From: Gimesia algae
GTDB lineage: Bacteria; Planctomycetota; Planctomycetia; Planctomycetales; Planctomycetaceae
Reading direction: 5' to 3'
DNA: 64,000 nucleotides
Assembly (NCBI RefSeq): GCF_007746795.1
Contig: NZ_CP036343.1
Location: 1,430,531-1,494,530 of the forward strand
Numbering within the stretch: position 1 is the first letter of the stretch; each line of letters begins with the position of its first letter. Of the stretch, positions 1 to 64,000 are shown in pieces. The notes under the pieces were generated by a model. It searched no databases, was not told where the DNA came from, and worked only from the letters and a program-made list of their open reading frames with translations. A program made the position numbers and the translations under genes.

Positions 1-462
1 AAAGAATTTAACGCACTGATTAAACAAGATCCAGATTATTTCTTTTACATAATTGACCGGGCTTACTGTCATAGTTCAAAAGGAAAATACGATTTAGCAA
101 TTCAAGATTATCAGGAAGTAATCCACCAACGTCCCGATTCACCTCACGGACATAACGGAGTTTCCTGGATTCGATCCACTTGTCCTGACCCACAATATCG
201 AGATGGCAATGCCGCTGTTGAATCAGGGAAAAAAGCATGTGAACTGTCTCGATGGAGGAACCCTGAATACCTTGACACGCTGGCAGCCGCTTATGCTGAA
301 AATAATGACTTCGAGCAATCAATCAAATATCAAAAAAGAGCAATACAACTATCCGATGGCGATTCAAGCAGGGAAGAGTTCGAATCACGACTGAAACTCT
401 ATCAGGCTGGTAAACCCTACCACCAAACTCCAGCAGAAATTCAACTACCGAAACCTGAATAG
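1..462 (+). CDS. TPR-repeat protein, C-terminal part (5' end outside window)
   Basis: The reading frame is open from base 1 and ends at TAG 460-462, giving 153 residues without a start, so the gene begins upstream of the window. The visible part has helical repeats of tetratricopeptide type: residues about 14-45 (YFFYIIDRAYCHSSKGKYDL) and about 96-125 (LDTLAAAYAENNDFEQSIKY) have the A/Y/G spacing of TPR helices. The tail after residue 135 is polar and proline-rich. TPRs bind other proteins, and no catalytic part is visible, so the function cannot be assigned. Many planctomycete TPR proteins of this form are attached to kinase or secretion domains located upstream, but that part is not in view here. 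Confidence 0.75.
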   Translation, partial: KEFNALIKQDPDYFFYIIDRAYCHSSKGKYDLAIQDYQEVIHQRPDSPHGHNGVSWIRSTCPDPQYRDGNAAVESGKKACELSRWRNPEYLDTLAAAYAENNDFEQSIKYQKRAIQLSDGDSSREEFESRLKLYQAGKPYHQTPAEIQLPKPE

Positions 463-539
463 CAAAACCCTAGATAGAATCGTTTTTCCTTATTGTTGTG
501 ATTGTCTTAAATTTTCACATCGTATCAGGACTTACACCA

Positions 540-1274
540 ATGTTCGATTTCGCAACTCCCACGATCCACGAAATTGCTCCGGATGTGTTTCGGATTGGCT
601 GTTATGCGCAGGGGCTGGATCTGCAGTTTAATTATTTTCTGGTCCGCGATGACGCGCCGCTGCTGTTTACGACCGGGTATAAGTCCAGCTTTCCGCTGGT
701 ACACAAAGCGGTCGCGCAGGTGATGGATCCGGCGGACCTGCGGTATATCGCCTTCAGTCATTTTGAGTCGGATGAATGCGGGGCGCTCAACCAGTGGCTC
801 GAAGTCGCTCCCGACGCAGTGCCGGTCTGCAGCCTGGTCTCGGCGATGGTCAATATCAATGACTTCGCCATCCGGCCGCCCAAAGGCATGGTCGACGGCG
901 AACTGCTCAACACGGGCAGACATCAATACCGCTTTTGCTCGACCGCGCAACTGCCGCACGGCTGGGATGCGGGGCTCCTGTATGAAGAGACGCAAGGCAC
1001 GCTGTTCTGTTCCGACCTGTTTCACCAGGGAGGCAACCCCGACGCGCTCACCGAAAGTGATCTGTCAGAACAGGTGCTGGCCGCAATGCAGCAGATGCAG
1101 GCGGGACCGCTGGCCGACTACATCCCCTACACAAAACAGACCGACCGGATACTCAACCGCCTGGCAGACCTCAAACCCAAAACGCTCGCCGTCATGCACG
1201 GCTCCAGTTTCACCGGCAACGGCGAACAGGCCTTCCGGGATCTGTCGACCGCGATGAAAACTGTTTTCGATTGA
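540..1274 (+). CDS. MBL-fold metallo-hydrolase of the ODP (flavo-diiron oxygen-reductase-like) type
   Basis: A 244-residue protein with the metallo-beta-lactamase fold in its oxygen-binding diiron (ODP) version. The metal motif reads SHFESDECGAL, which is the H-x-E-x-D pattern of flavo-diiron proteins rather than the HxHxDH of hydrolases. Further candidate ligands are H in LPHGWD, D/H in CSDLFHQGG and H in VMHGSSF near the C-terminus. No flavodoxin domain follows, so the protein is shorter than true flavodiiron NO/O2 reductases. ATG 540 is preferred to GTG 498 because AGGA at 527-530 lies 9 bases upstream and because the family fold starts soon after. Role by inference: redox sensing or O2/NO chemistry with an external partner. 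The fold assignment is fairly safe; the substrate is unknown. Confidence 0.75.
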   Translation: MFDFATPTIHEIAPDVFRIGCYAQGLDLQFNYFLVRDDAPLLFTTGYKSSFPLVHKAVAQVMDPADLRYIAFSHFESDECGALNQWLEVAPDAVPVCSLVSAMVNINDFAIRPPKGMVDGELLNTGRHQYRFCSTAQLPHGWDAGLLYEETQGTLFCSDLFHQGGNPDALTESDLSEQVLAAMQQMQAGPLADYIPYTKQTDRILNRLADLKPKTLAVMHGSSFTGNGEQAFRDLSTAMKTVFD

Positions 1275-1594
1275 GAGCGCTCAAACGGATTTTGCGACCA
1301 CGAAAAACACGTAATATCACGAAACGAGCTTTGTTTACCTTCCCATACTATATTTGAAAGAATCCCAGCCTCTCAGTCCTGGCGAGAGTCGCTTGAACCG
1401 CGACTAACGCCGAAAGGCTGATCTTGTTTACGGTAATCCCCCCCCGCTCAATGTCGACCGCAGGCTGTCTCCATTAGCCGAAGGGCATTAGCCCCGGTTT
1501 TCGTCCAGTCCATTTTTGACAGCCCATCCTGATTGTTTCTTTTTAAGACAAATCCGCACCCAGAAGTAACATCGGGACGCGTTCGAAAATAACC
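1275..1594. other. Intergenic gap between convergent genes
   Basis: This 320-bp stretch separates the ends of two convergent genes. Its only clear content is the long stem-loop at 1366-1420, listed separately. No open frame, promoter pair or tRNA-like fold was seen in the rest. Confidence 0.6.
1366..1420. other. Long interrupted stem-loop (structured element)
   Basis: Three nested complementary segments form one 55-base hairpin: CAGCCT (1366-1371) with AGGCTG (1415-1420), GGCG (1381-1384) with CGCC (1408-1411), and AGTCGC (1387-1392) with GCGACT (1400-1405), closed by the loop TTGAACC. A small AG/AA internal loop separates the upper two stems. It lies between convergent genes and has no T-run on either side, so it is not a standard intrinsic terminator. 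It could be a bidirectional transcript-end structure, a REP-like repeat or a small structured RNA. The pairing is seen directly; the function is unknown. Confidence 0.5.
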
Positions 1595-2668
1595 CTATTT
1601 CACCTTCGCGAACTGCTTCTGAAAGAACTCCAGCATTGCCTGGGGGGAGGCGCCGCTTTTGTTGTCGCCGGTGTAGACGAAGACGTTTTCGATACCCAGC
1701 TCATTCATTTTCTTGACCAGGTCGCGGCCGAAGTTGGGGTGATGAATGCCCTGGCCGGGCCGCGCATTGGCGGGCAGGGGGCCGTCGGCTTCGCTGTAGA
1801 TCATGTACAATGCCGGATCGTCTTTGGTCAGATGCGTAATGGCAGACGACTCATCGTAGCGTTTCTGCTGTTCCGCCGTCGGGTTCAATGCTTCTTCGGC
1901 AGTCGTCACGCCATACGCTTTGAAGATGGAAGGATGCTCCCAGGCCCGTCCCCCCACCAGGGCTTTGATTTTAATCGGATCGTAGGTGCTCTGACCGCCG
2001 ATCGTGCCGATGGCCTGGATGCGGGTGGACTCGCGTTCGACAGGGTCCTGACTGTCCGGGTCTGCCAGATCATCGTGAAAGCCAATCCACATAGAAATCC
2101 CCGCGCCGGCAGAACCGCCATAACAGGCAACCCGTTTCTTGTCGATGTTCCACTCCTTCGCTTTACTCCGCAGAAACTGCACGGCACGGGCACCGTCACG
2201 CTGAGGCTCGGGGAGCAGGATGTCTTCGCCGTCAATAAAGCGATAGTGAATCGCAGCCACACTCATCCCCGCATTATGATAATTCTGGATCAGCCGCGGA
2301 TTCATTTTTTTGCTGCCGCCTACGAAACCGCCACCATGAATGTAAATCACGAGCGGGGTCGGCGTATCTGATTCCGCCTGATAAAAGTCCAGCACGTTCC
2401 GTTCGTGTTTACCATACTTCACATTTGCATGTGTCGGCTCTGCGACAGCCGCCCGATTTTTCTGTCGCTTTTCGCGATATTCCAGCACCTCGTCCCGCGT
2501 CAGTTTCCCATCCTTATTTTTGTCGGCTTCGGGAAATCGCTTCAACAGTTTCTGCAACCGTGCATCCGCTGAGGGCTTTTCATCGGCCCAACCAGGACAC
2601 GAAACCGCGATCACAGTACACAACACAAGCAGACGAACACCAGCATGTTTCAGGGAGATACGTGTCAT
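1595..2668 (-). CDS. Secreted alpha/beta-hydrolase (esterase) with N-terminal EF-hand
   Basis: A 357-residue exported hydrolase. The start at 2668 (MTRISLKHAG) gives a clear signal peptide ending near CPGWADE; a longer frame to 2728 adds an unlikely leader. Residues about 47-60 contain one EF-hand calcium loop (DKNKDGKLTRDE). The hydrolase domain follows, with the oxyanion motif HGGGF and the nucleophile elbow GGSAGAG (GxSxG), as in the BD-FAE/esterase-lipase family. Planctomycetes often put an EF-hand in front of secreted enzymes. Likely role: hydrolysis of ester groups on polymers outside the cytoplasm, with calcium aiding stability. It converges on the ODP-type gene and is probably monocistronic. 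The substrate cannot be told from sequence. Confidence 0.8.
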   Translation of the reverse strand: MTRISLKHAGVRLLVLCTVIAVSCPGWADEKPSADARLQKLLKRFPEADKNKDGKLTRDEVLEYREKRQKNRAAVAEPTHANVKYGKHERNVLDFYQAESDTPTPLVIYIHGGGFVGGSKKMNPRLIQNYHNAGMSVAAIHYRFIDGEDILLPEPQRDGARAVQFLRSKAKEWNIDKKRVACYGGSAGAGISMWIGFHDDLADPDSQDPVERESTRIQAIGTIGGQSTYDPIKIKALVGGRAWEHPSIFKAYGVTTAEEALNPTAEQQKRYDESSAITHLTKDDPALYMIYSEADGPLPANARPGQGIHHPNFGRDLVKKMNELGIENVFVYTGDNKSGASPQAMLEFFQKQFAKVK

Positions 2669-2761
2669 TGTATTGCTCTTTTTCCAGATTGACTTCAGAG
2701 TTGAAAAATAACCGCCCGTTGAGTCCACACTTTGATCAAATCGGCGTCATCCACCATTTAA

Positions 2762-3484
2762 TCAGAAGAGGGGCAGCCCCGCTACCAGTTTTTCGCGAAT
2801 GGGTTCAAATTTTGGATGTCCCAATAATCCCGGAAAACCGCCACATTCCAGAATTGATGTCCGCAGATAACCTAATAAATCCAGTGGATAAGCAGGGGCA
2901 CTCTCCGGAACCCGCTTTCCGGACCAGGAAAAAAAGACCACCTCTGCCAGCCAGCCTTCTCCCCGCAGACCATAGGGATCGCCTCCGGAAATATCGTCTT
3001 TGTGATATCCATCAGGGGCAAACGAATAGAGGAATTCCGAAACAGCATTGTCTGACTGACAGGCTTCGAAATCTTCCAGGGTATAATCCAGCCACTCCTG
3101 ACTACAGGCATCGACATAGACACCATCGCAGAATCCGTGTGCTCCTTCGATTCCCAGTCGGCCCCAGAATTCACAATGCGAGTAGTCGTCCACATCAATG
3201 AAAGAGATCCCGCCCAGAGTCCGCCACAATAGTTTGAGGACAATCGGAACCTCGCGTTGCGTCACTGCTTCAACGCGAGCGATACGCAATTCCTGATCTG
3301 TTTCGGGCTCCAGGATTAACGATGTCACCGGATAGCCGAGTTCCGCCAGGCGAACTTCCAGTATCTCCAGCGTCCGGCGGCATTGCGTTAGCGACTGATC
3401 TACCAGATGAGCCAGCAAAGCAGCATCCTCGCGGGCAGCCGCATACTTCTGATGCCAGAGTCTGATTTCAGCAACCAATGCCAT
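2762..3484 (-). CDS. Hypothetical protein, 240 aa
   Basis: A cytoplasmic-looking protein with no signal peptide or membrane segment. ATG 3484 (MALVAEIRLW) is preferred to TTG 3496 because a GAGAA site lies just upstream of the ATG. Residues about 10-55 look like an amphipathic helical region. The rest is acidic and rich in W, D and Y, with a central block (GGISFIDVDDYSHCEFWG) and a C-terminal block about leucine/proline. I do not recognise the family. The strand and spacing (93 bases upstream of the esterase start) allow co-transcription with the esterase, but nothing else links them. Confidence 0.65.
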   Translation of the reverse strand: MALVAEIRLWHQKYAAAREDAALLAHLVDQSLTQCRRTLEILEVRLAELGYPVTSLILEPETDQELRIARVEAVTQREVPIVLKLLWRTLGGISFIDVDDYSHCEFWGRLGIEGAHGFCDGVYVDACSQEWLDYTLEDFEACQSDNAVSEFLYSFAPDGYHKDDISGGDPYGLRGEGWLAEVVFFSWSGKRVPESAPAYPLDLLGYLRTSILECGGFPGLLGHPKFEPIREKLVAGLPLF

Positions 3485-3717
3485 ATCATTTCTCAATATA
3501 ATTCAGCAAGTAAATAAAACACAGTATACGCTACTACATTAACCATCGTTTCTGAACCCAGCGAGTCACAGAGGCTATCGGAATCTACTGGAAACTGATT
3601 CAGAATACCGGAAAAGCCCTGACTCCCGCCTGCACGCCCTGCTAGAATGGCAGGTGTCATCTTTTATCTGCGGGCCGCAATTTTCTGACAGCCTCTCGGG
3701 GCGGAAAGCGTTGATTG

Positions 3718-5148
3718 ATGAAAGGCCTCTCTCTCATTTCAATTCACACAACTCTCTTTCACAGTGCGTTGAGCTTCATTCTGCTACTGTCTTTCTGCAC
3801 GGCTGGTTTCGCTCAGACCAACAATGGGGGCAATAATAACGGCGGCAATAATCAGAACGGCAACAACCAGCAGAACGCGGGCGGCATTACCATTGATGCG
3901 GACGGCGTAATCACCGCGCCCTTTCGGGTGACGCAGAACAGCAGCCAGTTAAATCAACGGCGTCTGCAGGCGCTCGCCGCTGAAGCACTGCCAGCCGATG
4001 TGAATCACAAGTCGGAATTGCGTAAAATCTCACTAGTCGAACTGGAAAAGGTTTGCCAGGAGTGGAAAGCTAAGAATGAGCCTCTGCCTCCCGAGATTTT
4101 GTATCTGGCGGGGTTAACACGGATTGACTATTTGTTTGTCGATCGTGAGCATAATGATCTGATCATTGCCGGTCCCGCGGAAGGCTTCGCCGCCAATGCG
4201 CAGAACCGGATTGTCGGCGTCGAATCAGGTCGACCTCCGCTTCGACTGGATGATCTGGTCGTCGCGTTTCAGTCCCAGGATCGCGGGTTGATCACCGGCT
4301 GTTCGTTCGATGCAAAGCCCGACAACCTGGCGAAGATGAATGAATATATTCGGCGTACGAATAACGCGTCCTCAGCGGCGACTGCTACAGTTCGCTTCAA
4401 AACCATGGCGCAGATCCTGGGTATGCAGGATGTCTCCGTAACCGGTGTCCCCGCCGGCTCGCATTATGCCCGCATCCTCGTCGAAGCCGACTACATGCTC
4501 AAACGAATTTCCATCGGCCTCGAACCCTCGGGAATTCGCGAAATCAAAAGTCATCTGGCAACGCTCCGAGGCGGAGGGAACAGCACGCAGCGCTGGTGGT
4601 TTACGCCTCTATACGATGCCTTCACGACCACAGTCGACCGGGATGCATTTCAGTTCTCCGGGCAGCGACTGCAGATGATGTCGCAGGAAGAATTCGTGAA
4701 CTCAGCAGGACAACGCACTGATGCCGCCCAGACGCGGGTTTCGACCACGAAGTATGCCCAGCAGTTTACAAAACACTTTGCGAAGCTGGCCGACCTGCAC
4801 CCCACGTTCGCCGAACTGCAGTCGATTACCGACCTGACAGTGCTGGCAGCGCTCATCCGCCGGGAACGACTGGACGAACAGATCGACTGGCGGCACTCCT
4901 TATTTTCGTCAGTTTCTAATTACCTGGTCCCCGAGGGTAATATTCCGAAACAGGTTCCCACGGCGATGAATTATAAAAAAGCAGGGCGGTTGATGATCTG
5001 CCTGGTCGGCGGGGGTGTGACGATCAATGCCCGGAAGGTTTTGAAGCAGACCGAGTTTCAGTTGAGCCGTGATATGTCACTGGAAGAGAAACTATCTACT
5101 GTCAGTAAACGGGAATCACAGCAGCCCGCACGCTGGTGGTGGGATTGA
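3718..5148 (+). CDS. DUF1598-type secreted planctomycete protein
   Basis: A 476-residue exported protein. It begins at ATG 3718 with GGAAAG about 11 bases upstream; the TTG just before it is less likely. A signal peptide runs to about residue 33 (CTAGFAQ). It is followed by a short low-complexity Asn/Gly run and then a large domain of the DUF1598 type known mainly from planctomycetes. Visible marks are the conserved GPAEGF, GRPPLRLDDLV, the turn between residues about 225 and 265 (QDVSVTGVPAGSHYARILVEADY), and the C-terminal VGGGVTINARKVL. No catalytic motif is known for the family. Its location outside the cytoplasm follows from the signal peptide. The downstream sulfatase lies on the same strand 139 bases later. 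Confidence 0.75.
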   Translation: MKGLSLISIHTTLFHSALSFILLLSFCTAGFAQTNNGGNNNGGNNQNGNNQQNAGGITIDADGVITAPFRVTQNSSQLNQRRLQALAAEALPADVNHKSELRKISLVELEKVCQEWKAKNEPLPPEILYLAGLTRIDYLFVDREHNDLIIAGPAEGFAANAQNRIVGVESGRPPLRLDDLVVAFQSQDRGLITGCSFDAKPDNLAKMNEYIRRTNNASSAATATVRFKTMAQILGMQDVSVTGVPAGSHYARILVEADYMLKRISIGLEPSGIREIKSHLATLRGGGNSTQRWWFTPLYDAFTTTVDRDAFQFSGQRLQMMSQEEFVNSAGQRTDAAQTRVSTTKYAQQFTKHFAKLADLHPTFAELQSITDLTVLAALIRRERLDEQIDWRHSLFSSVSNYLVPEGNIPKQVPTAMNYKKAGRLMICLVGGGVTINARKVLKQTEFQLSRDMSLEEKLSTVSKRESQQPARWWWD

Positions 5149-5287
5149 CTGTGCAATGCCGATTCGGTCTACTGGAATGAATCCGGTTGAAAACTAAGTG
5201 GAAGTCCGCCCCTGTTTTTTCACAGTCGGGCAAGCCGACCGTGCCACCCGACGCTCTAATCTGATCATCGAGGACATTGATTTCATC

Positions 5288-7087
5288 ATGAGACGCACGC
5301 TCCTTCTGAATTTGGCCCTGCTATTTGTATTAACGCTGATCTTGAGTAGTGGTTCGTTCCTGCAGGCGGCGGAACGTCCCAACGTGTTGTTGATCATGAC
5401 CGACGACCAGGGCTGGGGGGATGTCCGCTCGCATGACAATCCACTGATCGAAACGCCTCAACAGGATCTGTTGGCGTCACAGGGTGCACAGTTCGAACGG
5501 TTCTATGTCTCACCCGTCTGTGCCCCCACTCGATCGTCATTGCTGACAGGTCGCTACAGTCTGCGAACTGGCGTGCATGGCGTGACGCGTGGCTTTGAAA
5601 ACATGCGCGCCGAAGAAACCACGATCGCCGAAATGTTTAAAGCCGCCGGCTACAAAACAGGGGCCTTCGGCAAATGGCATAACGGCCGACATTATCCCAT
5701 GCATCCCAACGGGCAGGGCTTCGACGAGTTCTTCGGTTTCTGTGGCGGTCACTGGAACCGTTATTTCGATACGAATCTGGAACACAATAAACAGCCGATA
5801 GAAACAGAAGGTTATATCACTGATGTACTGACCAACCACGCGATTGATTTCATCAAACAAAACAAAGACCAGCCCTTCTTCTGCTATGTCCCTTATAATG
5901 CACCACATTCTCCCTGGATCGTTCCCGAAAAGTACTGGAACAAGTACGCGGACAAAGGTCTGGATGACAAAGCTCGCTGTGCCTATGCGATGGTGGAAAG
6001 TGTGGACGACAATCTGGGACGGCTGATGCAGACGCTGGATGACCTGAAACTGGCCGACAACACAATCGTCCTGTTTCTGACAGACAACGGCCCCAACAGC
6101 AACCGCTATAACGGCAACATGCGGGGACGTAAAGGATCAATCCACGAAGGTGGGATTCGGGTCCCGTTGTTTGTCCGCTATCCAGGGAAGATCCAAGCAG
6201 GGACAGTCGTCAAGCCGATCGCCGCCCACATTGATATCCTGCCGACCCTGCTCGAATTATGCAGCGTGGAAAAAACATCCGATCAGCCGCTGGATGGCAA
6301 GAGCCTGGTGCCGCTGCTGACCAAGGACGGAGTGGCAGACTGGCCACAGCGCAAGCTGTTCTCGGATCGGCTGTTTCGCAATTCGATTCCGGGTACGGAA
6401 CTGCCCAACGGTTCCGTGCGCACCGATCGCTGGCGGGCCGCGTACGAGCGAGGGAAATGGAGTCTGTATGACATGCAGGCCGACCCGTCTCAAAAACAGA
6501 ACGTGGCGAAAGCGCATCCTGCCGTGATGAAGGAATTGAGTGCCGCCTATGCTGACTGGTTCAAGGATGTCTCGCAGGCAGGGTTCGAGCCGATTCCGAT
6601 TCCCGTAGGGCATCCCAAAGAGAAATTCACATCGCTGCCAGCGAATGAAGCGTTTCTCTCTCCGGAAGCAGGCCAGGGGATCAATTACAGTGGCAAAGGA
6701 CATAATGGCTACGCCAACAGCTGGATTGAAGACTGGACCAATCCCAGTGCATCCGCTGTCTGGCATCTGGATGTACTGCAGCCGGGCACATATGAAGTCA
6801 CGCTGAAATATACGTGCCGTGCTGAAGACATTGGTTGTGAAGTGCAGGCACAAGTCAACGGTCAAAAGTTGAACGCGACGATTTCCCAGCCACACGACCC
6901 GCCGAAAATTGGAAATCAGGATCGCGTTGAACAGTCGGACAATTACATGAGTAAAGACTGGGCGAAGATCAAACTGGGAACAGTCACCTTGAAAAAAGGA
7001 GACTGCGATCTCACGCTGACAGGAGTCAAAAAAACAGGCTCCGAACTGCTTGACGTGAAGGGGTTCGAGCTTAAACGCGTGCAGTAA
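5288..7087 (+). CDS. Secreted formylglycine-dependent sulfatase with C-terminal carbohydrate-binding-like domain
   Basis: A 599-residue sulfatase. The start at ATG 5288 (MRRTLLLN) gives a signal peptide ending at LQAAE; the longer frame to 5198 adds a non-signal leader. The alkaline-phosphatase-superfamily metal site begins with MTDDQGWGD. The active-site motif C78-A-P-T-R82 carries the cysteine that is converted to formylglycine. Other conserved points are FGKWH and TDNGPN. Residues about 445-599 form a beta-rich extension (GTYEVTLKYTCRAEDIGCE onward) that resembles the carbohydrate-binding tails of planctomycete sulfatases. Likely role: desulfation of algal polysaccharide outside the cytoplasm. 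Its last 17 bases overlap the convergent hemG gene. Confidence 0.88.
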   Translation: MRRTLLLNLALLFVLTLILSSGSFLQAAERPNVLLIMTDDQGWGDVRSHDNPLIETPQQDLLASQGAQFERFYVSPVCAPTRSSLLTGRYSLRTGVHGVTRGFENMRAEETTIAEMFKAAGYKTGAFGKWHNGRHYPMHPNGQGFDEFFGFCGGHWNRYFDTNLEHNKQPIETEGYITDVLTNHAIDFIKQNKDQPFFCYVPYNAPHSPWIVPEKYWNKYADKGLDDKARCAYAMVESVDDNLGRLMQTLDDLKLADNTIVLFLTDNGPNSNRYNGNMRGRKGSIHEGGIRVPLFVRYPGKIQAGTVVKPIAAHIDILPTLLELCSVEKTSDQPLDGKSLVPLLTKDGVADWPQRKLFSDRLFRNSIPGTELPNGSVRTDRWRAAYERGKWSLYDMQADPSQKQNVAKAHPAVMKELSAAYADWFKDVSQAGFEPIPIPVGHPKEKFTSLPANEAFLSPEAGQGINYSGKGHNGYANSWIEDWTNPSASAVWHLDVLQPGTYEVTLKYTCRAEDIGCEVQAQVNGQKLNATISQPHDPPKIGNQDRVEQSDNYMSKDWAKIKLGTVTLKKGDCDLTLTGVKKTGSELLDVKGFELKRVQ

Positions 7088-8534
7088 GCTCGGCCATCAT
7101 TCTCGCCGCGGCCAGTTCAGCACTCTGGATGCAGTCGGGAATACCAACCCCTCGATATGCGTTACCCGCCAGTTCCAGTCCCGACAATCCCACGGTAGCC
7201 TGTTCGATTCGTTCGACCAGTTGCAGGTGTCCCAGATGATATTGCGGCATCGACTGGTTATGGCGAAGCAGTTTTGAATAAACCGGCTCACCGGAAACGC
7301 CGAGGATGTCAGTCAACTCGCGATTGACGATCGCGTTCAATTCATCGTCCGAGTGTTCCAGCAGTTCAGGCTGCATCGCACCGCCCACAAATGTTCGCAG
7401 CTGCACACAGCCTTCCGGCGCGCGTCCGGGAAATTTACGACTGGAAAAGGCAACTGCGAAAATCTTCCGCTGCTCGACAGCAGGAATGACCAGACCAAAC
7501 GCTTTCAGAGGATGCTTAATGTTCTCCAGACGATGCACGCTAACCTGAATTGCCGTCGACGCGTATTCAATCTGCTTGAGCAGTTCTGAAAGCACAGGAG
7601 CGTATGACGCCAGCATCTGCCCCGCCTGTGGTGCTGCTGTGGTAAGCAAAACAGCGTCGAAATGTTGCGTCTGTGACTTATCTGCAGATTCAAATGTCAG
7701 ATCATATCCCGCATCAGCGGCAGCGACCTGAGTTACTCGATGGTCGTAAAGAATTGTTCCGCCCGAGGAAACCCGCTCGGCGAGCGTGCAGATCAATGTC
7801 TGCATCCCCTTCTTGAACGCTGCGAACAGCCCGTATCGTGCTCCGGTGGCGTCAGCTGATTTGGACGCTCGCTTCTGTTTACGAATCGCCTTAATCAGGC
7901 TGCGGTGATCGCGTTCCATATCAAGGAAGCGGGGCAGCGTCGCCCGCAGACTCAGCTTCTCTGGATCGGAAGTATAAATGCCAGCGACCAGAGGTTGAAT
8001 CAGTCGCGTTAATGCTTCCTTGCCAAAGCGACGCGTGACAAACTCAGCAAGACTTTCGTCGTCTGTGTCTAAACCTGTTTCACTCGTGCGACGGGGTACA
8101 AAGTATTCGAGCCCCATCCGCAATTTCCCGGATGGGCTCAAAAGAGGAGTCTTCAGCATGGGAAGAATCCGTGAGGGGGTCATCAGTTCAAAACCCAGTG
8201 GTACGGGGACCGGTGTCCCGTCTTTGAGGATCAGGGCGCCGCGGTACTGCTGATTGGTGGAAATCAATTGATCTTCGAGTCCCAGTCGCTGGCAGAGTTC
8301 GATGGCCGCAGGCTTGTTAGTGATAAACATATCCGCGCCGGTATCGATCAGGTAACCCTCCTGATTGATGGTGCCAATCCAGCCACCGGCCTCCGGCTGT
8401 GATTCGAACAGGGTGACTTCGACTGGCTGATTATTTTCATCCGCCAGTTCCTGCAGACGAAACGCAGCGGACAGACCGGTAATTCCGCCACCAACCACTG
8501 CGATTCGTTTTGCGGGTGATGAAGACTGATTCAT
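7071..8534 (-). CDS. hemG: Protoporphyrinogen oxidase (HemG/HemY type)
   Basis: A 487-residue FAD enzyme that oxidises (copro)porphyrinogen in late heme synthesis. The N-terminus has the dinucleotide fold GGGITGLSAAF (residues about 15-25) followed by an acidic strand end (TLFESQPEAGG). The C-terminus has the family-typical GLELAGNAYRGVGIPDCI block, which closes the FAD site. Length matches the HemY/PPOX family. It is the last gene of a minus-strand set hemD-hemE-hemG, 40 bases after hemE, so it is probably in one operon with them. Whether it works on protoporphyrinogen or coproporphyrinogen cannot be decided here. Its 3' end overlaps the convergent sulfatase gene by 17 bases. Confidence 0.92.
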   Translation of the reverse strand: MNQSSSPAKRIAVVGGGITGLSAAFRLQELADENNQPVEVTLFESQPEAGGWIGTINQEGYLIDTGADMFITNKPAAIELCQRLGLEDQLISTNQQYRGALILKDGTPVPVPLGFELMTPSRILPMLKTPLLSPSGKLRMGLEYFVPRRTSETGLDTDDESLAEFVTRRFGKEALTRLIQPLVAGIYTSDPEKLSLRATLPRFLDMERDHRSLIKAIRKQKRASKSADATGARYGLFAAFKKGMQTLICTLAERVSSGGTILYDHRVTQVAAADAGYDLTFESADKSQTQHFDAVLLTTAAPQAGQMLASYAPVLSELLKQIEYASTAIQVSVHRLENIKHPLKAFGLVIPAVEQRKIFAVAFSSRKFPGRAPEGCVQLRTFVGGAMQPELLEHSDDELNAIVNRELTDILGVSGEPVYSKLLRHNQSMPQYHLGHLQLVERIEQATVGLSGLELAGNAYRGVGIPDCIQSAELAAARMMAELTARV

Positions 8535-8574
8535 AACGGACTCGATTTAAATATGGGATGTCGCAGGCGGCAGA

Positions 8575-9633
8575 TTAGCGGGTTCCCAGTTCGTGCACCA
8601 TTTCCACAAGGGCTTTGACGTGGTCGGGATTCATGTCGGGCATGACACCATGGCCGAGATTGAAGATGTGCCCATTGCGGCCCGCAGCGGCATCCAGAAC
8701 CGCTTTTGCTTTCTGCTTGAGGACCGGTAAGTCAGCGTAGAGAGCAATCGGATCCATGTTCCCCTGAATCGCGACATCGGGTCCGAAGATTTCCCAGGCA
8801 TCCGCCAGATTGATGCGCCAGTCCACGCCAAAGACCTGACCACCGGCCTGACGCTGTAAGCCGAGCAAAGCAGGGTTGCCGGTCAGGAAATTGATCACGG
8901 GGGCATAGTCCTGTACTCCTGTGACGAGTTTCGCAGTGTAGGGTTGTACGTACTGCTGATAGTCTTCGGGTGACAGACAACCTGCCCAGCTGTCGAAGAT
9001 CTGCACGGCCTGACAGCCGGCGGCGATCTGTCGCTGCAGGTAGACAACCAGATTATCAACAAAACGATTCATCAACGCATCCCAGGCAGAGGGGTCGTTA
9101 TACATCATCTGTTTGGTGCGGCGGTAGTTTTTGGAACTGCCCCCTTCAATGGCATAACTGGCAAGAGTAAAAGGACAGCCGGCAAAACCGAGCAGGGGAA
9201 TGTCGGCAGGCAATTCCGCGCGAATGAGTTTGACAGCCTGGAAGACGAAGTCGAGGCAGTCCATGTCGGCGATATCGGTCAGGCGGTCAACCTGGGATGA
9301 ATCCTGGATTGGATTGTGAATGACCGGGCCTTCCCCTTTGAGGTACTCCAGATCCAGGCCCATCGGTTCCAGAATCGGAAGCAGGTCGGCGAACAGGATG
9401 GCGGCATCGACGCCGAGCTCACGCTGTGCGGTGATTGTGACTTCTGCTGCCAGTTCGGGTGTTTTGCAGAGCTCTATGAAAGTCACTTTGTTACGGACTT
9501 CCATGTATTCGGGCAGATAACGACCCGCCTGACGCATGATCCAGATCGGCGTCGTATCGACGGGTTCGCGGCGGACCGCTTTCATAAAACGACTGTTCTG
9601 ATAGCGGGCGGTCTCAGCCAGGGGGGCATCCAT
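8575..9633 (-). CDS. hemE: Uroporphyrinogen decarboxylase
   Basis: A 352-residue cytoplasmic enzyme that removes the four acetate carboxyls of uroporphyrinogen III to give coproporphyrinogen III. The N-terminal signature [11 protein letters not shown], which contributes substrate-binding arginines, is intact. [12 protein letters not shown] and the C-terminal [10 protein letters not shown] are also typical. Length equals the family norm. The start at 9633 is preceded by AAGAAG. It lies between hemD (125 bases upstream) and hemG (40 bases downstream), which fits an operon for the middle and end of heme synthesis. Confidence 0.96.
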
Positions 9634-9758
9634 GTTTCTTCTTTCGGTTACAAATATTGGGTATTCAGCGATGTGAGGTGATTCTAACAGGATTCGCCGC
9701 GAACTGAAATTCAGCGCCGCGGAGTTTCCCGGAAACAGAGGAAAGCCAGATGAATCGT

Positions 9759-10589
9759 TCAGCCTTTTTGGGAGAGAATTTCGGGAGCCGCCTGCAGGGC
9801 ATCTTTGACAAGCGGGCCCATTTTGGGAGGACTCGATTCAAAATCGACGGGCAGTCCGACTTCCTGCAGCGCTTCCGTACAGGCGGGACCGACCGAGGCG
9901 ATCATCGTTTTAGACGCCGCCAGCAGCCAGTCTTCCTTGACCTGTTCTTCTTCAGCAATCTGCAGGACGTGTGTGATCTGCTGGGCGCTGGTAAACATCA
10001 GCACGTTATATTCTCCACGAATCGTCGCATGAACGGCATTGCGAAGACCGCTGGTATCGTCGGGTAAGGCCCAGCGATAGACGGCGATCGGCAGGACTTG
10101 CGCACCACGGTTACGCAGGGCTTCGTAGAATCCTTCGACCGGCTTCCCATATTCCTGCACAGCGATGTGTTTGCCTGTGACGGAAAACTTTTTTTCGTCT
10201 AAGACAGAAATAATCTCATGCCAGGTGTTAGGTTCGGGAGCGGAGTAGTTTATGGGAACTTCCCAGTTTCGCAGGACGACCGTTGGTTTCGGGCCACGCA
10301 CAACGACGATGATTTTACGGAACGCATTCAAAACCTGTTCACGCGGGAAATAAAGCTCTGCTGCGTTGAGCAAGGCAGTCGCCCCCACGCCGGTCATAAA
10401 CACGATCACATCAATCTCGCCTCGAAACAGTTTTTCGCAGAACGACTTGACCTGTTCGTTATCTTCCAGCGGGATTTCATCCATGGAGTGCACAAGTGTG
10501 GGAATTCCCTGGTTGCGTTCGATCAGGGAGGTCATGGCGTCGCTTTTACGACTTTCGAAACTGCAGACGTTTAAGGCGGATGGATTCAT
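9759..10589 (-). CDS. hemD: Uroporphyrinogen-III synthase
   Basis: A 276-residue HemD-family protein that cyclises hydroxymethylbilane to uroporphyrinogen III with inversion of ring D. The sequence shows the two-lobed pattern: [17 protein letters not shown] at the N-terminus, [12 protein letters not shown] in lobe 1, [12 protein letters not shown] at the hinge and [14 protein letters not shown] in lobe 2. Sequence conservation in this family is low, so the call rests on these blocks and on its position just ahead of hemE and hemG on the same strand. The start at 10589 is an ATG with only a weak purine-rich site upstream. Confidence 0.88.
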
Positions 10590-10719
10590 AGCGGATGCTT
10601 CAAATGGAATGAAAGGATCTCAGATTCAACACCCTGATTATAGACGCCATGGTAAGCACAGAAAATAGCCTCCTGTGGCTTTCTTAGTCAGATCTCGCTT
10701 TTCGCAACAGGACACGCTG

Positions 10720-11703
10720 CTACCTGGGCGTATTTAGCGGTGTCTTTACCTGACGAAATCCGGTGAGCCAGAGTCGGAAGTCGGCATCAATATCGGCCAG
10801 ATCATCGATATTCAGCAGCTGTTTTAAGGTCTGCTCGCCCGTGGTATCGAATTCCTGGCTGGTTCTCAATTTGCGATAGAAGGGGGAAAGCAGCCGTTTC
10901 TGCTGCAGGTAAATACAGAAGTAGCGAGCGTAGGAATAGGTTAACGCTTCGCGTCTGGTATCGATTCTGACTTGCTCTACCAGGTTCGCCAGTGGAGGCA
11001 GCTGGTTACGATCCAGCGCGGAAAGCAGGAGCTGCCCACGCCAGTTGGAGATTCCCAGCAGTTGTGTCTGTTCGTCTGAAAACTCGCATTGCTCATGCAA
11101 CGACGCCAGGCCTTCGTCAAACCATTCCGGCATGGCTGGAAAATCAATTTCTGCCAGTGCATGGGTCAGTTCGTGTCCGAGAGTTCCACTACCGGTGGAG
11201 AGATTGAGGACGATTCGCATGTCATTCGACTGGAAATAGCCGTAGTAGGATCCGGTTTTTCTCTGGTCGAGATCCCAGGCGACCTGCTGATAACGCTCTT
11301 CTGAGGAGAGTGCGACAACCGTAATCGGACGATCAGGGGGCCTATCGAAATAGGAAACATTCAACGCGTACTCAGTCGGAGAGATTGCTTTCTGATAGAG
11401 CGCGTCCAGTGTCGAGATTTCATAATCGCCGACAATGACATACGGAGTTTGAATCAGTACATTCACAGGAATGGAAATACGAGTTCTCAGCCAGGCCGCT
11501 TTGGTTTCACAGGCGGTCTGCAGACTCGCTTTCTGCTCGCGTGATTTGATTTCTGGTGGCGATTTGAAGGGCTCGGGAGGGCTGAGGCGTACCGCATTCG
11601 CAGAGGCTCTTCCTTCCTGAGCTCCAGAGAAGATCAGAAAATAAAAGCCCGTCATCAGGACAAATGGTCCTGCGATCAGTAATGCAATACGATGCAGAGA
11701 CAA
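10720..11703 (-). CDS. Membrane-anchored putative zinc metallopeptidase (HExxH, peptidase-MA-like)
   Basis: A 327-residue protein with an uncleaved N-terminal membrane anchor (residues about 5-26, ALLIAGPFVLMTGFYFLIF), so the rest probably lies outside the inner membrane. H177-E-L-T-H181 followed by WFDEG with E197 gives the HExxH...E arrangement of gluzincin-type peptidases. The flanking GTLGHELTHAL and PEWFDEGLAS resemble the peptidase-MA/DUF1570 group common in planctomycetes. The start at 11703 is TTG and is uncertain; a downstream ATG exists at residue 17, inside the anchor. It is transcribed away from glgB. Proteolysis is inferred from the motif and the substrate is unknown. Confidence 0.7.
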   Translation of the reverse strand: MSLHRIALLIAGPFVLMTGFYFLIFSGAQEGRASANAVRLSPPEPFKSPPEIKSREQKASLQTACETKAAWLRTRISIPVNVLIQTPYVIVGDYEISTLDALYQKAISPTEYALNVSYFDRPPDRPITVVALSSEERYQQVAWDLDQRKTGSYYGYFQSNDMRIVLNLSTGSGTLGHELTHALAEIDFPAMPEWFDEGLASLHEQCEFSDEQTQLLGISNWRGQLLLSALDRNQLPPLANLVEQVRIDTRREALTYSYARYFCIYLQQKRLLSPFYRKLRTSQEFDTTGEQTLKQLLNIDDLADIDADFRLWLTGFRQVKTPLNTPR

Positions 11704-12054
11704 GCAACACTCACAATCAGACAGGCCCGGTGAAATTCACGAGGACCGGTTCTATAAAGTGACTCACGATTAATCGAGTAACGTTTAAGTATAGTTTGCT
11801 GCAGGTCGTATCACTTGAGCAAAGCCTGCGGGAATCTGGAAATAGTCGCAGGTTGACCATCCCGTGTGTGCATTATTCGACTTGATCGCCGTAAATTGCC
11901 CAGACATCACAATCGGCAGGGTATTGACAGACTGACGCATCTCTGTGGGACATCTTGACGCAAAAGAGGAGAGCTGAACGCCATTTAACGCCAAAAGCAC
12001 ATTAAGGCAGAGTAACAATCTGGTCGAAATCTTGTTATAATAGGTTTACTGATT
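11704..12054. promoter_or_regulatory. Divergent intergenic region upstream of glgB and the metallopeptidase
   Basis: This 351-bp space lies between two divergent genes and should hold both promoters. On the plus strand the best signal is the extended -10 box listed separately at 12033-12041. No convincing minus-strand promoter was recognised. No open frame with a credible start was seen. Confidence 0.45.
12033..12041 (+). promoter_or_regulatory. Candidate extended -10 promoter for glgB
   Basis: TGTTATAAT matches the extended -10 form TGnTATAAT exactly. The -35 position (about 12013-12018, TAACAA) is weak, as is common for extended -10 promoters. Transcription would begin near 12048. That leaves almost no leader for a start at 12055 and favours one of the later in-frame ATGs of glgB at 12094 or 12112. 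Confidence 0.4.
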
Positions 12055-14121
12055 ATGATGGTTTCGAGGCTCGCGTCTTCAACTACACTGCTTATGAAAT
12101 TTCCCACTCTAATGAGTCAACCTTCTCATTTTGAATCAAACTCCAACCGCTCTTTGACGCCGAGGCGGTCGCAGAGTCAGCAGTCACTAGCTCAGACCAG
12201 GCGGCCTTTATTTACCTCTGCCGAACTTCATGCACTAAAGACAGGAATGCACTGTACCATGTATCAATCGATGGGGGCACACCCGGACGAAGTTAACGGA
12301 ATCGCTGGAACTCGTTTCGCTGTCTGGGCACCCAATGCACAGGAAGTCTGTATTGTTTGCGATCAGAACCACTGGAAACATGGCGAGTTTTATCTGAACT
12401 CCAGTGATGCAGGAGTCTGGTCCGGTTTTATGCCAGGCGTTTCGAGCGGAGACGCTTATAAATTCAGCCTGCGTGGCCAGAATGGAGAGTTTTTCGAAAA
12501 GTGCGATCCCTATGCGTTCTACTCAGAACTGCGTCCCAAGACCGCCTCGATTGTATACGACCTGGAGAACTATCCCTGGCAGGATGAACAATGGATCCAG
12601 AAACGGGCCGAAACCCAATGGCATGATCAGCCGATTACCATTTATGAAGTTCACCTTGGTTCGTGGAAACGCCCTAAAGATGGTCGCCAGTTTTTTACCT
12701 ACCGCGAACTGGCGAAGCAGTTGGTCGAATATGTCCAACAAATGGGCTACACCCACATTCAGTTAATGCCGATCACGGAACATCCATTTGATGGCTCCTG
12801 GGGTTATCAGACGACCGGCTATTTTGCGCCGACCAGTCGCTTCGGCAGTCCTCATGATCTGATGTACTTCGTCGATTACTGTCACCAGGCAGGCATCGGG
12901 GTCTTATTTGACTGGGTGCCCGGCCATTTTCCCACTGACGGTCATTCACTGGGTCGTTTTGATGGCACTTGCCTGTACGAACATGCCGACCCACGGAAAG
13001 GATTTCACCCGGACTGGGGAACCTACATCTTCAACTATGGACGGAATGAAATCAGGGACTTCCTGCTGTCCAGCGCTCATTTCTGGATTGATAAATATCA
13101 CTTCGATGGTCTGCGCGTCGATGCGGTGGCTTCAATGCTCTACCTGGATTATTCGCGTAAGGAAGGGGAATGGTTGCCGAACCCGCAAGGCGGACGCGAA
13201 AACCTGGAAGCCATCCAGTTCCTGAAAGATGCGAATATCAGTCTGCACGGAGAATATCCGGGCATCCTGACGATCGCAGAGGAATCCACATCCTGGGGCG
13301 GTGTGTCTCACCCGGTCTATAATGGCGGACTGGGCTTTAACATGAAATGGGATATGGGCTGGATGAATGATACGCTGCGCTATATGCATTTCGACCCGAT
13401 CTACCGCTCACACCATCAAGGCGAACTCTCTTTCCGCATGATTTATGCTTTCACGGAAAATTTTGTACTGCCGCTCTCGCATGATGAAGTGGTACACGGC
13501 AAACGCGCATTAATCTCACAAATGCCGGGTGACCTGTGGCAGCAGTTTGCCAATCTGCGACTACTCTATGGCTATCAATACACAATGCCAGGCAAAAAAC
13601 TGCTGTTTATGGGAGGTGAACTGGCGCAGTGGGAAGAATGGAACCACGACCAGGAACTGGACTGGAAGCTGATCGGCCTTGAAAAACATGATGGCATCCG
13701 TCGCCTGATCGGAGACTTGAATCATTTATACCGTTCAGAAAAAGCGCTTTACGAAACAGATTTTACGCCGGAGGGCTTTGCCTGGATCCAGTGTGATGAT
13801 TCCAAGAACAGCGTATTTGCTTTCCAGCGTACTGCGACCGATACAGAAGAGCACGTGATTGTGGTTGCTAATTTCACGCCGGTTCCCCGCGATGGATACC
13901 GCATTGGTGTTCCCAAACCAGGCTTTTACCACGAAATCATTAACAGTGATGCCAAGATTTACGGTGGTTCGAATATGGGGAATGCTGGCGGAGTCTATAG
14001 CGAGAAAATCAGCAGCCACGGCATGAGTCACAGCATAACGCTCAATCTGCCACCACTGGGTTTACTCATCATGAAACCTGTGTCGACTCCACAAAAACCG
14101 GCTAAAAAGATAGCGGAATAA
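12055..14121 (+). CDS. glgB: 1,4-alpha-glucan branching enzyme (GlgB)
   Basis: Forms the alpha-1,6 branches of glycogen by transferring cut alpha-1,4 chains. An N-terminal CBM48 domain ([11 protein letters not shown] at residues about 87-97) precedes a GH13 barrel. Catalytic residues are visible: nucleophile D356 in [10 protein letters not shown], acid/base E409 in TIAEES and D477 in [10 protein letters not shown]. The C-terminal beta domain ends with [11 protein letters not shown]. The core starts near residue 57, so the polar 50-residue N-terminus is not part of the enzyme. The true start may be ATG 12094 or 12112, because the candidate -10 box ends only 13 bases before 12055. No other glycogen gene lies nearby. 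Confidence 0.93.
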
Positions 14122-14144
14122 TTGGAACACCGGGGGGGAAATTC

Positions 14145-14164
14145 TTACCAGAAAAGACTGGTAA
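14145..14164 (+). terminator. Stem-loop just downstream of glgB
   Basis: TTACCAG (14145-14151) pairs with CTGGTAA (14158-14164) around the loop AAAAGA. It lies 24 bases after the glgB stop codon. There is no T-run after it, so it may protect the mRNA 3' end rather than terminate transcription by itself. Confidence 0.35.
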
Positions 14165-14482
14165 ATGAAGATGAACCTCTATATGATGGATGTTTCAGTC
14201 GTTGCTTGACACGACTAAAAAAAGGACGCCGCTGAGTGTATAGGCGCTCGCCCAAACAGTCCCAACAAGGGAAAGTTCGGCTATACTCCCCAGCAGCGTA
14301 TCCTTTGGTGAAGTTCAAGTCAGACAGTAGAAGTTGCTCTTTTCCCTGTCTGTAATTACTCTTAAGCAAACGTCGTACCAGCTATCAGTGCGCCTCAGAA
14401 AGATATTCGTAAGTCATTCGCCAGATATCACTTATGACATAAAATAAAATTCTGTGGAGACCGACGATGCTTCATTTTCTTT

Positions 14483-14508
14483 AAAAATGCCTTCCTGAAG
14501 GGCATTTT
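14483..14508. terminator. AT-flanked hairpin resembling an intrinsic terminator
   Basis: AAAATGCC pairs with GGCATTTT around TTCCTGAA, with A residues on the left arm and T residues on the right arm. The symmetrical A/T flanks allow action in either direction. It lies between glgB and the DUF1444-like gene and could end the glgB transcript, though at a distance of about 360 bases. Confidence 0.45.
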
Positions 14509-14678
14509 GCTGCTTAGATAAACAGCAGCATGGCACAAAGAATCAGCCCCATTTTCCGATAGTCATCATTTCAAAAATCGTCTAATATAAAAGACACAGT
14601 GAGACACCGTTGAAATAACGACAGGCACAATATTCTTTGTTGCCGGTTATTCTGGAATCAGAAACACTTCTTGTGCTG

Positions 14679-15986
14679 ATGGTGATTTTTTTGTCAGACT
14701 TTCATCTCGATCAATGGGCGCAATACGCCGGTCCCGCCAACTGGTATTCCCTTGCATTTCCTTCTGACTGGATCAAGGATGATCAGGACGGAGTACTACA
14801 ACTCAGTCCCCCCGGTAGAAACGCCACATTAACAATCAGCTGCCACTGGAAATCGGTGCTGCCTCACACAGAGACCGGTGCAGGGCTTGATGTTGATTTT
14901 GACCAGCTCTTTGTTAGACATCGGAATATTATAAAACGACCACCGCTGGTGATTGAGCATGAATCAGTGGCTTATGCCGGTGAAGCCATCATTAAGAAAA
15001 ATTCATCATGGTGGAAGTCGTTGCTGGCGCGGTCCGCCTTATTTCAAAAAAACTGGCATCACTGGAATCTCTGGTTGATCCGAGAACACTCCATTCAAAT
15101 GGTCGTCACTTTATTTTACGAACCCCAGGATCGTGAAGAATTGCTGGAGACCGTGCAGAGGATCCTGCATTCAGTTGAACTGAATTTAAATCCGGCGAAT
15201 CCTCCTGAGCTGTTTGCGCATGAGGTACTGCAGCTGGCCCGAAAAAAATTCCCATTGATTTCGTCGCAGATCATTCCCGGTTTTCGCATCAAATTTGGTG
15301 AATCGGAACTGAATCTGACGAATTTTTACCGGTCCTATCTGAGCTCTTCTGAAGATTACGAACAAAATATAGTCTCGGCTCTGGCGACGGTGCTGCAAAT
15401 TAATGAATGGGGAGAAGAGCAGACCGAACCGGAACTGCTCGACATTCAAGACCGCATCATGCCGATCCTGATCTCGCAGGAATCATGGAAGGCACATTTC
15501 CCGAATTTTGTCGGCGAGAACTGGATCGCCAATCTGGCCATTCTCTATGTGGTTGATGAATCGCGGGCTTACTGGTATATCCATGAGAAGCTGCTGCGGA
15601 AGTGGAAGATCAGCCAGGAGGTTTTACATGAAATCGCGCTGACCAATCTGGACCACTATTTCATGCAAAACGATATTGAGTTAATCTGCATGTCGCGGGA
15701 GGATGGTCCCAACATGATTATTCAGAGCAAAGCAGACGCGTACAATGCGAGCCAGGTTCTGAGTCCGTCATTTTACCAGCAGGCTCGAAAGTTTCTGGGA
15801 AGCGAATTTCTGGCGGGCGTTCCCAATCGTGATTTTTTGCTGGCACTCAGCCTGAGTGAATCGCAGATCATCGAAAAGATCCAGCATAATATTGCCAATG
15901 ACTACCTGAATATGGACCATCCACTTACAGATCACTTACTGGTTGTCACCGCGGATGGTGTCAGTGAATATTGTGGTGTGAGCTGA
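14679..15986 (+). CDS. DUF1444 (YtpQ-like) protein with an N-terminal extra module
   Basis: About 435 residues. The frame can be extended to TTG 14637, but ATG 14679 (MVIFLSDFHLDQW) is the first good start; no strong ribosome site is seen for either. Residues about 15-170 form a separate module (WYSLAFPSDWIKDDQDGVLQ) resembling the PsbP/DUF1795-like fold in which a short peptide loads a beta sheet. The C-terminal half matches the DUF1444/YtpQ pattern: YNASQVLSP, AGVPNRDFLLALS and a final HPLTDHLLVV. The function of the family is unknown. No signal peptide is evident. The gene stands alone between glgB and a PhnP-like hydrolase. Confidence 0.6.
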   Translation: MVIFLSDFHLDQWAQYAGPANWYSLAFPSDWIKDDQDGVLQLSPPGRNATLTISCHWKSVLPHTETGAGLDVDFDQLFVRHRNIIKRPPLVIEHESVAYAGEAIIKKNSSWWKSLLARSALFQKNWHHWNLWLIREHSIQMVVTLFYEPQDREELLETVQRILHSVELNLNPANPPELFAHEVLQLARKKFPLISSQIIPGFRIKFGESELNLTNFYRSYLSSSEDYEQNIVSALATVLQINEWGEEQTEPELLDIQDRIMPILISQESWKAHFPNFVGENWIANLAILYVVDESRAYWYIHEKLLRKWKISQEVLHEIALTNLDHYFMQNDIELICMSREDGPNMIIQSKADAYNASQVLSPSFYQQARKFLGSEFLAGVPNRDFLLALSLSESQIIEKIQHNIANDYLNMDHPLTDHLLVVTADGVSEYCGVS

Positions 15987-16111
15987 ACTCGATTACGCCG
16001 CAATGCGTCTTCTCATGCGATGCAGCGGTACCAGTACAGCCACTAATAAATTAAACTGGGGCACAATCTGACCCGAAAACGGTAAAACCCGCACAAGAGC
16101 GATTAAGTATA

Positions 16112-16939
16112 ATGCAACAGGAATCGAATTTATTTTCTCAGAGACAGGGTGAGTTCATCACACTGGGCACGGGGACCAGTGTGGGGATTCCCATCGTTGG
16201 CTGCGATTGTGAAGTCTGCCAGTCACCCAATCCCAAAAACCAGCGAGGCCGAACTTCCGTTTATATCAGTGCCCCGGAAGGCGGCTTTCTGATCGACACT
16301 CCACCGGAACTCAGGCTGCAGTTACTGCGCGAACACATTCCCTGGGTACACGCGGTTCTGTATACCCACAGCCACGCCGATCATATTTTCGGTCTGGACG
16401 ATGTGCGGATCAGCGGATACAGGTTGGAAAAGTCCATCGAATTATATTGCGAAGAAGCCGTGGAAGAGCAGATCCGAGGGTCCTTCAACTACGCATTCGA
16501 AGAACCGACACATAATCGACATCACATGTCGCGTCCTCATCTTGATTTCAAAACAATCTCGCTGGAACCGTTCGATCTGCTGGGCCTCAGAATTCAGCCG
16601 ATTCGACTAATGCATGGCACTCTGCCGATCCTCGGATACCGGATCAACAATATTGCATTTTGCACCGATGTCAGTGAGATTCCCGAGGAGAGCTGGCAAT
16701 ATCTGGAAGGCCTGGATTACCTGATTCTGGATGCCCTGCGGATTAAGCCACACCCCACTCATTTTTGTCTGGAACAGAGCCTGGAAGTAGTCGAACGGGT
16801 TAAACCCAAACGGGCTTTCTTCACACATATCTCTCACTCGCTGGAACATGAAGAGACGAACGCGATTTTACCCGATCATGTCGAACTGGCATTCGACGGA
16901 CTGTCGTTACCGCTTAACGGACTGGCTGCTGATCACTAG
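16112..16939 (+). CDS. MBL-fold hydrolase, PhnP-like phosphodiesterase family
   Basis: A 275-residue cytoplasmic metallo-beta-lactamase-fold protein. GTGTSVGIPIVGCDCEVC at residues about 18-35 is the N-terminal signature of the PhnP / cyclic-phosphate phosphodiesterase group, including the Cys pair that can bind a structural zinc. The metal motif THSHADH is complete, and later ligands fit H in LMHGTLP, D in FCTDVSEIP and H in FTHISHSLEHE. Real PhnP works in phosphonate breakdown, but no phn genes are near. A general role in repair or recycling of cyclic phosphate esters or nucleotides is more prudent. The ATG at 16112 is the only good start. Confidence 0.8.
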   Translation: MQQESNLFSQRQGEFITLGTGTSVGIPIVGCDCEVCQSPNPKNQRGRTSVYISAPEGGFLIDTPPELRLQLLREHIPWVHAVLYTHSHADHIFGLDDVRISGYRLEKSIELYCEEAVEEQIRGSFNYAFEEPTHNRHHMSRPHLDFKTISLEPFDLLGLRIQPIRLMHGTLPILGYRINNIAFCTDVSEIPEESWQYLEGLDYLILDALRIKPHPTHFCLEQSLEVVERVKPKRAFFTHISHSLEHEETNAILPDHVELAFDGLSLPLNGLAADH

Positions 16940-17042
16940 TGGAATGTCATTATTAAATTCAGGGTTGATAGATCTCAAGAGAGTGCGACAACGGAACACG
17001 TACACAACACCCTCGACCCTCAATTTCCAGCTTAATAAAGCT

Positions 17043-17126
17043 CTAGACTGTGACCAGTTTTACTGTAGCGTCTCCAGAGGCATTTGGATTGAGTAGAATG
17101 GCTTGAGAGATGCTTATAAGATCAAC
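17043..17126 (-). repeat. Palindromic dispersed repeat, copy A
   Basis: Reverse-oriented copy of the four-member repeat family. Read on the minus strand it contains the shared blocks CTACTCAATCCAAATG, GGAGACGCTACAGTAAAACT and, at the outer end, CAGTCTAG. It lies between two convergent stop codons, about 40 bases downstream of the LysM gene and in the same sense as that gene. Its left arm (around 17110-17126) is the most diverged of the four copies. Confidence 0.8.
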
Positions 17127-17166
17127 CGGGTGTGCTCAGAATGTTCCCGGTCGGGCGGGACGCCGC

Positions 17167-18534
17167 TTATGGCAGATTCAGTTTCATTCCGGGACGGATG
17201 TAGTTGGCGTTCTTCAGGAGATCACGATTCTGCTGATAAATTTTAAATGCTGCTGAGCGTTTACCATAGATTCGCACAGCGATGGATTCGAGGGTGTCAC
17301 CCGCCTGAATCGTGTAGGTTTTCGGCTGTGCAGGCTGCTGAGTGGTTGACTCAGTCTGTTCGCCGAACAGATCATCAACGATCTGATCCACATTCTCCGG
17401 TTGAACCTGCGACAAGGAACGACCTGAACCCGAGGAAGATCCATTGCTTTGCGATCCGTTACCAGGTGTAAGGGGAGAGCGGGGTACAGGAATAAATTTT
17501 CGATAGTTTTCCGGAATCTGTTTGATCCCTGCTGGAAGTTTCTCGGTTTGAATCGATTCTTCCAGCTCCTGCATCACCTGTTTCTGATCCAGCTGACCCA
17601 TCGATTTTTGGGAAGGAGTATTGGAGAGCGACTCGATCAATCCTTCAAACTGAACTGTCGAGGAAGATGTATCTGATTTCAAAGTCGGCTGGGAAACCAT
17701 TTGTCCCATCGTCCGCTTCCCGGTCATCACCGGAGATTGCACATTGGTCTGACGATTGGCAGACTGAGGCGTTGTTTCTGGAGCGCGGTAGACCGGAATC
17801 CTCAATTTCATTCCTTCACGAATGTCATTGGGGCTGCGGAGCTGATCACGGTTCAGATTAAAGATCTCACGGTATTTGCGACTGGTCCCCAGATAGTGAA
17901 TCGAAATTTCTGAGAGTGTTTCTCCCGCTTTAACTGTGTGAATCCGGATTTGGGGAGCCGCTGGTTGCACAGGTCTGACAGGTTCCTGTCTCTGTTGTGA
18001 CGGATTTACTTCCCAAGCGTTATTATGCTCGGGCTTGATACTATCGATACCGGTTACCGGCTTCGGCGTTCTGTTTTGTGAAACAGGCTTTGCTTCGGGG
18101 TGAGGCGGATTTGGTTCAAATACTGAATCGGCAGGCTCCGGACTGGAAAACTGCTCTTCAGGTAGATCGACATCTTTCAGGAATTCGGGGATCGGCCCCC
18201 AGCGCTCCGCTTTGGAACCCTTGCCGTTCTGCCCGACAGGAGTAGTATGCGAGATGGTCGGGACGGCAACCTTAGAGCTTTCAGCAGTCCCTCCCTTATC
18301 TGTCAGTCCCGTAAATGCCTGCTCACTTCCCAGTTGTGTTTCCGTTTTTTCTTTCAACTGCGTATCCAGATAGGGAGTGCGGTCCTTGTCCGCAATTTGC
18401 TCATTGAGGTAATGCGGATCATTCAGTTCCGGAATTTGAACCGTCGTATTGCGATCCTGTCTCAGACAGAACGCTGCTACAAAACCAATCACCAGCAGTG
18501 CCAGTGCTAAACCAACTTTTTTATCTTGATGCAT
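17167..18534 (-). CDS. Membrane-anchored protein with two LysM domains
   Basis: A 455-residue protein that begins at ATG 18534 (MHQDKKVGLAL) with GAGG five bases upstream; a longer frame to 18594 is not needed. A single N-terminal membrane segment (residues about 8-25) is followed by a long Pro/Ser/Gln-rich low-complexity linker. Two LysM domains are present: one in the middle, around residues 195-250 (VKAGETLSEISIHYLG), and one at the very C-terminus (IQAGDTLESIAVRIYG ... IRPGMKLNLP). LysM binds N-acetylglucosamine chains, so the protein probably links the envelope to peptidoglycan or other glycans. The ExeA-like ATPase gene lies 272 bases upstream on the same strand. Confidence 0.8.
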   Translation of the reverse strand: MHQDKKVGLALALLVIGFVAAFCLRQDRNTTVQIPELNDPHYLNEQIADKDRTPYLDTQLKEKTETQLGSEQAFTGLTDKGGTAESSKVAVPTISHTTPVGQNGKGSKAERWGPIPEFLKDVDLPEEQFSSPEPADSVFEPNPPHPEAKPVSQNRTPKPVTGIDSIKPEHNNAWEVNPSQQRQEPVRPVQPAAPQIRIHTVKAGETLSEISIHYLGTSRKYREIFNLNRDQLRSPNDIREGMKLRIPVYRAPETTPQSANRQTNVQSPVMTGKRTMGQMVSQPTLKSDTSSSTVQFEGLIESLSNTPSQKSMGQLDQKQVMQELEESIQTEKLPAGIKQIPENYRKFIPVPRSPLTPGNGSQSNGSSSGSGRSLSQVQPENVDQIVDDLFGEQTESTTQQPAQPKTYTIQAGDTLESIAVRIYGKRSAAFKIYQQNRDLLKNANYIRPGMKLNLP

Positions 18535-18806
18535 TTGAACCTCGCCTCGAATGTTACGCTGTGTAATTAGCGTATCGGGCGAAATTCTTTTCAAGAAAAC
18601 CTGATTTTCTCAAGATCGGCTCAGCGCAGGGAGATCACGTCTACATGATCACACTTGAGTCGATCATGCAGAAAATATGGCGAACGGTCGAAACAGACTC
18701 ACCAGTTGATAGGCTTGTAGCAGTTATAGCACCTGGCGAACCGGCAACTGTTATCACATTCCGGGAGTCAGATCCTGTAGCAGGAGGAAACCCGAAACGG
18801 CGTGAT

Positions 18807-20717
18807 TCAGTTCAACTCCTGTTTACGACGCAGGCGGCTGAACAGATTCTTATATCTCCCCAGCGCCGGCCCTTTCAAATGGGCTGTTGCAGACGGCCGG
18901 GTACGGGTCTCGGTCTGTGAATCGATACGGACTGAGTTCCCCGATGGCAAATCGTACTGTTCACTCGAGAAGACCGGGCTTTCCGGTTCTTCATACTCCG
19001 GCTGAACCACATCATAAATCTCCAGTTCCTCTTCAGAAACTTCGATTGATGTCGTTTCAGAATAGTTGCGAATTTCATTCAAGGCGCCGAACAGGCCTTT
19101 ACGGGTTTCTGCACAGACTTCATAGATTTGAGCTGCCAGCAGGTCTTCAAACGAACCGTCTCCTCCGGCGATCTCTCGAGAGAGTTCTTCCAGTACATCT
19201 GAACTCAGATGTTTCAAATCCGCGTTATCGAAGACCATCGTGGGCACATCCGGGATTTCCGCTGCATCCATATCAAAGATTTCTGCAAATTCGGTTAATG
19301 CAGCAGCAGTGGCATCCGGTACGGATTCGATTTCTTCCTGGCTGACCTGTTGCTGTTTTGACACAGACTGAAACTGGGGCGGTCGCAGTTGCAGGGACTG
19401 ATTGATTCTCCCTCGAGTTTCAGCGGGCAGGGTAGCAGGGTCGATGCCTGCATCAATGGCGGCATAGCGGTCAATAATCTCAGTGAATCCGGTATTCAGT
19501 TCCGGTGATGTGACTGTTTCCTTGATTTCCCGCGGTGAAACAGTCGCTTTGACCTGCTCGGGTGCTTCAGGCGGAATTTCCTGCTGATTTTGTACTTGGA
19601 TTACCGCTTCCGCAGACTGTTCCACTTTAGAATCGCTGCCGACTTCAATTGCTTCGATCCCTTCACCAAAGGAAAATAAATCAGCCGAATCCCAACTGGA
19701 GTCTTCGGAAACGGTTTCGGAATCCTCATCCGAAGTTTCCACCAGTTGATTCAACTGATCTTCCAGAACTGAATCAATCTCATATTCTGTCTCATACTCC
19801 ACCATTGATGAGTCTTCAGAGACCTGTTCTGATCTGGAACCGGTCTGGCCTTTACGTAACTCATCTAAAGGAGAAGAAGCGGGCAGGGGGTCATTCCAGT
19901 GTAACGGCAGTTGTTGCAGATCTGTGAAGGCTTCCCGGGCAATTGGTTCATTGACAAGGGGTGAGTCCTGTAAATATGCCAGCATCAGACAGTGATCACA
20001 GATCTGGTTCAGGCAGCGTGGCAGACCATCACTGACATGCGTAATAAATTTGACGGCATCTTCTGTAAAGCAGGTTCGTTTGTCTGGGGAAACACGCTGA
20101 ATTCGATAGGCGATGTAGGACTCAGATTCCTGACGTGTCATTCGGTCCAGATAAACCTGACAGCCGATCCGCTGATTGAGAGAGGACAAGGCAGGTTGAA
20201 TCAATGTTTCTTCCAGAGAGGTCTGTCCGCAGAGCAATAACTGCAACGCCGGTTTACCATCAATGGCAATGTCAGACAGAACACGTAGCTCTTCTAAAAA
20301 CGACACACTCAGGAGATGTGCTTCATCGATGAGCACCAGCAGAGGCTGTCCGTGGATTAAGTATGAGGAACGGACCTCCGCGGTCAATGCCAGCCTTAGT
20401 TCCTGCTCGCTGACTTTCTCATAACAGTCGGTCAGGTTATACAGCAGGGTCTGCAGCAGTGCTCTGACAGTCGGAAAATTACAGTGCTCAACAAACTGAA
20501 CCTGAAACTGATCTTCCAGCCGTGCAATCAACTGGCGGCAGATTGCCGTCTTTCCCGTGCCGGCATCCCCGGTCAGAATCGTGATTCCATTCAGGCTTGA
20601 AATAGTCACCAGTAATTCTTCAAGAACGTGCTGGTGCTCTGCTGCCTCGAAAAAACAGGCAGGTGAAGGTGAAACGGTGAAGGGTCGATCCGTGAACCCA
20701 AAATTTGTTTCGTACAT
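18807..20717 (-). CDS. ExeA/GspA-like AAA ATPase with a long acidic tail
   Basis: A 636-residue protein. ATG 20717 (MYETNFGFTDRPF) is the usual ExeA-family beginning; the six-residue longer start is less likely. Residues about 1-270 form an AAA+/MSHA-biogenesis-type ATPase: Walker A GDAGTGKTA, Walker B LLVLIDEAH, and a C-terminal helical block ending with NQICDHCLMLAYL. In other bacteria this family helps assemble type II secretion or pilus parts across peptidoglycan. After residue 270 comes some 360 residues of acidic, Glu/Ser/Pro-rich, probably disordered sequence with no membrane segment. The LysM gene follows on the same strand, which suits a shared role at the cell wall. No other secretion gene is near. 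Confidence 0.78.
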   Translation of the reverse strand: MYETNFGFTDRPFTVSPSPACFFEAAEHQHVLEELLVTISSLNGITILTGDAGTGKTAICRQLIARLEDQFQVQFVEHCNFPTVRALLQTLLYNLTDCYEKVSEQELRLALTAEVRSSYLIHGQPLLVLIDEAHLLSVSFLEELRVLSDIAIDGKPALQLLLCGQTSLEETLIQPALSSLNQRIGCQVYLDRMTRQESESYIAYRIQRVSPDKRTCFTEDAVKFITHVSDGLPRCLNQICDHCLMLAYLQDSPLVNEPIAREAFTDLQQLPLHWNDPLPASSPLDELRKGQTGSRSEQVSEDSSMVEYETEYEIDSVLEDQLNQLVETSDEDSETVSEDSSWDSADLFSFGEGIEAIEVGSDSKVEQSAEAVIQVQNQQEIPPEAPEQVKATVSPREIKETVTSPELNTGFTEIIDRYAAIDAGIDPATLPAETRGRINQSLQLRPPQFQSVSKQQQVSQEEIESVPDATAAALTEFAEIFDMDAAEIPDVPTMVFDNADLKHLSSDVLEELSREIAGGDGSFEDLLAAQIYEVCAETRKGLFGALNEIRNYSETTSIEVSEEELEIYDVVQPEYEEPESPVFSSEQYDLPSGNSVRIDSQTETRTRPSATAHLKGPALGRYKNLFSRLRRKQELN

Positions 20718-21342
20718 TTCCAATAACCTTTTCACGTATTTATTGCATCAGTTCCCGAGGGAGACTGGAGTTTTGATTCTGAACGGAGGAACAGAACGTG
20801 CAGCGCATCTCTCATCATGATTGATCCTGTTCTGTATGAACAATTCATCGAACAGGTTATGGTCTCTTCTTGAGTATTACCAATACAATCGACAGTATCT
20901 GATCAGGGTCCCTCAGGCGCATTACCCAAACCATAGATCTTGACATCCACCAGCCTCTTAGAAACGAGACATTACTGTTTAAATAGAATGGGTAACCTGA
21001 CCGCAAAACGAAAAGAACTGGATGATATCGATTCCCGAAACCAATTGATTCCAGACAATACCGGAGGGATCCTGAAGAATTTCCATATCACACAACTCTT
21101 TTATTTCTCTTTATTTACGAAAATCCCTCAGTTTAGAAGCAACTCTCTCCTTTCTCTTACCGGATTGCTGGAGTAGACTTTATATCTCAGCGGAAGCAGA
21201 CCGGTTCTAGCTGCTCGTTACCGTCTCGGTTTTATTGAACTTTTCATTGACTTCAGTGTAGCGAAATACAAATTTACCTGTCATTATTTTCAAGCTCTGA
21301 AATGTTTTCCTTAGGTCTCAGGAGGCGCACGTAGAAATTCTG
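20718..21342. promoter_or_regulatory. Divergent region between the ExeA-like gene and the phoH cluster
   Basis: A 625-bp space with no convincing gene. Toward phoH a weak promoter can be drawn: TTGACT at 21247-21252 and TACAAA at 21268-21273, spacing 15. A perfect AGGAGG lies at 21320-21325. On the other strand nothing clear is seen for the ATPase gene. Short open frames here lack a start context or similarity to anything I know. Confidence 0.35.
21320..21325 (+). promoter_or_regulatory. Perfect AGGAGG site unusually far from the phoH ATG
   Basis: AGGAGG ends 17 bases before the ATG at 21343, whereas 5-10 bases is usual. An in-frame ATT at 21337 would have the right distance. Either the site acts at long range, or the purine run belongs to another control element. 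Confidence 0.4.
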
Positions 21343-22308
21343 ATGTCAGAAGCCACTCTTTCCTTTTCTGATCCTGATCAGATTCCCATATTACTGGGGA
21401 CGCACGACTGTCATATACGACTCATTCAGGATGCACTGGGCATCGACGTCGTTCATCGAGGCGATGAACTTCGAATCATCGGGGATGATGCCCAGATCCA
21501 GAAGTCACTCCGTATTTTCTCTGAACTGAGGGCGATCGTTGAAAACACGAAACAACTGAAAAGTGAGCAGGTACAAACCGCGCTCTCCAACGGGAACTCA
21601 ACTGGGAAACAGTCCAAGCAGGCTCCCATCGCCACGCCTTCTTCGATTGATCTCTTTGAGAAAACCAAAAAGGTACATCCCAGAACGCCAGGCCAGTCAG
21701 ACTACATCAAGAACATTGCAGAACACGATCTTGTACTTTGTACAGGCCCTGCCGGCTGTGGTAAAACGTTTCTGGCAGTCGCCATGGCGATCAATGCATT
21801 GCGGACCGAACAGGTTCGCAAGATTGTGCTCGTGCGTCCTGCGGTCGAAGCGGGCGAAAAACTGGGCTTTCTCCCGGGGGACATGCTGGCAAAAGTGAAC
21901 CCGTTTTTACGTCCGCTGCTGGATGCGCTCGGCAGTCTACTCGACTACGATCAGGTCAGTCGATATATGGAAAATGATATCGTCGAGGTTGTCCCTCTGG
22001 CTTTCATGCGCGGGCGAACTCTGGATAATACATTCATTATCATGGATGAAGCACAAAACTCGACGGTCACCCAGATGAAAATGTTCCTGACCCGGATGGG
22101 CATGGGCTCTAAAATCGTGGTCACCGGAGATATTTCACAAATTGACTTACCACCTGACGTTGCCTGCGGCATGACAGACGCCATCGATCGCCTGCGAAAC
22201 ATTAAAGGTGTGGGAGTCACTCAATTAAAAAACGAAGATATCGTGAGACACAGACTGGTCGGTGAAATCGTGAAGGCCTACCAGAACGAAGACACTCTCG
22301 TACAGTAA
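21343..22308 (+). CDS. phoH: PhoH-like ATPase
   Basis: A 321-residue PhoH-family P-loop protein (YbeZ type). An N-terminal KH-like segment (residues about 15-70, IPILLGTHDCHIRLIQDALG) precedes the ATPase: Walker A GPAGCGKTF at about residue 135, VRPAVEAGEKLGFLPGD, Walker B FIIMDEAQN and the GDISQIDLP motif. Family members act in RNA metabolism together with YbeY. This gene heads the conserved set phoH-yqfF-ybeY-corC, all on the plus strand with short gaps, so it is most likely the first gene of that operon. Its perfect ribosome-binding sequence lies unusually far upstream (17 bases). Confidence 0.93.
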   Translation: MSEATLSFSDPDQIPILLGTHDCHIRLIQDALGIDVVHRGDELRIIGDDAQIQKSLRIFSELRAIVENTKQLKSEQVQTALSNGNSTGKQSKQAPIATPSSIDLFEKTKKVHPRTPGQSDYIKNIAEHDLVLCTGPAGCGKTFLAVAMAINALRTEQVRKIVLVRPAVEAGEKLGFLPGDMLAKVNPFLRPLLDALGSLLDYDQVSRYMENDIVEVVPLAFMRGRTLDNTFIIMDEAQNSTVTQMKMFLTRMGMGSKIVVTGDISQIDLPPDVACGMTDAIDRLRNIKGVGVTQLKNEDIVRHRLVGEIVKAYQNEDTLVQ

Positions 22309-22360
22309 ATCTCATCCGCTTCCCTCGTTTTTTTATTCCAGATCATCTCAGGTTACTTTC

Positions 22361-24691
22361 ATGGCTTTTTTTGGCTCAAAGAAATCCCGAACTGCACTTG
22401 CTGCCAGTTTGCGCGATTCCTCCAAATTGAGTTCAAGATTGCGCGAATTGTTGAGTAACCGGGGGACACTCTCTCGCTTGAGTGTCTGCCTGTTGACAAT
22501 TCTGATTCTGATGGTGGCAGTAGAAAGCTGGAAAGCCCCGTTCCCCTATCGACTGGGCATGTTTTTCGAACATGGGATCGTGGCGAATTCCACGTTCAAA
22601 GTCGCCAATCCCATCGAGACAGACCGGCAACGGACCCAGAAAGAATCGGAAGTCCCCTATTACTTCAAACATAACCCGAACCTGATCGACAAGCTGCCAG
22701 AATTGCTGAAGGATGATCTGATCGCGATTGCCAATGCCAAATCCCTGGATGAACTGAATACTGACATCCGGGCTGAACTGGGGCTCACTCCGTCCCGCCG
22801 ACTGGAACAGTTTAGAGACCAGTTTCCGGAAGAACCAGAGCAGACCTTTGCTGAACTGAAATCGCTGGTCAGCAGTCCTGATTCCAAAGATACTCAAAAA
22901 ATCAAAGACCTGATCGACGACTTCAAAAAGCTGATCGCGCCACTGTCGGACTTTGGGATTGTGAATGAGAATGATCTGGCCCAAAACCAGATCAGGATCT
23001 ACGATGATAAGATTACCATCATCAATGATGTCACTAACGAGGAGAAAAAAGTCACCCCCTTTGACATTCGTCTGCCTGATCAACTGTCAGCAAACGGGGT
23101 CATCGGCCTGCCATTGGAAACCAATGTCTACAAGCGCCTGGTCCCCCTGAAGGAAGTACTTTCCCACTGGATTCATTTCCAGGCCCCCACCACTCTGGTT
23201 TACGATCCCCAGAGGACGCTCGAGGAACGCAATCAGGCCAGAAATCAGGTGGAAGAAATCTTTGACACCTTTCAGCGTGGCACTATTCTGGTGGAGCCAG
23301 GTCAGCTAATCGACGACAACCAACTGGCTTTGCTGCGAGCGGAATACGAAGCCAAGGAAAAAAAAGTCCCGAGTTATGAACGGGGCATTCGCATTACGAT
23401 CATCTTTCTCATGCTGGTCGTCCTGGCGGTCCTGAATGGATATCATCTGCTGCGAAACAAAAAAGCGGTTGCCAGAACAGTCAGTCGGTTAAGTATCTAT
23501 TTAAGCGTGATCATTCTGACCATTTTCCTGGCCCGCCTGCTTTCCTATGACCCCTGGCGTGCCGAAGTGCTGCCGCTGGTTGCGACAGTCATGGTGTTTG
23601 CAATTGTCTACGACCAGATGATGGCCATTCTGACTGCTTTATCCCTGTCTCTCGTGATTTGTCTGTCAACAGGAGGGTCACTGGGACATTTCGTCGTGCT
23701 GATGAGTGTCTCTGCCGTTGCTGTGACATCCCTGGGGAACGTCTCATCCCGTTCCACCCTGATCAAGCTGGGCTTCGGCATGGGACTGACTTACTTCCTG
23801 GTCTACTGGGGGATCAACCTGATCAATAATCAGGAGCTCTCGAACGATTTCTTTGATCAGCAGATCGTCTGGGAAAGTCTACAAGGAGCAGGGTGGTGCC
23901 TGGCTGCCGGATATCTGGTCGCGGGCAGCCTGCCTTTCATTGAATCCCTGTTTGGCGTCGTCACCGATATCAGCCTTTTGGAAATGAGTAATGTCTCCCA
24001 TCCGCTGCTGCAGGAACTGGTGCGTCGCGCCCCCGGTACTTATAACCATTCCATTTCCGTCGCTACGATCGGAGAGGCTGCTGCAGACAAAATTGGCGCC
24101 AATGGACTGCTGGTTCGCGTTGCCGCCTATTATCATGATATCGGAAAAATGTTGAAGCCTCAGTACTTCATTGAAAATATGGTTCAGGGCAGTGAAAGTC
24201 TGCACGACAACCTCGCCCCGGCAATGAGCACATTAATTATCATCGGTCATGTGAAAGATGGCGTCGACCTGGCCCGTCAGCACAACCTGCCTCAACCGAT
24301 TATCGATTTTATTGAACAGCATCATGGAACTACTCTGGTAGAATACTTCTTCCGCGAAGCAGAAAAGCAGGCGGATCTCAGCCCGGACCACAAAACCGAC
24401 GCTGAAGAATCGTCGTTCCGCTACCCAGGCCCGAGACCTCAGACCAGGGAAGCGGGGGTCATGATGCTCTCCGACGCCGTCGAAAGTGCCAGCCGCACCC
24501 TGAGTGATCCAACGCCGAAACGCATCAAGTCGCTGGTACATTCACTCGTCATGAAACGACTGCTCGATGGGCAGTTTAATGAATGTTCACTCACTTTAAG
24601 TGAAATTAATGTTGTGGAAGAATCACTGGTAAAATCCCTGATCGGTATTTACCACGGACGAATTAAATATCCGGAAGAGCGCTCCGCTTAA
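22361..24691 (+). CDS. 7TM-HD phosphohydrolase (YqfF/PgpH family)
   Basis: A 776-residue membrane enzyme. One N-terminal membrane helix (residues about 40-56) is followed by an extracytoplasmic 7TMR-HDED-type domain, then a bundle of about seven hydrophobic helices between residues about 340 and 560. The cytoplasmic HD domain follows, with YNHSISVATIGEAAA and the core H592-D-I-G-K. The C-terminal LSDAVESASRTL is also typical. PgpH of Listeria, of this family, degrades cyclic-di-AMP, and the same activity is a fair guess here. The gene sits 52 bases after phoH and 18 bases before ybeY, the order seen in many bacteria. Confidence 0.92.
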   Translation: MAFFGSKKSRTALAASLRDSSKLSSRLRELLSNRGTLSRLSVCLLTILILMVAVESWKAPFPYRLGMFFEHGIVANSTFKVANPIETDRQRTQKESEVPYYFKHNPNLIDKLPELLKDDLIAIANAKSLDELNTDIRAELGLTPSRRLEQFRDQFPEEPEQTFAELKSLVSSPDSKDTQKIKDLIDDFKKLIAPLSDFGIVNENDLAQNQIRIYDDKITIINDVTNEEKKVTPFDIRLPDQLSANGVIGLPLETNVYKRLVPLKEVLSHWIHFQAPTTLVYDPQRTLEERNQARNQVEEIFDTFQRGTILVEPGQLIDDNQLALLRAEYEAKEKKVPSYERGIRITIIFLMLVVLAVLNGYHLLRNKKAVARTVSRLSIYLSVIILTIFLARLLSYDPWRAEVLPLVATVMVFAIVYDQMMAILTALSLSLVICLSTGGSLGHFVVLMSVSAVAVTSLGNVSSRSTLIKLGFGMGLTYFLVYWGINLINNQELSNDFFDQQIVWESLQGAGWCLAAGYLVAGSLPFIESLFGVVTDISLLEMSNVSHPLLQELVRRAPGTYNHSISVATIGEAAADKIGANGLLVRVAAYYHDIGKMLKPQYFIENMVQGSESLHDNLAPAMSTLIIIGHVKDGVDLARQHNLPQPIIDFIEQHHGTTLVEYFFREAEKQADLSPDHKTDAEESSFRYPGPRPQTREAGVMMLSDAVESASRTLSDPTPKRIKSLVHSLVMKRLLDGQFNECSLTLSEINVVEESLVKSLIGIYHGRIKYPEERSA

Positions 24692-24709
24692 TCCCCGATA
24701 GAAAATGGA

Positions 24710-25207
24710 ATGAATACAATAGACCAGTTCCAGATCGAGATCCAGAACTCACAAACACAACTCGCCATCGACGAACAACAGCTGAAAACAGCAATCAGTT
24801 TTCTGCTGCAGTCCGAACAGGTAAACCAGGCCGAAATCAGTCTGGCCATCGTTGACAATCCGACCATCCGCCAGCTGAATCAACAATATCTGCAGCATGA
24901 TTACGACACGGATGTTTTGAGTTTTCTGCTGGATTGCGACACCGTAATGGATTCTACCCAACTGGAATACCGTGGAGCTGGTAAGCAGATTGAAGGGGAA
25001 ATTATCGTATCCGCGGAAATGGCACTGGCGATGTCTGCAGAATACCAATGGCCCGCAGAACAGGAACTCCTGCTGTATGTGATCCATGGATTGCTGCATT
25101 TATGTGGTTATGACGACCTCACGGAAGAAGAACTGCGCATCATGCGTCAACGTGAGCAACAGATCTTCGACCACTGGCAGACCTCAATTCCCAGACGCGA
25201 AGAGTGA
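24710..25207 (+). CDS. ybeY: Endoribonuclease YbeY (variant metal motif)
   Basis: A 165-residue YbeY/UPF0054 protein that in other bacteria takes part in 16S rRNA 3'-end maturation and ribosome quality control. The family blocks are present: LNQQYLQHDYDTDVLSF and EIIVSAEMA. The zinc motif, normally HGxLHLxGYDH, here reads H126-G-L-L-H130-L-C-G-Y-D-D136, so the third histidine is replaced by aspartate. Asp can bind zinc, so activity need not be lost. Overall length and context (between the 7TM-HD gene and the corC-like gene, after phoH) are those of a functional ybeY. Confidence 0.92.
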   Translation: MNTIDQFQIEIQNSQTQLAIDEQQLKTAISFLLQSEQVNQAEISLAIVDNPTIRQLNQQYLQHDYDTDVLSFLLDCDTVMDSTQLEYRGAGKQIEGEIIVSAEMALAMSAEYQWPAEQELLLYVIHGLLHLCGYDDLTEEELRIMRQREQQIFDHWQTSIPRREE

Positions 25208-25320
25208 AAACAGATGATTGAGAATGACACCTGGAATAATTACCAGTATAACTATAATGCGATTCTGTCAGTGAAACAGAACCGGTTTCGAAACATTTTA
25301 TCTGAACGTTTACAAGACTT

Positions 25321-26631
25321 ATGATTCCGCTGACTCTTTCTGTTCTATTACTCCTGACTCTGTCAGCAGCCCTGTTGGGATTTTCTTTGCGCGATTTCTC
25401 ACGAAGCCGCCTCGAAACGCTGTGTAATGAAGCTGAGGTTCCTGATCGATTCAGCGAAATTTTACGCTCTCACCCCACCGTGCTACTGGCTGCTGACATT
25501 TTCTGGCTGACGGGTGTGATTCTGATCTCGATCATTTTCACTCATAAATACCTCGAAGTCCCGCGAGACTTCAGTACTCCCGCAATCACCATCCAGTTTA
25601 CAGCGCAAATCCTGCTGATCCTGCTCACTGGGATCCTGCTGTTGATGGCAATTCCCTGGACGATCTCCCGGATCGCCGGCGAACGCTTCCTGCAGACATT
25701 CTGGCCCGTGATCAAGCTCCTGCCCGTCTTCCTGAACCCGGTGACCTGGCTCTGCTGGAAAATCGATGAATTCTCTCATCGACTGGCTGGCAAAGAAGAA
25801 AATAAAAACGGCCGGGAAGCCAATATCAGCGAAGAGATACTCTCAGTTGTAGAAGAAGGCGCCCGCGGAGGGATCCTCGAATCGGAAGCTGGAAAAATGA
25901 TCCAGCGCGTGATGGAACTCCAGGACGAAGATGTCGGCGCCATCATGACCCAGCGGATGGATATGGAATACATCTCCGTGAATGCGACTCTGGACGAAGC
26001 CCTGCTGAAGTTCATTGATGTCGGACATTCCCGTATCCCTGTCATTGGTGAATCGACAGATGATATCGTGGGAATTCTCTATGCACGCGAATTGCTCAAA
26101 CATTTCTCAAAAGAGAATCAGAATTCTGAATCTCCCGAAGCATTAACCATCCAGAAACTGATGTTTTCTCCCTTTTATATTCCTGAAACGACGGGGATCG
26201 ACTCTCTGCTGGAGACCATGCAGAAAGAACATGTTCACATGGCAATTGTGATTGATGAATATGGGGGGGTCGCCGGACTGGTTACGATGGAAGACGTTCT
26301 GGAAGAAATTGTCGGCGACATTGTTGATGAATTCGATGAAGAAGAAGAGCAGATGATTTTTGAAACCGGGGAGAATATTCTCGAAGTTGATGCCCGGGTC
26401 CACATTGATGACTTGAATGAGCAATACCATTACGATCTACCGGAAGGTAAAGACTTTGATACTATCGGCGGATTTGTAATTACCCAGATCGGAAAAGTAC
26501 CTCAACCTGGAGAAACACTGATCTGGCAGCAGTTAAGAATTGAAGTTCTTGAGTCCGATGAACGCAGAATCAACAAGCTTCGCATTGAACTGGATTCTTC
26601 ACTGGTCGAAGAATACGACACCGACAACTGA
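25321..26631 (+). CDS. CNNM/CorC-family membrane protein (DUF21-CBS-CorC_HlyC)
   Basis: A 436-residue integral membrane protein. The N-terminal third has hydrophobic helices (residues about 1-20, 55-77, 90-118) in the place of the DUF21/CNNM transport domain, although that domain looks short and diverged. Two CBS repeats follow (residues about 195-315), with VMTQ-like IMTQRMDMEYI and the second ending VTMEDVLEEIVGDIVDE. The C-terminal CorC_HlyC domain has FDTIGGFVITQIGKVPQPGE. The family is linked to Mg2+/Co2+ efflux and was formerly annotated as hemolysin. It lies 113 bases after ybeY, its usual neighbour, and may have its own promoter (TATAAT at 25253-25258, without a good -35). Confidence 0.85.
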   Translation: MIPLTLSVLLLLTLSAALLGFSLRDFSRSRLETLCNEAEVPDRFSEILRSHPTVLLAADIFWLTGVILISIIFTHKYLEVPRDFSTPAITIQFTAQILLILLTGILLLMAIPWTISRIAGERFLQTFWPVIKLLPVFLNPVTWLCWKIDEFSHRLAGKEENKNGREANISEEILSVVEEGARGGILESEAGKMIQRVMELQDEDVGAIMTQRMDMEYISVNATLDEALLKFIDVGHSRIPVIGESTDDIVGILYARELLKHFSKENQNSESPEALTIQKLMFSPFYIPETTGIDSLLETMQKEHVHMAIVIDEYGGVAGLVTMEDVLEEIVGDIVDEFDEEEEQMIFETGENILEVDARVHIDDLNEQYHYDLPEGKDFDTIGGFVITQIGKVPQPGETLIWQQLRIEVLESDERRINKLRIELDSSLVEEYDTDN

Positions 26632-26649
26632 CAGAAATCCCTATACTGC

Positions 26650-27747
26650 TTACCAGCGTTCCACTGGTCCGCCGGGGACGGGAATATGCATATCCGGCAG
26701 CACACCGCTGCGGGAACCGACGGCAGGTCCCTCAGCGGCGATTTTTCGCACCGCTTGATCAAACTCATCCAGATTCGATGCCAGTTGAAATTCATGTCGC
26801 AAGGCGGGTTTCACGCGCATCGACTTCAAATACCAGTGCCCCATTTTCCGGAACATGGAAATCGCCCGTTTTTCGGTCGTCATCTCCAGCAGATAGCGAA
26901 ACTGACGCAACAACAGTTCCAGGCGATCATCGAAATTCCCAGGAGGATCATAGCCCCCGGTCTGCTCCCACTGTACCAGTTGCCGAAAGATCCACGGATT
27001 TGCCAGCGCGCCACGGCCGATCGAAACCCCCGCGCAACCGGTCGACTTCAGCATGAAATCGGCCTCTGCGATATTCGTGACGTCGCCGTTACCGATCACC
27101 GGAATCGACTCTACGGCTTCCACCACACGCCGAATGCCATCATGATTCACAACACCCCGAAATCCCTGTTCCCGGGTCCGGCCGTGAATGGCGACTGCGA
27201 CCACACCCACTTTTTCAAATTCCCGCGCGAAGAAGGGAGCAGACAGTTCACTGTCATCCCAGCCCAGCCGCATCTTCACGGAGACAGGAATCTTGACCGC
27301 TTCGACCACAGATTGCACCAGCGAAACGGTATCGCTCGGACGGCACATCATGCTGGCCCCGGCCCCCCCTTTGACAATCCGATTCACCGGGCAGCCCATG
27401 TTGATATCAATCGAATGCACGCCACGCGACTCCAGTAACTGCGCCGCTTCTTTCATCTGCTGGGGTTCGCTTCCGAATATCTGGACAGCAAACGGGGAAT
27501 CTTCTGGACAGGTCTGGGTGAGCTGAAGTGTTTTTTCGCTTCCTTCCAGCAGCCCCCGCGCATTCACCAGATCGGTCGTCGCCAGACCGACGCCTCCCAG
27601 TTCACGTACAATTCGTCGAAACGGTAAATTCGTATACCCAGCCAGAGGAGACAACAGGTAGCGTGATTCCAGCTGCAGCGCGCCGTAACAAACGGGAAGA
27701 CGGGGATCAGGTTTCGGCGGACATACTGGTTTCATCGGTTCATTCAT
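26650..27747 (-). CDS. dusB: tRNA-dihydrouridine synthase (DusB type)
   Basis: A 365-residue FMN enzyme that reduces uridines in tRNA to dihydrouridine. ATG 27747 (MNEPMKPVCPP) is chosen; the longer frame adds a Cys-rich leader that is not conserved in the family. SPLAGYTNLPFR marks the FMN site, DINMGCPVNRI carries the catalytic cysteine, and HGRTREQGF and IPVIGNGDV complete the barrel motifs. The C-terminal helical tRNA-binding domain (FRYLLEMTTEKRAISMFRKM) is present. The start lies on the minus strand, convergent with corC with 18 bases between stops. Confidence 0.92.
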   Translation of the reverse strand: MNEPMKPVCPPKPDPRLPVCYGALQLESRYLLSPLAGYTNLPFRRIVRELGGVGLATTDLVNARGLLEGSEKTLQLTQTCPEDSPFAVQIFGSEPQQMKEAAQLLESRGVHSIDINMGCPVNRIVKGGAGASMMCRPSDTVSLVQSVVEAVKIPVSVKMRLGWDDSELSAPFFAREFEKVGVVAVAIHGRTREQGFRGVVNHDGIRRVVEAVESIPVIGNGDVTNIAEADFMLKSTGCAGVSIGRGALANPWIFRQLVQWEQTGGYDPPGNFDDRLELLLRQFRYLLEMTTEKRAISMFRKMGHWYLKSMRVKPALRHEFQLASNLDEFDQAVRKIAAEGPAVGSRSGVLPDMHIPVPGGPVERW

Positions 27748-27982
27748 CAAACTACAAAAGGGGCTGCAAATCAATAACTCAACGCATTTTATCAGTCGAA
27801 CCAGGCCCTGCAAATGCCCCCCTTTGAGAATCTTCAGGTTCGAACTACCTGAAAACAGTGAGTTTGCAGCATAAGTAAAAATAGGGGGTCTACTTAGATA
27901 TTTCTTATTGAAGTTACTCTACCGGTTATGCCGATAACGTTGATATCGATCCTTTCTATCTTCATCCCATGGGAACTTTCTG

Positions 27983-29173
27983 GTGCTGACTCGCATATTA
28001 TTAATGCTGATCTGCTTTGGCAGCCTGCCTGGGTGTGTAATTATGCACACTTCGGTCACCAATCCCAATCCCAGACTTAAAACTGTGGCGCTGGTCCCAT
28101 TTTTTAATCTGAGCCAGGAACCGGATGTCGACGGCCGCCGCTTTGCGCTCGCCTATTACTCAGAACTTCAGAAAGTACCTGGCTTTCAGGTCCTGCCTCT
28201 GGGAGTCGCTGAAGTCGCGATGGTGGAAAATCAACTGCAGATGAACAATCCAGATGATGTGCTCAAACTGGCCAAAATTCTAAACGTGGATGCGGTTGTC
28301 ATCGGTGCGATTACAGATTACTCCCCTTATTATCCGCCGCGCATTGGCATGCAGGTCTCCTGGTATTCTCCTCATTCTCAGGAGTTCATCCCGGGAATGC
28401 CTCTTATGGTCGAAGAGCGGCACGCCGAAACATCGATGTGGAATAAAATGTTCAAAATGGATCGCGTCGCAGCCAGGGAAGTGAGAAAGGAAGAGCATCA
28501 ACTGAATAAAGAAGTCAAACATGCTGCTCACATGGAGAAAAAAGAAACCCGAAAAGTCGAAAAAGAGATCCGCAAAGAAGGCGTGACCGACTGTCCAGAA
28601 GGCTGCCCCATCGAGTACTCTGAGCCACCCGCTGCAGTGAATACAGTGATTCGAGGTCAATCAGATTCACTTGACTCCTGGCCTTATACACAGAACCAGT
28701 CAGGCATCATTCAGGCTGCTGCACAAGCCAATCAGGGTTCACAAACTCTCAATACACCACTACACGCTCCCTTGCCAACTGATGCAAAAACAAAGATCGG
28801 GGCAGGGCAGCAGACACTTGCCGCTCCGAAACCAGCAATCGCAGTTACTCCTGTCCCCCCACAAAATAGTCCTTCGGTTGTGAACCAATTCGAAGACTAC
28901 TGTCCTCCCACTCAGGTCGGAACGTATGACCCACGCCAGCCTTTCATGTCGTACACACGTCTCTTCGATGGTTCGGATGCGGCTCTGGTAGCACACTTAC
29001 GTGATTATCTCGAAGTCAGTGGAGACCGCCGCAGTGGGGGCTGGGAAGCCTATCTACACCGGAGTGAGGACTTTATACGGTTTACATCACATTTAATGAT
29101 TCTAGAGATGTTAACACTGCATGGCGGACAAGCTAAGCATCAGATCATCTTCAAAGTAAGAAAATATCGATAA
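27983..29173 (+). CDS. Putative lipoprotein with CsgG-like N-terminal domain
   Basis: A 396-residue exported lipoprotein that begins with GTG 27983. The signal sequence ends in a lipobox, LPGC at residues 15-18, so Cys18 would be lipidated. Residues about 30-125 (KTVALVPFFNLSQEPDVDGRR, LNVDAVVIGAITDYSPYYPP) resemble the CsgG/FlgT-type domain of envelope lipoproteins. A highly charged Lys/Glu segment (about 165-205), a Pro/Gln-rich linker and a C-terminal domain (YTRLFDGSDAALVAHLRDY ... ILEMLTLHGG) follow. Function is unknown. By its position the C-terminal domain could bind another envelope protein. The gene is followed 105 bases later by a small gene on the same strand. Confidence 0.7.
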   Translation: MLTRILLMLICFGSLPGCVIMHTSVTNPNPRLKTVALVPFFNLSQEPDVDGRRFALAYYSELQKVPGFQVLPLGVAEVAMVENQLQMNNPDDVLKLAKILNVDAVVIGAITDYSPYYPPRIGMQVSWYSPHSQEFIPGMPLMVEERHAETSMWNKMFKMDRVAAREVRKEEHQLNKEVKHAAHMEKKETRKVEKEIRKEGVTDCPEGCPIEYSEPPAAVNTVIRGQSDSLDSWPYTQNQSGIIQAAAQANQGSQTLNTPLHAPLPTDAKTKIGAGQQTLAAPKPAIAVTPVPPQNSPSVVNQFEDYCPPTQVGTYDPRQPFMSYTRLFDGSDAALVAHLRDYLEVSGDRRSGGWEAYLHRSEDFIRFTSHLMILEMLTLHGGQAKHQIIFKVRKYR

Positions 29174-29264
29174 TCCCACCGCTCAGAAGCCGATATTAAG
29201 TATTGCGGTTTTATGAGCACTCCCAACCTATCCGATCTTAGATTCCAGTGCTCTGACGAAAAAC

Positions 29265-29270
29265 AAAGGA
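29265..29270 (+). promoter_or_regulatory. Ribosome-binding site that points to GTG 29279
   Basis: AAAGGA lies 8 bases before an in-frame GTG at 29279. The upstream ATG at 29213 has no purine-rich site at a useful distance, so the GTG is the better start for the small gene. Confidence 0.5.
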
Positions 29271-29278
29271 CTGCTACA

Positions 29279-29509
29279 GTGAAACAACAAATGAATGTCG
29301 TCGCCTTAGTCAAAGATTCTGAACGTTATGTGTTTCTCTACGATGATGCCAGTTCTTCACAAATGCTGCAGACACTCGGTCAATATGCGGCTGATAAAGA
29401 CTTGAGCTTTACCTGGTATGATGCAGCTGTCATGAGCCAGAAGGTTCGTAAACTCAGGCGGGAAGCAGAGCTTGAAGAGCAGTCAGGCCGCCTGCGTAAA
29501 ACTGCCTGA
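29279..29509 (+). CDS. Small hypothetical protein, about 76 aa
   Basis: The frame is open from 29213 (98 residues), but GTG 29279 has the better ribosome site (AAAGGA, 8 bases), giving MKQQMNVVALVKDSERYVFLY at its head. The body is a compact alpha/beta segment (VVALVKDSERYVFLYDD, then TLGQYAADKDLSFTWYDAA) followed by a charged helical end. Residues 5-65 read like a real folded protein and not like a chance frame, and it sits tightly between the lipoprotein gene and xerD, 69 bases before the latter. I do not recognise the family. Co-transcription with xerD is possible. Confidence 0.6.
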   Translation: MKQQMNVVALVKDSERYVFLYDDASSSQMLQTLGQYAADKDLSFTWYDAAVMSQKVRKLRREAELEEQSGRLRKTA

Positions 29510-29578
29510 CGCAACCTCAGCGAAGTCCACTCACGTGAATTCACTCTACTATCACCATCAGACGATTTTGAATGTAAC

Positions 29579-30520
29579 ATGATCTCTTCGCAAGCAGTCA
29601 GGTCGATTGACCTTCATGATGCGATTGACCACTTTCTGCGATATCTGCAAATCGAAAGAAATTCTTCAGATCTGACCCTGAAGTCTTACGCGGAAGATCT
29701 GGAAAGCCTGGTGGAATATCTATCGGAGTACGAAGGCTCGCTTCTACCACCCGACCAGATCGGAATCAGTGAACTCAGACGGTACGTCGCGTATCTGCAT
29801 GAATGCCAATACGAAAAAAGCACAATCGCCAGGCGTCTGGCCTGCCTCCGTAGTTTTTTCCGGTACTGCTGTCGGGAAGGGTACTCCAAAACCAATCCTG
29901 CCAAACCGCTTCGTACGCCGCGGACCGGCAGAAAATTACCCCACTTTTTAACGACTGATCAGATAGGAACTTTACTCGAAGCGCCCCCGGCAAACCAGAA
30001 AATGGGTTTGCGTGACAGGGCAATTCTGGAAACACTCTATTCCGCCGGACTGCGTGTCTCTGAACTGGTGGCGCTGAACCTGAGTGACTGGGATCAGGAT
30101 GCCAACATCATTCGCGTCCTCGGTAAAGGTCGCAAAGAACGCATCGCCCCCATTGGAAGTTTTGCCGCCAAAGCCTTAACACACTGGCTGGAAGAACGCG
30201 AAGCCAAACCAGGCGCGCATCCCGATTCCGACGCCTTATTTCTTAATCGCCTGAAAACCAGACTCACCTCGCGAAGTGTCGGGAGGATGCTGGAAAAATA
30301 TCTCCTGCAGACAGGTCTGGATAAAAAAACCAGCCCTCACACATTAAGGCACACCTTTGCCACACACCTGCTGGATGGAGGAGCAGACTTACGCAGCGTG
30401 CAGGAACTGCTGGGACATAAGAGTCTGACAACCACTCAGATTTATACTCACGTCAGTACGAAGCGTCTGCTTGAAACCTATGAAAAAGCCCATCCCCACG
30501 CACGACGACCCAAAAAATAA
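29579..30520 (+). CDS. xerD: Tyrosine recombinase XerC/XerD
   Basis: A 313-residue site-specific recombinase. The N-terminal SAM-like core-binding domain (residues about 12-100) precedes the catalytic domain. All six active-site residues are visible: R159 (SAGLRVSEL), K183 (GKGRKER), H254 and R257 (HTLRHTF), H280 (LLGHKSL) and Y289 (QIYTHV). Length and the strict [18 protein letters not shown] motifs match chromosomal XerC/XerD, which resolve chromosome dimers at dif, and not a phage or transposon integrase. Which of the two it is cannot be settled without the second paralogue. No dif-like site was found in the window. Confidence 0.9.
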
Positions 30521-30553
30521 GTCGGATTGGTCAGTCTGAAGTTCAGAATGATC

Positions 30554-31543
30554 TTACTTCGCGGCAGTAAAATCGAGCGGTTTTCCCGCATCCAGACTGG
30601 CACGCGACAGACGGACCAGTTGAATCGCCTGGCAGGCGTCTTTGATGTTCGCAACGGGGATAATCCCCCCCACGGCGCGACGGCAAAAATGATCCAACAT
30701 CACTTCCAGTTCCCGTCGATCACTTTTTAAAGACTCAGTGACGGCATTTGCTGCATTCTCCCAGTGGATTTCATCCGGGGAATGAAACTCGGCCTGCCCG
30801 TTGCGACACTGGATCTGATGCCGGGGGAACAGCGGCTCCGTCTCCCGCTGCTGCGTCTTGATTTTAAGCAAGGCAACCCGCTCGACTGCGGTCACTGGAT
30901 CAGGCAGAAATTCAATTTTTATCTGTCGATAATCTTCTGATCGATCACTCGAATCTGACTGGAGTGTTGTCTCCACACGAACCGGTCTGGTGCGCATCAC
31001 ATAACAGCACCAGTCCATTAAACCAACCAGAAAATCGGTCTCATTCTTCTGGCCGGGAACTTCCACCTGCTGATCAGCGGCAGGACAGCAGGTTTCCAGC
31101 TGAATCGAAACAGGGTTTCCCAGTTGCGTGACGACCAGTTCAAACAGGCGGCTGGTCGCCTGACAGTACCGGCGGCTGAACTCGGGCATCAGAGTCACCA
31201 GTTGTTCGGTAGCCCGGGCGTGAATCATCTCCAGCAGTTCCAGGTCTTCTCCCAGACTGCCGGCGATATAGACGGGGCGGTGCTGCTCGCTGAGAATGGT
31301 TAACGGGTAATGATTCATCCAGTCGGAATGCAACAGCAAAAATGCATCCAGCGGATAACGTGTCGCCAGACAGCCAATTCCCGAGACCACTTCCGCATCC
31401 CATTGTGTGGCAACCTGTTCTGCACGACTGCGAACCGGATCGTAGACTGCTTTAATCTGGATACGCTGATCCATCATTCGTAAAGCAGGTTCATAGCGCT
31501 GTTCCCAGTATGGGCCTAGCCCTATAATTCCAATTCTGACCAT
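30554..31543 (-). CDS. Gfo/Idh/MocA-like oxidoreductase, possibly degenerate
   Basis: A 329-residue protein with an N-terminal Rossmann fold (MVRIGIIGLGPYWEQRYEPAL) of the Gfo/Idh/MocA family. The nucleotide motif is GLGPYW in place of the usual GxGxxG. The position of the family motif E-K-P reads YIAGSLGED, so the conserved lysine is lost. Catalytic activity as a sugar dehydrogenase is therefore doubtful, and a regulatory or structural role is possible. It is convergent with xerD (33 bases between stops). The start at 31543 is an ATG with GLGPYW only 8 residues in, as expected. Confidence 0.75.
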   Translation of the reverse strand: MVRIGIIGLGPYWEQRYEPALRMMDQRIQIKAVYDPVRSRAEQVATQWDAEVVSGIGCLATRYPLDAFLLLHSDWMNHYPLTILSEQHRPVYIAGSLGEDLELLEMIHARATEQLVTLMPEFSRRYCQATSRLFELVVTQLGNPVSIQLETCCPAADQQVEVPGQKNETDFLVGLMDWCCYVMRTRPVRVETTLQSDSSDRSEDYRQIKIEFLPDPVTAVERVALLKIKTQQRETEPLFPRHQIQCRNGQAEFHSPDEIHWENAANAVTESLKSDRRELEVMLDHFCRRAVGGIIPVANIKDACQAIQLVRLSRASLDAGKPLDFTAAK

Positions 31544-31917
31544 ATCGGGAACATTACTGAATCTGGGAATAGTTGATTAACGAGAACATCCAGTGAGTTC
31601 AAGAGGATGACCCTGTCGGTCTGCAGTGAACTCACTAAAAAGAAACAAAAACAGTTCCGACATCATATTCTTATTTTGGTCTGTGAATCAAGCCTATACT
31701 CTACAGAAGCCAAAAGACGAGTAGTCTGTCAGTCTGGAATTGACAGCGGATCAATTTCAGGTAAGCACGCCAACGAGCGTGCGGTCTATTTCGGCCAACG
31801 TGCCATTCCAGATCTGATAAGAAACTAGACCGCATCACATTTCACCATAACGTCTCTCAACCCATTATACTCGATCCAAATGGCTCTGGAGACGCTACAG
31901 TAAAAACTGGATACAGT
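31544..31917. other. Intergenic region with repeat copy B
   Basis: This 374-bp stretch between a minus-strand start and a minus-strand stop holds the promoter side of the Gfo/Idh-like gene and repeat copy B in its right quarter. A 73-codon frame that runs into the repeat was seen, but it has no start context and is not counted as a gene. Confidence 0.5.
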
Positions 31918-31921
31918 CTAG
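31825..31921 (+). repeat. Palindromic dispersed repeat, copy B
   Basis: The most symmetrical of four related copies, 97 bp long. It begins with CTAGAC and ends with GTCTAG. The two arms of about 33 bases are imperfect inverted repeats; the inner pairing is CGTCTC with GAGACG. The spacer carries the shared TATACTCGATCCAAATGG. The end of the repeat supplies the TAG stop codon (31918-31920, minus strand) of the CaCA exchanger gene. Confidence 0.85.
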
Positions 31922-33024
31922 CTACTGGCGAAACAGAATGTTGCCAGCAGCAGATACCCGACATAAATTGCAAGCAAAACCGCTCCACTGGAAGTAGAAA
32001 TCACCTTTTTCCTCCAGGCCAGTCCCAACATTGCCACAATCAACAGGATCACGACGGGCCCATCCAGAAAAATGGTTTGCCGCTGAATGGGTAAGGGATG
32101 GATCAGGGCGCAAACGGCGATAACCATAGTGATATTCAACACGTTAGCCCCGATGATATTCCCGGTTCCCAGTGCCCCGTGTCCTTTGATAATCGACAAA
32201 ACGGAAATTGTATATTCGGGCAGCGAAGTACCAATGGCCAGAATCGTCAGGCCGATCATCAGTTCAGAAACCTCAAAATACCGGGCCACCTCCACGGCAT
32301 TGGTAACCAGTAGTCGACTTCCCAACACTACCAGGCAGGCACCACAAAGAAACATCAACGCGAGTTTGAAACAGTAAACAATCTGGTTTTCCACCAGAGG
32401 CGGTAATTCCTGATCTTCGCCAAAGTCATGCCGCGAAGCCATCGCCAATCTAAGCGAAAACAAAATATAAGCTGCCAGAACACACAACAGGATTACTGCC
32501 TGCCAACGGGCAATGGCAAATTCGGCAGACGCACCGGACTGTGTCACGGCACCACCTGCTGAGAACAGACTGAATACCCAGATCAGGACTCCGGAGAACA
32601 GCATGAAAAAACCGGGCCCCACAATTGTGAGCCGTGAAACCGGAATCCCGCTCTCGGTATTTCTTTTCCTGGAGAGATAGCCTTTCAGCAATGCACAGGT
32701 ACCAATGATCAGGCCGATATTGCACAAACAGGATCCCAATGCATTACCCACTGCCAGATCACCTTTGCCCGCCAGAGTTCCCGTGACTGACACCATCAGC
32801 TCCGGAAATGTGGTCGACATACTGACGATCGTCGCGCCAATAATTACAGGGGGTATGCGCGTCAACCTGGCGATCTCAACAGAGCTGTCCGTAAACAGAT
32901 CCCCTCCTTTGGTAATACTGAGCATCCCCAGTAGAATTAATAAGCTGCAAAAGAGAATTGACCCAGGGGCATCCAGTCCAATAAAAATTCGCAAAAATTC
33001 GAGCGGCTCCGCAGCCAGATTCAT
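31918..33024 (-). CDS. CaCA-family calcium/sodium cation antiporter (YrbG-like)
   Basis: A 368-residue integral membrane antiporter with about ten hydrophobic helices. Both alpha-repeats of the CaCA superfamily are visible: TTFPELMVSVTGTLAGKGD with GNALGSCLCNIGL in the first half, and TSLPEYTISVLSIIKGHGA with GTGNIIGANVLNITM in the second. The acidic residues in the two PE pairs are the usual cation ligands. ATG 33024 is chosen; TTG 33033 would lie almost on top of the AGGAG site. Likely role: Ca2+ efflux using the Na+ or H+ gradient. The last codon is a TAG that comes from the inserted repeat copy B. Confidence 0.88.
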   Translation of the reverse strand: MNLAAEPLEFLRIFIGLDAPGSILFCSLLILLGMLSITKGGDLFTDSSVEIARLTRIPPVIIGATIVSMSTTFPELMVSVTGTLAGKGDLAVGNALGSCLCNIGLIIGTCALLKGYLSRKRNTESGIPVSRLTIVGPGFFMLFSGVLIWVFSLFSAGGAVTQSGASAEFAIARWQAVILLCVLAAYILFSLRLAMASRHDFGEDQELPPLVENQIVYCFKLALMFLCGACLVVLGSRLLVTNAVEVARYFEVSELMIGLTILAIGTSLPEYTISVLSIIKGHGALGTGNIIGANVLNITMVIAVCALIHPLPIQRQTIFLDGPVVILLIVAMLGLAWRKKVISTSSGAVLLAIYVGYLLLATFCFASS

Positions 33025-33254
33025 AAAGGGCAAACTCCTGCTCCTGAACGGTTTTCGGGATTTATGATTTGATCTGTCTGCAAAATAGTAAAAAGTCAGC
33101 TATGAATATGATAGTCATGACTCAAAACAATATTTTGAGTGTATGTTTTTAATTCGAAAAACGTAAAATAGAAACAAGCGATCAAAGATTCCTGACAGAA
33201 TCGCATCGCTTTACATCATTTTTTTATTGAACCACCTGGCAGGGATGAGCACGC

Positions 33255-34529
33255 ATGGACAATCGATCTACCCATTCTTCTGAAGAACAGCCCGAGGAAT
33301 CAGTCCGATTCAGTGAAGAGATCGAATTAGAGGGGCACATTATCGACAGCCTGCTGCTGCCGAAAATTCTCGATGAAATCACAGTGCTGGGTGGGGACTT
33401 TGCGATTGATCAAATTTGTATCGGTCAACTACGGACAGACAGCAGTCGGGCGCAGATTAAAGTTTCTGCGCCCGATGAAGCAACTCTACAGAAAATCCTG
33501 ACTCAAATTGCCCAGCATGGCGCCGTTCCTATCAAGCAGCATGACAGTATTCTGGAACCGGCTGACATGAACGGTGCCTTTCCCGAAGGGTTTTACTGCA
33601 GTACCAATCAGAAAACGGAAATCCGTATCGCGGAAGAGTGGATTCCTGTTGATTTACAGGAAATGGATTGCGGGGTCGTCGTCAGTCCCGATAGAAAATC
33701 GGCACACTGCCTGCCGATGGCGGATGTCAAACAGGGGGAACTCGTGGTGATTGGAAATCGGGGTACACGTGTTATTCCAACGGAGCGAAATGCACCGGAA
33801 GTCTCCGGGTTCTCCTTCATGAACAGTACTGTCTCCAGTGAAAAGCCCAAAGGAGTGACTGTTAGAGAAATTGCCTCTGAAATGCGGCGGGCACGAAATG
33901 GAAATGGTAAAATTCTGGTGGTAGCCGGCCCCGCTGTGGTTCATACAGGGAGTAGAGATCACTTCAGCCAGCTGATTCGGGAAGGCTATGTGAATCTGCT
34001 GTTCGCTGGTAATGCGCTCGCCACCCATGACATTGAAGAGTCGTTTTATGGTACGAGCCTGGGCATTTCCATGGAGCATGGCGGCTCAAGCGAAGAAGGG
34101 CATGAACATCACCTGCGCTCCATCAACCGGATTCGCCGCCTGGGAAGTATCAAAAATGCCGTCGATCAGAAGGTTCTGAATTCCGGAATCATGTATGAGT
34201 GCGTCAAAAATCAGGTTCCCTTTCTGCTGGCCGGCAGTATCCGCGATGATGGGCCGTTGCCGGATGTCATTACTGACACAGTCGAGTCCCAGCGTCAAAT
34301 GCGTGAACTCGTGCAGGGGGTCTCGTTCTGCCTGATGATCGCGACCACACTGCATTCCATCGCGGTGGGAAATCTGCTGCCAGCCAGTGTGAAAGTCGTG
34401 TGCGTTGACATTAACCCTGCCACCGTCACCAAACTGGCCGATCGAGGTACGTTTCAGACCATCGGACTCGTCACTGACGTCGAACCGTTCTTACGTGTCC
34501 TGCTGCATGAAATCAATAAAACAGGATGA
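33255..34529 (+). CDS. LOR/SDH-domain protein, probable alternative ornithine cyclodeaminase (TIGR00300 type)
   Basis: A 424-residue cytoplasmic protein. It matches the LOR/SDH bifunctional-enzyme conserved-domain family found as stand-alone proteins in archaea and some bacteria and as the C-terminal half of the cyanobacterial arginine dihydrolase ArgZ/AgrE. Visible blocks: EIELEGHIIDSLLLPKILD at the N-terminus, GNGKILVVAGPAVVHTGSR, LLFAGNALATHDIEESFYGT, MEHGGSSEEGHEHHLRSINR and VVCVDINPATVTKLADRG. The archaeal member has been reported as an ornithine cyclodeaminase that forms proline. The same reaction is likely but unproven here. Repeat copy C and a cupin gene follow. Confidence 0.8.
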   Translation: MDNRSTHSSEEQPEESVRFSEEIELEGHIIDSLLLPKILDEITVLGGDFAIDQICIGQLRTDSSRAQIKVSAPDEATLQKILTQIAQHGAVPIKQHDSILEPADMNGAFPEGFYCSTNQKTEIRIAEEWIPVDLQEMDCGVVVSPDRKSAHCLPMADVKQGELVVIGNRGTRVIPTERNAPEVSGFSFMNSTVSSEKPKGVTVREIASEMRRARNGNGKILVVAGPAVVHTGSRDHFSQLIREGYVNLLFAGNALATHDIEESFYGTSLGISMEHGGSSEEGHEHHLRSINRIRRLGSIKNAVDQKVLNSGIMYECVKNQVPFLLAGSIRDDGPLPDVITDTVESQRQMRELVQGVSFCLMIATTLHSIAVGNLLPASVKVVCVDINPATVTKLADRGTFQTIGLVTDVEPFLRVLLHEINKTG

Positions 34530-34603
34530 ACGTTTTGCTTTCCTCGCTGATCCGCTATAATCAGGGGAAGTTGCGGCATGCAATTTCGAATTCAGACAGC
34601 GCA

Positions 34604-34699
34604 CTAGAGCGCGTCACATTTAACCATAGCGTCTCTCAATCTAATATACTCGGTCCAAATGGACCTGGGAACGCTACAGTAAAACTGGACACAGTCTAA
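34604..34699 (+). repeat. Palindromic dispersed repeat, copy C
   Basis: A 96-bp copy of the same family. It starts with CTAGAGCGCGTCACATTT and ends with GGACACAGTCTAA. The inner arms AGCGTCTC and GGAACGCT pair less well than in copies B and D. It lies 75 bases downstream of the LOR/SDH stop codon, in the same sense, and ends 22 bases before the cupin start codon. Confidence 0.85.
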
Positions 34700-34721
34700 A
34701 GATCTCGACCGGAAAAATGAA

Positions 34722-35084
34722 ATGACCGAATCGACCCAGAAAAAATATCACCTTGCCGATTTTGCAGAGATCCCAGGCACAGCCTGTCCCTGTGGTACAG
34801 CGCGGCGGGCTTTTGCTGACGTCTCTGAATTTCCCGGCACTCTACACGTCACCGAAATATCAGAAGATGCAGAATTGCACTATCACAAAAAACTGACGGA
34901 AACCTACTATTTTCTCGAATGTGGCAGTGATGCGCAAATGCAATTGGATGATGAAATCATTCCCGTCCATGCCGGGATGGCAGTTGTAATTCCCCCCGGA
35001 GTACGGCACCGTGCTCTCGGATCAATGAAGATCATCAACATCGTCTTCCCCAAATTTGATCCTGCAGACGAATGGGTCGACTGA
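34722..35084 (+). CDS. Cupin-domain protein, 120 aa
   Basis: A small single-cupin protein. Motif 1 is HYHKKLTETYYFLECG, with the H-x-H and E that bind the metal; motif 2 is PPGVRHRALG, with the second His. The N-terminus has PGTACPCGTARRAFAD, a Cys-containing segment seen in some planctomycete cupins. ATG 34722 has GGAA about 7 bases upstream. Metal binding is well supported; the ligand or reaction is unknown. A repeat element lies between it and the LOR/SDH gene, so joint transcription with that gene is uncertain. Confidence 0.8.
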   Translation: MTESTQKKYHLADFAEIPGTACPCGTARRAFADVSEFPGTLHVTEISEDAELHYHKKLTETYYFLECGSDAQMQLDDEIIPVHAGMAVVIPPGVRHRALGSMKIINIVFPKFDPADEWVD

Positions 35085-35139
35085 AACCGCTCCCATCAAG
35101 TTCAAATGGATTCACCAGCACCATGAATTGCTGATGAGT

Positions 35140-35880
35140 TCAGACTCCCTGAGTCGGTTGCGGATCTTCATTGCAGTACGGACAGTTTTCACCGTAGATG
35201 ATCTTGCCGCAATTGGTACATTCGTGGGCTCCATACGCGGGGCGGTCGGGGGTCACCCAGCGCTGATAAGCCAGGAATGCAAAGACCGCTGCAACGAAGA
35301 CAGCAAACAGAATGGCCAGGCCGCCTGTTCCATACGAAAAGAAAATCCCCAAATCGATGGCAATACCACAGATCAGAAAGACTACGGCGTCACGCATGCG
35401 TTGACGGCGATGGTCATCAGAATCAACGACGATCTGCTCCTGATATTGCATTATCTGATGCAACAGCTGATCCCGTTCGCGCTGTAACTGCCGGGCCTCC
35501 TGCGTCGCTCCGGTCGCCTGTAACAGACGGGAAGCCGTATCTAGAATCCGCAATGTATCATCTGTACTGATCTTACTCTGATGTGCCCACCGGTTCCGAT
35601 ATTCCCGTAACTCACCTACAAAACTTCGCTCCAGGGGAGACAGGCGATTACGGAAAACACTGTTCCAGTGATCCCACAAAATCAGCAGAGTCGAATGGGC
35701 GTCCCACCGGATGGCATCGCCCTCCGGTTGAGAGGTCAGGGTAGAATTACGAAAGCTTTCTTTAGCACGGTCAATCCAGTCATCCTTGTAGACGGCCTTC
35801 ATTTCCTCTTCAATAATTGGATAGAGCCCGATCCCAAGTAAATCCAGAGTCCGTTTGATACGTTCATTATCTCCGGCCAC
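35140..35880 (-). CDS. HEPN-like protein with two membrane helices and a C-terminal zinc ribbon
   Basis: About 246 residues from GTG 35880, which has GGGGGA upstream; TTG 35895 would add five residues. In the longer numbering, residues about 10-150 form a helical domain with YRNRWAHQ, the R-x4-H of HEPN nucleases (R100, H105), of the Swt1-HEPN type. A coiled stretch (RQLQRERDQLLHQIMQYQEQ) follows. Two hydrophobic helices are at about 168-188 and 191-211. A short zinc ribbon C226-x2-C229 ... C238-x2-C241 ends the protein. The arrangement suggests a membrane-bound RNA-binding or RNA-cleaving factor. No toxin-antitoxin partner of the usual kind is adjacent; the cupin gene converges on it. Confidence 0.65.
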   Translation of the reverse strand: MAGDNERIKRTLDLLGIGLYPIIEEEMKAVYKDDWIDRAKESFRNSTLTSQPEGDAIRWDAHSTLLILWDHWNSVFRNRLSPLERSFVGELREYRNRWAHQSKISTDDTLRILDTASRLLQATGATQEARQLQRERDQLLHQIMQYQEQIVVDSDDHRRQRMRDAVVFLICGIAIDLGIFFSYGTGGLAILFAVFVAAVFAFLAYQRWVTPDRPAYGAHECTNCGKIIYGENCPYCNEDPQPTQGV

Positions 35881-36092
35881 ACATTTCCCCCACAAGATGC
35901 CCCTGATTCAGAATTGCGAAACGAATGATGCGAACCCAATCCTCCCGCCCCTGAATTGCATGAACAATCATTCCCTGTTTTCATAAGAAGGTCAAGTACC
36001 GATATGACACAAACCAAGCAAAGCAGGGGATTTATTTGTTCATACACAAGCAGAAACGGTTGTAGTGGACATGATCCCGTTCACTTTTGGCA

Positions 36093-37556
36093 TCAGGCAA
36101 TCAGATCTTCAACCACTTTACCGTGAACATCAGTTAACCTGAAATCTCGACCAGAGAAACGGTAGGTCAACTGCTCATGGTCGAATCCCAGCAATTTGAG
36201 CACAGTCGCATGCAGGTCATGCACGTGAACTTTATTTTCGACCGCAGCGAATCCGAATTCATCGGTGGCACCATAAGCCTGTCCCCCTTTGACCCCACCG
36301 CCCGCCAGCCAGACCGTAAAACCATGGTTATTATGGTCACGCCCATTCATTTTTCCGGCATTGGCACCGGGAGTTGGTAATTCCACCACGGGGGTACGAC
36401 CAAATTCGCCACCACACATCACAATCGTATCCTGCAGCAGACCGCGTTGCTTGAGATCTTTCAGTAGAGCAGCGATGGCCTGGGAACAGTCCCCGGCTAA
36501 ACGGCGATGGTTCTTTTCGATTTCATCATGATTATCCCATGGCTGACCGGCTCCATGCCAGAGTTGTACATAGCGAACTCCCCGTTCAACCAGCCTGCGG
36601 GCGATCATCATCTGACGGGCATGCACACCTTTTCCATACATCTCATGAATGTGTTTTGGTTCATTATTCACATCAAACACATCAGACGCCTGCATCTGCA
36701 TACGATAAGCCAGTTCGAACGACTGAATCCGCGATTCCAGCGCTGATTCCTGAGACCGTGCCGCCTGATGACGACGGTTCAAAGCCTGTAGCAGATCCAG
36801 TTGACGACGCTGCTCAGGCAAAACGAGTTGTTTGTTTTTAATATTCGAAATCAGCTTTTCGATATCTGTATGTTTCGTATCAATATGAGTTCCCTGATAG
36901 GCTCCAGGCAAAAACGCAGAGCGCCAGTTGGCCGATTCCGTAATTGGATAGCCGCCGGGGCACATCACCACAAAGCCAGGCAGATTCTGATTCTCTGTTC
37001 CCAGGCCATAAGTCACCCACGCTCCCATACTCGGGCGCGGCTGAATCAGGTCGCCACAGTTCATCATCATCAATGAAGGTTCATGGTTAGGCACGTTGGT
37101 ATACATAGACCGGACAAATGCAATGTCATCCACGCATTCTCCCAGTTCAGAAAACAGCTCGCTGACTTCCAGACCACTTTCGCCATATTTCTTGAACTTG
37201 AAGGGTGAGGGCAGGGAGGCACCTGTTTTGCGCTCTGTCCTCAGATTTTCCATTGGTAATTTTTTGCCGGCGTACTTAGCCAGCGCAGGCTTGGGGTCAA
37301 ATGTATCAACCTGTGAAGCGCCCCCATTCAGGAAGATATGAATCACATGTTTGGCTTTACCGGGAAAGTGTGCCGTCTTCGGCGCCATCGGCGAAGTCGG
37401 ACTGCCTGCAGACGCGCCCGCCGCCTGATTCAGCATCCCTTCGGAAGCCATCAGAGTAGCCAGGCCCAGAGACCCCAGGCCGGTCCCGCAACGCTGCAGC
37501 ATCTGGCGACGGGTAACGATGGGATCACAGTTAAAATGTGGAATTTGTTCAGCCAT
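36093..37556 (-). CDS. DUF1501 secreted protein (sulfatase-like fold)
   Basis: A 487-residue exported protein of the DUF1501 family, with an alkaline-phosphatase/sulfatase-like fold, very abundant in planctomycetes. ATG 37556 (MAEQIPHFNC) is chosen; the segment TRRQMLQRCGTGLGSLGLATL is a twin-arginine signal. Conserved blocks are HVIHIFLNGGASQVDTFDPKP, MPN-like SMYTNVPNHEPSL, QLWHGAGQPWDNHD and CGGEFGRTPVVE. It lies 42 bases after the DUF1549/DUF1553 gene in the same direction, the standard pairing. The role is unproven; the pair is thought to work on polymers in the periplasm. Confidence 0.9.
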   Translation of the reverse strand: MAEQIPHFNCDPIVTRRQMLQRCGTGLGSLGLATLMASEGMLNQAAGASAGSPTSPMAPKTAHFPGKAKHVIHIFLNGGASQVDTFDPKPALAKYAGKKLPMENLRTERKTGASLPSPFKFKKYGESGLEVSELFSELGECVDDIAFVRSMYTNVPNHEPSLMMMNCGDLIQPRPSMGAWVTYGLGTENQNLPGFVVMCPGGYPITESANWRSAFLPGAYQGTHIDTKHTDIEKLISNIKNKQLVLPEQRRQLDLLQALNRRHQAARSQESALESRIQSFELAYRMQMQASDVFDVNNEPKHIHEMYGKGVHARQMMIARRLVERGVRYVQLWHGAGQPWDNHDEIEKNHRRLAGDCSQAIAALLKDLKQRGLLQDTIVMCGGEFGRTPVVELPTPGANAGKMNGRDHNNHGFTVWLAGGGVKGGQAYGATDEFGFAAVENKVHVHDLHATVLKLLGFDHEQLTYRFSGRDFRLTDVHGKVVEDLIA

Positions 37557-37598
37557 AATAACAGGCTCCTGCAATATTAATTTTTGTGTCTTTATAAC

Positions 37599-40517
37599 TT
37601 AGTCAACAAACATGAATTCGTTAGAAGTGCACAGCACCTGAGCGTACTTCTCCCAACCGGTCATGCGTATTGGCGTTTCAATCTGGTCGTGGTGATGGGC
37701 GAGGAATTGCTTACCCAGTTCCAGCTCTTCAGTGACAGGATTTCGCATTAAAACCCGCTGATACAACTTCGTCACGGCAGTATCCACGCCCTGGTCTTTC
37801 CTTATTTTTTCCAGATCCAGATCTTTGACCAGGAAACGCGATTGTTCAATTAACAATGGGCTGTTCATGGCAAACAATGCCTGTTGAGGCACTGTCGTAT
37901 AGGGTCGCTGCGCCGTACTGGATTCCACATTCGCAAAGTCGAATGTCCGGAATATATTAGGCAGATTATTCCGGTCCACAAAACTGTAGACGGTTCGTTT
38001 AGGTTCCGTCGGAATCTGATCGATCAGGAACCCTCTGCCTTCGGTTTCCTCACTCAGCTGTCCCGAAACAGATAACAAAGAATCGCGCATTGCCTCAAAG
38101 TCGAGTCGAACCGGTGATCGTTTCCAGAGCAGACGGTTATCGGAATCAATCAGGCGGGCTTGCTGGCTCTCCTGCATTCCCTGTTGATAAGTGGCTGATA
38201 GCATAATGATTTTATGCAGTGATTTTACCGACCAGCCTTCTTCCATAAAGCGGGATGCCAGATAGTCCAGCAGTTCCGGATGGGAAGGGGGATCGCTGCG
38301 AACACCAAAATCACTGGGAGTTTTCACCAACCCTTCTCCAAAATGATGCATCCAGACCCGGTTTACGAACACCCGGGCTGTAAGTGGGTTGTCTTTCGAA
38401 GCGATGGCCTCTGCCAGTTCCAGGCGGCCACTCCCTTTCTCAAATGGTTTGCGGTCTGCGCCAGCCAGTATGCGGAAGAACTGCCGCGGTGCCTGATCGC
38501 CTCGACGGCCCGGGTTCCCTCTCAGATGCACGTGAGAGGTGACCGGTTTGTCTTTATCTAACATCACCATCGCGCGTGGTGGTGCGCCCGGGGATGTCAC
38601 ATCCAGAGTTTCCAGCTGTTTTTCCAGCTGGCGAATTTTATTGCGTTGGGCTCGGTTAAACATCGATGCTGCCACTTCATCGTTACTGGCAGCGGGACAA
38701 TCCGCATCATATAAAATCAGCCGTAACTCTTCTGCGGCAGGATCTTCCAGTTTTTCGGGCAGAGTTTTTTTCGCTTTTCCTGCTTCTGCCAGTTCTTTCA
38801 ACCACGCCTGCTCGACTTCTTTGAACGCAGTTCCATAAGCTCGGCAGACATCGTAGATGTTCTCTGGAGGATTGTTTTTCAAAGCGTGGACAATCAGACG
38901 ATTCACCCGCTTGTCGGCCTGTGTTTCTGCTTCCTGCTGCGATAGTTTCTGTACGATTTCCGCAGCACGCGCAGGGAATTCGTCAGGCTTCACTTTTAAT
39001 GCGGCAAACTGATTCCAGGGAGACAGTACGGCCCGCTGCGATTTGGCATTGCGCGCCAGATAAGAACGCCAGAGATCGACGTACCGTCGATGAGGTGCTT
39101 CCTTACTTTCGTATTTTGGCTTTTGATCGCCTCCTGCTGCCAGTTTCTGTTTTTCGGCGACTCCCTGCAACACATCACCAACGGTCAGACGGGCGGTTGC
39201 TCTGAATTTCTCTGCTTCGCCATGAATATAATCATCGACCTTTTTTTGTCGTTTCGCCCGCTCGGCCTGATAGACCTTGTAGTCTTTTTCTGATTTAGGT
39301 TTCCCGATCAGAGGCAGGTCTTTCTCCTCCGGTTCATAACTGCTGATGAACACGCTATACAGCCCGTAATAATCTTTGGTGGGAACCGGATCAAACTTAT
39401 GGTCGTGGCAGCGGGCACACGATGCCGTCAATCCCAAGAGGCCGCGCGAAACGAGGTCAATCCGGTCATCGGTGATATCATGAATATTTCCCCGATAGCG
39501 ACGTCCCACTGTCAGAAAACCAAGCGCTGCCAGCGAACGATCATCGCCTTTGCGGTCGATCTGATCTGCCGCCAGCTGCTCCCGAATGAACTGATCGAAT
39601 GGTAAATCTTCATTGAACGCGCGAATTACATAATCGCGATACGTATAGGAATAAGGGTAGCGGCGTTCTGAGGTAAACACATAACCTTTGGTATCCGCAT
39701 AGCGGGCCACGTCCAGCCAGTGACGTCCCCAGCGTTCGCCATAATGGGGAGAAGCCAGCAGTCGATCAATCAGCTTTGCATAGGCGTCCGGAGATTTGTC
39801 ATTCACGAATGCTTCCACTTCCTGATACGTGGGAGGCAGGCCAATCAAATCCACGGTTGCGCGACGAATCAGTTTGCGACGATCCACGGCAGGTGACAGA
39901 CTCAGGCCTTTCTCTTCCAAACGTTTGATGACGAAAGGGTCAACCGGTGATGAGACCCGCTGCGAAGCTTTCACTTCGGGCAGTTGTGGCTTCGTCACAG
40001 GCTGAAATGACCAGTGGCTCTCTGCCAGTGTTTCATAATCGTATGCGCCGTTGGTCGGTGCCAGCTTGGCGTCCTTCTCAGAAAACGGCCAAGGCGTTCC
40101 CAGCTTCACCCAGCGTGTCAATGCAGCGATTTCATTATCTGGCATTTTTTTCTCAGGAGGCATCTGACTGTCGTCCTCATGATACTGGATGACCTGAATG
40201 ATACGACTCTTCAGTGGGTCTCCCGGCACAACGGCTGCACCGGTATCACTGCCTTTCATCATCCAGGCATGAGTATCGAGACGCAGGCTCGCTTCCTGTT
40301 TTTTAGAACCATGACAGGCATGACAGCGTTTCACCAGAACCGGACGAATTTCTTTTTCAAAAAACTCAATCTGCTCGGCAGGAATTTTATTGTTGTTGGC
40401 AGCAAGACTCAGAGCAGGTACTGTCAACACAGTAATCATAAAAACGGTTAACCAGTACATACCTGATGCCAGGCCGGGTTTTGATGATGGATGAAACAGA
40501 ATCCAAAGCCGCCTCAT
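37599..40517 (-). CDS. PSD-type protein: c-type heme domain, DUF1549 and DUF1553
   Basis: A 972-residue exported protein. ATG 40517 (MRRLWILFH) has AAAGAG upstream; TTG 40523 is less likely. After the signal sequence the PSCyt1-type domain carries the heme motif C65-H-A-C-H69. DUF1549 follows (LPPTYQEVEAFVNDKSPDAYAK region, then HYGERWGRHWLDVARYADTKG), and DUF1553 occupies the C-terminal third (ARVFVNRVWMHHFGEGLVKTP, SPVRLDFEAMRDSLL). This architecture is a hallmark of planctomycetes, paired with DUF1501 as here. The heme suggests electron transfer linked to breakdown of polymers. The middle segment (residues about 400-600) is a poorly conserved helical insert. Confidence 0.92.
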   Translation of the reverse strand: MRRLWILFHPSSKPGLASGMYWLTVFMITVLTVPALSLAANNNKIPAEQIEFFEKEIRPVLVKRCHACHGSKKQEASLRLDTHAWMMKGSDTGAAVVPGDPLKSRIIQVIQYHEDDSQMPPEKKMPDNEIAALTRWVKLGTPWPFSEKDAKLAPTNGAYDYETLAESHWSFQPVTKPQLPEVKASQRVSSPVDPFVIKRLEEKGLSLSPAVDRRKLIRRATVDLIGLPPTYQEVEAFVNDKSPDAYAKLIDRLLASPHYGERWGRHWLDVARYADTKGYVFTSERRYPYSYTYRDYVIRAFNEDLPFDQFIREQLAADQIDRKGDDRSLAALGFLTVGRRYRGNIHDITDDRIDLVSRGLLGLTASCARCHDHKFDPVPTKDYYGLYSVFISSYEPEEKDLPLIGKPKSEKDYKVYQAERAKRQKKVDDYIHGEAEKFRATARLTVGDVLQGVAEKQKLAAGGDQKPKYESKEAPHRRYVDLWRSYLARNAKSQRAVLSPWNQFAALKVKPDEFPARAAEIVQKLSQQEAETQADKRVNRLIVHALKNNPPENIYDVCRAYGTAFKEVEQAWLKELAEAGKAKKTLPEKLEDPAAEELRLILYDADCPAASNDEVAASMFNRAQRNKIRQLEKQLETLDVTSPGAPPRAMVMLDKDKPVTSHVHLRGNPGRRGDQAPRQFFRILAGADRKPFEKGSGRLELAEAIASKDNPLTARVFVNRVWMHHFGEGLVKTPSDFGVRSDPPSHPELLDYLASRFMEEGWSVKSLHKIIMLSATYQQGMQESQQARLIDSDNRLLWKRSPVRLDFEAMRDSLLSVSGQLSEETEGRGFLIDQIPTEPKRTVYSFVDRNNLPNIFRTFDFANVESSTAQRPYTTVPQQALFAMNSPLLIEQSRFLVKDLDLEKIRKDQGVDTAVTKLYQRVLMRNPVTEELELGKQFLAHHHDQIETPIRMTGWEKYAQVLCTSNEFMFVD

Positions 40518-40941
40518 TTTCAACTCTTTCTCAGTGAAACCGTGGTGGGAAAAATTGGGAGGGAAGGAGCAGATCCGATCTTAAGCCGGTAAACTCCTCT
40601 ATCTATTATTCTACTCTGCCAGAGATGCAAAGTGTAGTCTGTATTTCGCACTTAAGCCTTATGAAGCATAGGTTTAGTTCGATTCACTTTCATCTGTATT
40701 CTTAACATTGTTGTGAAAATCCCGCCCGGTGCCCCATTTAAAAGAGACCCAAAATGCAGTACAGTAGCAATCAAGCTGTCCTGTTCCCCGGGATAACTGT
40801 CTGTACTGATTGAGCTTGCCATAAAAATGGAACCTCGATTGCTGCATCAGTCTCTGGAAACAGGGTATTAATAATATCGGCTGAATCACCAACTGGTTTA
40901 ATCGAATCATCATCCGACAGGATTAGAAAAAAGGGGGAATC
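40518..40941. other. Divergent intergenic region before the pterin cluster
   Basis: About 420 bp between divergent genes. It should contain promoters for the DUF1549/DUF1553 gene and for the PCD gene. No clear -35/-10 pair, hairpin or RNA fold was found. Two short minus-strand frames of 60-79 codons were seen, but they show no motif or start context. Confidence 0.4.
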
Positions 40942-41286
40942 ATGACTGAGGATCAAGCATTAACCGAAGCTGAAATCCAGGAATTCCTGAACACTTACTC
41001 CAACTGGGAACTCCGCGATGGCTGGATCCGCAGAAAATATGGGACTCCTGGCTGGTCGCATACATTGATGCTGGTCAACACGATCGGCTACCTGGCAGAA
41101 GCCGGAAATCATCACCCGGATTTGAGCGTTGGCTATGCAGCGGTCACCGTGAAACTGCAGACACACAAGGTGCACGCCATCACAGGGAAAGACATCAGCC
41201 TCGCGAAAAAAATTGAAGAAACCGTGCTCTGGCAACCAGAAGCAGACTCCCCCCTGGACGGGTTTCCCAAAAAATGGGTCCACTAA
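40942..41286 (+). CDS. 4a-hydroxytetrahydrobiopterin dehydratase (pterin-4a-carbinolamine dehydratase)
   Basis: A 114-residue PCD-family protein. It carries the family signature AEAGNHHPDLSVGY ... THKVHAITGKD with the catalytic His pair and Asp. The usual N-terminal start is YSNWELRDGWIRRKYG. In organisms with aromatic amino acid hydroxylases it recycles pterin, but none is seen nearby. The next genes encode a dihydropteroate-synthase-like protein and p-aminobenzoate synthase, which points to a job in pterin/folate or methanopterin cofactor synthesis. ATG 40942 lies about 8 bases after a GGGGGAA run. Confidence 0.9.
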   Translation: MTEDQALTEAEIQEFLNTYSNWELRDGWIRRKYGTPGWSHTLMLVNTIGYLAEAGNHHPDLSVGYAAVTVKLQTHKVHAITGKDISLAKKIEETVLWQPEADSPLDGFPKKWVH

Positions 41287-41370
41287 TTCAGGTCGACGCT
41301 ACTCGGTTCGAAGGACTTCACTGAACTATCGAGAGCAGGGACAGGATGCAGCTTTGAGGAAAGATCAACA

Positions 41371-42783
41371 ATGAAACAGGAACGCATCCTGTTCGTAACC
41401 GGCAGGCTGGCTGAATTTTCATTACGCGGCGTATTAGACAAACTTGCTCCCCAGGTTGGTTTTGAGTTTGAAGTCGTTGTATTGAATGTCCAGGTCGCCG
41501 CCCTGATGCATGTCCCGCTGATCTTGCGCAGACTCACTGTTCCACCAGACACCGACTGGGTTATGCTGCCTGGACTCTGCAAAGGGGATCTGCAGACACT
41601 GACCGATCACTTTGGTATTCCCTTCAAACGGGGACCCAAAGACCATTTCGACCTGCCCGAATATTTCGGTCAGGCAGATCGTCCTCCCAAAGATCTCTCC
41701 CGGTTTGACATCGAAATACTGGCAGAAATCAATCACGCCCCCTTTCTGACTGACGAAGAAATACTGCGACAGGCAGACCATTATCGAGATAACGGTGCAG
41801 ACCTGATCGACGTCGGCTGCGTTCCCGGAGATAGCTGGTCGCGAACAGGTGAAATCGTGAAGATGCTCATCGACGCAGGCCATCGGATTTCGATCGACAG
41901 CTTTGAACGCACCGAAGTGGAAGCAGCAGTCGCCAGCGGCGCGGAACTTATACTGAGTTGTAACCACGCCAACCTCGACTGGGTTTCCAAGCTGGGCGTC
42001 GAAGTCGTCGCCATCCCGGATGTCCCCAGCGATTTTGAGTCCCTGCACGCTATCGTGGAAGAACTCACGAAACAGGGCACACCGTTTCGCATCGACCCCA
42101 TTCTGGAACCGATCGGGTATGGCTTTGCTGCTTCTTTAGAACGTTACTATCGAGCACGTAAAGAATTTCCGGATACCGAAATCATGATGGGCATCGGCAA
42201 TCTGACGGAACTGACTGAGGTCGACACCGCCGGCATGAATGTACTTTTGGCCGCTCTCTGCCAGGAACTGAAAATCCATAGCGTCCTGGCAACCGAAGTC
42301 ATTAACTGGGCCCGCAGTACGATTGGGGAGTTCAATCATGCCCGGCGCCTAGTCAAATATGCCATCGATAACCAGACCCTTCCTAAGCACGTCGAATATC
42401 AACTGGTCATGCTGCGCGATCCGAAACTCAAAGAACTTGGCTCAGAAGCATTGGCGAACCTGGCGGCTCAGATCCGGGATCCGAACTATCGCATTTTCGC
42501 AGAAGAGAATGCCTTACACGTCATGAACCGGGATGGCTACTGGAAAGGCACCGATCCGTTTGAACTCTTTGATCAGTTCCAGGCCGCCAACCAGAAGGAT
42601 CTGGATGCATCACATGCCTTTTATCTGGGCTACGAAATGAGTAAAGCAATGACGGCTTTAACCTTGGGAAAACAGTACAAGCAGGATCAACCATTAAACT
42701 GGGGCTTTTTAACGCAGGCTGAAACCAGTGCACTGGAACGTCGTCGCGGGCAGGGGGAAGACACACAATGTGGGCCTCGCTGA
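41371..42783 (+). CDS. Dihydropteroate synthase-like protein (methanopterin/folate-type, DUF6513-like N-terminus)
   Basis: A 470-residue protein of the DHPS-related family known from archaea and from bacteria with tetrahydromethanopterin-linked C1 metabolism. The N-terminal domain (RILFVTGRLAEFSLRGVLDKL; residues 1-135) is extra compared with FolP. The barrel follows, with DNGADLIDVGCVPGDSWSR, ISIDSFERTEVEAAVASGAE and ELILSCNHANLD in the positions of FolP pterin-binding loops. It lies 84 bases after the PCD gene and 96 bases before pabB and pabA, which make the p-aminobenzoate substrate of such enzymes. Condensation of a pterin with an aminobenzoate derivative is therefore a fair inference; true folate synthase activity is not shown. 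Confidence 0.82.
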   Translation: MKQERILFVTGRLAEFSLRGVLDKLAPQVGFEFEVVVLNVQVAALMHVPLILRRLTVPPDTDWVMLPGLCKGDLQTLTDHFGIPFKRGPKDHFDLPEYFGQADRPPKDLSRFDIEILAEINHAPFLTDEEILRQADHYRDNGADLIDVGCVPGDSWSRTGEIVKMLIDAGHRISIDSFERTEVEAAVASGAELILSCNHANLDWVSKLGVEVVAIPDVPSDFESLHAIVEELTKQGTPFRIDPILEPIGYGFAASLERYYRARKEFPDTEIMMGIGNLTELTEVDTAGMNVLLAALCQELKIHSVLATEVINWARSTIGEFNHARRLVKYAIDNQTLPKHVEYQLVMLRDPKLKELGSEALANLAAQIRDPNYRIFAEENALHVMNRDGYWKGTDPFELFDQFQAANQKDLDASHAFYLGYEMSKAMTALTLGKQYKQDQPLNWGFLTQAETSALERRRGQGEDTQCGPR

Positions 42784-42879
42784 TGATTCCTTCTCGATCC
42801 GGGTCCTGTTATACTGTCCCCTTAGTGGCCTTGGTATGTCGGGTGCTCACAGCGTGTTTTAGTTAAAAATAGATGCATC

Positions 42880-44364
42880 ATGTCTGGAAATTTATCTCAG
42901 GATCTGTCTCAAGAGCAGGGGAGCCCCATTGCGGAACAGCTCCCTCTTGTAGAAGAACTGATTCCCTGTCCGGACCTGGAGCAACTGCTGATCGAGTTTG
43001 CCGGCGAAGACAGTCTGCTGGTCCTGGACAGTGCCCGTCAGTCTTCCTCGCAGGGACACTTCTCATACTTAATGTGCAATCCCCTCACGCGGACTCAAAT
43101 TCAGGCTGCTGAACTGGGAACCGATCCTTTTCTGCCGATGCGCGAAGTACAGGCACGCCATCAGATCGAATCGGTACCGGGACTCCCCCCGTTTCAAGGC
43201 GGGTTCGCCGGCTTGCTCTCTTATGAACTGGGGCGCTGCTGGGAAGAGTTTCCCCGCGCACCGCAGGATGAATTCCAGCTCCCCGATTTTGCCGTCGGCT
43301 TTTACGACTGGGTCATCGCCTGGGATCATCACCAGCATCGTGCCTGGCTGATCGTCCAGGGCTTTGACGAGAGTCTGAATGCACAGAGTTACGAACGAGC
43401 AATCCAACGCTGCCAGTCTGTCAAAGCACGCACTGATTCAGTTCTCTTTGACCGTCGCGGCAGAATCGATCAACTGCCGCAATGGAACACGGAGCCTCCA
43501 CTGCCTCTGGAAGCGCTTTCTTCTGCATTCCCGCTGGAAGGGTATCCCCATATTTTCAGCAATTTCTGTAAAGCAGAGTTTCAGGACCGTGTGTCACAAA
43601 TTATTGAATACATTTATGCGGGCGATATTTTTCAGGCGAACTTTTCACATCGATTGCTCAGCCGAACGACGAGTCATCCTGCAGAACTCTATTTGAATTT
43701 ACGATCGAAGAATCCTGCTCCGTTTGCCGGCTATTTTGGCTGGGATGACTGGGCAGTTCTCAGTGCCTCGCCCGAACGCTTTCTGAATGTCTCCGGAAGC
43801 GAAGTCGAAACGCGTCCCATCAAAGGGACCCGACGTCGAAAATATGTTCCCGAAGCCGACCTGCTTACGCGGGATGAACTGCGGGAAAGCGAAAAGGATC
43901 AGGCCGAAAATGTGATGATCGTCGATCTGCTCCGCAACGACCTGTCGCGCGTCTGCCTGCCCGGCAGCATCCGAGTCCCCCAACTCTGTTCGGTGGAAAC
44001 ATACGAAACGGTGCAGCACCTGGTTTCAGAAGTTCGCGGACAGCTCAAACCCGATACAACGGTCTGGGATCTGCTCGCGGCTTCGTTTCCCGGCGGTTCC
44101 ATTACCGGCGCACCCAAGGTCCGATCAATGGAGATCATCGCGGAACTCGAGCCCACGGTCCGCGGCCCTTATTGCGGCTGCCTGTTTTACGCTGGTTTGA
44201 ACGGGGAATTTGACAGTAACATTCTGATTCGAACTTTCACCGTCCGCAAAGGCTGGATCCAGTTCCCGGTCGGAGGCGGGATTATTGCCCAGAGTCAGCC
44301 ACGTCTGGAATACGAAGAAACCCTGCACAAGGCGGCGGGAATGATTGCCGCACTTCACAGTTAA
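42880..44364 (+). CDS. pabB: Aminodeoxychorismate synthase component I
   Basis: A 494-residue chorismate-binding enzyme that makes 4-amino-4-deoxychorismate from chorismate with ammonia from PabA. The PIKGT motif (K315) is the PabB mark; TrpE has PIAGT. DLLRNDLSRVC, SFPGGSITGAPKVRSMEII and GPYCGCLFYAGLNG follow as usual. The N-terminal half (DSLLVLDSARQ, FQGGFAGLLSYELGR) is also typical. It starts at ATG 42880 and is followed 23 bases later by pabA. Neighbours of the pterin pathway support a role in folate or methanopterin synthesis and not in tryptophan synthesis. Confidence 0.93.
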   Translation: MSGNLSQDLSQEQGSPIAEQLPLVEELIPCPDLEQLLIEFAGEDSLLVLDSARQSSSQGHFSYLMCNPLTRTQIQAAELGTDPFLPMREVQARHQIESVPGLPPFQGGFAGLLSYELGRCWEEFPRAPQDEFQLPDFAVGFYDWVIAWDHHQHRAWLIVQGFDESLNAQSYERAIQRCQSVKARTDSVLFDRRGRIDQLPQWNTEPPLPLEALSSAFPLEGYPHIFSNFCKAEFQDRVSQIIEYIYAGDIFQANFSHRLLSRTTSHPAELYLNLRSKNPAPFAGYFGWDDWAVLSASPERFLNVSGSEVETRPIKGTRRRKYVPEADLLTRDELRESEKDQAENVMIVDLLRNDLSRVCLPGSIRVPQLCSVETYETVQHLVSEVRGQLKPDTTVWDLLAASFPGGSITGAPKVRSMEIIAELEPTVRGPYCGCLFYAGLNGEFDSNILIRTFTVRKGWIQFPVGGGIIAQSQPRLEYEETLHKAAGMIAALHS

Positions 44365-44387
44365 ACTGCTGCTTCAGAATAAATTTG

Positions 44388-44990
44388 ATGATCCTGATTA
44401 TTGATAACTATGACAGTTTCGTGTTTAACCTGGCTCGCTATTTTGAGGAGCTTGGTCAGGAAACGCACGTCATCCGCAATGATCAGATCACCCTCAGACA
44501 GGCAACGGAACTGAAACCTTCTGCCCTGATCCTTTCACCGGGCCCCTGTACTCCGGAAGAAGCCGGTCTCAGCCAGGAACTCGTCCGCCACTTCATCGGA
44601 CAAATCCCTATTCTCGGTGTCTGCCTCGGACATCAGGCGATCGCCGCCAGTCTGGGGGGAAACATCATTCGTGCCCCACAACCCGTGCACGGCCAGACGT
44701 CTCTGATCTATCATCAAAATTCACGCCTGTTATCCAGTCTACCTGATCCGTTTCCCGCCACCCGGTATCACTCACTGATCATTGATGAAGCAACCCTGCC
44801 AGTCGAACTCATGATTACGGCACGCACAGCAGAGGGCATACCGATGGCAATCGAACACCAGAGTGCCCCCTTATTCGGTGTACAGTTTCACCCGGAATCA
44901 ATTCTCACCAAATGCGGACTGGAGTTGCTGCAAAACTTTCTCACGTTCCTTTCGGACACGACACTTCAAACTCAAGACACTCTCCACTGA
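44388..44990 (+). CDS. pabA: Aminodeoxychorismate synthase component II (glutamine amidotransferase)
   Basis: A 200-residue class I glutamine amidotransferase that supplies ammonia to PabB. ATG 44388 (MILIIDNYDSF) is the standard family start; TTG 44385 just before it is not needed. The catalytic triad is visible: C79 in GVCLGHQAIA, H168 and E170 in FHPESIL. It may also serve anthranilate synthase, as many PabA/TrpG proteins do. It ends the PCD-DHPS-pabB-pabA group; no further gene follows on this strand for 245 bases. Confidence 0.93.
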   Translation: MILIIDNYDSFVFNLARYFEELGQETHVIRNDQITLRQATELKPSALILSPGPCTPEEAGLSQELVRHFIGQIPILGVCLGHQAIAASLGGNIIRAPQPVHGQTSLIYHQNSRLLSSLPDPFPATRYHSLIIDEATLPVELMITARTAEGIPMAIEHQSAPLFGVQFHPESILTKCGLELLQNFLTFLSDTTLQTQDTLH

Positions 44991-45234
44991 GTCTCCCCGG
45001 TCCGGTTAGTTAAGCTGGTTTAAGTTTCCTTTCTGACTTCCAGCGCAATTCGTTACGACCCTGCATTTTTTTCATTTCCTCACAGCACGGCTCGAATCGA
45101 GTGTAATACTTCACAACAACCTCCCCACAACGAACCGATAACAACGATGATATCAGAGTATTAACGACTCTGTTGTCGCTTTTTACTGAACGCGAGCTCG
45201 TTCATGTATTCAGAAGATTTGCGGGGATATTTTC

Positions 45235-46176
45235 ATGCGATTCACTAACGGAAACGTTAAACATCAATTTGTATCAATCGTAACAGTTGCGTTCACTCTG
45301 TTTGCGATATCAATCAGTTCTTCATTCGCTGGTGAATGGCTGCATGACTTCCAGGCTGCGCAAAAACTCGCGCAGGATAAAGATGTAGCTCTGCTCGTTC
45401 ATTTCCATGCTTCCTGGTGTGGCCCCTGTCATAAGATGGAACAGACCGTTTTAAGTACGCAGAGCATTAAAAGTGTCCTCGGTAAACGCATTATTGGTGT
45501 CAAAATCGACAGCGATCAGTATCCACATCTCATTGATCGGTTTAATGTACGCTCGCTTCCCAGTGATATCCTGCTGACCCCCACGGGGACCATTATTACT
45601 CGGACCGACGGGATGCAACCGAAAAACACTTATTTAAGCTTTCTAGGGCGAGGTGCTTCCCGTTACGAAAATGACAGACGCGTTTATCTGGCTCAGAAAA
45701 GTAAACAGGAACTGATGCAGAGAAAACAGCAGGAAAGTGACTTTGCCAAAGCAGAGCCGGTTGAGATTGAAGTCGAAGAAAAGACCTACGTCGCGACGGA
45801 TCCTGACAGAATCGGCCTGGAAGGTTACAGCCCGGTTGCCTTAACTCGGGATCGTAAATGGACGAAAGGCAAGGATGAATTCAGCTGGCCTTATCAGGGC
45901 ATCACTTATCTGCTCTCTACGCGTACTGAGTTCGAAATCTTCAAGATTGATCCCGGACGATATGCTCCCCAACTCCTGGGCTGCGATCCTGTCATTCTGA
46001 ATAAGCAGGACCGCGCCATTCCCGGCGATACAAAATACGGTGCCTACTACGATCATAATCTGTACCTGTTCGTTGACCTGGAATCCCGGGAAGAATTCAA
46101 AAAGAACCCGGATCGCTTCAGTCGTACGATGCACGTCTTGAAAATCAAACAGGCCGAAGGCAGTGTTGTGCGTTAA
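45235..46176 (+). CDS. Secreted thioredoxin-like protein with a C-terminal YHS-like domain
   Basis: A 313-residue exported protein. The signal peptide ends near SSSFAGEW. A thioredoxin fold follows with HASWCGPCHKM (active-site C62 and C65) and the cis-proline region SLPSDILL. A linker of about 60 mainly charged residues leads to residues about 190-300, where GLEGYSPVAL, GITYLLSTRTEFEIFK and DPGRYAPQLLG resemble a YHS-type metal-binding domain. Thioredoxin linked to YHS suggests redox handling of a metal or metalloprotein in the periplasm. The gene is convergent with the large amidohydrolase gene with 12 bases between stops. Confidence 0.75.
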   Translation: MRFTNGNVKHQFVSIVTVAFTLFAISISSSFAGEWLHDFQAAQKLAQDKDVALLVHFHASWCGPCHKMEQTVLSTQSIKSVLGKRIIGVKIDSDQYPHLIDRFNVRSLPSDILLTPTGTIITRTDGMQPKNTYLSFLGRGASRYENDRRVYLAQKSKQELMQRKQQESDFAKAEPVEIEVEEKTYVATDPDRIGLEGYSPVALTRDRKWTKGKDEFSWPYQGITYLLSTRTEFEIFKIDPGRYAPQLLGCDPVILNKQDRAIPGDTKYGAYYDHNLYLFVDLESREEFKKNPDRFSRTMHVLKIKQAEGSVVR

Positions 46177-46188
46177 GCGGCAACTGTG

Positions 46189-49100
46189 CTACTTGGTATT
46201 CGCAGGTTTCTTTGCTGGTGCTGTCTTCTGAGTTTCCAGGGGAATCGGTACATTCTGCTTGTCTCCCGGCGATTCTCTCAGCTCCTGTAAACGACCACGA
46301 TAACGTTCATACAACCGCGTCTGCTTGCTTTCGGGTGCCATTATTTTCCCGCCAACACAGACCGCTTTAATATGTGAGGTATGTTGCAAAGGCGAACCAT
46401 CGGCGATTACCAGATTGGCCAGTTTGCCCGCTGTCAGAGATCCAACCTGACTGTCGATTCCCAGAATTTCCGCTGCAGAGAGTGTGACCGATCGCAAAGC
46501 AGCCTGCTCAGGCAGGCCATAAGCGACTGCCATCGCAGCTTCAAACGGGGTGTTCCGCGAATTCCAGGCACTGTGAGAACGAATACAGAACGAAACTCCC
46601 GCGTCATACAGGTGCCCCGGATTCGCATAGGGTGCATCAAAAGGATCGTAGTCGTCCTGGGGTTTCTGCATCACAGGCCCGACGATCACAGAAACCTTCC
46701 GCTGCTTCAACTCCTCCGCCAGTTTCCAGGCATCCGCGCCGCCGGTAATCACGATTCGCAGCTTTTCCTCTTCTGCAAACAGCAAGGCACCGGCAATCGC
46801 TTCGCGCGAATTCGCCTCAATAAAGACCGGCTTCTTTTGCTGCAGGTAGGGAATCAACGCTTCAAAACGGGGATCGGTCACCGGCTCACGTGTCCCTTTC
46901 TCCTTTGTCTGCTGCTTCAGTTTTTGATACAGGCGGGCCTGCTTCAGAAAGTCTCTCAGTTCGTCCTGGCGCTCCTGTTTGGTACTCCAGTCGATCTGCA
47001 GACCCGCTTCCAGTTCCATCACCATTTCCGGTGCGGTCCAGCCCGCGGTCTGCACGAGCGAAGCCTGACCGGAGATCAGACCGGACTGCGGGCTGACTAA
47101 CACTGTTGTGATGCCCCCCGCACGAGCCACAGGAAACAACTCGGAATCAGGATTAATGGCCACCCCCGTGCGCAGATCGGGCTGCAGGTCACCACTCTCC
47201 GCATAATCGCGTGTTTCGCGGACCTTATCGATTTCCGTTAAACCTAATGTAGAACCGGAATCGATCATTCCCGGATAAATATGTAAGCCTGCGGCATCGA
47301 TCACCATCATCTCAGCAGGCAGTGTTTTTGCAGGTCCTGCATAAGTGATTTTCTTATCTTTGACAATGATCGTCCCCTTGACGATATCACCCCGATCGAC
47401 CGGATGCAGTGTCGCTCCAGTGATGGCATACTCAGTCAAGTCTGCTGTCGGCAATGCCAGTTTTGCATCAGTCTGTGCGGCGATCGCAACTTGAGGTGCC
47501 TTGGACCGTCGCTCTGCCGATTCGGTCATGGCGGTCGGCTGCAGGCTGCGATCAAAATAGACTTCCCCCTCAATAATCGTCATCTCACAGCGTGAGTAGG
47601 CATTCAGAGGATGCCCGCTGAACACAGCAAAGTCACCATCTTTACCGATTTCGATGGATCCGATCTGCTGATCGAGACCCAGCTCCTTCGCCGGGTTGAT
47701 CGTGATCGTACGCAGTGCATCATTGAACGACATATTACCATAGCGAACTGTCTTGGCTGCTTCGAGATAGAGATGTCGGATCAGTTCCCAGTCATCACTT
47801 TTGATCACTGTATTGATGCCTGCTTCATTCAACAGCGCCGCATTAAAAGGAACCGCATCAAAGGCTTCGATTTTGTAAGCCCACCAGTCCGAAAACGTAC
47901 TGCAGCTGGCACCATGCGCCAGAATCTCGGGAGCAATCTTATAGCCTTCCAGTACATGCTGCAGCGACCAGACCCGAATCCCCATATTCGAAGCGACACG
48001 CAACAGCATCAGGATTTCATCCGCGCGATAACAATGCGAATGGATAAACTTTTCATGGTTCACAATGTCCGCCAATGCTTCCAGCCTCAGGTCCCGTCGC
48101 GGAGACAGCCGTTTGATGTCCGGTTCATTTTTCTGTAACTTTTCATACTCCTGCCACTGTCGGCGGTAATCGATGGCTTCCAGAAACGCACGTTGCAGTG
48201 TCGCTTCAACTCCCATGCGGGTATTGGGAAAACGCGAAGTGCGATATTTGACGTTTTCTCCCAGCGCAAATTTCACTCCTTGTGGAGCATCGTGCAGAAT
48301 ATGTTCCCGAGCTGACTTACCATGCTTGAGTTTCACAACCGCATCCTGACCGCCAATCACATTCGCCGAACCATGAAACAACCGCGCGGCAGTCACGCCC
48401 CCCGCTAATGCCCGGTACTCAGACGGGTCTGCCGTATTTACGACATCACGAACCCGAACTTCAGGGACAATCGACTGCGAATACTCGTTGATCCCGTCTG
48501 TGATCATGATATGACTGTGGGTATCAATGATACCCGGCATCAGATACAGCCCGGTAATATCAACGACTGTCGTCTGCTCAGGCACTTTCAGATCTCTGCC
48601 AATCGCGGCGATCTTGCCCTCTTTTACTAGAACTGATGTCTGCTGCATCGTTTCTCCGGTGACAGTGATCACCGTTCCATTTTTCAGCAGTAGGTTTCCT
48701 CCCGTATTTACCGCCTGGCTGATCCGATCGGCCTTGAGTTCCGTATTAAACTGATGCAGGTTAGGGCGGTCTTCGCTTTTCAAAACCGGTTTTTCTGCCA
48801 CCAGGATTTCGCTGTCTGAATCGGCCAGCAGATCATCACCGTCGTCCATTCCCTCCAGAGAGAGTTGGATCGGATTCTCAACGACCGATTCCATCGTCTT
48901 TACTTTTCGAACCGCCGACCACTGCGTTTCTGTCCCGAAGGCCGACTTCAGTTTTCCGGAAAGCGATTGCGGCTTCAACTCTTTTCCCAGTTCGCCTTTA
49001 AACTGCAGTTCAATTGAATGCTCCCCGGCACCAATGGCCACAGTGAATTCAAACTGTGACTTTTCGATTTTACCAGAAGTGACTTTGCCGTCCCCCTTTT

Positions 49101-50637
49101 CACTGGAAAACGTGCCTCTCAAGGCAGTCTTTTCCTGCGCAAGCTGCAGTTGACCAATGACCTTGCCTTGAGCTGATTGAATTTCCACCCCCCATTCACC
49201 GGCTAAATCAACGGTTGCAGACTCGGGCTTAGCTTTTGATTTGGATTTCGATTTGTCCTCTTCGTCTTCTTTTTTCTTCTCTTCGAAATCCAGCTTAAGG
49301 CCATCCACAAACAGGTACCGAACTTTGGTTTCATCTTCATTCCAGGGGCCAGACATGACCGTCAGATGCGCCAGCTTACCCGCGTCAATCGTCCCCAGAC
49401 GTGATTCCATGCCGAGCAGACCGGCAGCATCCACCGTCAGAAAACGCAGCGCCTGTTCTGCTGACAGGCCTTCTTTTACCGCCACCCGCAGTTGTGGCAG
49501 GACGTCTTCAACATGTTTTTTCATCGATTCCGAAGAGATCGCCATTGGTAAACCGCTTTCTGCCAGCAGGCTCAGGCCCTGAATCTTCTCTTTCCAGAGG
49601 CGGAGTTTTTCCTGCTGGACGCGAACGGGATCCGCAAATTTGATCGTCAGTTTTTTCTCATCCCCTGGTTCTTTTACTTTCGGCTTCTCGGGAATGTTGA
49701 GCCGAATGATCAAGCCGCTCGATTCATTTTTCAGGCGATCCAGGCACAGGTAGGCTTCATCCCCCCCATAGATCACCGGTTTCAGATGAAACTCCGTACA
49801 GAAATCGAGTGTCCGTAAAATCTCATCCCGCGAGTCAGCGGTAAACACGGGAGCCTTCTTGCCATGCAGAACTTCCTTCAACTCTGCATAAGCAGGATCG
49901 CTCGGCGGGCGTTTGACGAATACACTTTGCTCTCGATATAGATCCCAATGCTGTTCATAATGCTGTGTATCTAAAAAGGTCTGACGTAAATGGGCGAGTG
50001 CTCCCATCAGCGTGGTGGGATAAACATCGCCACGCGGCGCATACAGGCGAAAGGCGCTCATCGTCGATTTGACCAGAGTCGCTTCACGTACAGGCAACTC
50101 ACTGGTGGAGAGCAGTGTTCCCTGGCCACTGGCGATCTTTCCCTGGGGAAGCACGTGCACGGCTGTGAACCCGGCCTTCTGGTATTTTTCGAAACTGTTC
50201 TTTTTGCGGACAACGGCTTCATTCGCCAGAAAATCCGGACTGAGGTGATTTCGATTATCAGGGCGCGTCGCTGCCAGGGCATAGCGACCGAAATCAACTT
50301 TGCGCTCACTCGGCTGCGGAGCTTTGATGTCTTTATTGAGCAATTCGCTGGACGCGGCATCAACGAAGCCCGGGTATACTATTAACCCCGCACAGTCGAT
50401 CACATCCGCATCCGCTGGAATTTTCAGATCTATGCCGACTTCTGCAATCAACCCATCACGGATCAGGACGGTCGCGTTTTCCAGCACGGTTCCCGGCTGA
50501 GTGACCACGCGAGCTCCTGTCAAAGCGAAAGAAGTCGTCTCAAAACCCACATTGCGAATAGCTTGTGCCTCAGTAAGCTGGGGCAGAGTCTGCAGAGAGA
50601 AAACAGACAACAGGCAGAAAATACGTAGATAAGACAT
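46189..50637 (-). CDS. Secreted giant amidohydrolase with three amidohydrolase-like modules
   Basis: A 1482-residue exported protein with a signal peptide to about residue 25. Three copies of the amidohydrolase (imidazolonepropionase-like) pattern follow. Module 1 (about 35-460) has VIDCAGLIVYPGFVDAASS, without HxH. A beta-rich insert with a charged Lys/Glu run lies about 465-620. Module 2 (about 665-1060) has the intact motif GIIDTHSHIM and looks catalytic, with later IHSHCY and ASCSTFSDWW. Module 3 (about 1085-1450) has GLHIYPGMIDSGST, again without HxH. Bacteroidetes have similar proteins as separate genes. Here one active module seems to be flanked by two that have lost the first metal site. 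Substrate unknown; peptide- or amide-type compounds are likely. Confidence 0.8.
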   Translation of the reverse strand: MSYLRIFCLLSVFSLQTLPQLTEAQAIRNVGFETTSFALTGARVVTQPGTVLENATVLIRDGLIAEVGIDLKIPADADVIDCAGLIVYPGFVDAASSELLNKDIKAPQPSERKVDFGRYALAATRPDNRNHLSPDFLANEAVVRKKNSFEKYQKAGFTAVHVLPQGKIASGQGTLLSTSELPVREATLVKSTMSAFRLYAPRGDVYPTTLMGALAHLRQTFLDTQHYEQHWDLYREQSVFVKRPPSDPAYAELKEVLHGKKAPVFTADSRDEILRTLDFCTEFHLKPVIYGGDEAYLCLDRLKNESSGLIIRLNIPEKPKVKEPGDEKKLTIKFADPVRVQQEKLRLWKEKIQGLSLLAESGLPMAISSESMKKHVEDVLPQLRVAVKEGLSAEQALRFLTVDAAGLLGMESRLGTIDAGKLAHLTVMSGPWNEDETKVRYLFVDGLKLDFEEKKKEDEEDKSKSKSKAKPESATVDLAGEWGVEIQSAQGKVIGQLQLAQEKTALRGTFSSEKGDGKVTSGKIEKSQFEFTVAIGAGEHSIELQFKGELGKELKPQSLSGKLKSAFGTETQWSAVRKVKTMESVVENPIQLSLEGMDDGDDLLADSDSEILVAEKPVLKSEDRPNLHQFNTELKADRISQAVNTGGNLLLKNGTVITVTGETMQQTSVLVKEGKIAAIGRDLKVPEQTTVVDITGLYLMPGIIDTHSHIMITDGINEYSQSIVPEVRVRDVVNTADPSEYRALAGGVTAARLFHGSANVIGGQDAVVKLKHGKSAREHILHDAPQGVKFALGENVKYRTSRFPNTRMGVEATLQRAFLEAIDYRRQWQEYEKLQKNEPDIKRLSPRRDLRLEALADIVNHEKFIHSHCYRADEILMLLRVASNMGIRVWSLQHVLEGYKIAPEILAHGASCSTFSDWWAYKIEAFDAVPFNAALLNEAGINTVIKSDDWELIRHLYLEAAKTVRYGNMSFNDALRTITINPAKELGLDQQIGSIEIGKDGDFAVFSGHPLNAYSRCEMTIIEGEVYFDRSLQPTAMTESAERRSKAPQVAIAAQTDAKLALPTADLTEYAITGATLHPVDRGDIVKGTIIVKDKKITYAGPAKTLPAEMMVIDAAGLHIYPGMIDSGSTLGLTEIDKVRETRDYAESGDLQPDLRTGVAINPDSELFPVARAGGITTVLVSPQSGLISGQASLVQTAGWTAPEMVMELEAGLQIDWSTKQERQDELRDFLKQARLYQKLKQQTKEKGTREPVTDPRFEALIPYLQQKKPVFIEANSREAIAGALLFAEEEKLRIVITGGADAWKLAEELKQRKVSVIVGPVMQKPQDDYDPFDAPYANPGHLYDAGVSFCIRSHSAWNSRNTPFEAAMAVAYGLPEQAALRSVTLSAAEILGIDSQVGSLTAGKLANLVIADGSPLQHTSHIKAVCVGGKIMAPESKQTRLYERYRGRLQELRESPGDKQNVPIPLETQKTAPAKKPANTK

Positions 50638-50794
50638 GGTTGTACCAGATCAGTTTCATGAAAACAGGTAGGACAAAATGACTGCGGAGTTTCACTTTAA
50701 CAGTCGCGCCGACGGTTGAGAATAGGGATTTAGTCTTGAAATCGATTTCCCGCAAATTGCCCCGGACAGAAAATGAACCTGAAAAAGAGGCTGT

Positions 50795-52288
50795 TTATTT
50801 CGCTGATTTTTTGATCAATGGTTTTTTCCGGCTCTGATCGTATTCGCTGGTATTCCAGACGGGCCCTTCTTTCTGAACAGCCGCATACTTCTGCACCAGC
50901 TTTTTCTTCAATGTGTCCAGTCGCTTCTGCTCCTGCCAGGCTAGATTATGCTGTTCGCTGATGTCGTCTTTCAAGTTATATAGTTCGAACTTTGTCAGCT
51001 TCGCATTCTTGATAATCTCTTGAGAAACGGAATTGACATTCCCTCCCAGCGGAATGATGCCTTCCGGGCCACTCCAGTGCGCAACCACTTTCCAGTCCCC
51101 CTCGCGCATCGCCACACGCGGCGTGCTATAAGCGCGATAGTAATTCCAAAACAAAGGCGTCGTTCTCTCAATCTCGTTCCCGGCAAACAGCGGTAAGAGG
51201 CTGGCACCATCCAGGGGACGCTGATCGGGTAACGCGACACCAGCGATTTCGCAGAATGTTGGTAACAGGTCGACACTGCAGACAGGTGTCGCGCTCTCCT
51301 GTCCCGCTTTGATTTTTCCCGGCCAGCGGACGATGCCCGGCACGCGAATTCCCCCTTCGTAGATATGCAGTTTCATGCCACGCAGCACACCCGGCGATCC
51401 CCAGGAGCGTCGTGAGCCTTTTCCATAGCGATTCAATGTTTCCGGACCATTGTCAGATGTGAAGAACACCAGTGTATTGTCGGCGACATGCATTTCATCC
51501 AGTTTTTTCAACAGTTTTCCGACGGCACGGTCCATATTTGCGACATTCGCAAAGTACTGTGCCTGATCTTCATACAGACTCTTGCCGAGATATTTTTCTA
51601 CAAGTTCCGGGGGAGAAGCCACCCGCTCATGTGGCTCATGAAAACAGACATGCAGAAAAAAAGGTTTCTCTTTCTCGCGCCAGTCACTCAACCAGCGAAT
51701 TCCTTCATCGGCGACGATCTGACAGGAAAACCCTTCAATCTCGCCCAGTGGCTCTCCGTTACGGACAAAATTATTGGGATTCTCATGCGTGGGCAGGGCG
51801 TTGTTCTGGGTACTGAACCAGTGGCGAAAACCATGATCACCCGGCTGCGGCTGTTCTTTGGAATTAAACATTCCATTGCAATGCCACTTTCCTACGTGGG
51901 CGGTTTCATAACCTGCCTGCTGTAGTAACTGCGCAATTGTGACTTCATCCCGTTTCAGATGCATCGGATGCCCTTCGGGGATCCAGTCATACACGCCCAG
52001 ACGATTCGGAGTCCGTCCCGTCAGCAAACCAGCCCGCGACGGAGAACAGACAGGAGCACTGGCATAACAGTCCGTCAGCCGCATCCCCTCGGAGGCCAGC
52101 TGATCCAGATGGGGAGTTTTGATCACAGGATGGCCATAACAGGCCAGGTCCCCATAACCCAGATCGTCGCAGAGAATCACCAGTATATTGGGTTGGGCAG
52201 CCTGTTGTTTTTCGACAGCCTGCAATTCAGGCAAACCAAGTAACAGGACTGTTGCCAACAGCAGGGCAAGTGCACTTTTGAGATACAT
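50795..52288 (-). CDS. Secreted formylglycine-dependent sulfatase (arylsulfatase A-like)
   Basis: A 497-residue sulfatase with a signal peptide ending near LQAVEK. Metal ligands begin with D41-D42 in LCDDLGYGD. The active-site motif C81-S-P-S-R85 has the cysteine for conversion to formylglycine. HVGKWH, FTSDNGPE and the later GGIRVPGIVRWPG are family typical. It is shorter than the first sulfatase and has no extra C-terminal domain. It lies upstream of the giant amidohydrolase on the same strand with 157 bases between. Likely role: release of sulfate from sulfated glycans. Confidence 0.9.
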   Translation of the reverse strand: MYLKSALALLLATVLLLGLPELQAVEKQQAAQPNILVILCDDLGYGDLACYGHPVIKTPHLDQLASEGMRLTDCYASAPVCSPSRAGLLTGRTPNRLGVYDWIPEGHPMHLKRDEVTIAQLLQQAGYETAHVGKWHCNGMFNSKEQPQPGDHGFRHWFSTQNNALPTHENPNNFVRNGEPLGEIEGFSCQIVADEGIRWLSDWREKEKPFFLHVCFHEPHERVASPPELVEKYLGKSLYEDQAQYFANVANMDRAVGKLLKKLDEMHVADNTLVFFTSDNGPETLNRYGKGSRRSWGSPGVLRGMKLHIYEGGIRVPGIVRWPGKIKAGQESATPVCSVDLLPTFCEIAGVALPDQRPLDGASLLPLFAGNEIERTTPLFWNYYRAYSTPRVAMREGDWKVVAHWSGPEGIIPLGGNVNSVSQEIIKNAKLTKFELYNLKDDISEQHNLAWQEQKRLDTLKKKLVQKYAAVQKEGPVWNTSEYDQSRKKPLIKKSAK

Positions 52289-52569
52289 GTCAACTTCCAG
52301 ATGAATGGTGAGGATTTATAGAATGGCAGTCGGTCGGTACAATTTCTCTATCATGAACGATGCAGAGACCTGTCGCAATTGTTAATCCACTGATTGTAAC
52401 AGCCAGCCGGGAAATGATTCCAACCGGAGTGAATTTCATTTTTTCTAATCTGCTGGAAGTAATTTCTCATCCGCGTCGGTAAAATAAAATCTTGAGTCAT
52501 CGATTCATCCAAAACAGTCTCAAGATTGAAGAACCTCAGACCCCTGTATAATTGAGCTTCAGAGGTATT

Positions 52570-55500
52570 ATGATTTTACGATATTTAGTCGGACTCCTGC
52601 TCGTACTCTGCCTACCGGCGATGTCGATTCTGTCTGCACAGCTTCCTCAAAATGAAAGCAGTGACCGACATAAGATTGTCCTGATCGCAGGTCCCAAAAG
52701 TCATGGCCCAGTGGGAAATGGGATTCATGACTATCCCTGGTCGGTCAAACTGCTTAAGGTCATGCTCGACAATTCCAATATTCGCGACACAGTTCAGGTC
52801 GAATATCACCTGGATGGCTGGCCGGAAAATCCGGAGACGCTGAATGACGCCGACACCATCATGATCATTTCTGATGGCAGAGACGGCGAAAAATTTGCGG
52901 AAGCGCCGCACTTTGCCAATGCTGCACACCTGAAACAGATTCAGCAGCAGATCGATCGGGGCTGTGGCTTTCTGACATTTCATTTCTCCACATTCGCCCC
53001 TGACCAGTATGCGAAACAGATTCAGAACTGGTCCGGCGGTTATTTTGACTGGGAAGAGAATGGAAAACGGAACTGGTATTCGGCGATTAAAACACTCAAG
53101 GCCCCGGTAACACTGCCTGAGCCCAAACATCCGATCTGCCGCGGCGTCGAACCGTTTGAGCTTCGCGAGGAGTTTTATTACAACATTCGCTTCCAGCCTG
53201 CAGATCAACAGCTGACGACTTTACTGGAAGTCTCTGAACTCAAAGGACGCCCTGAAAACGGCAACATTGTCGCCTGGGCTAAAGAACGCAGCCAGGGGGG
53301 GCGCGGCTTTGGCACGACCTGCGGTCATTTTTATGATAACTGGCAGAACGCCGCCTTTCGAAAATTCATCCTCAATGCCATTGCCTGGACCGCAAACATC
53401 GACGTCCCTAAAAACGGTGTGGAAGCCCCATACTACACTCATGCAGAAATCAGCACCGCCCTGGCAGGCATCCAGGGAACCGAACCAGCGTTAATTGATA
53501 CAGAACCCATTCGAGTATTACTATTCGCCGGCAACGAGGCGCATGCCTGGCATAACTGGAAAAAAACCACGCCTGTGATTAAGCAACAGTTGGAACGAGA
53601 CCCGCGTATCAAAGTGGATCTCACGAATGACATCGAAGATCTGTCGAAAAAGGATTTGCAGGACTATCAGGTCATTGTGCAGAACTATACCAACTGGCAT
53701 GATAAAACCCCATTAAGTGAAACCTCGCGCAACGCATTTATGAATTATCTGCAACAAGGCGGGGGGCTGATCTTAATCCATTTCGCCAATGGTGCCTTTC
53801 ACTTCTCACTCCCCCAGGCAGGAGAATCCGACTGGCCCGAATATCGTAAGATTGTTCGCCGGGTCTGGAATCATCATGGCAAGGGAGAACAGAAAAGCGG
53901 ACACGATGCCTTCGGAGAGTTCACCGTCCAGATTACCGACGCCACGCATCCCCTCACCCGAAACCTGCAGGATTTTCCGGTGACCGATGAACTCTATTTT
54001 CGTCAGGATGGCACCGAACCGGTTGAGGCTCTCATTACTGCCAGATCCAAAGTAACGAAAAACAAGGAACCGCTGGCCTGGACCTATCGCTACGGCAAAG
54101 GACGCATTTTCCAGACGCTGCTCGGGCACAGCGAAAAAACCTACGACTCCTTCGCCGCCACTGAAATGCTCCGCCGCGCCACCGCCTGGGCAGCCAGACG
54201 ACCGATTCAGGAATTTGATCCCTCCCCGGCAGTAGAAGTAAAGCCCGTGCGGAAAGACACTTTGGTTCCCGGAAAATGGGGAAATGCCCTCAACGCGAAT
54301 GCGGGATCATACCTGTCGAAATCAGCAGTTGGTTTATTAGATCACCGTCCCCTCAGTGCAGAGGGTTGGGTCAGATTGAACAGCAAAACGAGTTTCAATA
54401 TCCTGCTCGCCTGTGACCCCAAGAGCGCGACAGCACATTGGGAAATGTACTCTTATGCCGGCAGTGGATTTTTCAGCGTGTATCTGCCCGGGCAGGGGGG
54501 AGAATTTAAGACGGGCATCAATATCTGTGACGACGAATGGCATTATGTCGCCATGATTCTGGAAGACTCTCGTTTGCGCCTGTATGTCGACGGCAAACAG
54601 GCGCTCAATTCGAAACTCCCGAAACGAAAATCAACCGAACCAGCAGAGCACAACATCGCTTTCGGACGGCTCGTCGAAAACAGGCTTGGCTGTGATGGCC
54701 TGCTGGATGATTTTCGTATTTCAAAAGAGATACGCGATTTTACAGTCGTTCCCATAGCGCCACTGAAACAGGATGAAAACACTCTGTTCCTGCTCTCATT
54801 TGACTTCCCTGATAAAATAAAAATCTCGGATCGATCTGAACCAGAGAAATCAGTTCGCGTTGAAACAGCTGCTACTGAAAAAGAACGCGACCACTGGGGC
54901 AAAGATGCGGTCGGGTTCGATCAGCCGATGGAAGAGACCAGTGATAATCGCTGGCAGCAGACGGAGATAGGCGGTTGGCTGGCCTGTATCGTGCCTTTAC
55001 CAACGGGTCCTGTCAAGAAAGGGCTCTCGATCCGCGTCGGTGAAAATCAGGCAGCCACGATCTGCTATGACACCGCACACGGCAAAGTGCGGGGTATCTG
55101 GTCAAATGGATTTCTCAAGCCTTCCCCGGAACGCTTTGGTCTGATACGCGCACCGACACCCGTCGGCCAGATTCATTTTTCGACAGCAGAGGGGCCCGGC
55201 TGGAGACAGAAGTATCAGTTCGTTGGTTCTCACGTCAATCAGAATCGAGTCACACTGGAATACCGTATCGGTGAGACGACGATTTATGAATCTCCCTGGT
55301 TCAAGTCTTCCACTGAAGGCACCTGCTTTACACGCGCTTTTGAAATCGGCCCCGGGAAGGAAGAACTAAATCTGATCGTTGCTGATGCCAGTGAGGTGGA
55401 ATCTGTAGAAAATCATCCCCAGCGAATGATCACGACGAATCAAAACAGTCCGGTTTTAATTGGCTGCATCGGCGGGGAAGAAATACAATCCCACATCAGT

Positions 55501-58500
55501 GCCAACAAAGAGCTGGGGACCGCCAGTTTTGTGATCCCTCCCCGCAAAACTACACAACGGTTTCTCGTTTATTACCAGATCAGTCCGGACGGCAAAACAA
55601 ACGCGGCCTACAACGCTCCCAATCTCTCAGTACCAGACTCGCTGCAGACACAACTGATCCCGGGACCATCTCGCTGGACCGAAATACTCATTACCAAAGG
55701 AGTCCTCAGCCAGCAGAATGCTCCTTATGTAATCGACACGCTTACCATTCCGCATAAAAACCCGTACCGCGCGCTCTTCTTTATCAGTGGTCACGACTTC
55801 CTGGATAATGGAGACCTGGCGGTTTCAACCGTGCATGGCGATATCTGGCTGGTCAGAGGCGTTGACGCTGATTTAAGCGAATTGAAGTGGAAGCGTTTTG
55901 CTACCGGACTTTTTCAGCCACTGGGGCTGAAAGTCATCAACAACAAGATTCATGTATTAGGCCGCGATCAGATCACGATCCTGCATGACCAGAATCTGGA
56001 TGGCGAAGCCGACTTCTATGAATGCTTCAACAATCAGATCCCGACATCCGTGGGTGGTCACGATTATGTAACCTGCCTTGAGACTGATTCCTTCGGGAAC
56101 TTTTATTTTATGCACGCTCAGCAGGGGGTCATGCAGATCAGCCGGAATGGTAAACGTCTCAATCAGATTGCATCCGGCTTTCGCAATCCCAACGGTATGG
56201 GGATGGGCCCCGGCAATATTATCACCGCATCCCCCCAGGAGGGGAACTGGACTCCAGCTTCCAGCATCATAGAAGTAAAACAAGGAGGCTACTACGGCTT
56301 TGGTGGTTCACAGATCACGCCGGACAGACCGTTGGGATATGATCCCCCATTATGCTGGATCCCGCGACTGCAGGATAACTCCAGTGGCGGACAGGTCTGG
56401 GTGACCAGTCGGGAATGGGGACCGCTGGAAAATCAGTTATTACATTTGTCTTACGGGCAAAGTAAACTGCTACTCACATTGCGGGAAGTCATTGCGGACC
56501 AATCGCAGGGGGGCACACTCACACTGCCGCTCGAGTTTGAGTCGGGAATCATGCGGGGACGCTTCAGCCCCGAAGATGGGCAGCTTTACGTCAGTGGTTT
56601 GAGAGGCTGGGTAACGAATGCGGTCCGAGACGGTTGCCTGCAACGCGTGCGCTACACTGGAAAACCCGTCCACCTGCCTGTCGCAGTCAAAACCATGCAG
56701 AATGGAATTGCTTTGACGTTTACGAACCCATTGGATCATCAAACGGCTGAGAACCCCGATAATTACGCTATTGAACAATGGAATTATCTCTGGTCACAAA
56801 ACTACGGTTCGCCGGAATATCGCGTTTCCGCTCCCCAGACCGCAGGTCGTGATGAAGTCGAAGTCATCTCTGCCACGTTGTTGCCTGACCAACGCACGGT
56901 TTTCCTGGAGTTGTCTCGTGTCATTCCCGTGATGCAGATGGGAATCACCTGGCAGTTAACCAGCCAGTCTGGTGAAACATTAAAACAGACCTATTATCAT
57001 ACGATCAATTCGGTTTCGTCCCGTAAAATGGAAGAATCTATATTGGTCCGTCGTCAGAAAAATGAACTACTCACAGCAACTCAGGTGCAACAGTTAAAAC
57101 CAGGAGTTCTCTGGCGGTTTAAACAGAATCAGTCAACCGGTTCGACCGTGACTGATGCACGCAGCAACCGTCTGCTGGCTTTGTCTGTAAGCCCTGCAGA
57201 ACCAGCCACGCCTTTTCTGAAACCGGGCCGTTTTTCTGCCACCGCCGAAGTCTATTTGCGCGTCCCCATTCCCGGTGAATACGAATTGAGTCTGGAGGGT
57301 TTGGGAACTGCCCGTTTAAAAGTCAATCAAAATCAAATTTTTCAGATAACCGGTACAGACTTCAAACAGTCTGCCCCCGTACCCGTTCATTTAAAAAAAG
57401 GGTTTAATCAATTGCAGCTGGACTACCAGAGCCAACCTGATGGTCGTGCCCGGTTAAGATTACTCTGGAAAGGCGAGAATTTTGCGACGGAACCAATCCT
57501 GCCTCAACTTTTGAGCCACACAGGTAATGACGTCCAGTTGCTGGAACGACAGCAGATCCGCCAAGGACGCGAACTGCTCGCGCAATTTCAATGTCTGGCC
57601 TGCCATACACTGCCGGGCGAAGATCTTTCATTCTCGCTTGCCCGGCTGCAGGCAGACAAACTCCTTTCAGAAGGCACAGCGATGCCTGAATTATCGCAGT
57701 CTGCGCCAGATTTGAAGAATATCGGGACGCGTGTGACAAAACGCTGGTTATTTCACTGGCTGTTAAATCCACATAATTTACGAGCACATTCCAATATGCC
57801 CTCCTTATTGGGTGATCCCGCTGAAAAGTTGACCATTCAGAAGGCAGCCGACTTAACCGCCTGGTTTGTGTCCCAGGCTCAGAAACCTGTCATTGACTAT
57901 CCAGAAACACAATATGACACAGCGGAAACCGATCCAGAGAAATTACTGTCTGCAGGAGCAAAGTCGTACGAAGTTCTGGGTTGTATCAACTGCCATCACT
58001 TTTCTGTTAGCGAGGAGCCAGATGAATACCAACGACACTCACTTGCCTTAATCAAACGTAAATTCACCATTTCCCAGTTGGTACGTTTCCTGAAATCACC
58101 CCATGAACATTACCTTTGGAGTCGCATGCCTGACTTCAAATTGTCAAATCGGGAAGCAGCCGGCCTCGCCGCTTATCTTATCGAGAATTCCAAAGGAAAA
58201 ATTCCGAAAGCAATGATTCCCCCAGCCGGTTCAGCGAACCGGGGTAAGACACTGTTTGATATATTGAGATGTGTTCAATGTCACTCTTCGCCCCATGAAC
58301 CACCACTGGGTGCTACTGAATTCCAGGCAGTTCCCATCAGCGTCCAGTCACTTACGGTGGGGTGTCTTGCTGAAACAGATCAGCGACCTGCTTCCGCCCC
58401 CACCTTCTCATTTGGTCCGGAACAACGTTCTGCAATTCAGGCTGTACTAAAAACCGAATCAGACTCCCTGTTCAGACGGAGCGATACTGAGACTGCTGCA

Positions 58501-59175
58501 AGGTGGTTTCATCAGTTAAACTGTTCCGCCTGTCACACCAGAGATTCTGCCTCCAGTCCACGTGCCTTGATTGTCGTCGAAGAAGGGGAGTCGGGCTTAC
58601 CTCCGGAACCCTTGCCGAGCCTGACATGGGCGGGTGAAAAATTGAAACCACACTGGTCCCAAAATTTTATTGGTGGACAGCTCCCCTGGCGTCCCCGTCC
58701 CTGGTTGAAATCCAGAATGCCTGCTTTTCCAGCGCACGCGGCGCTGCTGGCGCGAGGAATGGCGGCCGAGCATGGAATGCGCAATCACACATCTCCCAAG
58801 AACTCCAGTTCTGAACACACACAGCCAGAAATACAAATTCAACTGGGTAATCAGTTGACTGCGAAAAGCGCGCTCGACTGCCGTCAGTGCCATGGTGTCG
58901 GAGACAGCTTGCCAACTGGCGATGAGAAAACAAAAATTGCACCGGGGATAAATTTCGTGCACATCAGAGAACGTCTCAACGATGATTACTATCGGCGGTT
59001 TATTCTCGATCCACCGCGATTTGATATATCCTCAAAAATGCCCCGTCTGTCTGCAGACGGAAAAACAACAAAAATCACACATATTCTGGATGGAGACGCC
59101 CCCCTGCAGTTTCAGGCCATTTGGCGGTACATCCAGAGTCTGGATGAATCATCACGTTCTTTCAGAGACAACTGA
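52570..59175 (+). CDS. Giant secreted multidomain protein: two ThuA-like domains, LamG, beta-propeller and five heme motifs
   Basis: A 2201-residue exported protein from ATG 52570, with AGAGG five bases upstream (TTG 52552 adds six residues). After a signal peptide come a ThuA-like domain (about 30-285), a second ThuA-like domain (about 310-545), a LamG/concanavalin domain (about 550-720), a DUF6797-like region (about 770-940) and a sorbosone/glucose-dehydrogenase-like beta-propeller (about 1040-1360). A PA14-like module is at about 1550-1645. The C-terminus has five CxxCH heme motifs: CLACH (1675), CINCH (1805), CVQCH (1901), CSACH (1985) and CRQCH (2104). The layout suggests sugar binding and oxidation with electron transfer. 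No gene of this exact form is known to me outside planctomycetes and relatives. Confidence 0.85.
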   Translation: MILRYLVGLLLVLCLPAMSILSAQLPQNESSDRHKIVLIAGPKSHGPVGNGIHDYPWSVKLLKVMLDNSNIRDTVQVEYHLDGWPENPETLNDADTIMIISDGRDGEKFAEAPHFANAAHLKQIQQQIDRGCGFLTFHFSTFAPDQYAKQIQNWSGGYFDWEENGKRNWYSAIKTLKAPVTLPEPKHPICRGVEPFELREEFYYNIRFQPADQQLTTLLEVSELKGRPENGNIVAWAKERSQGGRGFGTTCGHFYDNWQNAAFRKFILNAIAWTANIDVPKNGVEAPYYTHAEISTALAGIQGTEPALIDTEPIRVLLFAGNEAHAWHNWKKTTPVIKQQLERDPRIKVDLTNDIEDLSKKDLQDYQVIVQNYTNWHDKTPLSETSRNAFMNYLQQGGGLILIHFANGAFHFSLPQAGESDWPEYRKIVRRVWNHHGKGEQKSGHDAFGEFTVQITDATHPLTRNLQDFPVTDELYFRQDGTEPVEALITARSKVTKNKEPLAWTYRYGKGRIFQTLLGHSEKTYDSFAATEMLRRATAWAARRPIQEFDPSPAVEVKPVRKDTLVPGKWGNALNANAGSYLSKSAVGLLDHRPLSAEGWVRLNSKTSFNILLACDPKSATAHWEMYSYAGSGFFSVYLPGQGGEFKTGINICDDEWHYVAMILEDSRLRLYVDGKQALNSKLPKRKSTEPAEHNIAFGRLVENRLGCDGLLDDFRISKEIRDFTVVPIAPLKQDENTLFLLSFDFPDKIKISDRSEPEKSVRVETAATEKERDHWGKDAVGFDQPMEETSDNRWQQTEIGGWLACIVPLPTGPVKKGLSIRVGENQAATICYDTAHGKVRGIWSNGFLKPSPERFGLIRAPTPVGQIHFSTAEGPGWRQKYQFVGSHVNQNRVTLEYRIGETTIYESPWFKSSTEGTCFTRAFEIGPGKEELNLIVADASEVESVENHPQRMITTNQNSPVLIGCIGGEEIQSHISANKELGTASFVIPPRKTTQRFLVYYQISPDGKTNAAYNAPNLSVPDSLQTQLIPGPSRWTEILITKGVLSQQNAPYVIDTLTIPHKNPYRALFFISGHDFLDNGDLAVSTVHGDIWLVRGVDADLSELKWKRFATGLFQPLGLKVINNKIHVLGRDQITILHDQNLDGEADFYECFNNQIPTSVGGHDYVTCLETDSFGNFYFMHAQQGVMQISRNGKRLNQIASGFRNPNGMGMGPGNIITASPQEGNWTPASSIIEVKQGGYYGFGGSQITPDRPLGYDPPLCWIPRLQDNSSGGQVWVTSREWGPLENQLLHLSYGQSKLLLTLREVIADQSQGGTLTLPLEFESGIMRGRFSPEDGQLYVSGLRGWVTNAVRDGCLQRVRYTGKPVHLPVAVKTMQNGIALTFTNPLDHQTAENPDNYAIEQWNYLWSQNYGSPEYRVSAPQTAGRDEVEVISATLLPDQRTVFLELSRVIPVMQMGITWQLTSQSGETLKQTYYHTINSVSSRKMEESILVRRQKNELLTATQVQQLKPGVLWRFKQNQSTGSTVTDARSNRLLALSVSPAEPATPFLKPGRFSATAEVYLRVPIPGEYELSLEGLGTARLKVNQNQIFQITGTDFKQSAPVPVHLKKGFNQLQLDYQSQPDGRARLRLLWKGENFATEPILPQLLSHTGNDVQLLERQQIRQGRELLAQFQCLACHTLPGEDLSFSLARLQADKLLSEGTAMPELSQSAPDLKNIGTRVTKRWLFHWLLNPHNLRAHSNMPSLLGDPAEKLTIQKAADLTAWFVSQAQKPVIDYPETQYDTAETDPEKLLSAGAKSYEVLGCINCHHFSVSEEPDEYQRHSLALIKRKFTISQLVRFLKSPHEHYLWSRMPDFKLSNREAAGLAAYLIENSKGKIPKAMIPPAGSANRGKTLFDILRCVQCHSSPHEPPLGATEFQAVPISVQSLTVGCLAETDQRPASAPTFSFGPEQRSAIQAVLKTESDSLFRRSDTETAARWFHQLNCSACHTRDSASSPRALIVVEEGESGLPPEPLPSLTWAGEKLKPHWSQNFIGGQLPWRPRPWLKSRMPAFPAHAALLARGMAAEHGMRNHTSPKNSSSEHTQPEIQIQLGNQLTAKSALDCRQCHGVGDSLPTGDEKTKIAPGINFVHIRERLNDDYYRRFILDPPRFDISSKMPRLSADGKTTKITHILDGDAPLQFQAIWRYIQSLDESSRSFRDN

Positions 59176-59213
59176 AGCTGTACTTCCGATCTTATGACTC
59201 CAGGATAAAAAAG

Positions 59214-60062
59214 ATGACACGTTACATCAGAACTTCACATGGTTCCCGCAATTCTTCATTTAAGATGCGGCTCATCATCGCAGTCGGCATCGCCCTGTTC
59301 AGTTTCATATCCTATCTGATGAAGTCAGATGTCAATGAAATCACGGGAGAGAATCAGCGGGTTGCTTTAACAGAGCAGCAGGAAATCGCTTTAGGTCTGC
59401 AGGCGTTGCCTGCCATTCTGCAGCAACATCACGGAGAGCACCCGGACCAACAGGCCCAGGAGTATGTCGATCGTGTCGGACGCCGACTGCTTGACAGTTT
59501 CAATGATGCCCTTGCAAAAGAGGGACGTCATAACCCTTATCGCTTTAACTTTCATCTGCTCAAAGATAACCAGGTGATCAATGCGTTCGCATTACCGGGA
59601 GGGCAGATCTTCATTACCGCTGCCTTGTACAATCAACTGGAAACAGAAGGACAACTGGCCGGTGTACTCGGACACGAAATTGGGCATGTTCTCTCTCGAC
59701 ATGGCGCACAACAGATGGCGAAACAGGAACTGACACAAGGACTGGCGGGCGCTGCGGGGGTAGCAGGGGGTGACGTCAGCAGCGCCAGGATGGCGGCAAT
59801 GGTCGGATCAATGGTGAATATGAAATATGGCAGAAATGATGAACTCGAATCGGACCGCTGGGGCATCAAACTCATGGTCATGGCTGGGTACGATCCACAC
59901 GCTATGATCGCCGTGATGGATATCTTGAAACGCTCTGCTGGTCCCGGAAAACAACCGGAAATCTTCAGCACCCATCCCGATCCCGGAAACCGTATTGAGC
60001 GCATCAATCATTTCATCCAGCAGGCCTTTCCGTCCGGCTTGCCCCCTGATCTCGAACCCTGA
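59214..60062 (+). CDS. M48-family zinc metalloprotease, membrane-anchored
   Basis: A 282-residue peptidase with a single N-terminal membrane segment (residues about 19-35) so that the protease domain faces outward. The zinc site is H154-E-I-G-H158 with ELESD at 210-214 supplying the third ligand. The conserved INAFALPGGQIF precedes it. A glycine/alanine-rich stretch lies between the two parts of the zinc site. The C-terminal HPDPGNRIERI is typical of M48 proteins of the BepA/LoiP type, which act on outer-membrane proteins. It starts 38 bases after the giant cytochrome gene, so the two may be co-transcribed. The stop codon is inside a stem-loop at 60059-60079. Confidence 0.88.
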   Translation: MTRYIRTSHGSRNSSFKMRLIIAVGIALFSFISYLMKSDVNEITGENQRVALTEQQEIALGLQALPAILQQHHGEHPDQQAQEYVDRVGRRLLDSFNDALAKEGRHNPYRFNFHLLKDNQVINAFALPGGQIFITAALYNQLETEGQLAGVLGHEIGHVLSRHGAQQMAKQELTQGLAGAAGVAGGDVSSARMAAMVGSMVNMKYGRNDELESDRWGIKLMVMAGYDPHAMIAVMDILKRSAGPGKQPEIFSTHPDPGNRIERINHFIQQAFPSGLPPDLEP

Positions 60063-60079
60063 GTTCGGACTGAACTCAG
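60059..60079 (+). terminator. Stem-loop overlapping the M48 gene stop codon
   Basis: CTGAGTTC (60059-60066) pairs perfectly with GAACTCAG (60072-60079) around the loop GGACT. The stop codon TGA at 60060-60062 is in the left arm. No T-run follows, so it may be an mRNA-end stabiliser or only part of a terminator. Confidence 0.4.
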
Positions 60080-60174
60080 AACTTGAAATAGCAGAAATAC
60101 CGGGGAAATCACGTTAAATGACAAGACCTTGTAGTGCTCCTGAACAAAACATCTGATAGAAACAGGATAGTGAA

Positions 60175-60202
60175 TTGACTTTGTCTGAGGATAAGTTAAA
60201 AT
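60175..60202 (+). promoter_or_regulatory. Candidate sigma-70-type promoter upstream of rho
   Basis: TTGACT (60175-60180) and TAAAAT (60197-60202) are each one base away from consensus and have a spacing of 16. It would start a leader of about 1 kb ahead of rho, or serve an unseen RNA. Confidence 0.4.
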
Positions 60203-60998
60203 ATGTCTAGAACGAGCTGGCGATACGATTAGTATTGACGCTATGAGATAGTTTTGATAAACACTACTAACTAAGACATCTCAGGAAAGCCGTTTTTCAA
60301 TGAGGATCTCCCCCCGCTTTTTGAGATCAATAACCCACCAATCAGTACAAAGAAATCACTGATTACCCAATTGGCTTTTATGTATGTGAGTCGTGTCCGG
60401 CGGGGCTTTAGTCTTCATTGGCACCACCCTTGATTAGATCTGGGCGGTCGCCTGTTTCTTGAAAGTAATTGCTCTTTCATGTTCGCGCTGAAGGATATTC
60501 AGGTATCTGAACCAGTTGCAAAACTACCAGACCAGATCACTGGCTATAAACATTATCTTCGGAAGGTTCTCTGCCTGCTGTTTCTGTTTTGTTGAAATGA
60601 CATCAGAAGGCCGCCTAAATCTTTTCACCGTTTCGTCACCATTTATCGACGACAACTGAGTGAAAACTGATTCCAGCACGAGTTAGTAAAACATTTAAAA
60701 GTTCCTTATTAGCAACCATTTATCGGTTGACGGAACCTGATAGAAACGATTGAATTCTAGTAACAGTTTTTGACCACAATAATTTTGCCTGAAAGGATAT
60801 CGGCAAGACGATCACCCTGTAAGAGGCATTCGTCAACAAGCTTGTCAAAGCAATCTGTTCTCAATGCCTGGGCTAAATCTCTTTACTGTTTCAAAAGCGA
60901 TTGTCCTATGAGTTGGAATATTCAGGCCAAGATGGTCGAGTCCACAGATGGGCGAGTTATTCCACTGTGTGAGTCTTTTTTCAAGAGATCAGGCCTAC

Positions 60999-61017
60999 GC
61001 CAGTTTCGTTAACTGGC
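60999..61017. other. Short perfect hairpin in the rho upstream region
   Basis: GCCAGTT (60999-61005) pairs with AACTGGC (61011-61017) around the loop TCGTT. It is followed by no T-run. It may be a leader hairpin of rho. Confidence 0.3.
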
Positions 61018-61210
61018 ATTGATCTGGTTTTCTCTGGATAAAGAGTCGGCACGTTCAGAAGTATGCCAGCAGCATTCAAGTATCATTGCAGGCTCTCTGC
61101 TGCCAATGATTCAGGCTTGAAGCATTTGTCTGTCACTTCGTTACTCGTTCATGCCGTAGTTGTGTCTCTAATTATTTCGTAACAATTTTATAAACATTTG
61201 GTGTTTCTGT

Positions 61211-62851
61211 ATGGCCGCTAAAAGTTCTGAAACTTCAGACAAACCCAAACCTGCACGTCGCAAAACGACTAAACCACGAAAAAAAGTAGAACGCGCGACG
61301 GAGGACACTGTAGAGAAAAGTGAGACCGACGCCCTGCAGGATGAGTACCATCGCAAGGCCGAAGAAAACCTCGAAATGTTCGAAAAATCTCATTCATCCC
61401 CGAGCGATGCAGAACCTGAAAGAGAACCCGCAAGCATGTCAGACACCTCTTCTGAATCCACAGGCGACAATAACACAAACCGTGCAGACGGTGATCAGTC
61501 ATCCGACAAAACCGGAGGCAATCGTCGCAGAAGAAGGCGTAGAAGAAAATCAGACGGCACGACCAGTCAGGGACCAGGACGACAGGGGCAAGGTGGCCAA
61601 AACAACCAGGGTGGAGGTAACCGAGGCCGTGCCAACTCCAACAACCGCGGCGGAAATCGTTCGCGATCAGGTGGGAATGCCGGAGGCAACAGAACACAAA
61701 CCCGCAGACCACGCTCGAATACTCCTGTCGATGAAAACATATCAGGAACGATTGAAGGGGTACTCGAATTACACCCCAAAGCTTACGGTTTTATCAGAGA
61801 CCCTAAATCCAATTACAAAGCGCAGGATTCAGATGCTTTTGTTTCCAGTTCTCTGATCGAAAAACATAACCTGCGAGAAGGTATTCTGATTCGCGGCGAA
61901 GTGGGACCTGGTACTCGCGGTCAAGGCCCCCGGCTCAAATCCATTGAGACCATTGATGGCCGGACCATTGAAGAATACCTGAAAATCAAATCGTTCGATG
62001 AGCTGACTCCCATTAATCCGTTTGAACAGATCAAACTGGAAACGGGTCCGATGCCAATCACAATGCGGATTATGGATATGCTGACGCCCATCGGCAAAGG
62101 CCAGCGTGCACTGGTTGTGGCTCCGCCTCGAACCGGTAAAACAATGCTGCTGCAGGATATCGCAGAAGCGGTCAGTACCAATCATCCCGAAATCCGTCTG
62201 ATGGTGCTCCTGATTGACGAGCGCCCTGAAGAAGTCACGGAAATGCAGCGTTCAATCAAAGGTGAAGTCATCTCATCTTCAATGGACCGCGATGTCGAAA
62301 GCCACGTTCGCACGAGTCAACTGATTTTTGAACGCGGAAAGCGACTGGCCGAAGCAGGCGAAGACGCCTTTATTCTTCTGGACAGTATCACCCGGACCGC
62401 TCGTGCATTTAACAAATGGGTGGGAAATACCGGACGTACCATGAGTGGTGGTCTGGATGTGAAAGCCATGGATATTCCCAAAAAGATGTTCGGAACTGCC
62501 CGTCGCTTTGATGAGGGTGGATCCCTGACGGTACTGGGGACCGCATTGATCGATACGGGCAGCCGTATGGATGAAGTGATCTTTCAGGAGTTCAAAGGAA
62601 CTGGCAACATGGAAATGGTTCTCAGCCGGGAACTGTCCGACCGCCGTATCTTTCCTTCGATTGACATTACACTCTCCGGAACCCGCCGTGAGGAAAAAAT
62701 CCTGGCCCCCGATGTGCTGGAAGGCGTCACACTGCTCCGCCGCAGCCTGATTTCCCTGAACCCGGTCGAAGCCATGGAACAACTCAGTAGTACCCTCAAG
62801 AAATTCCCGAGCAACAAAGAATTTCTGGAAAAGATCCGCGCCATCCTGTAG
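61211..62851 (+). CDS. rho: Transcription termination factor Rho with a long basic N-terminus
   Basis: A 546-residue RNA-dependent helicase that ends transcription. The catalytic part is normal: cold-shock-like RNA-binding domain with YGFIRDPKSNY at about 195, Walker A APPRTGKTM at about 304, LLIDERPEEVTEM and DSITRTARAFN, and the C-terminal RREEKIL. Compared with the 419-residue E. coli protein there are about 127 extra residues at the N-terminus: a charged Lys/Glu part and then a run rich in Arg, Gly, Asn and Gln (residues about 97-175, including eight Arg in a row). This is likely disordered and may bind RNA or phase separate, as in some actinobacterial Rho. Repeat copy D begins one base after the stop codon. 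Confidence 0.95.
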   Translation: MAAKSSETSDKPKPARRKTTKPRKKVERATEDTVEKSETDALQDEYHRKAEENLEMFEKSHSSPSDAEPEREPASMSDTSSESTGDNNTNRADGDQSSDKTGGNRRRRRRRRKSDGTTSQGPGRQGQGGQNNQGGGNRGRANSNNRGGNRSRSGGNAGGNRTQTRRPRSNTPVDENISGTIEGVLELHPKAYGFIRDPKSNYKAQDSDAFVSSSLIEKHNLREGILIRGEVGPGTRGQGPRLKSIETIDGRTIEEYLKIKSFDELTPINPFEQIKLETGPMPITMRIMDMLTPIGKGQRALVVAPPRTGKTMLLQDIAEAVSTNHPEIRLMVLLIDERPEEVTEMQRSIKGEVISSSMDRDVESHVRTSQLIFERGKRLAEAGEDAFILLDSITRTARAFNKWVGNTGRTMSGGLDVKAMDIPKKMFGTARRFDEGGSLTVLGTALIDTGSRMDEVIFQEFKGTGNMEMVLSRELSDRRIFPSIDITLSGTRREEKILAPDVLEGVTLLRRSLISLNPVEAMEQLSSTLKKFPSNKEFLEKIRAIL

Positions 62852-62942
62852 GCGCATCACATTTGATCATAGCGTCTCTCAATCTATTAGACTCGGTCCA
62901 AATAGCTCTGAAGACGCTAAAGTAAAACTGGATACAGTCTAA
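62852..62942 (+). repeat. Palindromic dispersed repeat, copy D
   Basis: A 91-bp copy that begins one base before CGCATCACATTT, directly after the rho stop codon, and ends with GGATACAGTCTAAG. The inner arms AGCGTCT and AGACGCT pair over seven bases. It lies in the same sense as rho and is the first structure a rho transcript would meet after its stop codon. Confidence 0.85.
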
Positions 62943-63014
62943 GTCCGCTAGAGTCTGGACCGGCAAGACAGCGAATCACTTAACTGAGGGATTCTTTAGA
63001 ACAGGAAATCACTG

Positions 63015-63800
63015 GTGGACCGTGCCGATTCCGATTCGCAGTCACACATTAACGAATCCAGTCAATCGTTGCTTCCTCAGACTACAGCAAATTCCGGCCA
63101 GAAACAGACAGCGACTTACCTGCGCGTGATTCTTTTAATCGTCCTGGCAGGGATCATCGGTCTGGTCTATTTCCAGTATCGCGATGTCCTGACACTCGAA
63201 TACCTGGCAACCCGAGAACATCAATGGCAGGATTTTGCTGTACGACATCCCCTTGCGATTTACCTGATCGCGTTTCTGGTTTATACCGGAATCACGGGAC
63301 TCTCCCTCCCGGGTGCAGTCCCGCTGACCTTATCCTATGGCTGGTTTTTCGGTTTCTGGAAAGGCCTGCTGCTCGTCAGCTTTGCATCAACGGCTGGCGC
63401 AACCCTCGCATTTTTAACCAGCCGCTATCTGTTTCGCTCGGCTATTCAAAGTCGATACAGCGATCGTTTTGCCAGTTTCAATCGGCAGTTTGAAAAAGAG
63501 GGTGCCTTCTACCTCTTTACGCTGCGACTGGTCGTCGCGGTTCCGTTTTTTCTCCTCAATCTGTTAATGGGGCTCACGACCATTCGTGTCTGGACATTCT
63601 GGTGGGTCAGCCAGCTGGGAATGCTTGCCGGGACTGCCGTTTATGTCTACGCTGGCACGAGTGTTCCCACGTTGCAGGAACTCTCTCAACAGGGAGCCCG
63701 CGGAATTTTATCCCCACAGCTGATTATCGCCTTTATCCTGCTGGGAACCTTTCCTCTGCTCGTGAAGAAAATTGTAACACGTCTTCAATCACAGCCCTGA
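63015..63800 (+). CDS. TVP38/TMEM64-family membrane protein
   Basis: A 261-residue integral membrane protein of the SNARE-associated (DedA-like, VTT) family. It begins with GTG 63015, with AGGAA 9 bases upstream. About five to six hydrophobic segments lie between residues 35 and 255. The family core is visible: LSLPGAVPLTLSYGWFFG, GATLAFLTSRYLF and the helix after LRLVVAVPFFLLNLLMGLT. The family is linked to lipid scrambling or transport. It lies 32 bases before a MerA-like flavoprotein gene, a pairing also seen in cyanobacteria and proteobacteria, and may form an operon with it. Confidence 0.85.
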   Translation: MDRADSDSQSHINESSQSLLPQTTANSGQKQTATYLRVILLIVLAGIIGLVYFQYRDVLTLEYLATREHQWQDFAVRHPLAIYLIAFLVYTGITGLSLPGAVPLTLSYGWFFGFWKGLLLVSFASTAGATLAFLTSRYLFRSAIQSRYSDRFASFNRQFEKEGAFYLFTLRLVVAVPFFLLNLLMGLTTIRVWTFWWVSQLGMLAGTAVYVYAGTSVPTLQELSQQGARGILSPQLIIAFILLGTFPLLVKKIVTRLQSQP

Positions 63801-63832
63801 GCAGACACAAATACAATCGTAAGAGATCAACA

Positions 63833-64000
63833 TGACCAAACCGCTTCAGATTGATCCCCCCGATGAATTTAATCGACTGCTGGTGAATCAGGTCCACCCG
63901 CCAGACTGGATCAATCCTCAACCGGACGGCAGATATAATCTGGTAGTCATCGGCGCGGGCACCGCAGGTCTAGTCACCGCAGCCGGTGCGGCAGGGCTCG
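63833..64000 (+). CDS. FAD-dependent pyridine nucleotide-disulfide oxidoreductase, MerA-like (N-terminal part)
   Basis: The first 56 codons of a gene that runs out of the window. After a 40-residue N-terminus (MTKPLQIDPPDEFNRLLVNQ) comes the FAD-binding signature YNLVVIGAGTAGLVTAAGAAG. This is the start of the dihydrolipoamide-dehydrogenase/mercuric-reductase family. The redox Cys pair and the C-terminal part are not in view, so mercury reduction cannot be claimed. The TVP38 gene just upstream is a frequent partner of such flavoproteins. Confidence 0.75.

Follow-up and report, generated by a model that had tools for sequence, protein, structure and literature searches.

The four palindromic copies A to D found in a 64,000-nucleotide stretch of the Gimesia algae chromosome (here the window) are members of a high-copy MITE family, which we call MITE-1 and of which the host carries a few hundred gene-less copies. 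MITE-1 is very probably a MITE that is moved in trans by a transposase inserting at TA, mostly within YTAR and best within CTAG, with duplication of the TA. In the mechanism that we propose, a DDE transposase encoded elsewhere would perform this insertion by cut-and-paste.

Results

A high-copy family of short inverted repeats

The MITE-1 unit is composed of a 90-bp core and one TA per side, and its imperfect terminal inverted repeats read GAGCGCATCACATTTAACCATAGCGTCTC and GACTGTGTCCAGTTTTACTGTAGCGTCTC. A 20-base pattern with up to three mismatches matched the host chromosome (7.93 Mb) 272 times, with 149 forward and 123 reverse matches compared to 5 for the reversed control. This is far above chance and answers the search for further copies that a preliminary description of the window had proposed. 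A profile search of a 1.2-Mb sample gave 59 matches, 54 of them near full length, which correspond to 58 copies because one was counted on both strands; the reversed sequence gave none. A passage of PMC3733652 defines bacterial MITEs as elements of 70-300 bp without coding capacity and with terminal inverted repeats of 15-30 bp, and MITE-1 falls within these bounds with a unit of 94 bp and arms of 29 bp. It also shows the many dispersed copies, the target duplication and the empty sites in relatives that characterize such elements. Its centre, CCATTTGGA, is kept in two genera, in which the element has a constant length of 94 bp.

All 17 genomes of the genus Gimesia that we searched contain a MITE-1 match, as does one other Planctomycetaceae genome (in this family-wide search, a genome count reaching 25 means at least 25). 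We considered that the lone matches of G027, G028, G029 and G037 might mark one conserved place, though a common locus was seen only for G028 and G037. A scan of contigs relied on one exact 27-base pattern; none of the genus's single-contig genomes appeared among its results, and records close to the host may be missing from it. Neither the 72,556 plasmid records nor the 50,697 phage records searched contained a match, and a viral contig with a 19-base MITE-1 pattern was judged by the profile to be a chance match. In the literature searched, we found no paper describing the family.

The four copies in the window

Copies A to D are all present and alignable, and their limits, counted with the TA on either side, could be refined (Table 1). 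The central TCCAAAT reported for them is identical in all four and the ends of copy B do read CTAGAC...GTCTAG, while the long shared stretch CTACAGTAAAACTGG is exact only in copies A and C; copy B has one more A and copy D has CTAAAGT.

Table 1. Dispersed elements in the window. The strand of a MITE-1 copy is the one reading TAGACTGTGTCC...
Feature	Position	Strand	Remarks
MITE-2, second dispersed element, ~109-114 bp	16937..17045	+	Abuts copy A, with one TA in common
MITE-1 copy A	17044..17137	+	Profile match to model positions 1-71; alignment
MITE-1 copy B	31826..31920	-	Full length with one additional base (95 bp); alignment and profile
MITE-1 copy C	34605..34698	-	Full length, 94 bp; profile
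MITE-1 copy D	62849..62941	-	93 bp; profile

Copy A is recognizable up to ~17114 and decayed beyond, so that its outer limit is extrapolated; its flanks are 24 bp apart in genome G031 and 31 bp in G033 but more than 220 bp in the host. At the site of copy B, G031 has a decayed copy and G034 an empty CTAG. Copy C is missing at base level in G031 and G033 (G034 and G036 were uninformative), and in 12 further genomes the distance between its flanks is shorter by ~85-105 bp. Copy D is common to G031 and G033, with an empty site in G034, and its first three bases are the TAG stop codon of a rho-like gene (61211-62851) that has its native stop at the same residue in G034, G024, G030, G032 and G027. 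No transposase was found among the eight flanking proteins scanned in the window. As a separate observation, MITE-2 stood beside MITE-1 in five of six instances.

Target site, duplication and turnover

MITE-1 targets YTAR in 48 of the 58 sampled copies (CTAG 19, TTAG 17, TTAA 6 and CTAA 6), and an intact TA is present on both sides in only 27 of the 58, with ends that are partly extrapolated. Empty sites, defined by a flank distance of no more than 40 bp and no profile match, were found in close relatives as the preliminary description had suggested checking. Across 22 tight comparisons (14 distinct elements, three genomes), the flanks were separated by 2 bp in 18 cases, by 1 bp in three and by 3 bp in one. 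The bases at these sites were TA in nine and variants in the other 13, and three comparisons juxtaposed TA-element-TA with a plain TA. The duplicated bases are TA and not CTAG, the ends that had been likened to the target duplications of some IS5-group elements.

Copies also turn over between species. Seventeen G031 copies in 400 kb correspond to seven occupied, nine empty and one unresolved site in G000, while for 19 G033 copies in 400 kb these numbers are five, nine and two, with three lacking synteny. Overall, 56-80% of the resolved sites between G000, G031 and G033 are empty, and a tandem pair in G000 is a single copy in G033. Together, the hundreds of copies, empty sites, 2-bp duplication and turnover strongly support the earlier suggestion of a non-autonomous mobile element.

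The same data bear on the label "REP-like" that the elements had also been given, i.e., on whether they are REP/REPIN elements moved by RAYT (a Y1 HUH transposase). Like these dispersed intergenic palindromes, MITE-1 is palindromic, intergenic, strand-asymmetric and of high copy number, and the host genome has four Y1_Tnp matches. However, single-strand HUH insertion is not known to make a target duplication, whereas MITE-1 insertion is accompanied by duplication of the 2-bp TA, and MITE-1 ends (up to six mismatches) were not found in the loci of the four host Y1 genes, searched to 1.5 kb on each side. REPs are reported from Planctomycetes in PMC3733652, which gives their length as 20-40 bp, compared to 94 bp for MITE-1. 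Given this mismatch in length, the TA duplication and the lack of a link to host Y1 genes, the label fits poorly and a RAYT-associated origin is extremely improbable.

Placement among genes

All 58 sampled copies are intergenic according to gene calls from our own codon-score script. They lie in tandem, divergent and convergent gaps at 29/19/10, where intergenic length predicts ~32/18/8, and copies between tandem genes show no orientation bias (15 same, 14 opposite). Eight of the 58, including copy D at rho, end exactly at the TAG stop of a gene. When MITE-1 inserts into a TAG or TAA stop codon, TA and the first base of the element (G) again read TAG, and the encoded protein stays the same. 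We see this protein-neutral insertion for copies B and D (the stop of copy B's gene in G034 was read by hand from the alignment), and it may also be behind other MITE-1 copies on stop codons.

A strand-asymmetric fold

The preliminary description had alternatively proposed a structured RNA or 3'-end element and remarked that many arm mismatches place C opposite A. This remark is right for the consensus, in which the 31 arm positions comprise 21 Watson-Crick pairs, 6 G.T pairs on the minus strand, 4 others and no A.C. Such an element, e.g., a terminator or an RNase III or stability hairpin at mRNA 3' ends, would be read from the minus strand and be under selection. For copy B, the folding energy is -50.3 kcal/mol (z -7.8) on the minus strand and -23.6 (z -3.8) on the plus strand, and the strong fold of the minus-type strand depends on the copy, with z-scores of -4.5 for C, -2.4 for D and -0.95 for A. 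Single changes at consensus pairs lead to G.T in 67 cases, to A.C in 45 and to other combinations in 97. In a set of 40 diverse copies, the paired fraction of cells was 90.5%, a value reached in 5 of 500 shuffles; both-sided change occurred at six pairs (reached in 4 of 500), and 18 of 500 shuffles attained the covariation score. However, both-sided change involves only seven cells, slides of +1 and +3 give nine and ten, and the copies share ancestry. Pair statistics in the proposed check for compensatory changes were mixed, lying above most shuffles but with more both-sided changes after sliding. RNAalifold predicted a different, weaker structure of 15 pairs for the diverse set.

Conservation is similarly mixed. 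Copy D is kept at 83% in G033 where the intergenic flank is kept at 55%, but in G031 copy B (71%) and copy D (75%) do not exceed their flanks (75%, non-coding, and 85%, respectively), i.e., flanks are kept at least as well in two of three comparisons. Copies A and C are lacking in G031 as well as G033, MITE-1 shows no preference for an orientation or, stop codons aside, for gene ends, and Rfam gave no match in the window. While weak hints remain, we consider a selected RNA element very improbable. Scarcely more credible is recognition of MITE-1 as a folded single strand, in which the hairpin of the minus strand, with G.T pairs on this side only and the conserved CCATTTGGA centre, would be the substrate of the transposase (or the RNA of the element would act as a guide or decoy). 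In that case, strand-specific recognition would set this TA-duplicating MITE apart from ordinary double-stranded TIR elements.

Candidate mobilizers

For a MITE moved in trans at TA, the most likely class of mobilizer is the resident IS5/IS427-type insertion sequences, to which we give roughly even chances. The IS5-family elements of the genus, with terminal inverted repeats GAGGTAGTTTCAAAAC and similar, are what we take to be the IS427-like class. They lie in C-TA-GA...TC-TA-G and so have in common with MITE-1 the C-TA-G target, a TA on both sides, a GA start and a TC end; unlike MITE-1, they are ~930 bp long and carry a transposase gene. The earlier pointer to the IS5 group is thus plausible, though the ends match weakly beyond the tip: compared with ten IS ends, the best score of the left MITE-1 end was reached by 5.75% of shuffles and that of the right end by 86%. 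IS427-type gene counts are also out of step with MITE abundance, with one gene in G031 and two in G033 (17 and 19 MITE-1 copies per 400 kb) and 24 in G032. In the host, IS5-type genes were found by DUF4096, and the DDE_Tnp_1_2 model had no match.

Alternatively, MITE-1 might be moved by an IS630/Tc1-mariner transposase, which we regard as possible but rather unlikely. A TA target with TA duplication, as seen for MITE-1, is the hallmark of this group (PMC2170065), and IS630 gene remnants, interrupted by an IS5-type element, are found in the host at 6.79 Mb. However, none of the 19 host matches to the IS630 model NF033545 is above the cut-off, while IS5/IS427-type elements are present in several copies that score equally or nearly so. 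Shared ends are not convincing either, as the 19 loci yielded only two weak matches to the MITE-1 right end, at L074 and L066, with 5 and 6 mismatches over 22 bases.

The preliminary description had further suggested looking for a full-length transposon with the same ends. Searching 17 Gimesia genomes (two below 80% completeness) for an exact 14-base pattern of the right end next to an interior unlike that of the MITE gave no autonomous partner. The pattern occurred at 11 places in four of these genomes; at seven, the open frames that we read were not transposase-like by eye, and the other four were MITE interiors shifted by an indel.

Discussion

RUP of Streptococcus, NEMIS/Correia of Neisseria and ERIC are inverted repeats of ~100 bp that duplicate TA, are mostly intergenic and are moved in trans. 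By these features, MITE-1 resembles them as a non-coding repeat of similar length with up to hundreds of copies; it differs in its planctomycete host and in that our search for a resident autonomous element sharing its right end found none. PMC3733652 lists RUP and NEMIS among the MITEs. With MITE-1, Planctomycetes gain a further MITE family that is well documented.

As the first base of MITE-1 is G and the last is C, a copy inserted into CTAG is bordered by CTAG on either side and can therefore present two new preferred targets. Tandem MITE-1 copies and mixed arrays with MITE-2 and IS5-type elements are in line with this. From flank counts, up to 67 MITE-1 ends read CTAG compared to 133 free non-coding CTAG sites, so that some clustering of MITE-2 with MITE-1 is expected. 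The G...C tips, which recreate CTAG at junctions and TAG at stop codons, suggest a simple rule for how small elements could accumulate without damage, and they make MITE-1 a testable case of elements reaching hundreds of copies without harm to genes.

An abundant family of short palindromic elements

The preliminary description had grouped four palindromic copies (A–D) into one family, here called MITE-1, and all four indeed align with each other over ca. 94 bp. The window corresponds to positions 1430531–1494530 of a single-contig genome of 7,929,454 bp, in which a 20-base pattern from the element end, allowing at most three mismatches, found 272 matches (149 forward, 123 reverse) compared to five in the reversed control. 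A profile search of 1.2 Mb of the host genome (positions 1–400000 and 860001–1660000) gave 59 hits, 54 of them near full length, that represent 58 copies because one element was hit on both strands; the same sequence reversed gave none. Extrapolated at this sampled density, the genome would carry ca. 380 copies.

Read in the direction of copy B, a typical element has the structure C-TA-[GAGCGCATCACATTTAACCATAGCGTCTC ... GAGACGCTACAGTAAAACTGGACACAGTC]-TA-G/A with imperfectly matching arms of ca. 29 bp. The target is Y-TA-R in 48 of 58 copies (CTAG 19, TTAG 17, TTAA 6, CTAA 6; others 10), and both TAs are intact in 27 of the 58, with ends partly extrapolated. Columns 1–31 of alignment A3 are somewhat better kept than columns 64–94 (mean identity 0.93 versus 0.88). 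Individual copies differ from the typed consensus by 2–35% (median 10%), which suggests that MITE-1 has been spreading over a long period.

At a shared TA, copy A joins a second dispersed element, MITE-2, of which the sampled 1.2 Mb holds six copies, five of them joined to MITE-1. Other loci lie in the host (L004, L234, L027, L064, L250, L253, L258, and L014) and in relatives (L181, L046, and L056).

Coordinates of individual elements (G000, host genome)
Feature	Sequence	Position	Length	Ends and setting
MITE-2 next to copy A	window	16937–17045	ca. 109–114 bp	GTG tips, CTAG setting
MITE-1 triplet	G000:C1	5078040–5078318		
IS5/IS427-type locus L061	G000:C1	6791423–6794968		

Empty sites and turnover

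The preliminary description had left a choice between a non-autonomous mobile element and a structured RNA or 3'-end element. Regarding mobility, comparison with relatives revealed that each of the four copies is missing from at least one of them. All 17 genomes of the genus, host included, contain sequence syntenic with the region surrounding copies B and C. Copy A is missing together with the adjoining MITE-2 in G031 and G033, where the flanks are 24 and 31 bp apart, respectively. Copy B is present in decayed form in G031, and G034 has CTAG instead. At base level, both G031 and G033 lack copy C, and the gap between its flanks is ca. 85–105 bp shorter in 12 further genomes having both flanks (the comparison leaves out G034 and G036, from which no flanks were recovered). 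Copy D is common to G031 and G033, and its site is empty in G034.

Beyond these four, G031 and G033 carry 17 and 19 copies per 400 kb. Looked up in the host, the former are 7 occupied, 9 empty, and 1 unresolved, and the latter 5 occupied, 9 empty, 2 unresolved, and 3 without synteny. Conversely, 20 of the 58 host copies were comparable (the other 38 are either not syntenic or beyond the region compared), giving 5 occupied, 10 empty, and 5 unresolved sites in G031 and 3, 12, and 5 in G033. Between G031 and G033, 6 sites were occupied and 8 empty of 17, or 6 and 9 of 19 in the reverse direction, so that empty sites make up 56–80% of those resolved across these comparisons. In 22 tight empty-site comparisons covering 14 distinct elements, the flanks are separated by 2 bp (18/22), 1 bp (3/22), or 3 bp (1/22), reading TA in nine, TG in five, TAA in one, and other bases in seven. 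One tandem pair of the host corresponds to a single copy in G033, i.e., an empty site; a tandem can thus form when an element inserts at the end of a pre-existing one. Elsewhere in the host, three copies stand head to tail at ca. 92-bp spacing with shared TAs.

Candidate mobiliser

A search for a full-length transposon with the same ends had been proposed, and a right-end search found no element longer than MITE-1. Weak right-end-like matches lie near transposase-like genes at L066 (6 of 22 bases wrong) and L074 (5 of 22). Among resident insertion sequences, IS5/IS427-type elements of ca. 930 bp were detected through DUF4096 in 12 of 17 genomes; their terminal inverted repeats mostly start with GAGG or GAAG in a C/T-TA...TA-G/A setting, and searches at single-copy loci did not find the ends for some. 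Two of six host copies with a 154-aa frame (L003 and L005) adjoin MITE-1. The ends of MITE-1 are weakly similar to ten IS5/IS427-type ends, and IS counts do not parallel MITE-1 abundance across genomes. We give a mobiliser of the IS5/IS427 class an even chance. At L061, one such element sits within an IS630-like transposase gene, inserted at CTAG.

Structured RNA as an alternative

As to a structured RNA or 3'-end element, the minus strand of copy B, where G-U pairing had been anticipated, has a very strong fold; the corresponding strand of copy A lacks a good fold. The asymmetry between G.T and A.C is slight (six to zero in the consensus; 67 to 45 among single changes, copies not being independent), and pairing tests on 40 diverse copies, picked among the fetched sequences, gave a weak positive signal relative to shuffles and a mixed one relative to slides. 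Against this reading, orientation to tandem genes is unbiased (15 same, 14 opposite), two of three comparisons show MITE-1 to be no better conserved than the non-coding sequence beside it, and an Rfam search of the window gave no match. For these three reasons, we do not favor it.

Distribution across genomes

Model R1 matches 18 of 170 family genomes, i.e., all 17 of the genus and G081 from another genus, which has 33 matches (150 candidates scored). These form a subfamily of their own, likewise 94 bp long, and the 25 copies aligned are preceded by C and mostly followed by A. An exact 27-base pattern found 46 stretches in genome contigs, all in Gimesia or Planctomycetaceae MAG records. Single matches occur in G027 (L042), G028 (L040), G029 (L039), and G037 (L044). 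The lone G029 copy is identical to the reference copy at 88 of 94 positions although syntenic stretches match the host at 67–81%, suggesting either interspecies transfer or a constrained master copy.

We found no description of MITE-1 in the literature covered on Gimesia or planctomycete MITEs, IS427, and CTAG targets, a scope that ISfinder and subscription papers lie outside. The parts consulted of PMC3733652 and PMC2170065 do not describe it; the former presents its REP family consensus sequences in figures. A term search of PMC10969869 gave no matches.

Genomic placement and stop codons

All 58 copies are intergenic according to a codon-score gene caller that calls ca. 75% of the sequence coding, and their gap classes track intergenic length. 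Eight of the 58 end exactly at the TAG stop of a gene, compared to 4/133 free CTAG sites in non-coding DNA (Fisher p 0.008), 53/1143 CTAG/TTAG/CTAA sites (p 0.007), and 131/2414 YTAR sites (p 0.014), with TAG and TAA stops both included in the free-site counts; the enrichment is modest. These eight include copy B, at a Na/Ca exchanger family gene, and copy D, at a rho-like gene. The native rho stop (TAA or TAG) falls at the same residue in all five examined relatives lacking copy D (G034, G024, G030, G032, and G027), and G034, read by eye, has TAG at the same place at the copy B site. For the remaining six genes, the element may itself have supplied the stop codon.
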